64,000 nt of DNA. Source: Russula earlei (lineage: Eukaryota; Basidiomycota; Agaricomycetes; Russulales; Russulaceae). The DNA lies in NCBI GenBank assembly GCA_025769875.1, contig JAGFNK010000116.1, positions 59,703-123,702 of the forward strand, written 5' to 3'. Each line of letters opens with the position of its first letter. The first letter of the stretch is position 1. Below the pieces are notes generated by a model. That model searched no databases and was not told the origin of the DNA. It saw only the letters and a list, made by a program, of their open reading frames with translations. Both the position numbers and the translations under genes were made by a program. Shown here piece by piece: positions 1 to 64,000 of this stretch.

Positions 1-562
1 AAGTCGGAGGATGCTTACTGAGCATGCTCAGTCATGCTCAGTAAGCTGCTGAGTAAGAAGCCTCTTATTGATGAGTAAGAGCCATTACTATCCATGTGTT
101 CACTGCCTTAGTACATGTGCAAATCACCTGATCCATCTTCTGTTAGTTAGTTTAGGGCCGGTCATTTGAGAACTTGTAGTTTGGTTCAGGGAATAGAGTT
201 GCTTATAAGGCCCCTTATATAGTTCTTATAGTTTGTTCTATGGTTATTAGAGTTAGTCTAATAACATGTTGTAGGGCTGTTGGTGTCTTGTTAGTGCCTC
301 TTGTAGAGCACTTAGAGTTGTCATAGAGGGTCCTTAGAGAGGCTATAATACTGTCCTTTATGGCTAAAAGGGTTGCCACTAAGTGGGGCTTGCTGTATGT
401 TGATTGTGCTGAGAATCGCTCGTGTGACAATGTGTGCACAATATTGTGGACACCTCTACTCACCCCTTTTGTCCATGTGAACAGGGTGACACCATAGAGG
501 CTGGGTTTCCTCTAATAAGGAAGGGTCCTTCAAGGGCCCTCTCTGGGAAATGGTTTATGACA
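1..562 (-). repeat. LTR-A copy 1, cut by window edge
   Basis: This is the 5' part of a long terminal repeat about 963 bp long (family LTR-A here), reading on the minus strand. It ends in TATGACA at 562, matching the TGTCATG start of the other copies. It contains the 13-bp inverted repeat CTTACTGAGCATG/CATGCTCAGTAAG found in each copy long enough to include it. The rest lies outside the window, so solo LTR versus full element cannot be decided. Confidence 0.8.
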
Positions 563-1101
563 GCTGGACCAGTTGTAACCAGTCTAGCAATGGACCAGTT
601 CAGACCAGTTTACAACTGGTCCAGACCATGCATTTATAATAATGTAATATTCATTATATTATTATGGTGCAGGTGTGCTACATACTACAGAAATGAAGAA
701 CATGTAGTTTATTATTATCTATGTGCTCTATGAAAGCTGTTGTTATGGAGGGTGATCTGATTGTGGCTGCAGCTGTCTGCACTGCATGTGGCACTCACCC
801 ATGAGCATGCATTGGGACCAGGTGAGGCAGTCAAGGCAGTGTTGAAAGGTTTGAGATGCAAACACATCACGTGAGCTGTGGCATGTGCATGTGGTCAGTG
901 GTGAGGGCTGGGTGAAGTGGCAAGGGTTTGTCAAGGCAGTTGAGGTCTTGATGTTGGGCATGAGGTGGTAGCATGGGTGTGTGGTTGGGGACAAGAAGAT
1001 GAGGGGAGGTGTCACTGTTGCATTGTGTTGTGTCCCATTTCACATGATTCCATGGCCAGTCATGATTCACCTTACATCACTGCCAGTCTTTGACATTTAG
1101 C
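563..1101. other. No gene seen; small inverted repeat
   Basis: AT-rich sequence with no convincing coding region. It holds a perfect 15-bp inverted repeat (564-578 with 610-624) built on the motif GGACCAGTTGTAA, with further partial copies of ACCAGT between the arms. This may be the remains of a small foldback element. Confidence 0.4.
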
Positions 1102-1947
1102 GGTGGGTTGAATTACCATAAAAGGCAATTGTGTCGGCAAGAGAATTGGGACTTCAATCATGTGTTAACAGATGTAATTTAGTTATATAAGTGAGTCAAT
1201 AATAATATAACTCCTTACTTTTTTCCCCTACCAAAAGAAAAAGAAATGCAATCTTGTTTCTGATTGATTGGCATGCCATCTGCACCATCCGCCCATTCTG
1301 GCCTAAGTGCCACTTACTAGTATCTCTCTCACAGGAGATCTCATTATTGCACAATCTCACATGTTTGGCAGCTGCAATCAATGTAATTCAAGGTTCCAAG
1401 GTCTTACCTGATAAGTAAGTGATCATGCCAAATCAGAAAACATGGATGGAGACAGCCAAACATATGGGTGTCAAACTCAAATGGGGCCCAAAACAATGGA
1501 CCAGTCTCCCAAATGCACAGGGACTGACAGCACAAAGCATTGGTGTCACTAAGGGAAAGCGCCACTGTGTTCACAATGATCCATATGCCAGGGGTGAACA
1601 GTTGGGCAAGCATGCCAAGCCTGATGCAACATCTGCCACCATGAATGTGTGCACGTGTGCCCTTGGGGAACCATCATCCCTCCCTTGGAACCCCCCTCCC
1701 TCCAATGCCACCACCTCCCTTGCACTGGGTCCCTTTGGACTCACACCACTGCCTCTAACGGCCTCAACTGCTGCTGTTCCTTACAATACAAAATCTTTTT
1801 TTGTATCATTTAATTTATTTGTCTAATAGCTAATAAATAAGTCGTTGAATATGTAATTGAGAAAATGATTTGGTGTCATTTAAATGCATGATTGATGCAC
1901 CAATTCTCTTGCCGACACAATTGCCTTTTATGGTAACTCAACCCACC
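1102..1947. mobile_element. MITE-like element with ~48-bp terminal inverted repeats
   Basis: The ends are inverted copies that begin GGTGGGTTGARTTACCATAA and continue for about 48 bp, with looser similarity for about 15 bp more. The 846-bp body has no transposase. A plus-strand open frame at 1419-1826 (135 codons) matches nothing I recognise and is probably chance. No target duplication was identified, so the superfamily is unassigned. Confidence 0.65.
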
Positions 1948-1965
1948 ACGAAAAGAACGCAACTA

Positions 1966-3585
1966 CAGTGACCCAAAAAACTGTTCAAATGTTTTGTACA
2001 TTTTCATTGTATTAACCATATCTAGAGAACCACTGCAGCTGATAACATGTTAGTGGGCTTGTTTTAAAGCTCTACATCATAGCTTTGTAATGAAATACTA
2101 TATATACTATGAACATAATTATGTAAGAAGATATAAGGTATTTCTTCCAGTGTATCCATTTGAACAGTTTTTTTGCCTTGGTATCTAAATAGGGTATATG
2201 CCAAACATCAGTAGTTTGTGTATCCTCCATTTGCTTTGAACACCTCTTCCACCCTCCTAGGCATACATTCTATCAAATTCTGCACAACAGTATGATCAAT
2301 GGCCTCCCATTCCAGCTGTGTGCACTCTCAAAGTTCATTGATTCCCTTAGGGGGTGTTGGATAAGCTGCAAGCTTCTTTTTGAGATGAGTCCAAAGATGC
2401 TCAATAGGATTGAGGTCTGGGGATTGAGCTGGCCAGTCCATGACCTGAATTCTGGGGTCTTGGAACCAAGATATGGCAAGCCTGCTCTTGTGGATTGAGG
2501 CATTGTCCTGTTGAAAGAGGGTATCTTTGCATTTCTTCTTGAACTACTTGATAGATACAAGTAGTTCATCCTCCAAAATGCTGCAATAAAGTTCAGCATC
2601 CATCCTTCCATCAATCTTTGCTGCATGCCCAACTCCTTCCCAAGACATGCAGCCCCACAACATCAAGGAACCTCCTCCATGTTTGACTGTTGGCTGAACA
2701 AGGCATTCAGAAAGGTGCTCTCCTCTTTTTTTCCAAGCCCATTTCTTGCCATCTGAGCCCATACAATCGATTTTGGTCTCATCTGACCAAATTACCCTCT
2801 TTCAGTCCTCCACAGTCCAGTATAGGTACTTTTCTGCAAAGTCCTTTCTGGCCCTATAGTGACTTGGTTTAAGGTAAGGCCTCTTCTTCTTTGTAACTGC
2901 CTTCAAGCCTGCCTTGTTAAGGTAGTTTCAAATGGTCTGATTGGAGATAGTGGACTCTTTGATGATCTCCAACCTTCTAGCAACCTGAGGAGCAGTATCT
3001 GCTTCTCCAGAGCTAAGAAGGTGTGTGGCAAAGCAGATGTCAAGGTTAGAGAGCTTGGAAGGACAACCTCTAGAGGACTTTGGAAGGTCAGGAAGGTATT
3101 TCTGGCAAATGTTGGTGATTGAACCAATGCTTCTGTGTGCTGCCTTGGCAATGTTACTAACTGAATGGTTGGCCTGGAGAAGGGAGATGATGTAGTTGAC
3201 TTCATGAGGAAGAAGAGACTTCATGATGTTGTTGGTGAAGAAGAAGCAGCTGTTTTGGCTTATTTGCACATGGTTTGAGTTTATTATAGGTCACATGACC
3301 TCCATGTTCAATTTTAGCCCTCTGGGGAAAGAATATGAATCTCAATCTGAGAAATAATGAATTCACTAACAAAGGCCAAAAAACTGTTCAAATGGGTACA
3401 CCAGCAAACATACCTTATATCTTCCTAAATAATTATGCTTATGCTGTATAAAGTATACCATTACAAAGCTATGATGTAGAGCTTGAAAACAAACCTAGTT
3501 ACATATTATTATCTGCAGTGGTTCTCTAGATATGGTTAATACAATGAAAATGTACAAAACATTTGAACAGTTTTTTGGGTCACTG
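1966..3585 (-). mobile_element. Tc1/mariner-family DNA transposon
   Basis: A 1,620-bp element flanked on both sides by TA (1964-1965 and 3586-3587), the hallmark Tc1/mariner target duplication. The terminal inverted repeats begin CAGTGACCCAAAAAACTGTT and continue through about 70 bp of high similarity. A transposase is encoded on the minus strand. The insertion lies 16 bp from the preceding MITE. Confidence 0.9.
2208..3224 (-). pseudogene. Tc1-type transposase (DD34E), inactivated
   Basis: This would be the cut-and-paste transposase of the surrounding element. Reading on the minus strand from ATG at 3224, an N-terminal helix-turn-helix (ISLLQANHSVSNIAKAAHRS) is followed by the catalytic core: WSDETK with the first Asp, LFQQDNASIHKS with the second Asp, and SPDLNPIEHLW with the Glu. 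All three catalytic residues are visible. The frame is closed by three in-frame stops, near 2930, 2815 and 2546. Two replace expected Trp codons (TGG to TGA) and one is TAG, probably from CAG. Each is explained by a single C-to-T or G-to-A transition, with no frameshift needed. The copy is therefore decayed but structurally complete. Confidence 0.88.
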
Positions 3586-3587
3586 TA

Positions 3588-3722
3588 TCACTGCCCTTAG
3601 CACAATGTCTCCCTCTCCATGTTGCTCCCACCCTTAAGAGCTTTTGTACAGTTTATGATTGGTTGGGGGGTACTCCTTGATGCCATAGGTATGGATTGCT
3701 ATATGCTATGTTTCATTTCCTT
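3588..3722. other. Short spacer, nothing recognised
   Basis: 135 bp between the Tc1 element and the left long inverted repeat. I see no gene or regulatory signal in it. Confidence 0.4.
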
Positions 3723-5341
3723 TTATTGCTGTTTTCAGCGCACTTGGCGGAGTTTGAATTCCACCCAAATTGGTGCAGAAAACCCTCTCAAACATGCGGG
3801 GCAAATATCTCCCTCAAAACAGCTTCAATTCACATAAAGCTTATTGTCCCTGAATCACCTGAATGAGGGCTAGGCAGCCCCATTGCATTCATGAGATTTG
3901 AGTGAGAATTGGTGGAGCTGGACTCAAGCCACCTCCACATGTGTATTTGTCATGGTAACAAGCCGTGTCAGTTCTCAAGCGTAAAGACAAGTCGATAGTA
4001 GAGATGTGTTCAAGAAACGGGCTGGTTCCCATGTATAGAGAGTAAGGATCCCTGCAGCGGTCGAAGTGTTTTATGCTAAACAGGTTATGGCCAATAGACC
4101 CTTCCTAGTACAACTCGGTCTGTTGAGAAGCTAGGGTAAGTTTGTAATGGGATAGACTAGGGCTGGTTCCACCAGCTATATGCGTTCAAGTCTGTCAGAG
4201 ACCTTGAACAATGTGGAGAGAGTAGAGGAAGGTAGGTCTTAAAGGAGGCGAGCTCTTCTCAGTAGAGTGAAGAGAGACTCTTAGGGAAGGAAGGGATAGG
4301 TAGAGTAGATGGTAGTTGGTGTGTGTGAAGATTTGGTGAGATGGAGATGTGGATGTGGTTTGAGGATTAGGAGTGAAGTGGGTTGCAGGTGAATATGTTG
4401 GACAAGAGTAGGTTGGATTCTACAAGAGACCAAGCTTAGGGCTTTGGTCACAAAGTACTGAGCTTATATATACAGGAGAAGTGCAGCAATAGCTGCGCTT
4501 TGACTGTGCTACTAGTATAGTAGGAGTCATAATAAGTAAGAGTCATAGAAATGAGGCCATGAATGAGTCAGAACCAAGTAACTGTGCTGCACAGTAAATG
4601 CGCAGCATTGCACAGTCAAAACTAAGAAGTGAATATAAATGGAAAGAGAACCAAACAAAGGGAAAGTAACAGCAATCCAGTGTTACCTGGACATGTATGG
4701 ATCACATGATAACACAGAAGGGATCACAAGATGTAAGAGATCACGAGACCAGTAAGTAAAGGGACGTACAAAAGCAAGCAGTCTGTAGTGAAAGGTAAGA
4801 AGTAAACATAAAAGGGAAATGGTGTAACAGTATTAGATGAATTACAACTCAAAATCACGGTCTATATCTATTATTTTTCCCTCATGTTGTACCCATGGGC
4901 TGTCTTGAGGCAGCCCCATAGTGTTTTTGACTCATGCGTTGTGGTGTGCAACATCGTTTCCCTCATATCATGTGACAGTAGCATGGTCGTGTGCTGGGAA
5001 GGAGCCCCCCCAGGAAGTGCACACCTGAGCCCATGGGGCGGTGAAGTGTGTCCAAGAATGCAGAATGACTTCATAAGACTGAAGCTCCAAAGAGGAGGAG
5101 CATCTAGCGGGAACGTGAGAACGCGTTTGTTCATTCGACTGCACTCAGGTTCACACAGATGATAAGGGAACAACAGGGCAACTTTATTCAACATGGTAGC
5201 AGATACAGGTGGGAACTAAGGCTAAGGGACAGGAAAAGCACAAAAGACAGGCATATGAAAGGAAATCTAGACGTGAGAAGGGGACCGAAGCTGGACAATG
5301 TGAGGTATTGAGTCGTGGTCTCCAGTGGCTGTGGTAGTGGC
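3723..5341 (-). repeat. Left arm of long inverted repeat (~735 bp, split by a solo LTR)
   Basis: This is a near-identical inverted copy of 10846-11577, interrupted by the 882-bp LTR-B at 3948-4829. Without that insert and its target duplication, the arm is about 732 bp. Both copies preserve an open frame of 107 codons (4871-5194 minus; 10993-11316 plus) differing at few positions, but the conservation may simply reflect recent duplication. The outer boundary reads TTATTGCTGTTTTCAG. No target duplication is clear. The arms could be terminal repeats of one large element or two copies of one family in opposite orientation. Confidence 0.75.
3948..4829 (-). repeat. Solo LTR, family LTR-B, with 5-bp target duplication
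   Basis: An 882-bp sequence with TG...CA ends (TGTCATGG...GTAACA on the plus strand). It is flanked by exact 5-bp duplications GTATT at 3943-3947 and 4830-4834. The uninterrupted target is present in the paired arm near 11355, which proves the insertion. A TATA-like GTATATATAAGC on the minus strand near 4460 suggests minus orientation. No internal retroelement sequence is attached. Confidence 0.92.
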
Positions 5342-5343
5342 AT

Positions 5344-6260
5344 TGTCATGAACCATTCTCTGGAGAGGGCCCTTGAAGGACCCTTCCTTATTAGAGGAAA
5401 CCCAGCCCCTATGGTGTCACCCTGTTCACATGGACAAAAGGGGTGAGTAGAGGTGTCCACAATATCGCACGTGCATTGTCGCGCAAGCAATTCTCGACAC
5501 AATCAATATACAGCAAGCCCCACTTAGTGGCAACCCTTTCAGCAATAAAGGCCAGTATTATAGCCTCCCTAAGGACCCCTTATGACGACTCTAAGTGCTC
5601 TACAAGAGACACTAACAAGATACTAACGAGCCTACAACGCGTTACTAGACTAACTCTAATAACCATAGAACAAACTACAGAGCGATACTAAGGACCTTAA
5701 TAGAACTATATAAGGGGCCTTATAAGCAACTCTATTTCCTGAACCAAACTACAAGTCCTCAAATGACCAGCCCTAAACTAACTAACAGTGAATGAATCAG
5801 GTGCTTCGCACGTGTACTAAGACAGTGAACACATGGACAGTAAGGGCTCTTACTCATCAATAAGAGCCTCCTTACTCAGCAGCTTACTGAGCATGACTGA
5901 GCATGCTCAGTAAGCACTCTCCGACCTCTTACTCATCCAGCAATTGTGCTTGATAACAAGGTTATGACTTGTTCCCTATTTAGCAGCTCTCTTGTAGTAT
6001 ATAAGCACTCAATAAAGTAGCGGACAGTCTTCAGACTGTCCATTTGTTTACAGCACTCTCCATACCTGGGATACTCCTTTAAGGACCATCCCCTTGTGAC
6101 CATCCTGGCCTCTTCCCTGCGTAACTTCTCGATACTACCAGTGACTGTACCCCTTTGGTACCTGGCACTGCTTTGGACCCTACTCCTTGCGCACGCAGTC
6201 TTGGACGTCTATCGACTCGTCTTCGAGCTTCTCCCTCGCTCTTGAACTGGATTGTTCAAC
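5344..6260 (+). repeat. LTR-A copy 2, 3' end lost
   Basis: It begins TGTCATGAACCATTC at 5344 and follows the LTR-A sequence, including the inverted repeat near 5878-5909, TATA-like GTATATAAGC near 5998 and AATAAA just after. At about 6260 it stops short of the family end (expected ...AGTGAGTC and TGACA). It then runs into unrelated sequence, so the 3' end was lost by deletion or recombination. It sits exactly at the inner edge of the left long inverted repeat. Confidence 0.85.
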
Positions 6261-6548
6261 ATCAGCTACATCCCAGGCACATGTACAACAGGGATGGCTG
6301 GCAGCAAGGAGAGGGAGGAAAGGAAGAGATCTGCTTACTCTTAAAGGGGAGGATGGCGAAAGAGTGGCCTTGCTTTCAGCATGGAGAGGCTTCCAGATAG
6401 GACCCGGTACCTTCATGATCACGACTGCTCACAGAGGTATTCACTAGGGATCTGCCTGCTCTTGAAAGGGGAGATGGTGAAAGAGTCAACTGCCTTGACA
6501 ATAGTGTCCATATATCCAAGTCTAGTATAGAAAAGTGTTAGTATATTC
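6261..6548. other. Non-coding stretch with a diverged ~120-bp-spaced direct repeat
   Basis: No gene is evident. Two similar segments of about 38 bp (6326-6363 and 6448-6487) share GATCTGC..CTCTT.AAAGGGGA and GGCGAAAGAGT/GGTGAAAGAGT, suggesting an old local duplication. Confidence 0.35.
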
Positions 6549-8181
6549 TTAAAATTGAGCCTTCTTATTTTTCTCCATAGCTGATGCATCCTCCACTGCA
6601 AAGCGCAAAATCTGTGAGGCTGTCCCGAATTCCATGCCACCAACATCTGCCAGCTCACTGCGAGTGAGTGGTACGATGTCTTCAATCGTATAAAGTTTGT
6701 GGGTTTCTACAAGGATGTCAGCGTACTGTGAGAGATCTTCACCATATTTGTTCCGGACAGGGTGCTCTTCAATAGAACGGAGCCACTCCCTCAGGTCAGG
6801 GTAGGTGATGTTCCTATTGGATGCGGTGCACTTTGACTGGGGTGGCGAAGACCCAGGGTTCGGAGTAAAGGGAACGATGTTTTCAGAGCGAGGTAAGCGA
6901 TGGGAGTTTGAACCATTAACATTGTTGGCAAAGGTGCCACCCAGCATCATCATCATCATTTGCGCCCATTGGGGTGGATCAGAGGACGATCCAGCCACCG
7001 TGTGGCTAGGGTTTGGCATGGAGCCCAACGTATCGGAAGGGGGTGGTTGTGATGTTTCCCGGTTCCTGACTTTCACCTGTCGAAAGCATTTGTCCTGTGA
7101 GATTCAGTTTGTCTGGGGGAGTATCAACTGTTGCGAGGCAACGTGCCTGCAAAGGTGGTTTTAAGCTATGAAGATCCAAAAGAAAACAATGGTGCGTACC
7201 AACAAGGAGGCCCAAATGCTCAGATCCTCCATCGTGTACTGGTAGTGTACGCCATTCATTTGCACATAGCACGGCGTATTGTGCTTTTTTCACTGGTGTT
7301 TATCAGTCAAGAGCTTTAAAAGTTCATGTTGTTCTTGGCCAGGGAGATCTGAAAGCACATTTGAGGATGCTGACTGTACCTGGGTCTTTCTTTTCCCTGG
7401 ACCCTTCCATCAAGAAATTGTCAGATGAAATTATGCAGAGTAGCATTTAGGTGCACCTTTTCTGTGCCTGGTTCAGAGGTATCGACAATCTGGATGCTGA
7501 AAGGCTTGACTTTGCCCTTTCCACAGGTTTTTCACCTTCTGTTCATCGATATGGTTCCACACATGCTCGATTAGCTTTTGAAAGGAAGCTCCATCTTCAA
7601 GCAACTTTGCAACAGGTTTGCCCATCTTGGGCACCATCCAGGGAAGGATGTATCCAATGTGCAATAGACAGACGATGCTTGTTTCCATTTTGGCCGCAAT
7701 TTGGACAAGAAGATCTGAAAATGAGATGTCAGATTCGACAGCAAGTTCCCAAGACACATTTTTGTATGGGACATCAAATGTGAGGTTGATTGTTGGACGG
7801 CCTGGGGTCACTAGTCACTGGTGAAAGGGGTCAATTCATCATTATTTGCACACCTTCCTCTTCAATTGAAGCATCACTCCCTTCTATGGGTCCAATGGGT
7901 GAGGCGCATTTACCATCATCTGCAAGAGTATATAGGTCCAGTGGACTGAGTTCCCTGGCTTCTGCATTTACATAGGCATAGGACTCTTCCTCCCCATCCT
8001 CATCAATAGCAGGAATGGATGTCTTGGAAGGCTGAGCTCGTGGTTGTGATTGCTTCAGTCGAGTGGGAGTGCCTGAGCTGTCACTTTCATTTCCACCAGT
8101 TTTTTTTCAGGCAGCCTTCCTTTGGCCAGTAGTATGTGTCAGTGCAGGCCGACGTTTTGAAGCATGTTGCTTTGAGCCCAT
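6549..8181 (-). pseudogene. Element-associated protein with SAM-like C-terminal domain, decayed
   Basis: On the minus strand a coding-like region starts with ATG at 8181 (MGSKQHASKR..) and is closed by TGA after about 24 codons. Further frames at 7473-7811 and 6549-7076 appear to be later exons. The last frame ends with a helical segment, about LRSIEEHPVRNKYGEDLSQY through VGGMEFGTASQILRF, which resembles a sterile alpha motif. Such SAM-domain proteins are common near repeats in mushroom genomes. Intron positions are not resolved. A second, inverted copy of the 5' end lies at 9934-10185. The role is unknown, and SAM is assigned only by pattern. Confidence 0.45.
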
Positions 8182-8591
8182 GAGGGTTTAGGGGGTTGAA
8201 ATGGAGGGGTAGAGTAATGTATGGTGAGCAGCTCTGGGAAGGGAAGAACACCCTGTCGTCATCCTGGAGTAGGAGTGGACAGGGTGGATGGTTGATAAAT
8301 AAGCCACACGACTCTTTACGCGCTTGCTTTACGCAACAACAGGGCCCACACATGAGGCACCCGTGCAGGTGTCATAGCAAGTTCATGGACGTGGGTGAGA
8401 ACATGGGGAGCAGGTTGTAGGGGGAAAGGCCAGCACAGCTGATTTCATGGTCAGCAGCCATGAGTGGTGGGGGTCTCCCACTGCTCAGGGCAGCAGTTGG
8501 CTTGGGGTCCAATGATGTTCAAGGCCGGAACAGTAGCTTTACAAGGTACAATGCAGTACAACAAGGGGACACCACAGTAACTCAGAAAAAG

Positions 8592-9759
8592 TCAGATATA
8601 GTGACATTTGTGGAACCAACCTGCTGCGTCATCCAATGTAACAGAGAATGCTGCCCTATACAGGAAAACCCACACATTGGTATCATCACCACCCAAGTCG
8701 GCACAAGCCACACCCCCATTCCGACGAACGTAGGCCTTGATCTTTGAAAATGTGAGTTCGATTGGATTAAAATCAGGAGAGTATGGTGGCAGGTAAAGGA
8801 GCTGACATCTCCTTCATCAAATCCGCAATACATCAGTATGAGAAAACAATATAATACCTTTCTTTGACCATTTGGAGTATTTGTGGACTTCTATGAATGC
8901 GTGCGTTGTCCATGATCAATACTGAGTTCTTGCCAGGGAAGGGATTCATTTTCGAAAGTAGACCTTGGATGAAGCCGGTAAATAGTTCAGATGTGAAAGA
9001 ACCCTCAACCAGCTGGCTATAGATGATGCCATCGAGCGAGAGCGCTGGGAGAAGCAAATAACTGGATACTTTGTATTCTAGTCTGTTGTAGATATAGATA
9101 GCAGGACACACCGTTTTCCTCGAATGAAAAAGCTCTTCCTTACCGCTGCTTGCCCTGACATCACCCATGCTCACCCTTGAAGGTCAGTTCGGTGATCAAA
9201 GAAGCTTTCATCCACAAAAACCGCCTGCTCTGCAGTATAGGTGATGCCAAAGGTATACCAATACTGAAGGCGCAGGTCCTCATTGCGCTCTAGTGCATTT
9301 TTGCTCAGCTGGGCAAGTCAGTGCACTTGAGTGTGAACTCAAGGTGAAATGACTTACCTTCTTCATCGTGAAGCCACTCCTTCTCAGGGTACACCATATA
9401 GTTGTCAATGACACCTCAACGCCAGTCCTTTCTCTTAAAATATCTCTCAGCTCATCAAGATAGGCATCCGGAGTATGGACTCTGGTGCCTTGAAGAAACT
9501 AGCCAATATGTGCCACAGAACGAACTAGAGAATGTGGGGAACTCACTTGTACTTCCTGCATTGTAAGGATTCTATTTGCTGGTTGGAATAGACTGTTTGG
9601 GTGATTGGCTGTTCCACAAGATCTGAAATCGGCCACAATGTGCTCTATAGTACGACAAGGAACTCCAGTGTGATGGGTGATATTGTCAAGGGTCAATCTT
9701 GAAGACATGTGTAAGATAATCCAGCATGCATCATCAGACAACACCCGGCCACGTGGCAT
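8592..9759 (-). pseudogene. DDE_3-type (Tc1-like) transposase, one in-frame stop
   Basis: Minus-strand gene with several introns. Starting at MPRGRVLSDD (9759), the first exon holds a helix-turn-helix (LTLDNITHHTGVPCRTIEHI). After an intron (GTGAGT..CTAG near 9550-9508), the next exon reads DAYLDELRDILRERTGVEVS. A further exon reads FVDESFFDHRTDLQG with catalytic Asp 1. Then come VLIMDNARIHRS with Asp 2 and [18 protein letters not shown] with the Glu, joined across a 49-bp intron that ends near 8787. A TGA interrupts the frame just after HRTDLQG (about 9178), most simply a CGA-to-TGA change. A local intron near 9100 is unresolved. The mobile element it served cannot be bounded. Confidence 0.8.
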
Positions 9760-9933
9760 ATGTTTAGTTGAGTGTGTGATGAAAAGCGTGATGTAAAGAA
9801 AGCATAAAGCAAGTGCATAAAGAGTCATGTGGCTTATTCATCAACTGTCCACACAATGACAGGGTGTTCTTCCCTTCCCAGAGCTGCTCACCATACCTTA
9901 CTCTACCCCTCCATTTCAACCCCCTAAACCCTC

Positions 9934-10185
9934 ATGGGCTCGAAGCAACGTGCTTCAAAACGCTGGCCTGCACCGACACATACTACTGGCCAAAGGAAGG
10001 CTGCCCAAAAAAAAACTGGTGGAAATGAAAGTGACAGCTCAGGCACTCCCACTCGACTGAAGCGATCACAACCATGAGCTCAGGCTTCCAAGACATCCCT
10101 TCCTGCTATTGATGAGGATGGGGAAGAAGAGTCCTATGCCTATGTAAATGCAGAAGCCTGGGAACTCACTACAGCACAAACACAC
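9934..10185 (+). pseudogene. Inverted duplicate of the 5' end of the SAM-like gene
   Basis: It starts ATGGGCTCGAAGCAACG and is a close inverted copy of the sequence starting at 8181. Similarity extends upstream from about 9815 (paired with about 8315). Here the codon that is TGA in the left copy is CAA, but another stop (TGA in CAACCATGAGC) breaks the frame about 40 codons later. The coding part stops matching near 10170. The two copies flank the DDE_3 transposase head to head. Confidence 0.6.
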
Positions 10186-10845
10186 GGACCACAAGACATG
10201 CAAAATTGTCGCAAAGGCGCATGGCCTCGAGGTCGACTCACCCACACAGCTATATGGCTGGCCATGAATCGCTTACAAGAGTACATATGTGCGTATTCCT
10301 TTCATGCCATCTCCTCATCATCCTCACATCATCATCATCATCGCCGCCAGCACGCCACCCTCACCCCCATCAACCGCCGCACACCCTCGCCCTCAACGCC
10401 CCCGCCTTCACCATGCACCAACGAGTCCCAACGCACAGCTGAAGAGCCCCATGCCACGCCACCATCTTCATTGCCATCGGACGGTGTTGCTACTGTACAT
10501 TTTGGTATGCTTTTCTCCCCTTTTTTACTAGACTCTCACTTTGTTAGTCAGAGATCTGCATGCCACCTATGCGTCCATTTCCCAGCCTGCCCCCATCTTC
10601 CCTCTCCCTTTCTACTTCCACACCCCCTCGCTCCTCTACCTCACATCTGCCATCCAAGTTCTCCAATCGTCCCACCCGCAATCGTGTTCGGCAGCGCCAT
10701 CAGCACCCAAGCAACCACCCACCAGCACTCTCCCTATCCCCCCTCCAGCCTCTCCTTTGCATCATCTCCCCCTCCTCATGTTGCAACTCGACCACACCCC
10801 TCGTCACCACACCTGGCCTCGGCTATCGTTCACAAATCGCCACAC
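10186..10845 (+). other. Ser/Pro/His-rich low-complexity open region
   Basis: Three overlapping plus-strand frames stay open across this region because of C- and CA-rich composition. The longest (10198-10920, 240 codons) is Pro/Ser/His-rich. No domain is seen and the frames look like compositional artefacts, although an exon cannot be excluded. Confidence 0.25.
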
Positions 10846-11577
10846 GCCACTACCACAGCCACTGGAGACCACGACTCGATACCTCACATTGTCCAGCTTC
10901 GGTCCCCTTCTCATGTCTAGATTTCCTTTCATATGCTTGTCTTTTGTGCTTTTCCTGTCCCTTAGCCTTAGTTCCCACCTGTATCTGCTACCATGTTGAA
11001 TAAAGTTGCCCTGTTGTTCCCTTATCATCTGTGTGAACCTGAGTGCAGTCGAATGAACAAACGCGTTCTCACGTTCCCGCTAGGTGCTCCTCCTCTTTGG
11101 AGCTTCAGTCTTATGAAGTCATTCTGCATTCTTGGACACACTTCACCGCCCCATGGGCTCAGGTGTGCACTTCCTGGGGGGGCTCCTTCCCAGCACACGA
11201 CCGTGCTACTGTCACACGATATGAGGGAAATGACGTTGCACACCACAACGCTTGAGTCAAAAACACTATGGGGCTGCCTCAAGACAGCCCATGGGTACAA
11301 CATGAGGGAAAAATAATAGATCTAGACCATGATTTTGAGTTGTAATTCATCTAATACACATGTGGAGGTGGCTTGAGTCCAGCTCCACCAATTCTCACTC
11401 AAATCTCATGAAAACAATGGGGCTGCCTAGCCCTCATTCAGGCAATTCAGGGACAATAAGTTTCATGTGAATTGAAGCTGTTTTGAGGGAGATATTCGCC
11501 CCACACGTTTGAGAGGGTTTTCTGTGCCGATTTGGGTGGAATTCAAACTCCGCCAAGTGTGCTGAAAACGGCAATAA
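10846..11577 (+). repeat. Right arm of long inverted repeat
   Basis: 732 bp matching the reverse complement of 3723-5341 once the LTR-B insert is removed. It contains an AATAAA near 11000, an open frame 10993-11316, and ends ...CTGAAAACGGCAATAA. Because it lacks the LTR-B insertion, it gives the empty target site (ATTCATCTAATACACATGTG). Confidence 0.75.
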
Positions 11578-11923
11578 GGTGCCATAGTTCAACTGATATT
11601 TGTACTAACTAATGGTCCATTGTGCAGGAAGTAGTGGTGGACAATGTCATGATGTGCTGCAGCAAGTTGTGTCAAAGGAGACATAGGTGGTGTGGGTGGC
11701 ACAGGTGTTCATGGGAGGTGGAGTGATTCCTTGGGGAGAATGGCCCTCAAAGTTAGCATGGGGCAAAAAATGAAAACACATCTTGCATGACATGCTGTTG
11801 CTGTGAGAAGATGTTAGAAACAGTGAGTAAAAAAGAAAGTAAAAAAAAAAAAGCAAACTGCAGTCACATGTGCTAGCTACATGAAAGAAAGGGAGGAAAG
11901 GAAAAGGATGCTCATAGGGGGTG
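11578..11923. other. No gene seen
   Basis: AT-rich interval between repeats. A minus-strand frame at 11647-11856 has no recognisable features. I see nothing else. Confidence 0.35.
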
Positions 11924-12300
11924 TGTCAAGACACATACTGCTAATCACTAAGGACTCAGGAGCAGGTGGGCAAGGGTTGGAACAGATGGTAGGCATTGAG
12001 TAATGTGTTGAGCAGGAGGACAAGCCAAATGACAAGAAGGTACCAGATGGGGACTGGTACATGTTGCAAGAGACAGAGATGAAGGTGAGAGGCCAGAGTT
12101 GAAGGCTTGAGACAAGGCAGTCACAAGAGAGTACCTTGGAGAGCAAGGGACTTCAAACAAAGCAGTCACTGAGGAGTACTTTGGGAAGAGAGTATCACAA
12201 ATGGACAGTCTGATGACTGCCATGCTACATTGGGGCTTATATACTGTGTACAGGATTGATTAAAAACCACAGGGACTATTCCAGACTCTTTTGTGTCATC
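11924..12300 (-). repeat. Diverged relative of LTR-A, partial
   Basis: Begins TGTCAAGACACATACTGC and then follows LTR-A loosely. Shared landmarks on the plus strand are GACTGGTAC, GGACAGTCTGATGACTG and GCTTATATACTG, which correspond to the promoter and tract-of-initiation region of LTR-A. A shorter piece of the same variant lies near 63226. The other end is not identified. Confidence 0.5.
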
Positions 12301-12425
12301 CAATAGGGTGTTCAAGGCATAAACTCACTTGTGTCAGATTTAGGGCTGACTGAGTGCATTACTGATCATTGTAGGGCAATAACATCATCATGATGTCACT
12401 GTGGAGTGCTTTGTGAGTAGATGAG

Positions 12426-12936
12426 TGTTGAGATTATCATTGGTTTGGTGTGTTACCACTACCCTAGGACATTGTGATGTAATCACAGCCAAGGCACATT
12501 GATGCATTTGTTACATGGACTGGGCACCATTGGCTTAGCTCAGGTGCATGACGCACCGGATCATACAGACCAGCTCAGCTCATATGCTGAGATCTGCAAT
12601 AGTTACAATGATAAGTTAATTGTTGACAATTGGTAGCAACTAATGACTGATCCTTTATGATACAAGTTGTTGTAGTTATGATTACTTTGCTTAGAGATGC
12701 TCTTGTGTATTTAAGAGGCACTCAATCAGCTAGATTGCTTCAGTTTTGTCTTACACAATACTGAAGTGAGTACTTACTGTTTCCTATCTTATCTATCACA
12801 TCTAATCACACATTGTAGATATCTTTTGATAGGTATTACTGAATTATAGTTTTGTCTTACGCAATAATGAAATATCTTTTGATAGATCTTAAGGATCTTA
12901 TCATTATCACATAACCTGTGCCCTCTATCTTCAACA
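12426..12936 (+). repeat. LTR-C copy 1 (5' LTR of a copia-type remnant)
   Basis: 511 bp from TGTTGAGATTATC to CTTCAACA. It is followed at once by a primer-binding site, which shows that this is a 5' LTR. It is related to the solo LTR at 18122-18651 but has lost most CpG dinucleotides. In the CpG-rich middle section, about 2 remain where the other copy has about 16. Confidence 0.85.
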
Positions 12937-12948
12937 GGTTATGGGCCC
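12937..12948 (+). promoter_or_regulatory. Retrotransposon primer-binding site (half-tRNA-iMet type)
   Basis: GGTTATGGGCCC directly follows the LTR-C end. It is complementary to the anticodon stem-loop of initiator methionine tRNA (GGGCCCATAACC), the arrangement known from Drosophila copia, where a tRNA half primes reverse transcription. This supports a copia-group assignment. Confidence 0.75.
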
Positions 12949-13331
12949 TGGCCTGATCTAAAGTCTAAAGTCAAAGATTCACATACAAGCTTATCATTTT
13001 TTCCTCGATATATATCTCCCTTCACAAAGCCTCTGTTTATCAGACGACACCCTACTCCATTGGTCCCTGGAGCCAAAGGATTGACACACATGCTATCTAT
13101 CACATGTCAGGGGTACTGATTTATCTTCATTAATCCAGCAACAACTGCTCCATTAGCCCAGGTTGGCAATTCATGCAATTACCTAAAGTTTACACATGGC
13201 ACCCTCACATATGTTTACATTCCCTCCTTGATCTCGATCACTCGCTTGGTCATCTCACTTACTGGCCATTACCCCACCTCATGAATAATTATTGCATGTC
13301 ACATTACTGACCTATGGTAGCCCTCTGGCAG
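12949..13331 (+). mobile_element. Internal remnant of LTR-C retroelement
   Basis: Sequence downstream of the primer-binding site, interrupted at 13332 by a solo LTR-E and apparently resuming at 13873. No gag or pol motif could be read, so the coding part is lost or too decayed to recognise. Confidence 0.45.
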
Positions 13332-13867
13332 TGTTAGGATTCAGTTCACGTCTCTACCATTTGCTTACCTATGCTTGCTTACTGATTGCTGACTGATTGA
13401 TTGCTGACTGATGACTGATTGCTTACTCATTGCTTACCGATTGCTTACTGACTTGATGACTGATTGCTTATGGATTGATGACAGATATCAGGAAAGGATG
13501 ACTCACACGTGAGTCATATTTGATACTTTCGAATTGCGCTCTATGGTTTTGGATACTACTGGTTCTCAACTATGTGCACCCCGAGTTTCGTACGAAACGG
13601 ATCAGCCATTGTTGAGATATCATATAAATACTCTGATGTAACAACAGTTGAGCCTTACGCTTGACTTACTCTCTATGACCAAGAAATATCTTTTCTTGTC
13701 AAATTATCTCAAAACTCTCAAAGTACTCTAAGTGAAAGACCCCCTTCTCATCTCTTAACATTTACTCTTCCTGAGATAATATCAAAGGATTCGAAGTCTA
13801 GTGCTTGAACTATATCAAGCAACTCTTTCACTAAGAGTCAGTGATAAGATCTAAGCAGATCTTAACA
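13332..13867 (+). repeat. Solo LTR, family LTR-E, with 5-bp target duplication
   Basis: 536 bp from TGTTAGGATTCAG to AGATCTTAACA, flanked by exact GGCAG duplications at 13327-13331 and 13868-13872. It contains a run of diverged TGACTGATTGCT repeats (13378-13490). A second copy in reverse orientation lies at 47662-48181. It is nested inside the LTR-C remnant. Confidence 0.92.
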
Positions 13868-13872
13868 GGCAG

Positions 13873-14417
13873 TAACAAAAATGACATCAAATTGTTTACT
13901 TGCAAGCTCAAGTCGGAGGAACACAAACGCACATACAGTGGTGTTGGATCAAATGTCAGAACAATTCATATTCATATAGTAGCCCTCTCAGGCACATCCT
14001 TACAACACACATCTGATGTTCCTGTGATTGCAAACATCAAACAATGCAAGGATCGCTCTCCAATAGTAATCATTTACTCATATTGAATCTCCTTATCACT
14101 TTCATATTCACTAAAGGTGTTACCTGACACTTACTTGGCTGTTGTGTTGACAATTCTAGCCTCTGGCGCTCTGATGGACCTTTCCCTACACAATCCAGGT
14201 ATGGATCTTCAATGAAGCTGGTCATTGGGCTGGGACCTCTGCCTCCCTTAACATAGTCACTCTGGTAAAGATACATGACAATATGTTGAAAATCAAGTGT
14301 TTTTATTGAAATTAATTTGGACACACAGTCCAGACTACCTGAAGAGAAGGAGTAGGCAATGAAAGACAGAAGGACAGGCACTGACAGGAATGTCAGCATG
14401 TACATAGTGGGCAATAC
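13873..14417. other. Continuation of LTR-C internal remnant, no gene seen
   Basis: AT-rich sequence between the solo LTR-E and LTR-A copy 3. Short frames on both strands (for example 13841-14086 plus) have no recognisable domain. The assignment to the LTR-C element is by position only. Confidence 0.3.
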
Positions 14418-15381
14418 TGTCAGGACTCACTGTTGAACAATCCAGTTCAAGAGTGAGATAGAAGCTTGGAGACGAGTCAACTGAGTTCAAGGACAAAGTT
14501 GGCAAAGAGTACAGTCCAAACAAGTAGCAAGTACCAGAGGGGGACTGGTACTGGCTGTGAGAGATGGTCACAGAAAGTAAGGGCCAGGGTGTGCTAGATA
14601 GGGTGGTCCTAAAGGAGTACCCTCAGTAATGGAGTGCCACAAATCAAATGGACAGTCTGAAGACTGTCTGCTACTTTATTGAGCACGTATATACTACAAG
14701 GGAACTGCTAAATAGGGAACAAGTCATAACCTTGTTATCAAGCACAATAGATGGATGAGTAAGAAGTTGGGGTATGCTTAGTGAGCATGCTCAGTCATGC
14801 TCAGTAAGCTGCTGAGTAAGGAGGCCCATAATGATGAGTAAGGGCCTTTGGAGTCCATGTGTTCACTGCTTAGTGCATGTGCAAAGCATCTGCTTCATTT
14901 ACTGTTAGTTAGTTTAGGGCCAGTCATTTGGGGACTTGGGGTATTTATCAGTGGAATAGTTTCGCCTATAAGGCCCCTTATATAGTACTATTAGGGTCCT
15001 TAGAGTTGACCCTAATACTTCTATTAAGGTCATTAGTATTGTCTTATAGTTCGTTCTAAGGTTATTAGAGTTAGTCTAATAACACATTATAGGGCCTATA
15101 GTGTCTTTGTTAGTGTCTATTGTAGAGCACTTTGGGTTGTCCTAAAGGGTCCTTAGGAAGCCTATAATACTGTCTTATACTGCTAGAAGGGTTGCCACTA
15201 AGTAGGGCTTGTTGTATGTCGATTGTGCCTAGAATCAATCATGCAACAATGTGCACACAATATTGTGGACACCTCTACTCACCCCTTTTGTTTGTGTGAA
15301 CAGGGTGGCATCATAGAGGCTGGGTTTCCTCTAATAAGGAAGGGTCCTTCAAGGGCCCTCTCCAGAGAATGGTTCATGACA
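14418..15381 (-). repeat. LTR-A copy 3, full length
   Basis: 964 bp from TGTCAGGACTCACTG to GTTCATGACA on the plus strand, so the LTR reads on the minus strand. It has the 13-bp inverted repeat and the TATA/AATAAA landmarks. The flanking 5-mers AATAC and TTTGC do not match. It may therefore be a recombination product or one end of a rearranged element. Confidence 0.85.
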
Positions 15382-16612
15382 TTTGCATATGTGATGTTGT
15401 GTCATGACTCAGGCTTGGGAACAATTGGCATTTGGCATCGCTTCTTTCTAGCCCCACCTCCACCACCCCACATGATGCAGACCTGCTCATCAATAAGTCC
15501 AGATTCCATTGAAGGAAGTCTAATCCTAGAAAGTAACAAGGCTATATGGACAATGGAAGAGGAAGCTGCATTTCTACTGTTTCTTGCAGAGCAGAAACAA
15601 GAAGGAAACATGACCTCCAATGCTATGTTCAAGGACCATACCTTCAACCAAGCAGCCAATTCTATTAAGCCCATGCATGAGAAGGGTCCTATCAAGACTG
15701 GACCTATGTGCAAATCAAAATGGGGAAGGGTACAAAAACATTTTGCTTTGCCATATCATGCAGCTAACATCATCTACTACTAGATGAAGAAGGAGCACTT
15801 GTTAATTTTTACTCTCATGAATGAGTCCAGGTTTTGGCACCTATGGACTGATGAGAAAGGAATTGTTGTTCCAACTTAAATGGAATTGATGTGGAGTGAT
15901 CTAGTCAAGGTGCATACATAACATCTAATTTGTCAATGCCATCTGATCATTAGTAGAAACATCCAGAATACAACAAGTACAGGGATAAAGGCTGGCCACA
16001 TCACAGCATCATGAAATTTCTAATGCCATCAAGTGCAAAAGGCAAACATTCATATCAGGGCATGCAGTCAACAGCCCATTTTACTCCCCCTCAGTCATCT
16101 GTGTTGCTGTCCCCCAATCCCAATTTGTTTGAACATCAAAGTGAGGACTCCTTGTCATCTCAGTGCCAGATCACTCTTCCTCCTCATCCAGTGTCCTTCA
16201 TTTCAAACACAAAGTATCTCAGGTCAAGGATGTTGCCTCCAAAACATCTTCCTCATTGACCAAAAAACTCAAGTCTGATTCCATGGCAATTGCTGTCCAT
16301 GGCATGCAGTCAACCATGGAGAGGTTTGCTGATAACTTCAACACAACCATGCATGCATTCATTGGTTTGTCCCCACCCCCAATGTTGCTGGCACTCCCCC
16401 TACTCCCAATGCCACTGGCACTCCTCTCAAACCCAGCCCTGGCCCCACCTCCAGCCATGCATATGCCACCTTCAAATGACATCATAACCATCTTGACACT
16501 TCTTGAGATCACCCATTGGTCACTGGCAATTCAACATCTTACCAAGGATATTGAACTGAATGGTGAATGGCTCTCCATGGATGATGTCATCCCTGTGATC
16601 AATATCTTGTGA
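15382..16612 (+). pseudogene. Myb/SANT-like DNA-binding gene, decayed
   Basis: The translated region from about 15480 reads a trihelix/SANT-like module (IWTMEEEAAFLLFLAEQKQ, then MCKSKWGRVQKHF) followed by WHLWTDEKGIVVPT. This pattern is typical of Myb/SANT-like proteins linked to PIF/Harbinger transposons. In-frame stops occur near 15781 (TAG), 15878 and 15938. Later open frames (16011-16259; 16163-16612) are Ser/Pro-rich and could be the C-terminal part. It is interrupted downstream by LTR-A copy 4. Confidence 0.55.
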
Positions 16613-16886
16613 CATTGTGTATGTAGTGGGATATGTACTTTGAGACCATGCTTGGTGACCACTGAAAACACCCTCCAATATTTGTTGTTGACAGCCTGGT
16701 GGAAGCAGCATAGAGAAATATGGCAATCTGTTCTTCAATTTGGACATGCTGAGATGATGCAACACCAAAGTTGCAGAGAGTCTGCTGGAGCTTGTGAAAC
16801 ACATGGGACCCAAGTTCATTTTGAATGTGTTCTGGGTGGCTGGTGAGTAGTTCATGGACCCAGGCAAGACCAGTGAGGGCAGAGGT
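16613..16886. other. No gene seen; host sequence of an LTR-A insertion
   Basis: Probably the tail of the Myb/SANT-like unit. No motif is readable. It runs directly into the target duplication of LTR-A copy 4. Confidence 0.3.
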
Positions 16887-17850
16887 TGTCACAAACCATT
16901 TCCCAGAGAGGGCCCTTGAAGGACCCTTCCTTACTAGAGGAAACCCAGCCTCTATGGTGTCACCCTGTTCACACAGACAAAAGGGGTGAGTAGAGGAGTC
17001 CACAATATCACACACGCATTGTCACGCGAGCAATTCTTGGCACAATCAACATACAGCAAGCCCCACTTAGTGGCAACCCTTTTAGCAATAAAGGACAGTA
17101 TTATAGCCTCTCTAAGGACCCTTTAGGATGACTTTAAGTGCTCTACAAGAGGCACTAACAAGACACTAACAAGCCTACAATGTGTTATTAGACTAACTCT
17201 AATAACCATAGAACGAACTATAGAACAATACTAAGGACCTTAATATAAATATTAGGGTCAACTCTAATGACCCTAATAGAACTATATAAGGGGCCTTATA
17301 AGCAACTCTATTCCCAGAACCAAACTACAAGTCCTCAAATGACTGGCCCTAAACTAACTAACAGTAAATGAATCAGGTGCTTCACACATGTACTAAGGCA
17401 GGAAACATGTGGACAGTAATGGCTCCTACTCATCAATAAGAGCCTCCTTACTCAGCAGCTTACTGAGCATGACTGAGCATGCTCAGTAAGCATACTCCAA
17501 CTTCTTACTCATCCAGCAATTGTGCTTGATAACAAGGTTATGACTTGTTCCCTATTTAGCAGTTCTCCTGTAGTATATAAGCACTCAATAAAGTAGCAGA
17601 CGGTCTCCAGACTGTCCATTTGTTTATGGCACTCTCTACCCCTGGGATACTCCTTTAAGGACCATCCCCTTGTGACCATTCTGGCCTCTTCCCTGTGTAA
17701 CTTCTCAATACTACCAGTGACAGCACCTCTTTGGTACTTAGCACTGCTTTGGACCCTACTTCTCGCTCACGCAGTCTTGGATGTTTATCAACTCGTCTTT
17801 GAACTCCTCCCTCGCTCTTGAACTGGATTGTTCAACAGTGAGTCTGTACA
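16887..17850 (+). repeat. Solo LTR-A copy 4 with 5-bp target duplication
   Basis: 964 bp from TGTCACAAACCATTTC to AGTCTGTACA, flanked by exact GAGGT at 16882-16886 and 17851-17855. It contains the stem-loop 17459-17490, TATA-like GTATATAAGC and AATAAA near 17573-17593. This is the clearest copy for defining the family ends. Confidence 0.95.
17459..17490. promoter_or_regulatory. Conserved inverted repeat upstream of LTR-A promoter
   Basis: CTTACTGAGCATG and CATGCTCAGTAAG form a perfect 13-bp stem around a 6-base spacer. The same structure is in each LTR-A copy that spans this region (near 20, 5893, 14790, 49810, 50850), about 90 bp upstream of the TATA-like box. It could be a factor-binding palindrome or an RNA/DNA hairpin. 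Confidence 0.6.
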
Positions 17851-17855
17851 GAGGT

Positions 17856-18121
17856 GTGATATGGAATAGGAGGAGAATGGGGTTTGAGTATTGACAGTAT
17901 GGCCTGGAAGCCATAAAGGACATAACCTGTAAAATATAAAATCATTAGAAGTTGTTGGTGTCACCATTGTACCTGCTGCAGATACAGCCTCTCCTGATCA
18001 AGGTAATCAGCCATAGCATTGACCAGGGGATGGACAGGTGATGACTTGAAATCAGGGGGTAAAAAATCAGCTGTGACTCAGAGGGGCATAAAAAGTGTTT
18101 GGGCACATCAGTCATTACAAC
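17856..18121. other. Remnant sequence between two solo LTRs
   Basis: No gene seen. It is probably the continuation of the unit into which LTR-A copy 4 and LTR-C copy 3 inserted. Confidence 0.3.
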
Positions 18122-18651
18122 AGTTGAAGCAGATGGGCGCAGGTTATGATAAGAGCGATAAGATCCTTAAGATCTATCACAAGATATTTCAGTATTGTGT
18201 AAGACAAGACTATAATTCAGTAATACCTATCACAAGATATCTACAACGTGTGATTAGATGCGAGAGATGAGATAGGAAACAGTAAGTACTCACTTCAGTA
18301 TTGTGTAAGACAAGACTGAAGTGATCTATCGAAATACGACGCTCTTAAGTACTCCAGAGCGTCTCTAAGTACACTGCAGGTAGCTACCATCAATAAGAAA
18401 CAAAGATCATACAAGGATCAGTCGTTAGTAGCTACCGATTGTCATCAATTAACTTATCATTGTAAGTAGCGCAGATCTCAGCATATGAGCTGAGCCGGAC
18501 CGCGTGATCCGACGCGTCATGCGCCTGAGCTAAGCCGGTGATGCCCGGTCCGTGTAACCGACGCGTCAACGCGTCTGAGCTGTGATTACATCACAACGTC
18601 CCAGGGTAGTGGTAACATACCAAATCACCCAAATCAATGATAATCTCAACA
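18122..18651 (-). repeat. Solo LTR-C copy 3, CpG-rich, with 5-bp target duplication
   Basis: 530 bp, minus orientation, flanked by exact ACAAC at 18117-18121 and 18652-18656. The body matches LTR-C copy 1 (12426) and copy 2 (47264) but keeps about 16 CpG sites in roughly 115 bp where the others have about 2 and 0. The last base of the LTR differs from the expected CA end. It looks like the youngest or least mutated LTR-C copy here. Confidence 0.9.
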
Positions 18652-18668
18652 ACAACAACATCACATAT

Positions 18669-18835
18669 GCAAATACATGAATTACAGTTAACAGACAAAA
18701 ACAACTGATATTAGTTAATCATATATGCTATGTCATTTTCTTTCATTACTCCTGTCACTCCTGTCACTCCCAGCTAATCCCAAAATTCAAGTTCCAAGTT
18801 CAAGTTTCAAGAAATCTCAGTTGTTGTAAGGGGCC
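18669..18835. repeat. End fragment of the GGCCCC-type MITE family
   Basis: The stretch ending TTGTAAGGGGCC, with CCTGTCACTCCTGTCACTCC and AAGTTCAAGT before it, matches the ends of the 565-bp MITEs at 39323 and 40682. Only one end is recognisable. Confidence 0.5.
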
Positions 18836-19227
18836 TAAGAGGCTTAAGGATGAAATAAGAATGTTAAGTCAGCCAAGTTTTTTCCAGATTTTCCTGATGC
18901 TCATCATGTGAGAAAACATGCATTGCATGACATCAGGGTTTTGAGAGCATACAGAAGATTTGACTACATTATCAGGCTTCCATGATATAGGGATATTATA
19001 ATTATGAATACAATTGACCATAATAGATCTAAATTATGATAATTTCTCCTAGGAAACGTACATATCACTGTTGGTTGTATCAGTATCATGAGTACCTGAT
19101 GTGCTGGTCTGAGTTGATATGCATGTGCCATGATTATAAGTGGGGTCGATCCGAAGGTGCCAGTGCATGCGTTCCGGGCTGGTGATCCGTTGCGATCGGA
19201 GCTGGCCAAGCTGGTCACCTTACGCCA
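18836..19227. other. Transition from repeat block to gene island; no gene seen
   Basis: AT-rich until about 19130, then GC rises sharply. The last 80 bp may be promoter-proximal sequence of the small secreted protein gene at 19371. No feature is otherwise seen. Confidence 0.35.
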
Positions 19228-19236
19228 GTATAAAAC
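19228..19236 (+). promoter_or_regulatory. TATA-like box of small secreted protein gene 1
   Basis: GTATAAAAC lies 143 bp before the start codon and about 58 bp before the shared leader motif GGTACTGGTTACCG (19286). The two paralogues have GTATATTAAGAAC and GTATAAGAAC at about 75 bp before the same motif. Confidence 0.5.
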
Positions 19237-19370
19237 CAATGTTATGATTCTTAACAGCTGTCTTCCCAATCATTACATACGATCCGGTACTGGTTACCGA
19301 CAACTTTCTACACCGCTGTCTGATTCAAATTTTGACAGCTTCCATTCAACGATCTACGTTCCCATTCATA

Positions 19371-19808
19371 ATGCGAACCTCAGGCTCTGCACATGTTTTA
19401 GCCCTATTTTGCCTTGCCATTGGCATCGCTCCTTTGTTCGCGCATGCTTCAGCGTACGCCAACCTCTCCAGTCCTCTTTCTCCCCTGAAATTGACGTTAC
19501 CTCGCAGAACTCATTTTGATAAGAGGGGGTTGTTTGGAAACGCTGAGACGGTGGAGTCAATATCTCAGAAGACGCACAATAACGCTGCGCTGATGTTTGC
19601 GGACATTATCGCGGCTCAACTCGCGCACGGTCATAATGCTCCCATACCCGATCAAGTGCGAAAGAATTTTGGAACCCGATACAAAGATATGAGCCAATTG
19701 GAGAAGACACTGCAGAAAATCCACTACGGTAACCCGACCGAGCATAGTAAAGAAACGTTGGCGCAACTGAGGGCGTATAAGGATGTGGCAGGACAGTTTA
19801 AGCATTAA
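19371..19808 (+). CDS. Small secreted protein, family member 1
   Basis: Exons 19371-19453 and 19508-19808 give a predicted 127-residue protein. Exon 1 is 83 nt and encodes MRTSGSAHVLALFCLAIG followed by IAPLFAHAS, a typical signal peptide. The intron (54 nt, GTACGC..CGCAG) is a multiple of three, so the unspliced frame is also open. I chose splicing because the two paralogues have exactly 83-nt first exons with a phase-2 intron at the same place. The mature part starts near THFDKRG and contains no cysteine, one DKRG dibasic site that a Kex2-like protease might cut, and mostly helical-looking sequence. It shares nothing obvious with the mature parts of its siblings. No catalytic motif or GPI signal is seen. 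An effector-like or cell-surface role is inference. Confidence 0.72.
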   Translation: MRTSGSAHVLALFCLAIGIAPLFAHASAYANLSSPLSPLKLTLPRRTHFDKRGLFGNAETVESISQKTHNNAALMFADIIAAQLAHGHNAPIPDQVRKNFGTRYKDMSQLEKTLQKIHYGNPTEHSKETLAQLRAYKDVAGQFKH

Positions 19809-21214
19809 TACGATTGCGAATCTTCACATCGGAAATAACACCTCTATTGTCACTGCACGGTGTGATCGCTCGAAGTCCATCTTCATGGCGAGAACAAGGG
19901 GGAGACGGACTTGGTTCGCCATTCGGCTGTGTGCATCAGCTAACGAACGGTAAGGGAGCTGAGAAGGTCATCAAGGTGATAGCGAATCTTGCATTGCTAA
20001 ACGCACGCGAGTGAGCACGTTCGGTCTGATGCATAGAGTCAGCACCCCGCAGGTGTGTCCGTAACGTGAAGACTTGCGCAGAGGTGTGAATTCAGCCACC
20101 AAAAGCCGCGGCTTGGGCCACAGCTTCAGGCTTTCCGTACCTCAAGCCTGAGCCGTGAGCCCCTCCGAGCCGTTGACACGGCCCATGTCGGCTCGGCTCC
20201 TGCAGGCTCAGCCCCGGCCGGCTTGCGGCTTTGAGCCGAGCCGCCAACGTCACTAGGCGTGAGGTCCAGAAATTGAGGTGGCAGGGTAGCGGGCGAAGCT
20301 GGAACTGAGGCAGCTTGAGATGAGACAAATGCTAGTAGGGCTGAGACTCCAGTAGCGACATCAGAACGGTGGGCAAAGAAACGTGAGGCAAGGGCAAGGG
20401 CAGATGACTGAGAGAGGTGATGGCTGAGACACGATCATTACAAGTTGTTTGTCTCTGCTTGCTTATCACGTGGCTGTGTCACAACCTGTTTGGTTGGTCG
20501 AAGCAAAGGAGGATGACCGGGCGGGATGTTCGTTGGGCGTGTTTTGGGTATTCACAACTTGGCGAGGTCCTCGCTGTCTGCAGTCTGCAGTCTGCACTGC
20601 ACGGCCGAAAGTTCGTCAGGGCATTCCGAGGTATTGTGATCAGACCGGTCCCCGCGATCGATGGCTGCATACGCGAAGAGCAGAGAGAGAACGACGTGCT
20701 CGCCTCGAGAGAGCCGTCCGCATATGAGATCATTCAGTTGGGGACTCTTGAAGACGGCGACGAGTACACCGGCAACACCGTAGTCTCACAAGAAAATGAA
20801 AATGTGCGCGACTCATAGATTGCATCCGACGAGAGAGGACACACCAAGCCGCGTGAAGACCTTCGACTCGACGTTTTCCTCTCATGCGTCAGTACACTCG
20901 TCCGATTCGCGTCTTCTTCCCCTCCCCGTTTTGAAAAAAAAAAAAAAAAAGGCAAATGAAACAGCCCTCGGTAAGTCGACACACCACTTCGGCGAGATGG
21001 CACATTACTCGGAAAAATGGGAGGCATCCAAGCTCTGCAGGAGCACCAAGGGCCTGCACACAGAACTAAAGCGCGACGCATGGATACCTCGTCGGGCAGA
21101 GTCAATGTAAAATTTGAGACGTTGAGGCCAAGGCAAGGCACGTGAGAATTACGAGTGACAAACAAGCCACCAACGCCATAGAGGTCTTCCCCCCGTCTAT
21201 CTCGCTCACCGAAC
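19809..21214. other. Gene-poor GC-rich interval
   Basis: No supported gene. A plus-strand frame of 133 codons (20417-20818) starts with a hydrophobic segment but matches nothing known and overlaps equally long frames on the other strand. A 17-base A-run lies near 20935. The last 100 bp before 21215 should contain the SDH4 promoter, but I see no clear TATA box. Confidence 0.35.
20095..20300. repeat. GC-rich imperfect repeats resembling hAT subterminal sequence
   Basis: Reiterated motifs such as AAGCCGCGGCTT, GAGCCGTGAGCC and GGCTCGGCTC resemble the subterminal repeats of the hAT element at 34302-38699. This could be a remnant of a related non-autonomous copy. No ends or target duplication were found. 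Confidence 0.3.
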
Positions 21215-22091
21215 ATGACTTCTAGGGTCTTCCTTTGCCACTCCCTGGCAGCAGCCAAGCGCCCACTCGTTCCTTTCCAGCTCGGTAAGTCACAGTACAT
21301 TTACCCCGACGGCTCATCGCTCACACCACTATGGCAATACCCCACATGGCCGTCATACCTCTTCCTCATTCACGCACGCACGCACGAAACAGTCAGCCGT
21401 TCGACTAGCAACTCTGCCTATGTTCCCGGTGGCCGTATGTCTTTTTCCACTCCTACCCGAACTTTGGAGCGAGCCGCTGATGATGAGTTGGGCATTCCGT
21501 TTCACCCCCCCCCCCCCCCCCCCATCCGTCCGGTTAGCAATCTACAAGGGCACAGTGAACGACGCGACGACGTTTCCTCCGGCGAAAAAATCAGTCGGGT
21601 CTCACCACTGGACGTTCGAGCGGCTGCTCTCGGCGGGCCTCGTCCCGCTGACGGCGGCGGCCTTTGTGACGTCGGGTTCGGCCACCCCTCTGCTTGACGG
21701 CTTGCTCGGCATCAGCCTCATCGTCCATAGCCACATCGGGGTGCGTTTCGCTGTCCCCACTGCCATCACCACCACACGTCCCCTTTTCCTTTCTTTTCTC
21801 GTTCTGCTCATGCTTGTTTTTTTCTTCTTCTTTCTTTTCACCCAGTTCGACACCATCCTGGTGGATTATGTCCACAAGCGCAAGTTCCCCACTATCGGGC
21901 CGGTACTTACTTGGACGTTGCGCGTGACATCGCTCGCCGTTGGAGTGGGCGTGTACCAATTCAACACAAACGATATCGGTGCGTTTGCCACAAGCGCGCG
22001 CATATGCACGTGTGCACCCGACTGACCAACAAACCGTTCTGCCTGCCATCTAGGCCTGACGGAACTCATTCGCCGGGTGTGGACTGCATAG
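21215..22091 (+). CDS. SDH4: Succinate dehydrogenase membrane anchor subunit (SDH4/CybS)
   Basis: Mitochondrial inner-membrane anchor of complex II, which helps bind haem b and ubiquinone. Five exons fit in frame: 21215-21284, 21393-21434, 21538-21740, 21846-21978 and 22054-22091 (161 residues, all GT-AG). The N-terminus (MTSRVFLCHSLAAAKRPL) is a basic mitochondrial presequence. Family landmarks are YVPGGPIYKGTVNDATTFPP, HWTFERLLSAGLVPLTAAAF, then HSHIGFDTILVDYV around residues 101-114, where the His residues and the Asp-Tyr pair correspond to haem- and quinone-site residues of CybS proteins. FNTNDIGLTELIRRVW closes the protein. Three membrane spans are expected. Intron 2 ends after a C-run of about 17 bases, a likely sequencing-error spot, but the splicing chosen avoids it. 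It is convergent with a possible tiny gene at 22460-22661. Confidence 0.93.
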
Positions 22092-22459
22092 TGAGTGTGT
22101 AGGCGGGGACTCGTCTCTCGGCTGCGCGTGTGTAAGAACCAGCCAATGAACGAACAAATCAACACAAGAATGTGTTTTCCTCTACCCATCACTACACGAC
22201 GCATTAGCTAGGGGATGCATATAGTATCACGAAGAACTGAGTGCCACATATTTGATACATTGAATGCTTCGCTTCGTTTCCGCACCGCCACCGACCACGA
22301 TGAATGACCTCGTGCGTTGTATTTTCTCGTGAATACATCAACGAGTTTGTCTTGACTTGTGCGCTTGTGCTTCGAGAATCGCACAGGCACAGCGTCCGAG
22401 ATAATCGCGGATAACGCAAAAATCAATCTCGCTTGGACCGCCCGCCCGGTCAAACGCTG
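22092..22459. other. Downstream region of SDH4, no gene seen
   Basis: Contains the expected 3' end region of SDH4 but no clear AATAAA. Short minus-strand frames have no recognisable content. Confidence 0.3.
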
Positions 22460-22661
22460 TTATGCGATGCCAGCCCCCAACGGCAAGATCCATGCTAGAG
22501 ACAGACATCAGCGGGACTGAACAGGGCGCGCGAGACGAGCACAGACGTCGGGAAAGGGAACGCTTACAGAGCTGGGTGAGCACGCGCTCGAGCAAGTGCG
22601 GTGCAGACAAGAGCGTGACGGCACCGGCGAGGACTTTGAGGAGTAAAGACCAGAGCGGCAT
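22460..22661 (-). CDS. Possible tiny hydrophobic protein (42 residues)
   Basis: On the minus strand ATG at 22661 opens MPLWSLLLKVLAGAVTLLSA, a membrane-spanning helix. A GTAAGC donor at 22567 and a CTCTAG acceptor at 22495 join 31 codons to a short second exon ending in TAA at 22460, giving 42 residues. Unspliced, the frame runs to 22338 (107 codons). Tiny inner-membrane proteins of this size exist in fungal mitochondria, but I recognise no family. This is a weak prediction. Confidence 0.25.
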
Positions 22662-23078
22662 GGCAGCCTGTTATGGCCGGTCGGAATGAACAAGAGTGAT
22701 TGGGCGGGGGTGGGGGCGGGAGAGGGACGGGATGGCAGTAGCGAGAAGGAGGTCATTGAACGAACAGGGGCCAAGATATATGCATGGGGATGACCCTTTG
22801 GGGGTGACCCTGTACCCAAGTCTACTACTACAGTAAGTCATCGGAGTTGTGGAAATGGAATCATTTGGCCCGTTCGGACTGGTTTGCCAAGAGAAGAGAC
22901 CAGGACTCGTGAAACCGGACCGGGGGTGCCCAAAACGTGAGAATATCGCCCGTTACTGCCGGTCCGGTCCATGACTCCCGGCGTCCTCGTTTCGTCGTTT
23001 CGTTTCACTTTCACAGGTATGGAACGTTTATGCGGAGCCGAGACACCTGACTGGACTCTTTTCCTTTTCTGTTTGTAG
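22662..23078. other. No gene resolved; probably upstream exons or promoter of a truncated gene
   Basis: GC-rich and G-rich (22705-22735). The acceptor-like TTTCACAG near 23017 suggests missing exons of the 23079-23260 gene may lie here, but no frame could be followed. Confidence 0.25.
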
Positions 23079-23260
23079 CCGGCGGCGCGGGACTAGTAGG
23101 CGGCGTTGTCCTTGCTGAAGCATTCGAGAATCATGAAGATGAGGTCCGTGAGGACGCATATGACCAAGGTCAGTTGAGTTTACAACCCCAGTCCACTGAT
23201 CTGGTCGTGCGGGGCGCTCTAGGCTTTGTAGACGGTCAGGATTATGGCGGTGATTGGTAG
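23079..23260 (+). CDS. C-terminal exons of a Gly-rich conserved-type protein, 5' part unresolved
   Basis: Exon 23079-23168 (after TTTGTAG) encodes GGAGLVGGVVLAEAFENHED and EVREDAYDQ. Exon 23223-23260 (after CTCTAG) ends FVDGQDYGGDW and stop. The pattern of a glycine-rich hydrophobic turn, then an acidic ENHEDE-type segment, then a short Gly/Asp tail occurs at the C-terminus of small fungal proteins. Both junctions keep frame. No start codon or earlier exon could be identified, so the gene may be partial. Confidence 0.4.
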
Positions 23261-23570
23261 CTACTTGGACGTGCGTTGATGTTGAGGATAACATCAGATC
23301 ATTGTTATATGTCTCCCCATTTGAGTAAGAATCACTGTTTGCGTTCCGTGTTTTTTGTGTGGACGGTACCGAAAGGGGTCGACGTCATGAGACAGACAGT
23401 CCCAAAAGGGCATGAAGGGGCGTGGATTGGTAAGTCAGTTCAGTTTTGACGCTGGCACACCGCCGAGCGCGATCGATAATATCTTTCTTGGCTTGGCACT
23501 GTCCCCGTCCGCGCCCGAGTCGCGCGCCCTTCCCTTGCTTTGCTCCGTACGGTAACGGTAATCCGGTACC
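23261..23570. other. Intergenic, nothing recognised
   Basis: No coding or RNA signal seen. There is a GTAAGT-type donor near 23429 without a credible exon before it. Confidence 0.3.
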
Positions 23571-24176
23571 GTGCCCTGCCACGCCCACGCCCACGCGCGC
23601 TCACATCCTGCAGCGGGCGCAAGATCGCAGTCGCGCGCTATGAACATAGCGCGTGATGCTGGTACTGGTGTACTAGCTAGTACTGGCAACCCACATGGGC
23701 AGTCGGCCCCTCGGCCATTGCTTCCGATTGCTGGTGATGATGTGATGTTTGAGCGGGCCTGGACCCGGATTGCAGATCGCAAGAAGTATGGCACATGGAC
23801 CTGGGCAGGTCTTCGGGACTTGGGGGAAGCTTGCTTCGGAAACTCCTTTCAAGTCACCGAACAACGCCATCTCCAGAGAGCTGATACTTGGGCATTTTCC
23901 ATCATGGCTCCTGACGCTCTGACCGTGACTCGACTCGGGAGCGTCCGAGTCTCGGCAACCGCCAGTCCTGATTTCCAACCCACGGACAGGGATCCGGCGA
24001 GCGGGTTTACAGCTGTATGGATGTGGATGACTACTGCGCACCCCCAGCCTCAGCTGTGGTACAGACACTACGGCTTCCATGCGGAAAATGACCTGAACGA
24101 TCAGCGCCCCTTTTATTTCTTATCCTTGGCCCAGACATCGATCGCTAGGGCTCCTGGCCAGCTTCATCTCCGGTAA
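23571..24176 (+). CDS. Hypothetical open reading frame, unrecognised
   Basis: 201 codons. The N-terminal 25 residues are low-complexity (Ala/His/Ser/Arg). An inner methionine at 23640 (MNIARDAGTG) would be an alternative start. The rest has mixed composition with several Trp residues (TWTWAGLRDLGEACFGNSF; TAVWMWMTTAHPQPQLWYRH) but no domain I know. A competing 135-codon frame lies on the opposite strand. It may be a genuine orphan gene or chance in GC-rich DNA. Confidence 0.25.
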   Translation: MPCHAHAHARSHPAAGARSQSRAMNIARDAGTGVLASTGNPHGQSAPRPLLPIAGDDVMFERAWTRIADRKKYGTWTWAGLRDLGEACFGNSFQVTEQRHLQRADTWAFSIMAPDALTVTRLGSVRVSATASPDFQPTDRDPASGFTAVWMWMTTAHPQPQLWYRHYGFHAENDLNDQRPFYFLSLAQTSIARAPGQLHLR

Positions 24177-25001
24177 ATTTTAAACGCCGAAGTGGCCCTC
24201 CAGCCAGAGATATCCCCATACGCGCGATATCTGGATGCGATCCAGGATGACGATCCTTCCTATGTCTTTCCTGAAGCGTTCACACGCAGGAGCCCCCGCA
24301 AATCTCTTCCCACTGGCGTGCACTCGCGGTTCGCGCGTTCGGTTGCAGTGCGCCCACTCGGAGGCCCCTCCATCCACATCGTCCTCCTCGCGGTACGTGT
24401 ACCGACAAAGCACCCATCCTCATATCGCGCTGCCCGCCGCCAAAGAGGGGTGGACGCGAGACCCCTTCTCCGCGTCATCTTTTCTGGCGCTCCTCAGCCC
24501 CCAGGCCCCAATCCGGCTCTGGTCCCCCTCCCCGCGGCTATCTTTTTGCAGGTACCGCGCGGGAACAGCGTATTTGCATTCGTTCGAGGAATGGCTCGGA
24601 GCGCGCGACCGTGACTCTAGTGACCGCGGACCGAGCAGTACAACGAAATGGTGCTTATGGTTCCAGAACCAGAACCAGGAGCAGAACGACGATCAAATGG
24701 GGATCACTAGTACCGTTAGTACGGAAGGGTGAGAGGTGATCGAGCGATCATACGCTCCCGCGCTGCTACAAGTGTAAGGACAATGTACGGAAAGCGGTGA
24801 TCGTGAACCAAACGTGGCACGATGGGACATCCCGTCTCCACCCTGGCCCGGCTTCCGGAAGGATAATTCGCTGGTCGCCACCTCAGAGTTTGTGGGACAG
24901 CCGGTCGCGTGCGAGATCTATTGAATCCGGGAGCGAAGCTGGGAGCAACGCTGTTCGAGGGTACGGGTCGTGAGAATGACATTCTGAAGGGAACGCGTGG
25001 C
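24177..25001. other. GC-rich intergenic region
   Basis: Several overlapping frames on both strands (for example 24192-24614 and 24235-24732) without motifs; none is convincing. Confidence 0.3.
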
Positions 25002-26810
25002 CTAGCTGGGCTTACCTGATGTTTCTAAATCCATACGGTCATCAATGGTGGTGGAATTTAACCAATAGCTTGGGCCGTAATCTAGCCAATTGTTGATATT
25101 GACGGGGCGACCGCAGTGCCGCCGCGCGTTGATGAACGGCCTCATCGCTTCCTTGAACGATCCCGATCGCAGGGAATTCTCCAAGAAGAGAGACTGCAGG
25201 GCAGGTAATACTTCTGTCACTCCTGCCCCAGTTAGCTCCCCCAAGGCGGATGCGATTTGTGGTCCAATTTCCTCGGTCAGGAACAGATTCTTGACAGTGG
25301 TAAAGGTGCGTAAAAGGTCTAGCCATTGGATATCCTCAATGTCAGCCCCCCAGAGTGATGCATCATAAAGGTCCTCGCGGACGGCGATATGTTCCAGAGA
25401 GGAAAGGCAAGGTAGGATCGAGCTACAGACCTGTGCCAGAGAAGAAAGTTGCCAATCTGGCATATAACACGAGATTATCAAGGAGAGCTCAATATCAGTC
25501 AGTTCTCCCTGTGGGAAAAGTTCCAGCTGGACGAAATATTTGGAAAAAAGTATATTTGCTCGATGGAGTTCTCTCAGCTTCTCGCAGCGACAGATCAACT
25601 GGAAAAGCTGGGGAATATCAAAGATCAGTTGATTAAAGAATGTTATCTGGACGTTCCTCAGTAAAGGGACATCGATCCGCGCGATGACGTCCTTCCAGGT
25701 ACTGGCTTGGCCCTTTGCATTTCAGGTAGACAAGAGCAGGGAGAACCGTGCGTGTCAGCGGGGGTGGAACTCTACTTGTTTGATCAAAACGAGATGGAGA
25801 GGAGTTGAGCTCAAGTCGAAGTGATTCGAGCCTGGTCATCCTAGATAGGCAATTGACCATCACCATCGGTGGAATGTGCCCGGAGCTTGGGATATTGCAA
25901 AGGGCGAGAGAGACAAGGTCATTTGCAGACAAAAGTAGTTTCTGTACTGCAGCGAGTGGGATATGATCCAACAAGAGTCTTCGAAGACGTGGGGTAGACC
26001 CACACAGTGACAAATCGGGAGGGACCGGAACCCACTCACGATATGACCGAATTAGCAGAGATGTCAGCAGAGGGAATGGCTCGTGCATCAATGGCGCGAA
26101 TGTGTCCAGTAGGGAACACGGAACATCCCGCAGGTGGATTGCTCTTATACGGTCTCGCTGCTCGAGTGCGGCAATGATGTTATCGGCACCTTCCATTAAC
26201 GAGCCAGAGTCGCCGGTGTTCGATATGATGATAGGTAGTAATGGCCAGATACCCAACATGTCCCTTGTTCGTGTTGTATTTGTGCAAAGGAGTTGCAAGC
26301 GCAGGTGATGTGGTGATGCAAACACGAGATTTCTCCATATTTGGCACACGTGTACTAGGGTGTGCCACGTATCCGGGTCTTCAGCGTCGTCGATATAGAG
26401 ATAAAATATTCGCAAGAGTACATCATAGGGAATTGCTTCAATGGCCACCTGTCGGTGAGGGGGGCCTGTACGGTTCAAATGAGGAATTGGAGCAAGAAAG
26501 ACATTCTGCTTGCGCTCGCGGTGGCCTTGGACCAAGGTGTCGATTGTACTCTGGAGAGGGAGAACGCCGTTGGGGAAGGGTGGCTGAATAATCGGCGTTC
26601 CGGAAGGTGGGTCTGCAGCAGCGTCGGAATCAGGGAGGCGGATGTATCTTCCGGTGTAATACTTGCCTTGGCCCAGTTGGACGGACGATCCGACCGGAGT
26701 CTGGCGAGGAGGGCTATCTTCAAGGAGTTTGCGGAGTGTCTCGATAATCGCCCGGCGACGAGAGCCTGCATCTTCCAGACGAATCAGCGCTCGGCGCGAG
26801 CGGGGCAGGC
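25002..26810 (-). CDS. F-box-like protein with one frameshift
   Basis: Minus strand. The frame is open from about 26810. It runs through a coiled N-terminal segment (IIETLRKLLEDS), YYTGRYIRLPDSDA and PIIQPPFPNGVLPLQSTIDT to QVAIEAIPYDVLLRIFYLYI, the F-box-like helix. Next comes WHTLVHVCQIWRNLVFASPH, then leucine-rich repeats. F-box proteins recruit substrates to SCF ubiquitin ligases through Skp1, and this long-leader architecture is expanded in mushroom fungi. Near 25692 (CTTCC on the plus strand) one extra base breaks the frame. Beyond it the correct frame continues (DVIARIDVPLLRNVQITFFN) to the stop at 25002, giving about 600 residues in total. No other damage is seen, so a sequencing error is possible. 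The start codon lies in an unresolved upstream exon; an intron acceptor is likely at 26811. Confidence 0.75.
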
Positions 26811-27789
26811 CTGCCCAGTGTCAGCCACTCACCTTGATGGCCTTCAACCGATGGCCTGGCCGTGGTCAGGCTGGGTGCGTTCGGAAAGCTGACTTGAGGG
26901 CGAATCGACGACTTGAGCGTGTCCGTCCAGTTGACGACGGCGGGCCGTAATTTTGAGAACAGACCGCTGTGGGACGCGGAGTCACAGAAAGAGAAAATGG
27001 GTCAGTCCCCAAGATAGTTTCGTGACCAAGCCAGAGATGGGCCGCGACGTACGAGTCAGAGTTCATGATGGCAGCGACGAGGAAAGGAGCGTGTCCATGT
27101 TTTTAGGCACATAGGCAGGCACAGCCACGAACGTGTTGAACGCACACCACCAGGGCTGAGGGGGCGTGGTTGGACGTGGACGTGCAGTAACGGACAAAGC
27201 CGGACCGTACATGTACAATATTAGTCGTCGTTCGTTTTCCCCAGTCATTCCCTCTAAAGCTGTACATAGCAATAATCCTTCAGCTTCAACAGAACGTTGG
27301 GCACCAAGGCACACCAAACGCGCAGTTTAGATCATCTGTTACCGGGGGCCGATGTCCTGATGGGGGCGCTGTGGGGGCTCGAAGGGAGGCAAAGGCGTGT
27401 TCATGGGGACCGTGATATGATCCAAGTATTGATGACCCTTGCTTATAAGAAAAGCACCAGAAGAACCCTGTAGGAATCTCCTGTCCGTAGTTGTTCTATC
27501 GTTCTCACTTCTCTGCTCACAAGCACTTGGGGACTCGTCCATTCTTACACTATCCGAATCCAATGTTACTGCCCCTTTCTCCAAGTGGCGATGGCATCAT
27601 CAGTGCCCCAGACAGACCCCTCGCCAGCCCAACCTGGGCTTCGAACTCACGGTTTCGGACGTACAGCGCAGCCCTAACATGGCGTATGGATGCCATTCTA
27701 CACTCTGCCAACGCAACGGAAATCACCCAATTGTTTACATAGCGTCCCTACAAGTGATACATCACGCTACGAAACCGTTTGGTTTGATT
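26811..27789. other. Upstream region of the F-box gene; no gene resolved
   Basis: A minus-strand frame beginning at 27066 (MNSDSYVAAHLWLGHE) could be part of a first exon of the F-box gene or of another gene; the splice to 26810 could not be settled. A minus-strand frame at 27339-27584 and plus-strand frames near 27439-27888 carry no motif. A B-box-like TTCGAA near 27652 is probably chance. Confidence 0.3.
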
Positions 27790-28230
27790 CCGGGGGTAAA
27801 GACATGTAGTTGCGCATTCCATTGGCGTGTCAACATCGGAGCAAAAGAAAGAAAGAAATCGTGGTTGGAGAACTTTTGGGCAACTTAAATGCAGCCGTGG
27901 CACTGCAAACACAAAAGTGACGCGCTGGTCGGTTGACGAAGAGGAAGGAACACGAGGTTCGATTACATTACGACGCGGAGTGGCGACAACAGTCGAAATA
28001 TAGGATGCGCATCTCGTTTATCTGTCTATGAGCAAAATCCCCTGATAGCTCGCTGCGGGCATTTTTCAATTGTCGGCTAAATGCTGCAACGCTGCAATCT
28101 CGTTGGACAACTGGATTAGAATACATTGTAAAATGCCCGGAGTGTGAGGTAAATCGACCCCAGCTCAGTGGTAGAGCGCGGCATTGGTATTTATGGTCGT
28201 GTGTTCGATTCAGTCGGGTCGGATGATTGC
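27790..28230 (+). repeat. Left copy of a direct duplication that includes a tRNA-like gene
   Basis: Patchy but clear similarity in the same orientation to 31196-32131. Shared pieces include AGAACTTTTGG, GCACCGCAAGCACAAAAGTG (with substitutions) and CATCTCGTTTATC..TCTATGA just before a tRNA-like sequence. The right copy has an inserted palindrome and a better-preserved tRNA. Confidence 0.5.
28154..28223 (+). pseudogene. tRNA-like pseudogene
   Basis: The D-arm GCTCAGTGGTAGAGC (A box) and GTTCGATTC (B box) are intact, and TCGACCC pairs with GGGTCGG as an acceptor stem with one G-T pair. The anticodon and T stems do not fold properly, so it is probably not functional. By context it is the diverged partner of the tRNA-Thr at 32028. 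Confidence 0.55.
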
Positions 28231-28245
28231 TTTCTTTTCCCCTTA

Positions 28246-30936
28246 ATTATTGTCGTTTTCAGATAACGTGACGCGCCGGAAATTTTCGAAAAGAAAAGGG
28301 TTGGTAGAAAGAACTTGATGTATCTCGCCGAATTCTAAGCAAAAAATCATAAATCATAGCCCATTCGAACCGGAATAAAATGTACTTTCTAAACATTCTG
28401 TTCCGAGAACAGATACATTGAATTTCGGACATGCCCATGTCGGGTAGGCACGGTCACAGTTGTGGGAATGATGTAGGCCTCTAGCACTTTGTTCCCTGCT
28501 TCCTCTCTGATGGCAAGAACCCAAAAGGTCTCCCTCGAAGTGCAGCAAATTGTGGCTCGAATGTGGGCTCGCGATGAAGACGACTCGCGATCAGACTTCA
28601 CATACCATTCGCCCCCCATCACCTCCACATCGCCCACTCCTGCTCCCGTCATCCCTGCCACCCCTTTCGCCATCTCTGCCATGCAAGCCGTCGCCCCCGC
28701 ACCTTCAGTCCTGCCTGACCCCGTCCCTGCTTCGCCCACGATTGTCACAGCCGCTGCCTCACCCCCGCGCTCACACACCATCGCATGCAATTCAGTCGCC
28801 ACCGCCCCACACTCATCCGCATCCGTCGCCACCACCTCAGTCCCAATATCATCAGCAGCCTCCGTCTTAGCCTTGCCCGCCATCGTCAGTACAGCACCGC
28901 CCGCTGCCACCTCAGTAGTCTCATCGCCAGCCGTCTCCGTTGTTGCTGTACACGCCCCATCCACCGTGGCATCCGTATTGCCAGCCAGTTTTCCTATCTT
29001 AGTTTCCACCACCGTCGTCTCAACCGCCGCCGGTGCCGGCTCCATCACGTCTCACATGGCCTCACCTTCACCTGCCTCAGTTGTCTCCTCACCAGTTCTC
29101 ACGCCGCCCACAATGCCAGCTGCCTTCCCTGCCCCATCAGCCATCAGTTCAGCCCAGTCCGCCGTATCGCCAGCATCGCCAGCCGCCGCCGTCTCTGCCC
29201 TGTCCGCTGCCTCAGCCTGGCCCGCCGTATCACTTCAATCGCCAGGTGCCACCACTGCCCCAACGTCTCCTGTCGCCGCCCCAGCTCTAGTGTTATCTGC
29301 CGCCGTCGCCTCAGCTCAGTCCGTCGCCCTCTTGGTTTCATCCTCAATCTCAGTCGATGTCACGCCTAGCGCTAAAGTTTCAGTCACGCACGACACCAGC
29401 AACGACGCACTGCCGTCGCCTCACGCCACCAGCATCGCCCAAGAAGTTCAAGAAGGCCTTGAACCCAAGCTCAGCAACGCCGCCCCGCAGAAAGATCAAC
29501 AGCCGCCATCATGACGTCGCCACAGGAGAAGCCGTCGACGCAAGCACCACATCGCACCACGCCTCCCCTTCCATCGCATCCCCGCTCACACGTACGCCCT
29601 CACCCCCGCATGCTGCCATCACCTGCAGTGGCGAAGACCTTGTCACCGTGGCCGCGGGATGATTACCAGAGACCCTTCACATCTTGTTTTCGGTTTTTGG
29701 ACGCTGACCCCACACACTCTAGCTCAACGACTACGGCAAGCGTTTGCAAGGCGAACCGCGCCGTCCGCCCCCTCTTGTCTCGTCTCCCACTTGCGCACTA
29801 TCGTCCTCACGTCCTACCGCCACCTGCTATGGAGAAGACCTTGACGCCACGGCCGGAAGACGTCAGCGCGACAGTCACACAAGCTGGGCTCGCCGCTTGC
29901 CTCCGCAACAACAACAGCAGCAGCAAAAACAACGGCAATGGCAACAACTTGGACGACACCAGCAGCACCACGTCGCGACGACACATATGACACGCCGCAA
30001 CCACGCCACGCCCCCTCCTGCTTCGCCACACCGCGCCCGCATTCCAGGACACAACGACACCAGCATCACTGCACACAACGACTCAGACGACACATTCGAC
30101 ATGACGCACACACCGCAAGCACGCCCCCCGCCCCATCCTGCCTTGCTGCAATGCCCACCCCCTTTGCGATGACGAGACCACGCGCGCGCAAGGTCGAAGA
30201 CTTGCTCAAGACGCTTTGACCGAGGATGGTCAAAATTTCAAGCCCCCGGGAGGTGTAAGGTAGGCAATCGGTTGGCTACGGAATCACGCGTGCCAAATGC
30301 CTTTCACGCAGTCTTGCCACATCTCGTTTAGTCTCTTACTGATGTCACTACACATGTTTCCCTATTTCCTCTCTCCTCCCTCCTGTATATAAACTGTTTA
30401 GTTACTCTCTGGAATAGAAGAATCCCATACATGTCTCGTCCCATGTCTCCCTCTTTCGCCTCTTCTCCCCACTTCTCTTCCAGAATGTTGACGATTCCTT
30501 TTAGTATAAATACCTAGCATGAAAAATGCGATCTGTGTGTATTGTGTCCTCTCCTAATCTGACTGCCCCGCGTCTCGAAAGCCCTCTTTGGATGGACCCT
30601 CGACCCATTTCCTCGGAGTTGCGCCTAGTGGTTCTTGTTTCGACTCATCTAGGTCCCTGGTCAATGCTCACTTCCTTGGTCCAATTGTTTCACTCTTACT
30701 TACTCACCCGCGCGTCCCTGGACACACCACACCACATACTAATTTTGACATCTCCGACATTTCTATTTTTCATTCTCGGTACCCTCCATTTAGAAGCTAG
30801 TTTTCATTCCGGTTCCAATGGGCTATTTTTTATGATTTTTTGCGTAGAATTCGGCGAGATACATCAAGTTCTTTCTACCAACCCTTTTCTTTTCGGAAAT
30901 TTCCGGCGCGTCACGTTATCTGAAAACGACAATAAT
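28246..30936. mobile_element. 2.7-kb element with ~140-bp terminal inverted repeats
   Basis: The left end, ATTATTGTCGTTTTCAGATA onward, is matched in inverted orientation at 30800-30936. The match covers about 140 bp with only a handful of differences, and similarity ends near the interior TTCTAAA motif. The body carries Ala/Ser/Pro-rich open frames and no transposase I recognise. No clear target duplication was found. It begins 23 bp after a tRNA-like sequence. It could be a gene-capturing non-autonomous transposon or an unknown autonomous family. Confidence 0.65.
28489..29514 (+). CDS. Ala/Ser/Val/Pro-rich low-complexity protein inside the TIR element
   Basis: An open frame of 341 codons. 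The first displayed codon is TTG; the first ATG is at 28510 (MARTQKVSLEVQQIVARMWA). After a short normal-looking, helix-forming start (EVQQIVARMWARDEDDSRSD), the rest is an extended repetitive Ala/Ser/Pro/Val/Thr tract ending in ..GLEPKLSNAAPQKDQQPPS. A second frame (29511-29990) overlaps its stop by ATGA and is Pro/Thr/Asn-rich; it may be a continuation after an intron. No known domain is seen. A similarly composed but CpG-poor, decayed stretch lies inside the hAT-like element at 48564-51898. Confidence 0.4.
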   Translation: MFPASSLMARTQKVSLEVQQIVARMWARDEDDSRSDFTYHSPPITSTSPTPAPVIPATPFAISAMQAVAPAPSVLPDPVPASPTIVTAAASPPRSHTIACNSVATAPHSSASVATTSVPISSAASVLALPAIVSTAPPAATSVVSSPAVSVVAVHAPSTVASVLPASFPILVSTTVVSTAAGAGSITSHMASPSPASVVSSPVLTPPTMPAAFPAPSAISSAQSAVSPASPAAAVSALSAASAWPAVSLQSPGATTAPTSPVAAPALVLSAAVASAQSVALLVSSSISVDVTPSAKVSVTHDTSNDALPSPHATSIAQEVQEGLEPKLSNAAPQKDQQPPS

Positions 30937-31301
30937 AGCTAGTTTGGCCCCAAACCTGGCGCTCCCATACCTCTTGTCCAAATGCTGTAGTCATGCTGGC
31001 TGTATCTCGTCGAATGAATGTGCGAGAACCTGCACATCCGAAATTTGTCATGTCTATCCTCTCGAATGTCCAACACTTGGAAGGTGGACATAAATGAACG
31101 AGACGGCGCGAAACATCGGGTCCGCCGATGTGGAGAATGGAGATGCCAAAAGGAACCACATACGAGAAGTGCATGGTTCTATTTGACTCCACGGAGGGGG
31201 GGAAAACATGTAGCCATGTATTCCATCGACGAACAATTGGATCATGATGTTGACGTGTCAAATATTGAAGCAAAAAAAGAAAAAACCAAACATGTCGGAA
31301 A
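30937..31301. other. Spacer, nothing recognised
   Basis: From about 31196 it belongs to the right copy of the direct duplication. No gene seen. Confidence 0.3.
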
Positions 31302-31384
31302 TTGGGAGGGTGATTATAATGGATTTTATTGCATTATATTATTATTATATAATGCAATAAAATCCATTATAATCACCCTCCCAA
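31302..31384. repeat. Perfect 38-bp palindrome (foldback)
   Basis: Arms 31302-31339 and 31347-31384 are exact reverse complements (TTGGGAGGGTGATTATAATG..), with a 7-base A/T spacer. Outside the arms, CATGTCGGAAA on the left and TTTTTCCGACACATG on the right extend the symmetry imperfectly. The structure interrupts the duplicated segment relative to its left copy near 27850, so it is probably an inserted miniature foldback element. Confidence 0.8.
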
Positions 31385-32027
31385 TTTTTCCGACACATGA
31401 TTGAAGAACTTTTGGTGGACCAACCTTGGATTGAGCTGTGGCACCGCAAGCACAAAAGTGATGCAATTTAGTGCTTCAATTGTGTCTTTCAATTGGGTCG
31501 CCGGTCGGTTGACACCAGCGAACAACTTGAAGAGCTGGGCTTCTCCCTCATCCTTCCGAATGCCGCTCAAGACGCAAGGGCGGCTCCTTTTTTTGGGGCC
31601 TCTTCTTTTTTTCCCTTTCCTTCGCTTCTCTTCGCCCGTTCTCACCACTTTTCACGTGGCATGGTCAGGATCGCGCATCAAAAGGTGGGGGTTCTTCTTA
31701 TGACGGGGTGCGATTACCGAAGTACCTTGCTAAGTGGTGAAAAAATTCTTTTCGCCGCCGCGTTGCACCGCGCATTCCTGTCCTCCGCCATCTCCTCCAC
31801 CCCACCCTCTCTGGACGTCAAAGACCGGTCAACGCCGCCCATGGGGTCAACGCCAGACCATGATCAAAATGGCCACTAGAACAATTCAGTGGAATCACGA
31901 ACCCGGTGCGCGTTTTGCTTTTCTTTTCTTTTTTTCTTTATCACGCGGTCTCTCTCGCTTTGAGCGAAAAAATATGTGTATCTCGTTCATCCGGTCTATG
32001 ATCTCAGCAAATCATCTGACAGGTGAA
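31385..32027 (+). repeat. Right copy of the direct duplication, up to the tRNA
   Basis: Similar to parts of 27860-28150 (AAGAACTTTTGG, GCACAAAAGTGATGC, GTATCTCGTTCATC). Open frames here (31493-31879; 31734-32048) are short and unrecognised. Confidence 0.4.
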
Positions 32028-32131
32028 GCCTGCTTAGCTCAGTGGTAGAGCGCGTCACTTGTATGGCCATGTGTACATACATACACATGATTTACATGAC
32101 GAGGTCAGTCGTTCAAACCGGCTAGTTGGCA
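32028..32131 (+). tRNA. tRNA-Thr (anticodon TGT) with a 32-nt intron
   Basis: Decodes ACA threonine codons. The cloverleaf folds: D stem GCTC/GAGC, anticodon stem CGTCA/TGACG, loop CTTGTA plus A with TGT at 32060-32062, and T stem AGTCG/CGGCT with TTCAAAC loop. An intron of 32 nt (32064-32095) sits one base after the anticodon, the canonical eukaryotic position. The acceptor stem GCCTGCT/AGTTGGC has one T-T mismatch and one G-T pair, where fungal tRNA-Thr normally pairs fully (GCCAGCT/AGCTGGC). It may be functional but slightly impaired. A T-run follows. Confidence 0.85.
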
Positions 32132-32138
32132 TATGTTC

Positions 32139-32148
32139 TTTTTTTTTT
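32139..32148 (+). terminator. RNA polymerase III terminator
   Basis: A run of ten T residues starting 8 bases after the tRNA discriminator base. Confidence 0.75.
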
Positions 32149-32315
32149 CTTCCCTTGCTGGTTGAACCTTTCCTAGCCTACCTTGGTAGTAATCACCTGG
32201 CCGAACATCCCCTCCTGATCAACAGTAGGTGTTTTATCTACAATACAATAGCCTGGGCCTGGGTGATTACTTTGTTAAGTACAATATGCACAGCTCATGA
32301 GGATCATGGCAACGC

Positions 32316-34028
32316 TCAGTCTTCCGTGCGCATGATTTCGTCACCATCGTGCTTGCGACAATCGCCGTCATCTTGTAGTACTCCCGCATCACCGACGGCA
32401 GTGTCGCGTTGGCCCAAAAACTGCAAACACCCTCGTCCGCATCCGCGCCACAAGATCGGTACCCCGCCCGTTGACTCGCCAACGCGCACGCCCGCGAGCT
32501 CGCTCACCCACGTGTACCGCTCCTCTGCGGGCAAGACGAAGGGCGGTCCGAGTCGAGCCCACGGCCATGGCGACGCCCCTGGTGCAGCATAGCAGTGCCG
32601 CGGGGACGGACAGCGACCAGAGCTCTTCTGTTGGTGTTGCTCCTCATGTGTTGCCGTCGCAGTTGTTGCACCGTCCGCGCCCTCGCGGCGACGAGTCGAG
32701 CACTGCTGCCGTTCTGACTTGGACATCCTGGAAGAGGAGAACAGGCCCTCGCTTGGGCCCGAGGTTGTGGCGCGCGAAAAGGCGTGCCGTGGCGGGGCGG
32801 AGACCGCGGAGGGTGCTAGGTGCGCAATGAGTGCGGCGTCAGCGGGGGTGAGCGTCCCTTCCTGCAGCGGAAGCTGGAAGCAGTCTTCGAGCATCGTAGG
32901 TTGTCGGGTGCTAACCGTCGTCATTGTTAACGTCGGCTGCGTCGGCGCTGGAAGGTGCTGTTGACCTGCTGAGGGTGTGAGGAGATAGCGCAGGACTACT
33001 TCGCGCAGTGGCGGTACACGAAAGTGCACAAGCATGGTACCGTCCACGGCTTGTGGTGTCATTTTGGCAGGGTCTGGGTACCATGGGTTCGTATGCACGT
33101 TGAGGTTCGTGAGGGTCATATTGGTCATCTCAGCCGGGAGGAAATGCAAATTGTTATTGACTACGTCAAGGTCTTTGAGCGCCTCTAACTGTGCAATTTC
33201 TGGGGGAAGATAGTCGAGGGTGTTGTTCCCTGCCCTCAGGATCTCAGTATATGAAACGGACAAAGAAAGCCAAGCAGGTGCGCACGAAGAGAGAGAACCG
33301 TCAGATTGCTCAACTTGAAAAATTCTGGAGGCAGGGCCCTGATCTCATTGTTCGCCAAAAAAATCATGAGGCCCTGGGATCGAGTGCGGGCAGGGACAGC
33401 GCGTGGGGCAAAGAATGAGCGATGTGTCGATGAGAAGACTGCTGGGGGCGCGGTCTGTACGCGCTTGAAGGGGCGAAGAGCGAACTGAGCTATGACACCG
33501 AGGCTGTTGAGTTCTACGATTGATGGGGGCACAAAAGTAAGGCCCGCATCCCTTGCGGACTGGGTGAATATTGGGAGGGAGGGAACGAGATGATGACACA
33601 TACTTCCAGGTAAACTCGGCATCACCCGTGTCGACTGCTCGCGTGATTTTCTCTTCCCATAGCGTGGCCTCGTCTGGAGGCTCTGGATCAAAACTCGAAG
33701 TCGAATACCCCTCCTCTTCGTCAAAGAGACTTTCGAGCACTTTGGCGTGATCGGCTGAGGACGTGAAGTCTGGTCTGTAAGCCCAGGTGGCCGGGGCATA
33801 TGAAGGATTTGAATAGCGAAGCTCATTTGAGGGATGTGATATAGCATGGGTAGAGCCGGCAAAGGGATGGGTTATGCCTAGTGGCGTCGGTGGTCGATCG
33901 AGGTCGAGGGGCAGTGAGGAAGGAGAGGCGAGGGGAGAGGAGTCGACAAAGGATGAAGCAGAGGGAGAGCCACCTGGAGAAGACGAGGGTGACATGTATG
34001 CGCGATCTTCTGGGCTGATGAAAGCCAT
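32316..34028 (-). CDS. Leucine-rich-repeat protein with Cys-containing C-terminal domain
   Basis: Three minus-strand exons fit in frame: 34028-33604, 33551-33286 and 33229-32316, giving 534 residues. Introns are 52 and 56 nt (GTATGT..CAAG; GTGCGC..GCAG). The N-terminus is Ser/Pro-rich and disordered up to about residue 60, then HPFAGSTHAISHPSNELRY. Residues about 200-260 hold two or three LRRs (IRALPPEFFKLSNLTVLSLR; LDYLPPEIAQLEALKDLDV; LHFLPAEM). The C-terminal part has CPSPRH near residue 437 and ERYTWV..WRGCGRGCLQFL near 473-497. Its Cys residues may bind metal; I know this combination from fungal LRR proteins of unknown role. A low-complexity Gln/Thr/Arg stretch (about residues 390-430) precedes the last domain and may hide an extra intron. 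Likely a cytosolic scaffold; function is not known. Confidence 0.78.
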
Positions 34029-34292
34029 TGGCGGTGGTCGAGGTCAACGAAAGCGGACACGCGACATCGTGGTCGTGTATGCGCACACGTGATTCGTCGC
34101 GTCGCGGCAATTACGTGCACGCGCATTCCTTGCCGCTCATTTTTCTCTTCAATCAAGCACAATGCTCCCCAACAACAAACTATTGGTACTACACTGTCTC
34201 ACTCACATCCTTTCATTATCTGTTTCTTTCTTGTTTATATACCCATTTCTTCCTTCCTTTTTACCTACCACATGTCAGATGTTGAGGGGGAG
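34029..34292. other. LRR gene upstream region and 3' end of a retroelement
   Basis: The first ~100 bp are GC-rich promoter sequence of the LRR gene. From about 34150 the sequence is T-rich and ends in GTTGAGGGGGAG (34281-34292), which looks like a copia-type polypurine tract immediately before an LTR start at 34293. Confidence 0.4.
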
Positions 34293-34301
34293 TATTGGAG
34301 T
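34293..34301 (+). repeat. First 9 bases of LTR-D, split by the hAT insertion
   Basis: TATTGGAGT is the start of a short LTR whose remainder lies at 38708-38832. Eight of these bases (34294-34301) are the hAT target duplication. Confidence 0.55.
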
Positions 34302-37300
34302 TAGGGTTGTGCCCGGCCCGGCTTCAGGCCGTGAGCCGGGCCAAGCCAGGCCGAAATAGGCCGGGCCGAGCCGGGCCAAAGTGACGGCTTCGTGACGGCT
34401 TTGGCCCGGCCTATGATTTGAAAAGCCAAAGCCGGGCCGTCAAGCCGCGGCTTTGACCTTTTTTTGGGGGTAATTATCGAACTTTAATCTATCAACTTTG
34501 CATGGACACACCGTCGTTTCCTGTCATTTTTCATCGTCGTATCTGCGCTTCCCTCTCAACCTTCCTTTTTGCTCAAGTTCATGTACAATGTAAGTCATTG
34601 TGGCCTATATGTCAATGTGCCCAATGCTCATCTTTGCGTCGTCAACTTGCGCTCCTCCCCCTTCTTTGTCCAAAATGTCCACTCCCAACACAGTCAAACA
34701 ACTTGTCAAGGATATCAGCTCTCTCTCTAACTCTTTGTCGGACGCTGTACCCAGAGGATCGAAAGATGATAAAATATGGTTTGTTATGAATACAAAGGAA
34801 GGTGATGTTCCGCCGCATGAAACCTTCAACCGCCGGTTTGATGCATTGTTTGGGGAGGATTGTCGTGATCCTGGTGGCCGCCTTCACCATATTCGCCAGG
34901 GAAAACTCGGAATGGGTCTTGTGGTATCTTACCTTTTGAAGATCAACTGGACCAATTTTCCCCTGGATCTCGTTGAGCTCAAACTGGAACGTCTTATAGC
35001 AGAGCTTAAACACCTCCAGTGCGTATCTAATCCATCATTTGCTATCTATATTGAGTGATTATTAGACGAGTGGACGTACCTCGCCCAGTACGAACACTCA
35101 ACCCCACAGCAAAGCTCAAGGACGCTGCCAACAGCGAGACGCCTCAACTTTCCTTCCAGCGCAAAGCTGTCCTGGATTTCCACTCCCGACAAAACCGACA
35201 AGAACGACCCGCCTACTTCTTCAACGGTGGCCGGTGACCCAAATGCGCCCTCCTCAGCTAGTGCAGTGCCGACTCCACCAAACAAGCATAACATCACTTC
35301 TGTTGCTGACCACAACAGTGATGGTGACGATGGAATTGTCGATCAGCCAGCACGATGTACGTCATCTAACTCATCTTCGTGTCCTGAGCATACCTTCTCA
35401 ATTTGTTGTATTCTTTTCAGTCAAAAAGAAGTATGCCACGACAACCACGTCACAGGCGAAGAGAATACATGCGATATCAGCTACAGTTGACGACGTTGAC
35501 ATGACGGATACCGAGGGGGATCTACGTGACAAGGGTATAGTTTTTCTGAATGATGATGTTCATCGACTAGTTTTCTGATGTTCTTTCAGGTAAGAAGAAA
35601 AGTGTGACCCTTGGAAATCCACAGGCCATCGACGCGGATGGGTTACTCATGGATGTGGACGTCCAGCCAGTCAACGACAGTTCATCCACGCGTGAAGATA
35701 AGCGTCAAGATGTGGATAATTTCTTTCAAACGGCTGTTGTCAAAGAAGTCAATGGGAAGTCAAAACGGTATCGTGTGTGCAAAATATGCCAGTGAGTTCG
35801 TGCATTGACGTTTTGTCATGTACACTGATATTAAGTCCAGGGGCAATAAGAGTATTGTTGATGAAGTCACGACTTTGCGACGCCATTTGGAGGCATGCCA
35901 TGCAGTGCTTAATTTTTTTTGGTTTTCAATTTTTGATCTGATCCTTCCCCCCATTTAGGGCAAGTATCGCAACTGGGCAAAAGGTGCCAGCTTCTCGTCA
36001 AAACTTCCTGGAGACATCAAGAAGCGGAAGGCCGCTGCGGAGGAGGTGACACGTACTTTGGATCGCGATCTTAGTCAGGAGAAGCTCTCTGAGTGGGTCA
36101 TCCCCTACTCGGACAAGCTCTTCCGTCGAGTAACGGTGGAGTGGCTCGTGGCTACGGATCAGGTGAGGAGTCCGTTCTTACAACTTAATCTCCTGTTTCA
36201 TTGCATAATTTCACAGCCAATCTACGCTCTTGAACATCCCAAGTTCAAGGAGTTGATTGACATTGCTTCTCGCGCAACAAATGGTGTCGAGATTCCAGGT
36301 CGCAAGGCAGCGCGGGCGGAAATCATGCGCATGTTCAAGGTTCACCTTACGACATTGAAAACCCAACTCAATGTATGTGTTCCCTTCATTTTTCTTTCTT
36401 TTCTCATCATTTCCCAGGGTCCGACCGTTCAAGGCGAAGTCAGTTTAACGTGTGACGCGTGGCAGGCAGGAAATGCAGATGGATATTTCGCTGTCACAGC
36501 ACACTGGATCGAAGAGCTGACACCTGGAAAATGGGAACTCAAGAGCGCCCTAATTGGTTTCACGTGGGTCAACAACGCGCATAATGGTGAACGGCTCGGC
36601 CAGGCTTTATTCAAGATCATCAGACGATTGGGAATTGAGGACAAGGTAAGCGAAGCAACCTTATTGATGTCCCACCAGGCTTATCCTCCACTACGAAGAT
36701 TGGCCACGTCACTTGCGACAATGCAAGCAACAACCTAACCATGATGAAGGAATTTGCCGTGCGACTGAAAACTACTACAGGCAACAAGTATGATTGGAGG
36801 AAGAGAAAAATCAAGTGCGTTGATCCACAAACTTTCTGATTTCAGTTACTCACAAACAACAGTTGTCTCGTGCATGTTATCAATCTGGCAACGCAAATCC
36901 TCATATCAACCTATAGCAAGTCAGCACATTTTGACCCAAAGCAGCCGGAAGCACATGTACCAACATCCCGCGATGAGGTGGGGTTGGTAAGGGCTATTGT
37001 AGTCAAGGCACGTATTGCTACTTCACCCGACAAAAATATTATCGCTCACCCCTGGTCAGGAACGCTCATCATCAAAGCGAAAAGAAATGTGGAGAACTAT
37101 TCAGGTTAAGGCAAATGACGGCCATCCAGTTCAACTTATACTGGATATGAAGGTGCGGTGGTCATCGACGTACTTGATGCTTGATCGTGCCGAAAGAAAG
37201 AAGAATGTGCGTAGCAAGTTCCAAATGAAGATTTGTATTCATCATTTATTTTCCTTAGTGCGTTGATGTTTTCGTCGATGAGCTTCGTTGGGAGGAACAA

Positions 37301-38699
37301 GACTCTGCGAAGCGTGATAAGATACGTGAGCTCAAGCTCACAAGTGAAGAATGGTTGCGGGTCAACCATTTTCTTGGATTGCTCAGTGTACGTCTGTGTA
37401 CTCTTTCATCTACAAATCAAAGCCTGACAGTCCTTAGCATGCCGATAATGCTCAACAGGCATTCTCATCTGACAATGTTCCAACTCTTCGTCTGGCCATT
37501 CCGGCGCTTGAAGCCCTTTACAGAGCATGGTCCAGTCGTGCCGACCGTCCAAAATACGAGCCGTTTGCCCCTGCCATTCGTGCTGTGTGTGAGAAGGTTG
37601 ACAAGTACTACGAGAAAACTACAGAGTCTCCTGCGTACATCATGTCCATGAGTACGACTTTTGGCCCTCGCCCTGTCATCCATCACTGACATATTTCTAG
37701 TTCTCAACCCAAAGGAGAAGATGGGATATTTCAAGAAGCAATGGTCCGCTGATCTCCACGACGATGTCCTGAAATGTGTTGAGGAGGAGGTACGCTCAAG
37801 TCCCCTTTTACGTCTAGGTGCTAATTGCTCTTAGTTCAAAGAGCGGTGGCTACGATTGAGCGGTCATTCTATGATGAGGCCATCTGCACCATCAAGAAAG
37901 GACAAGGGACTTCGCGCTTTGCTTCGAGAGCTTAGCGATGATGATGAAGACACAGCGGCAGACACAGGGTTGGATGTACCAGATGACCCTCAACGGCCAT
38001 GGCTCCGTGATTACCATGCATACATGGATGTTCCCGAGCAAGTTCCAGAAGGCTGGACAGCAATCCAGTGGTGGGGCGTAAGCATTCCGGATTGAATACT
38101 CATACAAGTGACTAAAATAACTTCACAGTACAACTCACAGCGCTATCATCGTGCTTGGGGCTCCCTCGTGCGGGACTATCTGGCGATTATGTCGTCATCC
38201 GTTTCTAGCGAACGCGCGTTCTCGCAGGGTGGGATTACAATATCAAAACAACGCAATCGTCTCAAGGGTGACATTGTGGAGGCCCTGCAGTGTATCAAGT
38301 GCGCGATCCGTCATGATTTACTTTTCCGAGAACCTGCACCATCATCAATATCAGAAGCTGAGGAAACTAGCGACCAAGAGCTGGATGATGCGGCAGCCAG
38401 AGGGGACTCGGGAGACTCAGATGTTGAAGAGTTCTCGTGGGATGGGCTACTGATTGACGACGATGAGGAGACAATGTATTGGTCTGAGTAGCTTAGTATC
38501 TTCCCATACTATCATCAGTGGCCAACCTGCACAATTGACATTTTATTTACGTACAAAAGCCGTGGCCCAGGCCAAGCCAAGCCGGAGCCAAGCCGTAATT
38601 GATGGCTTTGGCCCGGCCTGGGATTTTTGTAAGCCAAAGCCGCCTCAGGCCAAGCCAAAGCCGGGGCTTTCAGGCCAAGCCGGGCCGGAAAAAACCCTA
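34302..38699 (+). mobile_element. hAT-family DNA transposon, apparently complete
   Basis: 4,398 bp flanked by the exact 8-bp duplication ATTGGAGT (34294-34301 and 38700-38707), as expected for hAT elements. The ends are TAGGGTT...AACCCTA, followed by GC-rich subterminal repeats built on GGCCCGGC and CAAGCCGG, the usual transposase-binding arrays. One intron-rich transposase gene fills the interior. CpG content is high and no obvious stop mutations are seen, in contrast with most other elements here, so it is probably a recent arrival. Confidence 0.93.
34675..38491 (+). CDS. hAT transposase, many introns
   Basis: Cut-and-paste transposase of the surrounding element. The start at 34675 (MSTPNTVKQLVKDIS) is tentative. 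Recognisable exons in order are a Ser/Thr-rich linker (35100-35350); a BED-type zinc finger split by an intron near 35793-35840 (CKIC, then TTLRRHLEACH); the catalytic core from GPTVQGEVSLTCDAWQAGN (36420) through GHVTCDNASNNLTMMKEFA (36698); CLVHVINLATQ; MWRTIQ.. to LDMKVRWSSTYLMLDRAER (37145-37195), where CP-x-RW is represented by MKVRW; PIRAVCEKVDKYY-type helices; and the C-terminal hAT dimerisation domain (WGSLVRDYLAIMSSSVSSER, about 38155-38330), then an acidic tail. About a dozen introns of 45-70 nt are implied, one possibly GC-AG near 37012. The junction near 35020-35075 did not resolve cleanly. Confidence 0.85.
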
Positions 38700-38707
38700 A
38701 TTGGAGT

Positions 38708-38832
38708 CCAACATCCATGTCATGTATTCCAAGTAGTTGTATATAGGGTTACATTACTGTACCTCCAATTGTAATTAATTACATCCATTATCTTCCTCAC
38801 CTCAATTGCTACACACCATCTGAGCTCTAATA
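38708..38832 (+). repeat. Remainder of LTR-D
   Basis: Continues from 34301 across the hAT insertion and ends CTCTAATA at 38832, immediately before a primer-binding site. With the first 9 bases the LTR is only about 134 bp. It contains TGTATATAGGG. Both ends are TA where TG/CA are expected (TATTGG.. and ..AATA), each explained by a transition. Confidence 0.6.
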
Positions 38833-38844
38833 GGTTATGGGCCC
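38833..38844 (+). promoter_or_regulatory. Primer-binding site after LTR-D
   Basis: GGTTATGGGCCC, identical to the site after LTR-C copy 1, complementary to the anticodon arm of initiator tRNA-Met. Confidence 0.75.
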
Positions 38845-39322
38845 TGGAGCTCTAGTCTGAAACCACCAGCCTCAATTCTTGATTCTTGTCAATTCTTGTC
38901 AATTTTTGTGCCTTCTCTGCCACTTCCCTCCATTTGGTGGGCTCCTATTCCTCATCTTGGACATCTTCTCATTGGTAACCCTTAAGCAATTCCAATCATT
39001 GATGCCTCTCCTACCACATTGATCCCTTCAGTATCATTAAATTCACAACACCTCTCCTCCTGTGTTGATCTCTTCCATATCATCTAGTTCATGACCCCTC
39101 TCCTCCCATGTCAATCCCTTCAGTATCATCAAATTCATGACACCTCTCCTTCTGTGTCAATCTCTTCAGTATCATCAAGTTCATAGCACCTCTCCTCCTG
39201 TGTCTATCCCAATATCATTGAACTCTCAATTTCAATTTCATCCCATTAGTTTTGGGCCTCTTGCCTTCTCTTTCATCATAGTCACATCCCTTTGGTAGTT
39301 TCATTGCAAAACGCACAATTTA
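38845..39322 (+). mobile_element. Leader of the LTR-D copia-type element
   Basis: Non-coding leader between the primer-binding site and a MITE insertion. It contains the 46-bp tandem array described separately. The likely gag start lies beyond the MITE, at 40003. Confidence 0.5.
39007..39220 (+). repeat. 46-bp tandem repeat, ~4.6 units
   Basis: Units of 46 bp start at 39007, 39053, 39099, 39145 and 39191, each beginning TCTCCT and containing TATCATYAARTTCA. Copies differ at several positions. The array is C/T-rich. Confidence 0.8.
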
Positions 39323-39887
39323 GGCCCCTTTTACCAACCAAGAATTCTTGAATCTTGAACTTGAACTTGGATTTTGGGATTTTCCAGGAGTGACAGGAGT
39401 GACAGGAGTGATGTAAGTGATATGATGTATATAATAAATTAATATGCATTTTTTTCTGTTGTCATTTGCATATTCACATATATGGGGTTACACATGATGT
39501 GTCAGTGTCAAACTTGGAATCAAGCAGTCTGACTCAAGCTCAACATCTGGGTGCTTGCAGCCCCATTTTCACCAGAGCTGCACATACAAAATTTGCACAA
39601 AGATGTGCACCCACACATTGGTGACACATGTGCTGCCTTAATGACATGCTTGCAATACCCCACTTGGAAGGAGTGGAAGGAAGGGGTTAGAAAAAATATT
39701 TTACATATCACATGTAAACCCAACACATGAATGCAAATCACACCAAAAAATAACTCATATTTGAAATAGACTCATATTAGTTTATTATGTCACTTACATC
39801 ACACCTGTCATTCCCATCACTCCTGGAAAATCCTGAAATCTAAGTTCAAGTTCAAGATTCAAGAATTCTCGGTTGGTAAAAGGGGCC
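39323..39887 (-). mobile_element. 565-bp MITE, GGCCCC family, copy 1
   Basis: Terminal inverted repeats begin GGCCCCTTTTACCAACC and extend about 80 bp through GAATCTTGAACTTGAACTTGG. Flanks are TA on both sides. It holds a 73-codon frame (39520-39741, minus) identical in copy 2, probably by recent shared origin rather than selection. It interrupts the LTR-D element. Confidence 0.85.
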
Positions 39888-40002
39888 TATTTACACTTCT
39901 TTTCTCTTCCATCATACCCTTCATTCCCATTTCTTATGCAGTCACATCTTATACATATCCCCTTATTTCCTTACCCTTTTTGCTTTCCTCTCTGGAACCA
40001 TT

Positions 40003-40430
40003 ATGAGCAACAACCCTGTACCTACTACCACCCCCTTGGCTACTATGTCTGCAGCCCTTGAATCCTCCCAGAATGTAATCACACTCACTGAACATTGTAT
40101 TTTGGACAATGCTTGGCCTATGGATCTCATCCTTGATCTTGACAAGTCCAATTGGTCCAAATGGGGCAAATGTCTGTGTCTTGTCACATATGATCAGGGA
40201 TTCAAGCACTGGCTCAACAGTACCTTACCTTGCCTGGACATTGCAAATTATGCTAAAGCCCACTGACTTTGGTCCAACAATGACCTTTCCCTGCAAACAT
40301 TCATACTTCATCACATCAGTTCCATCAAATATGAATTCCTTGGTGCAAAAGTTTGCCATGCATCTGCACACAATGTCTATGAGACACTGAAACAGAGACA
40401 CAAGAAGCTTGGACTATACTAACACTGCCA
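40003..40430 (+). pseudogene. Copia-type Gag N-terminal remnant of the LTR-D element
   Basis: Starts MSNNPVPTTTPLATMSAALE and continues NWSKWGKCLCLVTYDQGFKH, then a stop at 40264-40266 (TGA after KAH). The frame goes on after the stop with features of the Gag UBN2-like region (a ..W..ND..LQTFILHHISS pattern and ..YETLKQRHKKLG). The stop lies where a Trp is expected, again a TGG-to-TGA change. No zinc knuckle, protease or pol is present before the next MITE. Confidence 0.6.
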
Positions 40431-40681
40431 TGATGTTTGGACAGGTACCCTGGTTCAGACAGTCACACAATGTCACAGGCTTGTTTGTAACTCCACCAAG
40501 CCAATGTAACTCCACTCAGCAAGTGCTAAATGCATGTGATGCATGCCACTCAGTTGTACCAATTGTATATACATTAGATATCAATTAGATGGCCTCTAAG
40601 TATGATAAGATTCAATCAAGATGAGTGATTTTTTAAAGTTCTGATGAAATGAGGGGCTAAACATTGTCATTAAAACACTTT

Positions 40682-41246
40682 GGCCCCTTTTACCAACCAA
40701 GAATTCTTGAATCTTGAACTTGAACTTGGATTTCAGGATTTTCTGGGAGTGACAGGAATGACAGGTGTGATGTAAGTGACATAATAAACTAATATGAGTC
40801 TATTTCAAATATAAGTTATTTTTTGGTGTGATTTGCATTCATGTGTTGGGTTTACATGTGATATGTAAAATATTTTTTCTAACCCCTTCCTTCCACTCCT
40901 TCCAAGTGGGGTATTGCAAGCATGTCATTAAGGCAGCACATGTGTCACCAATGTGTGGGTGCACATCTTTGTGCAAATTTTGTATGTGCAGCTCTGGTGA
41001 AAATGGGGCTGCAAGCACCCAGATGTTGAGCTTGAGTCAGACTGCTTGATTCCAAGTTTGACGCTGACACATCATGTGTAACCCCATATATGTGAATATG
41101 CAAATGACAACAGAAAAAAATGCATATTAATTTATTATATACATCATATCACTTACATCACTCCTGTCACTCCTGTCACTCTCAGAAAATCCCGATATCC
41201 AAGTTCAAGTTCAAGATTCAAGAATTCTCAGTTGGTAAAAGGGGCC
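40682..41246 (+). mobile_element. 565-bp MITE, GGCCCC family, copy 2 (inverted to copy 1)
   Basis: Same length and the same 73-codon frame as copy 1 (40828-41049, plus), in opposite orientation. The flanks read TT and TT. A few differences cluster in the terminal repeats. The two copies are separated by about 795 bp. Confidence 0.85.
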
Positions 41247-41568
41247 TTCCTGATTAGAATTGAGATTTGGAACTGGCCCAGGAAGATGCAGCCCAGGATG
41301 ATAAGATACATATGTGGGGTACTGATGGGTGTAATTGAGCTGAACACCACATGAAATTGAGGCCATATTTGCATCAGGAGGCTGTAAATGAGTGGGGGAG
41401 GGTCCCACACAAGATTCTCTGTCTGATGGTGCCTTAGTAGTGCTTGTGTCTCAAGTTGTGCGATGTGATGATCGAGTGAATAACCTAGAAAATTGTGGAT
41501 TGATCTGAAGATCTGGGTGTTGATTGAAGTGATCCTTGATGTGAGATAGTATTTCTGCATTTGTCCCT
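41247..41568. other. Downstream flank of the pogo-like gene, no separate gene seen
   Basis: Minus-strand frames here (41228-41560) have no recognisable motif. Confidence 0.3.
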
Positions 41569-42360
41569 TTATCTGACAGCCTGAAGCCAGCCATCCCTTG
41601 AATGATCAATTTGAAACATCATGCACAACCTAAAGTTCATGTTGTGCCTGCTCAGCCTCTTGTTTCTGGTGCTTCTCAGCAGCAATGTGTTTGCTTTCAG
41701 TTCTTTTGGCATCCTCCTTTTCTGTACATTGTCCAGCTGCACCCTGACAATCTGCAGCTCTTGGTTGCTGCTCTTGGTTGATTGTGCATTCGCTGCACTA
41801 GGCTGGGGGATGGTGTGACCAAGGGCTTGCTGGGTGTTGAGGAGCTGTGTCCAGACCAGCCTTAGTTTTGTTAAAAGATCCTTGTGAGATAGTCCTCTAT
41901 CTTCCTCAAATGAGACAATTTCTGGAGTAATCAGTGCTTCAATCACAAGATCAGCTGTTGTAGAGCATGTTATATGATGTGCTTCTGACTCCAGATTGGC
42001 TAAGGCAATCATGAATCCAGAAGCAGCATCTCTAGGCTCCACATCTGTTGCTTGAACTGGCAGATCAGATTGAGGATCATAGCTGATTCCACAAGATCTG
42101 GATCTGATGTATTCATATCTTGGTCACTGTTACTAGGATTAGAGTAATCTGAGTCTGATCTTGGGCACCAATCATTATTGAGGGATCTATTGGGTCAGAT
42201 GAGGGGAACTCTGATTGGAATGATGTGGGTACATGAGCAATTGTGGATGAGGCTTGACTTGGAGAAAAATCTTCCTCAGTGAAGACTGCATGATTGACAG
42301 GGTAGAGGCCAGTTGCTTTGAATGCTGAAGCAATGAGAACTTTGGTGAAGACACCCCTAG
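41569..42360 (-). pseudogene. DDE_1/pogo-type transposase, C-terminal part
   Basis: Minus strand, truncated at 42360 by the copia insertion; 43 bp of the same exon continue beyond it at 47221-47263. The reading FTKVLIASAFKATGLYPVNH followed by AVFTEEDFSPSQ is the familiar end of the DDE_1 endonuclease domain. Past a stop at 42113 the coding character resumes (41569-42042) with a Leu/Gln/Lys-rich coiled segment typical of the C-terminus of these fungal proteins. The catalytic core is missing because the unit is also cut at 47264 by an LTR-C fragment. Confidence 0.65.
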
Positions 42361-42596
42361 TGTTGGAAACGCAGCCACCGCGTGGCAGAGAAACGGACCG
42401 AACGGACCAGATAGTTAGAACGCCATGTTGATACCACTGTTCCTTTTTCCTCAGTCTTTCATATACAAGACTGAGGTCAGTAGCACATTCCTTTACCATT
42501 TACATATACTCATTATGTACATAGCCTTCGTCCAACAGGTTAGCTTACTAACCTAATATTAGTCTTTCATATACAAGACTGAGCCTTCGTCCAATA
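42361..42596 (+). repeat. Copia 5' LTR
   Basis: TGTTGGAAACGCAGCC to GTCCAATA; the expected CA end is TA here. It has an internal direct repeat of AGTCTTTCATATACAAGACTG. The following GATTATGAGACCTG is a degenerate match to the half-tRNA-iMet primer-binding site (GGTTATGAGCCC type). Confidence 0.93.
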
Positions 42597-42668
42597 GATT
42601 ATGAGACCTGTCTGTCTCTGAAAGCTAAATCACTTCCATAAACAGCCAACATTTCGTAACTACGTAAC

Positions 42669-43751
42669 ATGAGTTCCTCAGCATCATCCCCAGCGCCTTC
42701 ATCCTCGAAAGGAAAGAGCTCTCCCACAGGTGGAGCCGCGGGAAAAATGGGCAGAACCAAACTCCAACGTCATGATGTGCCGATCCTCCAAGACAGTGCA
42801 GATGAATATGCTGACTGGAAGGGAGTAATGGAGGCAATATTCGAAGCAACAGATCTGTTAAACATCGTAAACGGAACTGAAAAGAAACTGGACACAAACG
42901 TTGACCCCGATGCCGCCGCCGACTGGACGGCAAGGGACCACGAAGCACACGCCCAAATCTTTATGTCTGTACGAGGGCACGCTCTCAAAACAATACTTGG
43001 CATAAAAGGTTCCACAGAGTGCTGGAAAAAGCTTTCAATTCAATTCGAAGGGCAAGGCGACCAACAAGTCGCCCACTTATTGTCAGACCTATATCTGACC
43101 ACCCTCTCAGACACCGAAGCAATGGCTCCCCAGCTCGAGCACAAAATGCAGCTCACACGCATGCTTGAAACACTCGGATACCCAATACCCAAAAACCTTC
43201 TCGCATGGATGATCATCATTGCACTCCCGGAAACGTTGGAAACTCATAAAACCATACTGTATTCCATGCCTTCCGACAAGCTCAGTACTGACTATGTCAT
43301 TGGCCAAATCCTGGCGAACGAACAACGCCGGATCCACGCGACTGGTACCACTGCAGCGGCCTACTTTGCCAAGGCAGGTAAAAAGGAGAAAAATAAAAAC
43401 AACCAAAGTGAGAAAAATAACAAAAAGTGCACCCACTGCAAGCGCAAGGGACACAAAGTAACGGAGTGCTGGAAACTCCACGGGAAACCCACCGAGAAGG
43501 CAAAAGTCGCAGCCACTGATGCTAGCGCACCGGGATCACCGATGTCCACATCGCTGACACTTACCAGCGCCGTGATCGCCAACGTCCCAGATCCTGACTA
43601 TGTTATTAGATTATACCATGCAGTTGGGGACGATCCTGACCTGACCACCGCCCACGCGTTAAAGACCCAGGATGAACTTCGAACAGCCAACCTCACTAAC
43701 AGTTTGGCTCATCGACTCTGGGGCATCTCGCATAATGACCTCTCACTGTGA
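42669..43751 (+). CDS. Copia Gag
   Basis: Capsid/nucleocapsid polyprotein of the element. The open frame begins ATG 42669 (MSSSASSPAPSSSKGKSS). Residues about 35-250 are the UBN2-type Gag domain (DEYADWKGVMEAIFEATDLL; ECWKKLSIQFEGQGDQQVAH). A CCHC zinc knuckle follows, CTHCKRKGHKVTEC, then WKLHG. The last ~25 codons (after DELRTANL) are out of frame with the protease, so the true Gag-Pol fusion switches frame near 43690. In copia elements Gag and Pol are normally one frame, so this looks like an indel. Confidence 0.9.
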   Translation: MSSSASSPAPSSSKGKSSPTGGAAGKMGRTKLQRHDVPILQDSADEYADWKGVMEAIFEATDLLNIVNGTEKKLDTNVDPDAAADWTARDHEAHAQIFMSVRGHALKTILGIKGSTECWKKLSIQFEGQGDQQVAHLLSDLYLTTLSDTEAMAPQLEHKMQLTRMLETLGYPIPKNLLAWMIIIALPETLETHKTILYSMPSDKLSTDYVIGQILANEQRRIHATGTTAAAYFAKAGKKEKNKNNQSEKNNKKCTHCKRKGHKVTECWKLHGKPTEKAKVAATDASAPGSPMSTSLTLTSAVIANVPDPDYVIRLYHAVGDDPDLTTAHALKTQDELRTANLTNSLAHRLWGISHNDLSL

Positions 43752-44355
43752 ATGGTTCAACCAATATACCACTCTCCCAAACCCAACTCAAGTCATGCTT
43801 GGAGATAATAGTTCTATTCCTGCAATTGGAGTCGGCCAAGTACAAGTCCGAATGCATGCAAACGGCACGTGGAGCAATGTTATGTTCCGCGACATCCTGC
43901 ACGTCCCAGACTTACACGGAAATCTCTTGTCAGTTTCCCATCTGGCTTGACGCGGCGCAGAAGTGCGATTCCAGAGTCAGACATGTGGCATATATGAACA
44001 GAACCAGCTAATATGTGAAGGGTCCCTACACGGTACACTATACGTCATGGCCATATCCTCCCCCAAGTCCCTGTCCGTGCGCATCACGACGCTGGACCAC
44101 TTCCCCGCGGAAGGCGACAAGCCATATGCAGTCACCCTCACTGCGCGCCTCAAAACATCCAAGGCCTCCCTACATGTTTGGCACCAGCGTCTCGGCCACT
44201 TGAATACCGACACCATAACCCGGATGCTGAAGAAAGGGATGGTGAAAGGGATGGAGATTACTGGAAAGCGACTCACCACCAGTATTTGTGAGCCTTGCTT
44301 GAAGGGAAAGCAAACGCGCCTCGAAATCTTGAAGGCGACAGGAAACGCGCGCTGA
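43672..44355 (+). pseudogene. Copia protease and GAG-pre-integrase region
   Basis: The frame contains WLIDSGASRIMTSHCEWF, the aspartic protease active site DSGA, followed by LHVPDLHGNLLSVSHLA. A TGA at about 43948 interrupts it, probably CGA to TGA. The same frame resumes to LHVWHQRLGHLNTDTITRML and the C-terminal HHCC-like Cys pair CEPCLKGKQTR of the pre-integrase domain, and ends at TGA 44355 after a frameshift. Confidence 0.85.
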
Positions 44356-44359
44356 TGTC

Positions 44360-45264
44360 ATGTTAGGCCGCGTCTTCTCCGACATCTGTGGGAAGATGCC
44401 CACTAGAACACCCCAGGGTCATGAGTACTTTGTCACCTTTGTGGATGACAAGTCGAGGAAAGTGTTTGTTGGTGGACTTAAATTCAAATCCGACACACTT
44501 GAGCACCTCAAAGCGTTCACGGCACGTGCTGAAGTCGAAACCGGTCAGCGGCTGAAAGTCCTCCGCTCCGACGGAGGGGGCGAATACACTGGGAAAGAGT
44601 CTCAGAAGTTCCTCACAGAGAAAGGAATTAGGCTGGAACTCACCACCCCAGACACATCTCAGCATAATGGGGTCGCGGAACGTATGAACCGGACGCTCTT
44701 GGACAAAGTCCGGGCAATGCTCACGGACGCCTTGCTGCCTGAGTCCTTCTGGCTCCATGCCCTTGAATACGCGGCGCATATCCACAACGTCACCCCCACA
44801 CATGCACTCGATGATATGACACCCGAGGAAGCCTGGAGCGGGAACAAACCCAACCTCTCACGGCTTCAGCGTCTTTGGCGCACGTGCGTTTGTCCACATC
44901 CCGGAGGATAAACGCACCAAGTTAGATGCGAGGTCACTGGTGTGCACACTCCTGGGATATGCTCCCCAGAGGAAAGCCTACAAACTTATCCACCGGCCCA
45001 CTCACCACATCCTTGAATCGCGCGACGTCGTATTCGATGAAGGGGGCCCAGCAATTCCGCATGTTGAGCAGGACAGTCCTCGAATCTGACTCAGACAGTG
45101 AAAATGAACAGGCAGATGGGGTGGAAAATGAGACTGAGGGGGCGGAAGGCCCACAACTGACGGTAGAGGCGGAACTACCACCGCGCGCCGAACCACAATG
45201 CGCGGTTCGACACCACTCCACCTGCCCAGCCATCAATACAAGCAGTACAACCTACACCATATGA
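44360..45264 (+). pseudogene. Copia integrase, frame-broken
   Basis: The frame 44360-44911 carries the integrase core: FVTFVDDKSRKVFV (first Asp), VLRSDGGGEYTG (second Asp), and DTSQHNGVAERMNRTLLDKV (Glu). A frame change near 44870 leads to ARAFVHIPEDKRTKLDARS and a second near 45080 to an acidic linker (LESDSDSENEQADGVENE). All three catalytic residues are present. Confidence 0.88.
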
Positions 45265-45478
45265 AGTGGACAACGTACCTGTCCAGCCCACTTCCGGACG
45301 ACCGAGGCGTACCATACGCGCACCAACTCGTGATGACGACCCCCTGGTATTCCACCACATCGTACATGCAACGTAAGAAACGTACCGAACGAGGAAACGT
45401 GGCACACATTGATGTGACCACTGACCCAAAAACTGTACGCGGAAGCCATGTCCCAGCCCCGATGCGGCGGAATGGGAA

Positions 45479-46965
45479 ATGGCTTGCGACGATGAGCGTC
45501 GCGCGTTCGAGTCCATGGATGTGTTCGAAATTGTCCCGCGGCCACAAAACCGAAAGGTAGTTGGCAGCAAATGGGTCTTCAAAATAAAGAGGGGACCGGA
45601 CGGAACAATAATCAAATATAAAGCTCGCCTTGTCGCGCAGGGATTCACCCAGATCGAAGGTATCGACTTCGAACAAAACCTTTGCGCCTGTCGCGAAACT
45701 CATGTCCCTACGTGCGATCCTCGCCCTAGCCGCTGCGCACAACCTAGAGGTCCATCAGATGGATGTCAAGTCAGCATACTTGAACGGAGAGCTGAAAGAT
45801 GAAATCTACATGGATGCACCTCCTGGCTTCGACATTCCAAACGGCATGGTACTGAAACTACTCAAAGCCGTCTATGGGACTAAGCAAGGGGGGAGAGTCT
45901 GGTATGAGAACATCAAAGACTCACTAGGTGACATGGGCTACACCCACACTGATGCCGACCACGCCGTCTTCGTCCGTCGTAACCATGAGCGCCTGTCCAT
46001 AATTGCGCTCTACGTTGATGATATCACCATGGTCTCTGATGACCTAGATTCCATCAACATTGACAAAAACAAACTAAAACAGAAGTATCAGATGACGGAA
46101 CTAGGGGAGATAACCTGGATACTTGGTGTACACGTCACGCGAAACCGGGAAGAGGGCTGGATAGCACTCTCTCAGGAGAAATACATTGAAGAAGTTCTTC
46201 AATGCCTAGGGAAGTTGGACGTTCGACCGATCAGCACCCCCATGCTAGCAAATGAACACCTCCTGAAAGTGGACGCACCGGATGTGGACGTCAAGTCCTA
46301 CCAACGCACACTCGGAGCCATCATGTACCTCATGCTAGGCACCCGACCTGATCTCGCCTTCACTGTCGCAGCCCTTGGACGACACGCTGCATGCCCCGGA
46401 AATGACCATCAACGCGCACTCGACCGCGCCATCCGATACATCCGAGGCACAAGCGACAAACGCCTAGTCTTCCAACGCGGTCTCGGGACTCAGCCAACCC
46501 TAGTCGGGTATGCGGATGCAGACTGGGCCAGCGACGTGAATGATCGCAAGTCCACATCGGGCTTCGTCTTCATGTTGGCAGGAGGGGCTGTGAGTTGGAG
46601 CTCAAAGAAACAAGCCTCGGTTGCATTGTCGAGCACCGAGGCAGAATACATTGCAGGAGCACATGCCTCTAAAGAGGCCATTTGGCTGATGACGTCTACT
46701 CACCGAATTGGGTGAAGACACACATCTCCCCACCACTCTCCATATCGACAACCAGTCAGCCATCGCCATCGCGAAGAACCTGGAGTTCCATGACTGCACG
46801 AAACACATTGAAGTGAGACACCACTTCCTGCGCCAGAAAGTCGAGCTCTGCGAAGTCGAACTCGCCTACATCCCTACTGGGGAACAACTTGTGGATGTGC
46901 TGACGAAGGGGCTGAGTCGAGAGAAACATGAGCATTTTATGCAGGAGATGGGAATATGCCACTAG
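45479..46965 (+). pseudogene. Copia reverse transcriptase and RNase H, frame-broken
   Basis: Reading starts in one frame (VVGSKWVFKIKRGPDGTIIK), shifts near 45680 into the long frame to 46715, and shifts again near 46705 to the last frame ending at 46965. Seen in order: TFAPVAKLMSLRAILALAAA, QMDVKSAYLNGELKDEIYM, IIALYVDDITMVSDD with the YVDD catalytic motif, then RNase H with GYADADWASDVNDRKSTSGF, SSTEAEYIAGAHASKEAIW and HIDNQSAIAIAKN. The order and motifs are complete, so only indels block expression. Confidence 0.92.
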
Positions 46966-46979
46966 GGCTGAGGGGGCAG

Positions 46980-47215
46980 TGTTGGAAACGCAGCCACCGC
47001 GTGGCAGAGAAACGGACCGAATGGACCGGATAGTTAGAACGCCGTGTTGATACCACCATTCCTTTTTCCTCAGTCTTTCATATACAAGACTGAGGTCAGT
47101 AGCACATTCCTTTACCATTTACATATACTCATTATGTACATAGCCTTCGTCCAACAGGTTAGCTTACTAACCTAATATTAGTCTTTCATATACAAGACTG
47201 AGCCTTCGTCCAACA
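46980..47215 (+). repeat. Copia 3' LTR
   Basis: 236 bp, ending in CA, preceded by the polypurine-type AGGGCTGAGGGGGCAG. It differs from the 5' LTR at six sites, all C/T or G/A. Confidence 0.95.
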
Positions 47216-47220
47216 CCTAG

Positions 47221-47263
47221 TACCTTGGATATATGCAGGAATCACTGTAAAGCAATTGATCAG
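47221..47263 (-). pseudogene. Short upstream piece of the pogo-like transposase exon
   Basis: Minus strand reads LIANCFTVIPAYIQGTR, which joins in frame to GVFTKVLIASAF across the copia element. It ends abruptly where an LTR-C fragment starts at 47264. Confidence 0.55.
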
Positions 47264-47523
47264 TGTTGAGATTATCATTGATTAGGGGTGTTACCACTAC
47301 CCTGGGACATTGTGATGTAATCACAGCCAAGGCATGTTAATGTGCTGGTTACACAAATTGGGCAACACTGGGCTCAGGCACATTGATGCACCAGATCATG
47401 CAGACTGGCTCAGCTCATATGCTGAGATCTGCATTGGCTATAATGATAAGTTAATTGATGACAATCAGTAGTTAATAACAACTGATCCTTGTATGATCCT
47501 TGTTGCTGATTGATGGTAGCTAC
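47264..47523 (+). repeat. LTR-C copy 2, 5' fragment, CpG-free
   Basis: Begins TGTTGAGATTATC and follows LTR-C for about 260 bp. The middle section has no CpG where copy 3 has about 16. The 3' part is replaced by an LTR-A fragment. Confidence 0.8.
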
Positions 47524-47661
47524 TGTCAGGACTCACTGTTGAACAATCCAGTTCAAGAGTGAGATAGAAGCTTGGAGATGAGTCAACTGAGTTTGAGAAC
47601 AAAGTTGGTGAAGAGCACAGTCCAAATAAGTAGCAAGTACCAGAGAGGCACTGGTACTGGC
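47524..47661 (-). repeat. LTR-A fragment (copy 5)
   Basis: 138 bp matching the end of LTR-A copy 3 (from TGTCAGGACTCACTG), inserted in LTR-C and cut at 47661 by LTR-E. Confidence 0.8.
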
Positions 47662-48181
47662 TGTTAAGATCTGCTTGATCTTAATACCGACTCTTAGTGA
47701 AAGAGTTGCTTGATATAGTTCAAGCACTAGACTTCAAATCCTTTGATATTATCTCAGGAAGAGTAGATGTAAGAGATGAGAAGGGCCTCTTTCACTAGAG
47801 CAATGACTTTGTTTAGAGAGCTTGACAAGATAATTATTTCTTGTAAAAGAGTAAGTCGAGTGTAAGGCTCAACTCTTGGTACATCTGAGTATGTATACAA
47901 TATCTCGATAATGGCTGATCTGATTTGTACGAAACTTGGGGAGCACATAACTGAGACCCAGTAGTGTCCAAAGATGTAGAGTGCAATTCGAAAGCATCAG
48001 AAATGACTCACATGTGAGTCATTCTCTCCTAGTATCTGTCATCCATCCAGTAAGCAGTCACTAAGCATGAATCAGCAAATCAGTAAGCATCAGTAAGTGA
48101 AGTGAGTAAGCAACAGTAAGTGGGAATGAGTAAGCAAGCATAGGTAAACAAACAGGCAGGAATGCAAATTGAGTCCTAACA
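47662..48181 (-). repeat. LTR-E copy 2
   Basis: Reverse-oriented copy of the LTR at 13332-13867, from TGTTAAGATC to GTCCTAACA on the plus strand. The flanking 5-mers CTGGC and GAAAT differ, and the rest of the LTR-A into which it inserted is missing on the right, so this junction was rearranged. Confidence 0.85.
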
Positions 48182-48555
48182 GAAATGCTCCCTTCCATGT
48201 GAGTGAATACCTCAAGGCTAATGTAGGATATGATGCTGCTATTATGATCTATGGTTCAAACATGGCCACAGTGTGGTTTAAACTGGAAGTTTTATTCCAG
48301 CATTTGCAGCTACTGTGGGTGATCAGGAACTTGCCAATTGATCACCACCTCACCAGTCACAAATGTCACAAAAGTGATAGACATGTAACACATGCCAAAT
48401 TAAAGCCCAGGATGAAATATCCCCACCTATTTACAAAGGTGATTTGATTAGGTGGGACTAAGGAAAACTGTTGTGAAATCCAGTTTCAATACTTAAGTCT
48501 AGAATGATGGTATGGTAGTATTGTAAGGTGTGGTATTGTAAGTAAAAAGTGAGCG
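48182..48555. other. Unassigned AT-rich flank
   Basis: A plus-strand frame (48169-48447) overlaps the LTR end and has no recognisable domain. No other feature is seen. Confidence 0.3.
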
Positions 48556-49438
48556 GTGTGAGGTAGGGCCACCAACCATACCATATATGGCTATGGCTGT
48601 ACTTGATACAGTATGTATATGGCTACTATCTGTACTGTTACCTGTACCATATGCTTCCACTTCAGCAGCCTATATGGTATGGTACAGGGTAGAAGACAGC
48701 TGTAATATGGCATTACGGGTTATTACAGTCAAGAAAACTTTGATTAAACTCAATGAATGACAATGATATCCATTATTCATTACCTATAACCATAAGGTCA
48801 TCAATGGCTCATCATGTAACACATAAGTGCTGCTTGACACACATCAATGTCTAGATAGTCTCTGGATGTAGGCTGGCTCTTCATAATGATGAGCAACATG
48901 AGAGGTTGACAATGACAAGCAGCTTGGGGCGAGGTGGTGAACAGGGTGGAGGGTGTGGTTGCCATGGCTGATGGAGCCAGTCCTGGGACAACAAGTGGCG
49001 CTAAGACATTGGTGAGTGAGACTGAGACTGAGCAGGTGACAGGGTGCAAGATGACAATGGAGGTGGCAGCATATAGCATTAAGATGTTGGAGGCTGAAGC
49101 TGAGGCCTATGAGGGCAGGTGATGAGACTGAGGTGATTAGCAAGACTAAGAGGTGTGGTGGCAGCAGCTGGCTGAGCTAAGGCTGGGGTGACAGAAGCAG
49201 ATGGCAGGCCTGAGGCTGGCACTGGTGCTGAGACAGATGCTGCAACAGGCAACACTGAGAGTGCAGGAGTTGATGAGACAGAGGGGTGTCAGTTGGGACC
49301 AAGGTGGCTGGCAAGGCTAAGGGCATGGTGACTGGTTATACTAGTGATACTGGACATGTGGTGACAGTGGCTGGTGATGTTCACTGAGGGCATGAGAACT
49401 AAAGTGATGGCTCAGGTGGGCAGGGCAGAGGATATAGG

Positions 49439-51368
49439 TGTGACAACTCACTGTTGAACAATCCAGTTCAAGAGCGAGGGAGAAGCTCAAAATGAGTCGA
49501 TAAACGTCCAAGACAGCGTGAGCAAGAAGTAGGGTCCAAAGCAGTACCAAGTACCAAAGAGGTACGGTTACTGGTAGTATCGAGAAGTTACGCAGGGAAG
49601 AGGCCAGATTGATCACAAGGGGACAGTCCTTAAAGGAGTATCCCAGGGATGGAGAGTGCCATAAACAAATGAACAGTCTGAAGACTGTCTGCTACTTTAT
49701 TGAGCATTTATATACTACAGAAGAACTGCTAAATGGGGAACAAGTCATAACCTTGTTACCAAGCACCATTGCTGGATGAGTAAGAAGTCGGAGTATGCTT
49801 ACTGAGCATGCTCAGTCATGCTCAGTAAGCTGCTGAGTAAGAAGGCTCTTATTGATGAGTAAGAGCCACTACTGTCCACGTGTTCACTGCCTTGGTACAT
49901 GTGCAAGACACCTGATTCATTTATTGTTAGTTAGTTTAGGGCCAGTCATTTGAGGACTTGTAGTTTGGTTCAGGGAGTAGAGTTGCTTATAAGGCCCTTT
50001 ATATAGTTCTATTAGGGTCCTTAGAGTCGACCCTAATACTTATATTAAGGTCCTTAGTATTGCTTGATAGTTCGTTCTAAGGTTATTTGAGTTAGTCTAA
50101 TAACACTTTGTAGGCTTGTTAGTGTCTTGTTAGTTCCTCTTGTAGAGCACTTAGAGTTGTCATAAAGGGTCCTTAGAGAGGCTATAATACTGTCCTTTAC
50201 TGCTAAAAGGGTTGCCACTAAGTGGGGCTTGCTGTATGTCAATTGTGCCAAGAATCGCTCACACGACAATGTGTCATGAACCATTCTCCGGAGAGGGCCC
50301 TTGAAGGACCCTTCCTTATAGGAGGAAACCTGGTCTCTATGGTGTCACCCTGTTCACACGAGCAAAAGGGGTGAGTAGAGGTGTCCACAATATCGCGCGC
50401 GCATTGTTGCGCGAGCGATTCTCGGCACAATCGACATACAGCAAGCCCTACTTAAAGGCAACCCTTCTAGCAACAAAAGACAGTATTAGGGCCTTCCTAA
50501 GGACCCTTTGGAATGACCCTAGGAGCTCTACAATAGGCACTAACCTAGTATCAATGGCCCTACAACGCGTTATTAGACCAACTCTAATAACTATAGAACG
50601 ACTATAAGGCAATACTAAGGACCTTAATAGAAGTATTAGGGTCGACTCTAAGGACCCTAATAGAACTATATAAGGGCCTTATAAGATGACACTATTCCCT
50701 AATCAAACTACAAGTCCTCAAATGACCGGCCCTAAACTAACTAACAAGAAATGAATCAGGTGCTTACACGTGCACTAAAAGTAGTAAACACGTGGACAGT
50801 GGAAACTCTTACTCATCGAGAAGAGTCTTCTTACTCAGCAGCTTACTGAGCATGACTGAGCATGCTCAGTAAGCGTCCTCCGACTTCTTACTCATCACTC
50901 TATTGTGCTTGATAACAAGGTTATGACTTGTTCCCTATTTAGCAGTTCTCTTGTAGTATATAAGCGCTCAATAAAGTAGCAGACAGTCCTCAGACTGTCC
51001 ATTTGTTTACGGCACTCTCCATCCCTGGGATACTCCTTTAAGGACCGTCCCCTTGTGACCACTCTGGCCTCTTCCCTGCGTGATTGTTCTACTCTCACAG
51101 TAACAGTACCTCTCTGGTATTTGTTACTACTCTGGACTCTACTCCTTGCCCACGCCGTCTTGGACGTCTATCGACTCGTCTTCAAGCTTATCCCTCGCTC
51201 TTGAACTGGATAGTTCAACAGTGAGTCTTGACACAATGCATGTGCGATATTGTGGACACCTCTACTCACCCCTTTTGTCCATGTGAACAGGGTGACACCA
51301 TAGAGGCTGGGTTTCCTCTAATAAGGAAGGGTCCTTCAAGGGCCCTCTCCAGAGAATGGTTCATGACA
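49439..51368 (-). repeat. Outer LTR-A (copy 6), split by another LTR-A
   Basis: Left part 49439-50271 and right part 51234-51368 together make one LTR-A in minus orientation. The flanks are ATAGG and GTAGG, a 5-bp duplication with one transition. Copy 7 sits inside it in the opposite orientation. Confidence 0.88.
50272..51233 (+). repeat. Inner solo LTR-A (copy 7) with 5-bp target duplication
   Basis: 962 bp, TGTCATGAACC to GTCTTGACA, flanked by exact CAATG (50267-50271; 51234-51238). The target is a position inside another LTR-A copy, so this is the later of the two insertions. Confidence 0.95.
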
Positions 51369-51906
51369 GTAGGGGCAATGGTGACAATGTAGACTTGGTG
51401 GTATAGATGGGTGGAGTAGAAATGGTGATGAGAGAGAGTTGGGACTGAGGGTGAGGTGACCAGGTGGGCAGTGCTAGAATGCTGATGGATGAGGCAGAGA
51501 CAACTGGGCTGGTGTTGAGACAGCAGCTGCGACTATAAGGGGGGTGGCTGACAATGGTTGTGATACAGTGGGCTGGAGTAAAATGACAAGCATAGGCAAA
51601 GCCATGAGAGCAATGGCAGTGACTGGTCAGACTAAAGCAGGAGTGGTGGGAATGAGTGGCACTTGGGATACATGAGACAGTTGAGACATCAGCAGGGTTT
51701 GTCTTGCAATTGAGTACAACTAATATACAGCCTGTATATATGGCTTGATGGCATCCCTTATACAGTATGGTACAGGTAACTTACCATACCAGCAACCATA
51801 CCGTCAGGGTACACTTCCACTACCCAGACAGTATGGTACAGGATACCATATTACAGTAGCCATAAGCTTTATGTGTATGGGTTCAGTTGGCAGCCCTAGT
51901 GTGAGG

Positions 51907-52316
51907 GCAGTGGGTGCAATGGTTGCACTGCATTTGAGGGTCCTACTGATGAGGCCAGTGATGATGAGTGAGTGATTGCTACTATGTATGGTCTTATTGG
52001 CTGACTGGACCACCTGATGGACCAGATCTAGTTGATCATTTCTACAAGTCTATGCTCTTGGACAATCAAACTCCACCCTCCACTATGACAGAAGGCATGA
52101 TGCAGGGGTGACCACAGCCAAAATATTCCTTGAAAACAACTTGATGAACCTCCATTGTTCTTTGATAGAATGACATTCATGGCACTCAATGGTATAAATA
52201 CAAAGTTTTAAATGGAGTTGTTCAAGCAGATACAGGGGAAAATGAAATTGGCAAGATGGTGCTCAATTGGTGAGTTCCCAATCACCCACAGTATCATTGC
52301 ATACAAGAATGGATAA
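51907..52316. other. Edge of the repeat block, no gene seen
   Basis: AT-rich, unassigned. Composition changes sharply to GC-rich at about 52330. Confidence 0.35.
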
Positions 52317-53372
52317 GTGACACGTGATGCTACTCAAAGGTACGACAATGCGGAGGCTTCTGCCGGAGAGGCCCTCGTTCTCGACCCCCGCTTCACGAAA
52401 GCGTGTTATCGTCGTGGCCTTGCGCGCAAGGGAAACCTCGATCTTGATCGCGCTGCTGTCGTTACATATGACCCTCCTCACCTGGCCTGTCGTAAGGTGG
52501 CACCGAGACCGACGCGTATTGTACACACGAACGTCAGACTTTCGAACCGTCTTGAAGAGGGACCCAACTCGGCAGAGGCAAAAACCGCGCTTGGCGAGAC
52601 GCTCGACCTTATGCGCGCGCGCAATGACGAGGATGACGTCGCAGTCTTCGATGATGAGACCCCTCGGCTGAGTGAGCCGAAGGCCGAGCTCGAGCTCGAG
52701 TCGGTATCTGACTCGAGTGATTGGAACCACGACGGGAACGGAATCGCGTGCAGGATCTATAATCACGATGGCTATCTGTGCGGTACTCGATGCAGGCTTT
52801 CGCATGCACCGGACTATAGGATCGTGCGCGATCGATTGTGGGTCTTGAGCGCCCCTTCCAGGAACAAATTTACTGAGTGAGATCGTCTAGGGGCCGCAAT
52901 GTTTGCGTATTCTTCCTACTCGGCAACGGCAAATTTGGTGACTTCGGATGCATATATTCCCACGACAAGAAGTACTTGCCGTCGGAGGCTGGTGGGAAAA
53001 TGAGGCTGAATGCATCCCCCTCCGCCAGATTTCTGACTCTTTGAGTCCCGGTGAAATTTCCGTGTAAATGCCACATCTTTTAAGGGTCGTGAACGATCGT
53101 GTTCCTTGGTAGAGGCGTGACAGAGCTTCGATGGACGAAGCCGACGGGCCTTTGAACGATTTGGATTGCGTCCGGGATCACGAGGGTATTGAAGCTGCGA
53201 GGAGGGCAGGCAGGAAAGGAGGAGCATGGGGTCGACCAGGGGTGCAAATTGGCGTGGTGGTCGACGAGGTGGTCGCGGTAGGGGCAGAGGTAGAAGCCTG
53301 TTTGTCCAAAATATCGACCTTGATGAAGATTTCGACGCGGAGATTGAGGAGACAATAACAGGTTTGCTCCAC
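52317..53372 (+). pseudogene. TPR / CCCH zinc-finger / RGG protein, 5'-truncated and frame-broken
   Basis: The first frame (to 52880) starts inside a tetratricopeptide repeat (AEASAGEALVLDPRFTKACY and RRGLARKGNLDLDRAAV). An internal one-base frame change near 52560 separates SDFRTVLKRDP from NSAEAKTALGETLDL. DWNHDGNGIACRIYNHDGYL, CGTRCRLSHAPD is the first CCCH finger. In another frame at 52890-53050 comes GRNVCVFFLLGNGKFGDFGC then IYSHDKKYLPS, a second CCCH finger whose second Cys is Gly. An RGG-rich end follows (WRGGRRGGRGRGRGRSLFVQ, 53240-53300). Such proteins bind RNA. The N-terminus is cut off at the repeat boundary. Confidence 0.65.
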
Positions 53373-53553
53373 CTCCGAGCGGATGTGGATCCGAGGAAAT
53401 GAGGCCCCGAAGGCGGGACCAACGCGACTCCATTGCCCAGTCGGACTTGCCTCCTAGCGGATGTGGATCCGAGGAAATAAGGGCCCGAAGGCGGGACCAA
53501 CGCGACTCCGTTTTCACTGGGAAAAAAAGCATGCATTGCCCAGTCGGACTTGC
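53372..53553 (+). repeat. Tandem duplication in the upstream module of secreted-protein gene 2
   Basis: Two adjacent units (53372-53449 and 53450-53553), each starting CCTCC.AGCGGATGTGGATCC and ending CCCAGTCGGACTTGC. The second has about 26 extra bases before the end. A single copy of the unit lies at 59731-59840 upstream of gene 3. Confidence 0.8.
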
Positions 53554-53737
53554 AGAGGGTGTTTGATCAAATTGTGCGACGATTGAGTACTTGCTATCAG
53601 CTGATGAGGTGGGAGCACTCTGGCACCGGCAGTGCGGAGTTTTGAGGCGCTCGGGACTCTTAACGCTTACAGGCCTAAATGATTGATGACGGGGGCTTCC
53701 AATCCTCGCTGGTATCCCGAGGCCGAGGTTCAAGGAG

Positions 53738-53747
53738 TATATTAAGA
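53738..53747 (+). promoter_or_regulatory. TATA-like box of secreted-protein gene 2
   Basis: GTATATTAAG, 76 bp before the shared leader motif GGTACTGGTTACCG and 148 bp before ATG. Confidence 0.5.
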
Positions 53748-53885
53748 ACGGACAAGTAGGGGGTTTGACCCTCACATCCAAGAGCTGTGCTCCCCATTCG
53801 TTCCACGCGACTTGGTACTGGTTACCGGCATTTTCACTCCCTCGCAGACTTTTTCATATTTTGAATCGACAATCCCACGCACCAG

Positions 53886-54298
53886 ATGCGTCCGTTACCC
53901 ATCGTTGCCCTTTTCTGCTTCGCCGTTGGCATCGCTCCGTCGTTCGCGCTCCCATCGAACATTGTTCCGTATGTTTTTCAAGTTTTGTCGAGTCCCAAAA
54001 ACTAATATTACGTTGCAGACGTGGGTTTTCGCTCGGGAAGAAGGCAAAGGATGAGACGTTGGGGAATACGAAAAAGGATGAGACGGTCGGGAAGAAGATA
54101 AAGAAAAAGTTTATGAAGTTGGGGAAGAAAAAAGATGAGATCGTTCTTCCAACAGATAAATATGGTAGGGTGATCGGCGGCGCGGCAATAGTGAGACAGA
54201 TAATGAAGGGGGGGGAGGAGGAGGTAGAAGAGGCGCCTGGTCCTGAAACTTCGAGTACCCCCGTCGACAAGAAAGGGAAAGGCCGAGAATTACCATGA
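53886..54298 (+). CDS. Small secreted protein, family member 2 (Lys-rich)
   Basis: Exons 53886-53968 and 54019-54298; 120 residues. Exon 1 (83 nt) encodes a signal peptide, MRPLPIVALFCFAVGIAPSF, with likely cleavage after SFA. The 50-nt intron is GTATGT..TTGCAG with a CTAAT branch site. Exon 2 begins RGFSLGKKAKDETLG, then repeats a LysLys/Asp-Glu-Thr pattern (KDETLG, KDETVG, KDEIVL), continues into VIGGAAIVRQIMKGGEEEVE and a Pro/Ser/Lys tail. There is no cysteine and no known domain. The mature part is unrelated to family members 1 and 3, although exon 1, the intron start and about 500 bp upstream are close to member 3. It lies just downstream of the TPR/CCCH pseudogene and 345 bp upstream of HSP60. 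Secretion is predicted, function unknown. Confidence 0.78.
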
Positions 54299-54642
54299 TG
54301 ATTTAATTTTTCGATGCGCGTAGTAGCCAGTTGTCTTTTCCTCTCACGCGTCGAACTGTCTCGCCTTGCTTCCCCAAGGTTCGCTCTCTCGTTGTCCTAT
54401 GTTCTGGCTAGGTATATAGGTTACGCTTGAGCTTCATTTAGAGGCCAAGTTGTCTACATTCATTTACTAAGGCCGACTATATATGGCTTGTATCTGCGTA
54501 AGCATGAGCCAAATAAATGCCAAATAAAAGCAAAGCCCGCGTCCTTCATTCCTTGCTTCATTTTCTTTCCTGGTCTCAACCCTTCCCTTGCCACTCCCCT
54601 TCCACTCCCCTTCTCTCCTCTGTTTCCCCACATTCCTACACC
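54299..54642 (+). other. HSP60 upstream region
   Basis: Intergenic, ending in a C/T-rich leader (54570-54640) just before the HSP60 start, as is common in basidiomycete promoters. I see no clear heat-shock element (repeated GAA/TTC). Confidence 0.4.
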
Positions 54643-56625
54643 ATGCACCACGTCTCCTCCACTTCTTCCCGCGCTCTCCGTCGCGCCTCAGCCAAGGCCA
54701 CTCGCGCCGTTCTCGCTCGTGGCGCCCATAAAGAAATCAAGTTTTCCAACGAGGGCCGCGCGAGCATCCTCAAAGGTGTCGACGTACTTGCAAACGCTGT
54801 CAGTGTTACGCTTGGGCCGAAAGGTTTGTTGTTGCCTCCCTTTCGTGTTCCCACTCTTACGTTTTTGCTGACGTGTCCGCGTGTGTAGGTCGGAATGTTA
54901 TCATCGAGCAGTCGTTCGGTGGTCCCAAAATCACGAAGGGTAAGCCATTCTCTCGAGAAGCATCTGCTCTTTTTTTCTCATTCTTGGTTCTTCAGATGGT
55001 GTCACAGTCGCCAAGGCCATCACGTTGAAGGACAAGTTTGAGAATCTTGGAGCTCGGTACGTAGATTGAAATGTCGCAATGCATGAATATTTGTCTCAAT
55101 TAGTCTTTCTGCCCTGTTCTTCAGATTGGTTCAGGACGTCGCACAAAAAACGAACGAGATTGCCGGTGATGGTACCACAACGGCGACAGTTCTTGCACAC
55201 GCTATATACGCCGAGGGTGTCAAGAACGTTGCTGCAGGCTGCAACCCCATGGACCTTCGCCGTGGGTCTCAGGCTGCTGTGGAGCGCGTCGTCGAATTCC
55301 TTTCCAAAAACACAAAAACAATCACCACCACCGCCGAGATCGCACAGGTTGCAACAATTTCTGCCAATGGCGACACCCACATCGGCAACCTCATTGCCCA
55401 GGCCATGGAAAAGGTGGGCAAGGAAGGCGTCATCACAGTGAAGGAGGGACGCACCATTGAAGACGAGATTGAAATCACTGAGGGCATGCGATTCGATCGT
55501 GGTTTCATTTCTCCCTACTTTATCACCGACGTCAAGGCGCAAAAGGTCGAGTTTGAGAAGCCATATATCCTTCTGTCAGAGAAGAAGATCTCCCTTCTCC
55601 AAGACATCCTTCCGTCCCTTGAAGCTGCCGCCCAGGCTCGTCGGCCTCTACTCATCATTGCGGAGGATGTGGATGGCGAGGCCCTTGCTGCTTGCATCCT
55701 TAACAAGCTTCGTGGTCAGCTTCAGGTGGCTGCTGTAAAGGCGCCTGGCTTTGGTGACAATCGCAAGAGCATCCTCGGTGACCTTGCTATTTTGACTGGT
55801 GGAACCGTCTTCACTGACGAGCTCGATATCAAACTTGAGCGGGCTACGGTGGACCTTCTTGGATCTACGGGTTCTGTGACCATCACCAAAGAGGATACCA
55901 TCATCCTTAATGGCGAGGGTTCAAAAGATGCAATTCAGTCGCGGTGCGAGCAGATCCGTTCGCTTGTTGCCGACCCCACGACTAGCGACTACGATCGCAC
56001 TAAATTGCAGGAACGTCTTGCGAAGCTGTCTGGTGGTGTTGCCGTCATCAAGGTTGGCGGTTCTTCCGAGGTGGAGGTTGGTGAGAAGAAGGACCGCTAC
56101 GATGATGCTCTTAATGCAACGCGTGCCGCTGTTGAGGAGGGCATACTTCCCGGAGGCGGTGTTGCACTGCTCAAGGCTTCACTTGCTCTCGTCTCTTCCG
56201 CACCTGGCGCGGTTAATACGTCTTCAGCTTCAAGCACACCGAACCCAGATGCGAAACCGATCCAGACGGCCAACTTTGACCAGGACCTTGGCGTGTCTAT
56301 CATCCGTCGTGCTTTGACCCGCCCTACTCGCACAATCCTCGACAATGCCGGCGAAGAATCGAGTGTGATCGTTGGGACGCTTTCTTCGCAATATGGCGCG
56401 CCAGAGAAGTTTGCGTGGGGCTACGACGCGAGCAAGGGTGAATACGTCGACATGATAAAGGCAGGTATCGTCGATCCACTCAAGGTCGTCCGGACTGCGC
56501 TTGTAGACGCGGCGGGTGTTGCGAGCTTGCTCACAACAAGCGAGGCGAGCATCGTCGATGGCGAGGAGGAAAAACCTGCGGGCGGTCCTGGTATGGGTGG
56601 TATGGGTGGTATGGGTGGCTTCTAA
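54643..56625 (+). CDS. HSP60: Mitochondrial chaperonin HSP60
   Basis: ATP-driven folding chaperonin of the mitochondrial matrix. Exons 54643-54823, 54889-54939, 54996-55056 and 55125-56625 give 597 residues; all introns are GT-AG and clustered at the 5' end. The N-terminal ~30 residues ([20 protein letters not shown]) form an arginine/serine-rich presequence ending near [10 protein letters not shown]. Next are [19 protein letters not shown], the nucleotide-binding [14 protein letters not shown], and [20 protein letters not shown]. The chaperonin signature [14 protein letters not shown] is present with one change ([20 protein letters not shown]). The C-terminal GGM repeat tail ends GGMGGMGGF. 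Length and all key regions match the family. A short Ser/Ala/Asn insert ([20 protein letters not shown]) lies in the equatorial domain, which is usual in fungi. Confidence 0.98.
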
Positions 56626-57444
56626 ATGTGTTGCCGGACTAATTCGTTGCGATGTTACGCATTGTCTCTGCTCCATGCTTTAGACTGCTGACATTCGCGA
56701 CACCCCGATCGTTGGGAAATATCTCCCAGCTACTCGTCCACACCTTCCTCTCCCTCCCATGCTGATCTTCCAGCACCTTATAAAGTAATTTACATGCATG
56801 CTTAGTTACGTATTCGTATCGTAGAATACATCACCACCACTCATCATCGTTATGGTTTTTATGACACGAGTTTCCGCATATTATCGCATGCGATCTTTAG
56901 TGAGTATCGAGTGTCCCTGCGCATAAGCTGATTGGGATTGCTCCGTTCCAGTATTGCCGCTGCTTGGGTCATGTATAGACCACACCGCTTCATTTTGCCA
57001 GCCATTTGCATCTAACACCGTCACGGGGTGCGCCGAGCTGGTGAGGTGGTTCATCCCCCTCAAGCGCATGTTTCACGTAGTGGCCGTATCATGTGGCCGC
57101 ATGGGACGACAACTTTGCTTTCATCCATCCTGCCATAACTCTGGAGGACCATGGGTCTATCTGGACACTTTCACGGATTGAATGGACCAGACCCAAGGGT
57201 CAAACATGTGCATAGCCTATGGTCCGGACAGAAGTACAAGAATGGCAGACTGTCAGATGCATGGGGGTTGACTACAGAAGTTAATGGTGTATGTCACGAG
57301 AAATGCATCCAGTTATCCTGTCCCCGAGGGGGAGCGCATCCCACATCGTAATCCTGGCAGTCATTCGAACAAATACGCGAAGCAAGTCATCGGACGCCCT
57401 CCGAACGACACATCAACCAAAAAAATATATACTCCATGCGGCCA
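56626..57444. other. Intergenic after HSP60, no gene seen
   Basis: No credible gene. Short frames on both strands near 56881-57351 have no motifs. Confidence 0.35.
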
Positions 57445-58263
57445 TCAATCCAAAATAATCGATCCTCGAGATGCGTCGTGAGAGCGACTTATCCGAACGC
57501 ATTTGTTGGACCGGAGAGGAAGGACTCGGACGGGGGGGGGGGGGAGTGAACACACATCGGTCACCGTATACGACGCGAGAAGAAGGCGCACACCATGTCC
57601 CGTTCTCAATCCCGTCCTGTTTGGGCGGCTCGTGATGGAGGGAGGGAGTGGTGAAATCGGAAGTATTCCGCAGCGCCCAGACCACCGACGATCGCGGCCA
57701 CCGCCGCACCCGTCAACAGACGGGCAACCTGTTTGAGACAGCCTGCGCTCGAGAGACGATCGGGGTTTGAGGAGAGCGTCGAGGGAGGTCCATCGTCCCG
57801 CTCCGATCTGTGCAAAGCAAAGGCAGAGTCCGTTTTCAAGGGGGGTGCGACAGAAGGATGCCGAGGTGGAGCACCTAGGCGCAGACGACGGGCGAGGCAG
57901 AAGAAGGCAAAAAAAAAAAAAAGGAGGAAGCAAGGATGGTCGATATGATCGAGGGCCCTCGGATGTGATTCGAAAATGAAAAGTCGTCGAGTCACGCCAT
58001 GAGAAAGCGCAGACGCCGGCGTCGGCAACACGTCGGGCCCAGGGCGTGTGAAGTGGGAGCAAAAAAAAAAGTTGAAACTGAAATGTGAGGAGACAGTGGT
58101 TTGGATTGGATCGGAAACTGTACAAGCCTCGATGTGCACGACACCGATACATACGTGTGCTGATCGTTGACCCCCCGTCTCGGGCCAGGGAGAGCGTTTG
58201 AGTGCCACCAGTACTGGGCGGCCACCATGAGCCTGTTCGTTGCTGTGATTTTGGCGTCCTCAT
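57445..58263 (-). other. Possible gene with a C-terminal membrane helix, unresolved
   Basis: Minus-strand frames overlap here. ATG at 58228 (MVAAQYWWHSNALPGPRRG) with a GTATGT donor near 58158 could be a first exon. A downstream stretch at 57640-57740 encodes VARLLTGAAVAAIVGGLGAA, a transmembrane-like helix, then EYFRFHHSL. An acceptor CGCAG lies near 57752. Exon linkage in between is not settled, and poly-T and poly-G runs may add sequence errors. No family is recognised. Confidence 0.25.
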
Positions 58264-59640
58264 CTCGTCTTGCGGTGACTCACGTAGCCTCGAGAAGAAA
58301 CAACCACTCGCTCTGACTTGTCAAGCTGCCGAGTCGCTGTTTGCGTGTATATTAGAAGGCGTGCAAGGTAACTGGGGGACAAACGCCCGAGTTGAAGCGC
58401 GCAGCAGCCACGCGTCGAAGGACTCTCGGACAAGCCATTTTCTTTTCCTTCCCCTTCCCCTCGACAGCTTACCCCGTCATCGCCCAGTTCGCTGACACAG
58501 ACGCCCCGACGTGCACAATCGCACCTTCAAGTTGCCCGCCTCACTGCCTCCGCTACCACATCATTCCTTTATCCCCGCGCTCGAACCTCATCGTAGAGCA
58601 GCCCCCGGTACGTAGCCGTCCTTAACTTTAGCCTCAATACCTGCCCCATCGTCTTCGCTTCGCCTATCGTCGTTATAGCGCGTCCTCCGACTCTGCCCTG
58701 ATGCCCCCCTCTCGCTATGAACCGGAGGTGCTGCCAGCTGTGTAAACTTGGCTCCTGACCGTGAGCAGCTTGCACCTCGCGATCTAAACTCCAGTCTCTC
58801 GCTCCAATTCCCTGCATGCCGCCGCGCTTCCCCCGCTCTCTGCACAAAGTCTTCCTCCCGACCAAAATTTCCGTCTCCTCTCCTTCTTGTCGCCGTTCGA
58901 CTCCCCCACTCCTTTGCACCGTCTCGCCCTCCCTTAGGCAGTTCTGCGCCTACATTGCTTGATTCCTCGCATCCGCCCTTGTCCGTCCGTCTTGTACGTG
59001 CCGCCGCCGCCCCATCTGCTGGCCTTTCCGCGTGTCCTCTCGTCACCGGCCGTGCTGCGCCTGCCTTTGTGCACTTCGCTTCCCCTCCCCCCCTTCTCCC
59101 TTCTTCGGACCAAGACCACAAGAGTTTCAACATCAACGGGGACAGTCATTGTTATTTCCGATAGAGAGGTTGTATACATATTGATTCTCCAAAGTGTGCT
59201 CTGTCTGCCCTTTGAGCGCGGCGGTTGAGGCACGGAATAGAACGAGCTGTTCAACAATGTCGTCGAGTCACTAGTCTATAGGCTGAAGTGAACCAACTGG
59301 CTGGCCAGGCATGTCCAAGTCCTTGCCAATTCCACAAACATGTGTGTAGACTCGTGCCCCTCGTCCGGCCAGCAAGGAATCAGCCGGCGCAGCAACCCCA
59401 AGAGCACACACACGCAGCTCTAGGCCCTCATTTTTGTGTGTTTATGTCCCCCGCATTCATACCGCTACCCACGTCATCTAGAACGAGGCCGCTTCATTCT
59501 GTGTGTAGCCATCACTGCGGTGTTTGTGCGGTCGATCGAGTGCCACAGCCCCGCAGAACTGCCCAATGGGCAACTCGGTGGTGTTGCTGTCACGGCTCAC
59601 TTGTGGCTACAGACTGGCCACTAGGTGATTGGCCCTGAGG
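58264..59640. other. GC-rich interval without a resolved gene
   Basis: Open frames on both strands (58748-59164 plus; 58588-59136 minus) overlap each other and carry no domain; codon-level evidence for either is weak. C/T-rich tracts suggest a promoter or leader near 58430-58560. Confidence 0.3.
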
Positions 59641-59720
59641 GCACATCATGACCATAATGATGACGAGTGATGGCAAAAATACGGCGTTAGCAGGTTTGCT
59701 TTTTCATGTTAACGAGAACA

Positions 59721-60126
59721 GGTTTGCCCCACCTCCCAGCGGATGTGGATCCACTATTGAGGAAATGAGGGCCCAAAGGCGGGACCAACGCGACTCCGTA
59801 TTCACTGGGAAGAACGCACGCATTGCCCAGTCGGACTTGCAAAGGTTTGTGGATTGAGTACTTGCTAACATCTGATGAGGTGGGAGCACTGGCACCGGCA
59901 GTGCGGGAGTGTTGAAGCGCTCGGGACTCTTAACGCTTGAATGCCTAAATGATTGATGGTATCCCGAGGGTCAAGGGGTATAAGAACGGACAAAGGAGGC
60001 GGGTTTGACCCTCACACCCGAGAGCTGTGCTCCCCATTCGTTCTACGCGGCTTGGTACTGGTTACCGGCATTTTCACACCCTTGCAGACTTTTTCATATC
60101 TTTGAATTGACGATCCCACGCACCAG
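59721..60126 (+). repeat. Upstream module of secreted-protein gene 3 (copy of 53361-53885)
   Basis: Closely similar to the sequence upstream of secreted-protein gene 2 from GGTTTGC onward, with one unit instead of two of the tandem duplication and several short deletions. It includes the TATA-like GTATAAGAAC (59979) and the leader motif GGTACTGGTTACCGG (60054). Confidence 0.85.
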
Positions 60127-60515
60127 ATGCGTCCGTTGCCCATCGTTGCCCTTTTCTGCTTCGCCGTTGGCATCGCTCCGTCGTTCGCGCTCCCATCAAG
60201 CATTGTTCAGTATGTTTTTCAAGTTTCGTCGAATCCTCAAAATTGAGTTTACCTTGCAGACGTGGGAAGAAGATGAGGGATAGGATGAAAACCCTTGTAG
60301 AATCTGATTATGCTCCCGACCTGGGGCTGGGTGAGCTAAATAAAAGCGGGGCGCCAAAGAGAAACGGGGCGCAACCGAGTGAGCGGACGGGAGAACGTCC
60401 TCCTGAGCATAAGCATAAGAACTTCAAACCAAACTTGGGTACGACGAAAGAAGAGGAGCCGGTGCTGACGGTGCACCACACGGATCACGTGACAGGGAAA
60501 GAATGGGACTCATAA
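60127..60515 (+). CDS. Small secreted protein, family member 3
   Basis: Exons 60127-60209 and 60260-60515; 112 residues. Exon 1 (83 nt) is almost identical to member 2 (MRPLPIVALFCFAVGIAPSF, then ALPSSIV). The 50-nt intron has the same borders (GTATGT..TTGCAG). Exon 2 begins RGKKMRDRMKTLVESDYAPD and continues with a charged, Pro/Glu/Lys/His-rich sequence ending TDHVTGKEWDS. After the first two or three residues it shows no similarity to exon 2 of member 2. No cysteine, no domain. Secretion predicted; function unknown. Confidence 0.78.
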
Positions 60516-60976
60516 ACTGTCCCTTCCTCTCCCCCCAAACTCACATAAAAGGAATTCTTACAAATCTTATGCATATATGTTCAGTGTGAGAATAAAACCT
60601 GCCCACCTCTCCCCCCCCGTCTCAACGTGTGATCTCTGATCTCAGGGTTTTTGGGCCAGATGGGCCGGTATTACTTAGGACAAGGTGTAGATGGTGTAAA
60701 CAATTTTTTGTACACTATTTATCTCTACCAACCTACTTCGACTACAAGTGATCTAATTTACATTGCTAAATATTGGAACGTCGTAAAGTAAACCACACGA
60801 GGTTGTCATCGGACGGGATTTGTTCGGTCATTTTGTTGTGCATGCTGTCTCTCATGTGATTCACCTTCATATGTTCGCGAGAAGAATAACCATGCAACGC
60901 ACCACGCACGACGGACAACCAACTACCTCCTCTTGTGGCATCCAGTGCGTTCGCAACGAACTGTAAAGTATAAAGG
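60516..60976. other. Intergenic, no gene seen
   Basis: 3' flank of secreted-protein gene 3 (AATAAAA near 60591 could be its polyadenylation signal). A minus-strand frame at 60766-61032 lacks motifs. Confidence 0.35.
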
Positions 60977-62283
60977 TTAACTTGAGAGGGCTGAGTAAAA
61001 AGGGATGGGGCATGCCTTCGGGACTCTGTCAACGGAAGAAGACCTGGCGGAATCTTCCTTTCGGGGTGGGCGGTGCTTTCTCTTGGTGTCCAATAAAGAT
61101 TGACGATAATGGGTAATTGTAGCCTTGGTCACAGACGACGTGTGGGATCGAGGGCGAACGGGAGGGTTAGGAGGGACAGTGGAGATGAAAAGCCGCTGTT
61201 GGCCGGAATAACCAGAACGGTTCGGTCTTGATCGTGCCTGCATCCGGACAACAACAGTAGCTTCGGAGGTCGTCTTACTGGAAGGAGGAGTGGATCTCAA
61301 GGTGATCCGACGGGGCGTGGTGTCCTGGATGTTCCCTCGTCCTCGAAGGAGCACAACTTCGCCATGGAGACGTGTAGATGACGCAGTCGTCGAGGGTGAT
61401 GGCGTCTGTGTTTGAACCGCCTTTGGTAAATGGACGGTGGGAAGTGTCTTCGCTATCTGAGCCGTAGGCGGATCGCGAGGAGGCAGCAGATGATGCCCCT
61501 GACACCCTCTTGGCAAGGGAAATCTCAAGATCGCAGACATTTCGGGATAACCAAAGAGAAGGGGGGGGGGGGGTAGAGGAGTATCGAGGGTCGCAGTCTA
61601 GTGAGACGACAAGCGACTCGGTCAATGCGGAGGGGTCAACAAATTCGTAGCCTTCTCGGGGTAAAGGAGGAGGTGGTCGCTCCTGGCGCGGGAGGGTGGA
61701 TGGTGGCGTGGGCGGTACGACTTGCACCTCAGCCAAAGGCAAGTCCGCTGGCTTGGGTGGATCACGCTCACTCGTCAACAGCAGAGTCGGTGCCGATCTG
61801 AATCGGCTGCGTCTATTCAATTCGTCGCTGTGAAGATAAGACGTAAGGAATTCGTCAAGAGGCGTAGAATGATTGGACGGATGGATAGTTACGCTGAATG
61901 CGTGAGACGCAAGGGCTAGAGCGTGGGGTGTTGATGGCAGGGAAAGTGATATCAAAGGCCTCTGGCTGAAAATCGGGCAATACCGGCCTGCGCTCGGAAT
62001 CGTGCTGGGAGGGGGAGGGATGGGAGTGGGCAAGGTGCTCGAGAGAAACGTGTTTGACACGTGTTGCTCGCCGTGGCCTACGGACAGTGAGTTCGGAAAT
62101 CGGCATTCTAAACAAGGTGCGAAATGTCTCTCGGGTCAAATTTCCGAATCGCTTCAACGTTGCACTGGCCTTGGTCAGGGTCCTGATTGAGAGGCGTGTG
62201 GTCGATGGGCTCCCGGTAAGGGATAGTGGAGGGAATAAAGATGACGGACTGGAGAATGGAAGGTGTAGAGGAGAGAGCAGAGG

Positions 62284-62350
<67 letters not shown>

Positions 62351-62928
62351 AGCGATGAATGAGAGCTCGAGGATCGATCAAGATGACGGGATGGTGCAGC
62401 AGGTGAAGAAGATCGCGAATGGGCTGTATAAAACGACACGGAAGAGTCAACGCGCGGTGCACTGGCGTCAGGGATGTTCAGCGATGCTTCCTCCTCTACA
62501 GTTTCCTGATCGTGAGTGGATTCCACGAAAGGAATCGCGAGCGTAGAATACAGATCCGTCGTCGTGGATGGGTGTGACTTCTGGGGGTGGCAGTGCAGAT
62601 GATGGTGTCCTCGATTTGGTGGGGGAGGGGATGAAGGTCGGTCGAAGGGGAAAGTCGAGGATGAGCCTGAGTTCCGTATCCCGACGTAACGATTTACGGG
62701 ATCGTCTCGAAGTCTTGCTGGTCGTACGCGGTCGCGCCTGCGCCTGTGATTGTTTCGTGTGTTGGAACGATGTGGTGGTGTCAGACTCGGAAGTGGAGGG
62801 CGATTGGGAGGCGCCCGACGAACCTGCTTGGCCGACTCCTTCGACTCCGAGGGGCACCTCTGAAAGGCTGATCGCTTCGAAATCGTCCACACACAGTCCT
62901 CCAGATCCTCCTCGACCACGGTGTTCAA
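60977..62928 (-). CDS. Pro/Ser-rich low-complexity protein with polyglutamine, frame-broken
   Basis: Minus strand. Overlapping frames 61855-62928, 61275-62060 and 60977-61540 look like one long gene. The central part has a Ser-rich segment (VSFYTAHSRSSSPAAPSRHL), about 22 consecutive Gln codons (62283-62350), then RTLTKASATLKRFGNLTRET and the proline-rich PTPIPPPPSTIPSAGRYCPI. The change from the 61275-62060 frame to the 60977-61540 frame falls exactly at a G-run (61561-61572), a likely base-count error. Another frame (62468-63157) reads VDDFEAISLSEVPLG and LRLILDFPLRPTFIPSPTKS, and may be the true N-terminal frame. Disordered; no known domain. Start and exact structure uncertain. Confidence 0.45.
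62283..62350. repeat. (GTT/CAA)n microsatellite
   Basis: About 22 uninterrupted GTT units on the plus strand, encoding polyglutamine on the minus strand. The length is likely polymorphic. Confidence 0.95.
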
Positions 62929-63157
62929 GCCACCTGCACCGTTGAACCTCTCCGTGGGAAGTTATCCGATTCTTGACGCGCTGCGACCTCCCGGGGAACA
63001 GGCGCGATCGGCCGCTCGGTCGAGCGAGCCGCCGAGCCACGAAGGCTACGCACAAGCCTCGACCGCAGGAAGTTCTTGGACCCGAACGTCGCATCTTCGT
63101 CAAGTCTGGGACAGAAAGGACTTCCTCTGGGGAAGGAACCAAGCAGTCGGTTCCCAA

Positions 63158-63490
63158 TGACTTTGATCAACAGAAGAGTGCCCTAGTGGCACGACTGGAG
63201 TGTGTTTGCCTGATGGAAACAATCAGACTGTCAAGACATGTACTGCTGATCACAATGGACTCAGGAGCAGGTGGGCAACATCAGGAAACACTGGTCCGGT
63301 CTGTAGACACTGCTTAATTCTGTAGACACCATAGACACCATAGCACAACAACATACTATGTAGTGCTCTATAGCATCATAGTAAATCTATATTGCTCAAT
63401 GTAGTTCCAGTAGTTGATGACTATACTTATGTAGGCACAGTAGATGAAACTGAGTCTACATATTGCTATGTAGGACAACCAAAATTATGG
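63158..63490. other. Start of AT-rich repeat sequence
   Basis: GC falls at about 63170. 63226-63290 (TGTCAAGACATGTACTGC..GACTCAGGAGCAGGTGGG) matches the diverged LTR-A relative at 11924. The rest is A/T- and CATAG-rich simple sequence. Confidence 0.4.
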
Positions 63491-63608
63491 TTGACTATGG
63501 AGATAATCAGTTTGTTACATTGCTCTATGGAGACAATCATTTTGTTACATTGCTCTATGGAGACACTCAGTTTGCTACATTGCTCTACAGAGACAGTTGG
63601 TTTTTATA
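63491..63608 (+). repeat. 30-bp tandem repeat, four units
   Basis: Units of 29-30 bp at 63491, 63520, 63550 and 63580, consensus TTGCTCTATGGAGACAATCA then TTTTGTTACA. Copies differ by a few substitutions. Confidence 0.8.
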
Positions 63609-64000
63609 TTGCACTATGTATCTTACTGATGTAAGGTGTGTGAGTCCGCTGGCCCGGAAACTCACATGACTTGTATCAGCACCCCTCCCACACTTCAAGT
63701 TCCCTTTCTCTCCCTCCCACCTCATCCCCTTCTTTCCTTCCCACCAACTATTGCCACTCCTTTCCCCTCTTTCTCCTTCCATTCATGCTCCCCTTTTGAT
63801 GTCATCCCCTCACGTCGCCCACTCTATGCCCAGGAATGGCGACAACAGCTCAGTTCAATTGCCTCTGATGTCACTCGCCTTGCCGCTCAACACCTCCCCT
63901 GTTGGTCTTGGAGTCAGAGCTTGGCTCCTCCAAGCATCGACCTATGGCACAACATCATTGCTGTTTGTCTGTGTCTTGCCCTCCTTTGTTCTCATCCATC
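63609..64000. other. Unassigned, runs off the window
   Basis: C/T-rich sequence. From about 63800 a plus-strand frame reads YAQEWRQQLSSIASDVTRLA and stays open to the window end. It may be the beginning of a gene continuing outside the window; not recognised. Confidence 0.3.

What the first reader, a model, noticed from the sequence alone, without database searches (positions are those of the whole stretch)
19371..60515. Small secreted protein family: conserved secretion exon, unrelated mature proteins
Genes at 19371, 53886 and 60127 share an 83-nt signal-peptide exon, a phase-2 intron of 50-54 nt at the same place, and a leader motif GGTACTGGTTACCG 72-85 bp before ATG. Their second exons (about 85-100 codons) share no evident similarity. 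Genes 2 and 3 are nearly identical in exon 1 and upstream, so the divergence of exon 2 is abrupt at the intron. This suggests exon replacement or very fast evolution of the mature protein behind a fixed secretion cassette, as seen in effector-type families. Secretion is predicted; function is inference.
Basis: partly seen in the sequence, partly recalled or inferred. Interest (0 to 1): 0.88.

Follow-up and report, generated by a model that had tools for sequence, protein, structure and literature searches.

The report
Hypervariable secreted protein family in Russula
A mushroom genome (best match Russula earlei) carries a large family of small genes that keep the same leader, secretion signal and intron while the secreted part of the protein changes faster than the DNA around it, a gene plan better known from cone-snail venoms than from fungi.

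Summary
All three genes have an 83-nt signal-peptide exon, a phase-2 GT-AG intron (54/50/50 nt) and an exact GGTACTGGTTACCG leader; public gene models agree for genes 1 and 3. The 66.6-Mb genome (Russula earlei by protein identity) holds at least 150 exon-1 matches (scoring cap, haplotypes not merged) and 252 leader places (13 in the control). I modelled 89 loci. In pairs with exon 1 at 90-97%, upstream and intron are 91% identical, but exon 2 is 70% and the 3' flank 61% (shuffled exon 2: 65%). Shuffling of existing exons is not the main cause: 44 of 46 pairs with similar mature proteins also have similar first exons, gene 1's mature relatives lie behind the cassette, and several pairs show exon 2 as a divergent island. 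In well-aligned codons of 12 pairs, amino-acid change exceeds silent change 1.76-fold (p=0.0035); an unfiltered alignment of 9 pairs gives 1.0. 'Unrelated' is too strong: gene 1's mature part is a confidently predicted three-helix bundle shared with relatives. Best reading: a rapidly diversifying secreted family, found only in R. earlei so far, with conotoxin-like gene architecture; an effector role is inference.

The parts
19229..19235 (+). gene 1: TATAAAA, 57 nt before the leader motif
   Evidence: read; in 52 distinct loci 39 TATAWA hits lie in the 130 nt before the leader against 2 after shuffling, 22 of the 39 at -70 to -61. Genes 2 and 3 have only TATATT/TATAAG-like sequences
19286..19299 (+). 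gene 1: leader motif GGTACTGGTTACCG
   Evidence: exact
19371..19453 (+). gene 1: exon 1 (83 nt, signal peptide)
   Evidence: public model P0006 identical
19454..19507 (+). gene 1: phase-2 intron, 54 nt
   Evidence: same intron with lengths 52, 53 and 56 in close relatives
19508..19808 (+). gene 1: exon 2, mature protein (predicted three-helix bundle) with stop
53814..53827 (+). gene 2: leader motif
   Evidence: exact
53886..53968 (+). gene 2: exon 1 (83 nt)
53969..54018 (+). gene 2: phase-2 intron, 50 nt
   Evidence: contains an in-frame stop if retained
54019..54298 (+). gene 2: exon 2 with stop
   Evidence: 120-aa spliced protein
60054..60067 (+). gene 3: leader motif
   Evidence: exact
60127..60209 (+). 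gene 3: exon 1 (83 nt)
60210..60259 (+). gene 3: phase-2 intron, 50 nt
   Evidence: contains an in-frame stop if retained
60260..60515 (+). gene 3: exon 2 with stop
   Evidence: 112-aa spliced protein, public model P0001 (111 aa, partial)

Best explanation
A large family of small secreted proteins, known so far only from Russula earlei. A 5' module (TATA box, GGTACTGGTTACCG element, signal-peptide exon, short phase-2 intron) is multiplied by duplication and stays recognisable. The second exon, the mature protein, then diverges in place much faster than the non-coding DNA around it, by amino-acid-changing substitutions, in-frame indels and altered ends, most likely under diversifying selection. 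Shown here: the architecture, the minimum family size, the contrast between 5' module and exon 2, divergent islands, and excess amino-acid change in well-aligned codons. Inferred: secretion (from the hydrophobic N-terminus), co-regulation through the leader element, selection rather than local hypermutation or old allele lineages for the unalignable parts, and the role: most likely contact with host roots (effector-like) or with soil microbes.
For: At least 150 exon-1 matches (cap) and 252 leader places against 13 control. 54 of 74 modelled first introns cannot be retained without stop or frameshift. Pairs with exon 1 at .90-.97 (73 of 2701): upstream .91, intron .91, exon 2 .70, 3' flank .61, shuffled exon 2 .654. 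Gene 2 haplotypes: flanks 97-99%, exon 1 96%, exon 2 87.5% with 53 gap columns whose indels are multiples of three until close to the stop, next 200 nt 91%. Islands with similarity on both sides of exon 2: C30_42898/C30_82778, C50/C465, C3/C1138, gene 1/C150, C51/C105. Mature similarity tracks exon-1 similarity: 44 of 46 pairs against 145 of 2701 overall. Codon test on 12 disjoint pairs: pS .057, pN .101, ratio 1.76, Fisher p .0035, with the silent value close to upstream .059 and intron .050 in the 15 pairs; exon 1 there pS .046, pN .030.
Against: The 12 pairs were picked by hand from those with detectable mature similarity. Without the alignment filter, 9 alignable of 15 disjoint pairs give pS .194, pN .195, no excess (p=.52), and silent sites then look four times faster than the flanks, which selection on the protein alone does not explain; gene 3 haplotypes give .59. 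C51/C105 (98% over 1.66 kb upstream, about 40% in exon 2) is hard to reach by ordinary substitution. Some near-identical copies differ by frame changes (C455 pair, C1038/C452). No expression, proteome or population data were available.
Confidence: 0.68

Rival explanations
1. Exon or module replacement: the 5' module is copied in front of different second exons, or exon 2 is overwritten by conversion, so that mature proteins are swapped rather than diverged.
For: Similarity often ends 5-25 nt into exon 2 in the MRPLPI subfamily; 46 pairs with exon 1 >=.90 and upstream >=.85 have no mature hit (a few of these are model or frame artefacts, e.g. C97/C1019 with exon-2 DNA at .98); C53/C178 share a patch of about 75 nt in exon 2 although the rest is much less alike; C51/C105.
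Against: Mature similarity behind dissimilar first exons is rare: 2 of 46 pairs. Searches with two mature proteins of gene 1's clade give 13 places at E<=10; 12 coincide with 5'-module matches, the 13th (C195:28032, E 1.9) lies about 3 kb behind one. Exon 2 of C51 finds only itself, exon 2 plus flank of gene 2 and exon 2 of gene 3 only themselves and the other haplotype, apart from short or 3'-side matches.
Confidence: 0.15
2. The 5' module is homogenised by gene conversion (or exon-2 alleles are kept by balancing selection), so exon 2 is simply older than the flanks suggest.
For: Between gene 2 haplotypes divergence rises toward exon 2 on both sides (intron 90%, next 200 nt 91%, beyond 98%), as expected around an old balanced segment; high silent divergence in unfiltered alignments.
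Against: In cleanly alignable pairs silent change in exon 2 equals the flank level while amino-acid change is higher, e.g. C320/C1289 0 silent and 22 replacement, C260/C465 2.5 and 27.5. Other haplotype-like or duplicate pairs are near-identical throughout (C1_249334/C1111, C7/C1194).
Confidence: 0.12
3. Decaying pseudogene-like copies: exon 2 drifts because most copies are non-functional and only the duplicated 5' end stays recognisable.
For: Frame changes in some near-identical copies (C455 pair, C1038 against C452); no expression evidence.
Against: Loss of constraint gives at most the flank rate, and exon 2 exceeds it. Most indels between gene 2 haplotypes keep the frame, and gene 1's clade keeps a confident fold.
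Confidence: 0.05

Closest known systems
Conotoxin gene superfamilies of cone snails (PMC3862624; passages seen)
   Different: Conotoxins are cysteine-framework peptides with a propeptide exon and introns above 3 kb in an animal; here 55 of 74 mature parts lack cysteine, introns are 49-76 nt, the organism is a fungus and no sequence relation is claimed. Works alike, is not a member.
Candidate secreted effector proteins (CSEPs) of Blumeria graminis (PMC3582587; passages seen)
   Same: Large lineage-restricted fungal family of small secreted proteins, shared relative intron position, purifying selection on the signal peptide and positive selection in mature parts of several families.
   Different: CSEPs often carry an N-terminal Y/F/WxC motif and an RNase-like fold; here mature parts mostly lack cysteine and gene 1 is a predicted three-helix bundle. 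CSEPs are from an ascomycete pathogen.
[quoted passage not shown] passages seen)
   Same: Small, secreted, species-specific proteins of an ectomycorrhizal fungus.
   Different: MiSSPs are defined by induction in symbiosis, which is unknown here. In Lactarius, of the same family, few were found and species-specific clusters were not enriched in them.
Frog-skin antimicrobial peptide genes (recalled; PMC7106915 seen only as listing and abstract start)
   Same: Conserved signal peptide in front of hypervariable mature peptides (recalled); many mature parts here are net positive, 60 of 74.
   Different: Short vertebrate peptides, no sequence relation; antimicrobial action not tested here.

Membership tests
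Conotoxin superfamilies | Conserved signal exon and intron, hypervariable mature exon | tested here: met
   architecture only
Conotoxin superfamilies | Cysteine framework in the mature peptide | tested here: not met
   55 of 74 mature parts have no cysteine
Conotoxin superfamilies | Propeptide exon and introns longer than 3 kb | tested here: not met
   first introns 49-76 nt in 74 models
Blumeria CSEPs | Signal peptide, no transmembrane segment in the mature part | tested here: met
   hydropathy only, no SignalP: hydrophobic core in the first 25 residues of 74 models, 1 of 74 mature parts with a TM-like window
Blumeria CSEPs | N-terminal Y/F/WxC motif | tested here: not met
   no cysteine in the mature part of 55 of 74 models; the remaining 19 were not checked for the motif
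Blumeria CSEPs | RNase-like fold | tested here: inconclusive
   gene 1 predicted as three helices, gene 3 without confident fold; other members not modelled
MiSSPs | Small secreted protein | tested here: met
   median mature length 84; secretion by hydropathy only
MiSSPs | Induced in ectomycorrhiza | not testable with these tools
   no expression data
Known Pfam families | A Pfam match shared by members | tested here: not met
   11 proteins of A2: 25 families, each in 1 member, best E .0021; 20 rows of A1, one of them partly mistyped: 7 families, at most 2 members, best E .0036; P0001, P0006, P0009: 0 families

The most novel reading that the evidence does not exclude
The mushroom has a focal diversification process: something acts between the intron and the stop codon and changes or replaces exon 2 faster than selection on ordinary point mutations allows. 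Hints are C51/C105 (98% over 1.66 kb upstream, about 40% in exon 2, 25 identical nt around the stop, no relative of C51's exon 2 found in the genome) and the sharp edge at the start of exon 2 in many pairs.
Probability: 0.15. Interest if true: 0.9.

Novelty: new variant of a known kind. Interest (0 to 1): 0.66.

Why it matters
It gives an ectomycorrhizal mushroom genus a large family of rapidly evolving secreted proteins with a DNA address tag (leader plus exon 1) by which members can be found, counted and followed in populations and root tips. The flanks serve as a built-in clock, so it is a clean natural case for asking how a mature exon can evolve faster than the DNA around it, a question so far studied mostly in animal venoms.

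Full report
What was checked. Spliced, they give proteins of 127, 120 and 112 residues. The leader is exact in all three and the window holds no other match with up to two mismatches. Of 34 public proteins collected, 11 are identical to one of my models; P0001 and P0023 (both marked partial) are contained in one; P0003, P0004, P0008, P0009 and P0027 belong to a modelled locus but differ, P0008 and P0009 by keeping the intron. P0006 is spliced gene 1, P0001 spliced gene 3. No public model of gene 2 turned up.

Where it is. The window is G000:C116:59703-123702 of a 66.6-Mb assembly in 1374 contigs. Matching proteins are named Russula earlei (Russulales); that the genus is ectomycorrhizal is stated for Russula in PMC8417538 (passage). 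Contig C198 carries what looks like the other haplotype of the gene 2-gene 3 stretch: the same two genes, 6,240 nt apart there and 6,241 here, with flanks 97-99% identical around gene 2 and upstream 98-99.8% for gene 3. Counts of places therefore include both haplotypes.

Size of the family. The 28-residue exon-1 peptide gives 150 matches, the scoring cap, of 229 candidates. The leader with at most one mismatch occurs 252 times against 13 for the reversed control; 68 in that listing are exact by my count. Of the 30 exact places fetched, 27 have a family exon 1 within 150 nt, one about 455 nt downstream, and two have none that passed my score cut. Of 90 distinct exon-1 loci 89 could be modelled, 80 of them with a phase-2 first intron; 74 complete phase-2 models with at least 30 mature residues were kept for statistics and 15 dropped. 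The splice models are my own heuristic. 72 of the 89 have the leader with at most 3 mismatches within 200 nt upstream. A TATA box commonly stands 40-80 nt before it (39 hits in 52 loci, 2 after shuffling); by the usual TATA-to-start distance (recalled) the leader would lie in the 5' untranslated region.

The intron is real. First-intron lengths run from 49 to 76 nt with all three remainders modulo 3, and 54 of 74 could not be retained without a stop or a frameshift. The other 20 could be, gene 1 among them.

5' module against mature exon. In pairs with exon 1 at 90-97% (73 of 2701), upstream averages .91 and intron .91, but exon 2 .70 and the 3' flank .61; shuffled exon 2 gives .654. 46 pairs with exon 1 >=.90 and upstream >=.85 have no detectable mature similarity; a few are frame or model artefacts (C97/C1019 and C260/C1020 have exon-2 DNA at .98 and .97).

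Replacement or divergence in place. A mature blastp hit is found in 46 of 2701 pairs; 44 of these have exon 1 at .85 or more, against 145 of 2701 overall. Shuffling of existing exons should put similar second exons behind dissimilar modules; only C53/C178 and C21/C62 do, and C53/C178 looks like a short converted patch. Similarity resumes after exon 2 between the gene 2 haplotypes, C30_42898/C30_82778, C50/C465, C3/C1138, gene 1/C150 and C51/C105. In two cases where the 3' flank is lost, gene 3 and C51, a dispersed repeat lies there. Two mature queries from gene 1's clade find 13 places at E<=10; 12 sit behind a 5' module, the 13th (E 1.9) about 3 kb behind one.

Selection. In 12 disjoint pairs picked by hand among those with mature similarity, counting only in-frame codons in well-aligned stretches, exon 2 has 24.7 silent changes on 430 sites (.057) and 150.3 amino-acid changes on 1493 sites (.101): ratio 1.76, Fisher p .0035. 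The silent value is close to upstream (.059) and intron (.050) in the 15 pairs, a partly different set. Strong cases are C320/C1289 (0 silent, 22 replacement) and C260/C465 (2.5 and 27.5). Against this: 9 alignable of the 15 disjoint pairs without the filter give pS .194 and pN .195 (p .52; 6 pairs unalignable); 11 pairs give 1.20; gene 3 haplotypes .59. I read the high silent values as misalignment in indel-rich exons, but older exon-2 lineages are not excluded. Exon 1 pools at pS .046, pN .030.

What the mature proteins are. A profile of seven proteins from gene 1's clade finds mature parts of other subfamilies (C50, C21, C62 at E about 1e-4); the second round is trained on such hits and so is no independent proof (1 of 520 shuffled proteins at E<0.01). 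The predicted structure of gene 1 has three helices, residues 43-68, 76-102 and 106-126, with block pLDDT 88-97 from residue 41 (11 sequences). Gene 3 gives no confident fold (mean pLDDT 54.8), but with three sequences that says little. No Pfam family is shared. Mature parts have median length 84, mostly no cysteine (55 of 74 without), and net positive charge in 60 of 74.

How it most likely works. A multiplied secretion module with its own promoter supplies expression and export (inferred); the mature exon is then driven, or at least free, to change. In an ectomycorrhizal fungus the simplest driver is contact with roots or soil microbes, and nothing here tests either.

Known or new. The gene plan is that of conotoxins (PMC3862624, passages) and resembles mildew CSEPs (PMC3582587, passages); membership in either fails on tested features. 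The searched papers list no description of this family. I file it as a new variant of a known kind.

Noticed in passing
L111, L112, L113, L114, L115 (C465, C1020, C260, C50, C62) and L003 (C1289): A second copy of the first intron, bounded at or near its splice sites, lies about 90-145 nt after the first; in C50 and C62 the copy ends in CAA instead of CAG and reads as coding sequence. Likely internal tandem duplication leaving the intron as the recognisable relic.
   Followed up: partly
19454-19507: 20 of 74 first introns, including gene 1's, could be retained without stop or frameshift, and two public models (P0008, P0009) keep theirs: a possible alternative N-terminus.
   Followed up: partly
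60517-60600: A dispersed repeat begins just behind the stop codon of gene 3; related sequence lies near other family genes such as C51 and upstream of C299 and C822.
   Followed up: no
42359-47213: Copia-type retrotransposon with 98% identical 236-nt repeats at the ends and gag, integrase and reverse transcriptase frames.
   Followed up: no
55087-56625: A chaperonin (Cpn60) reading frame stands between genes 2 and 3.
   Followed up: no
L014/L015 (C455:36819 and 40185): Two inverted copies 99.6% identical over 2.9 kb whose predicted mature proteins differ after a frame change; assembly artefact not excluded.
   Followed up: no
32028-32131: tRNA gene by Rfam.
   Followed up: no
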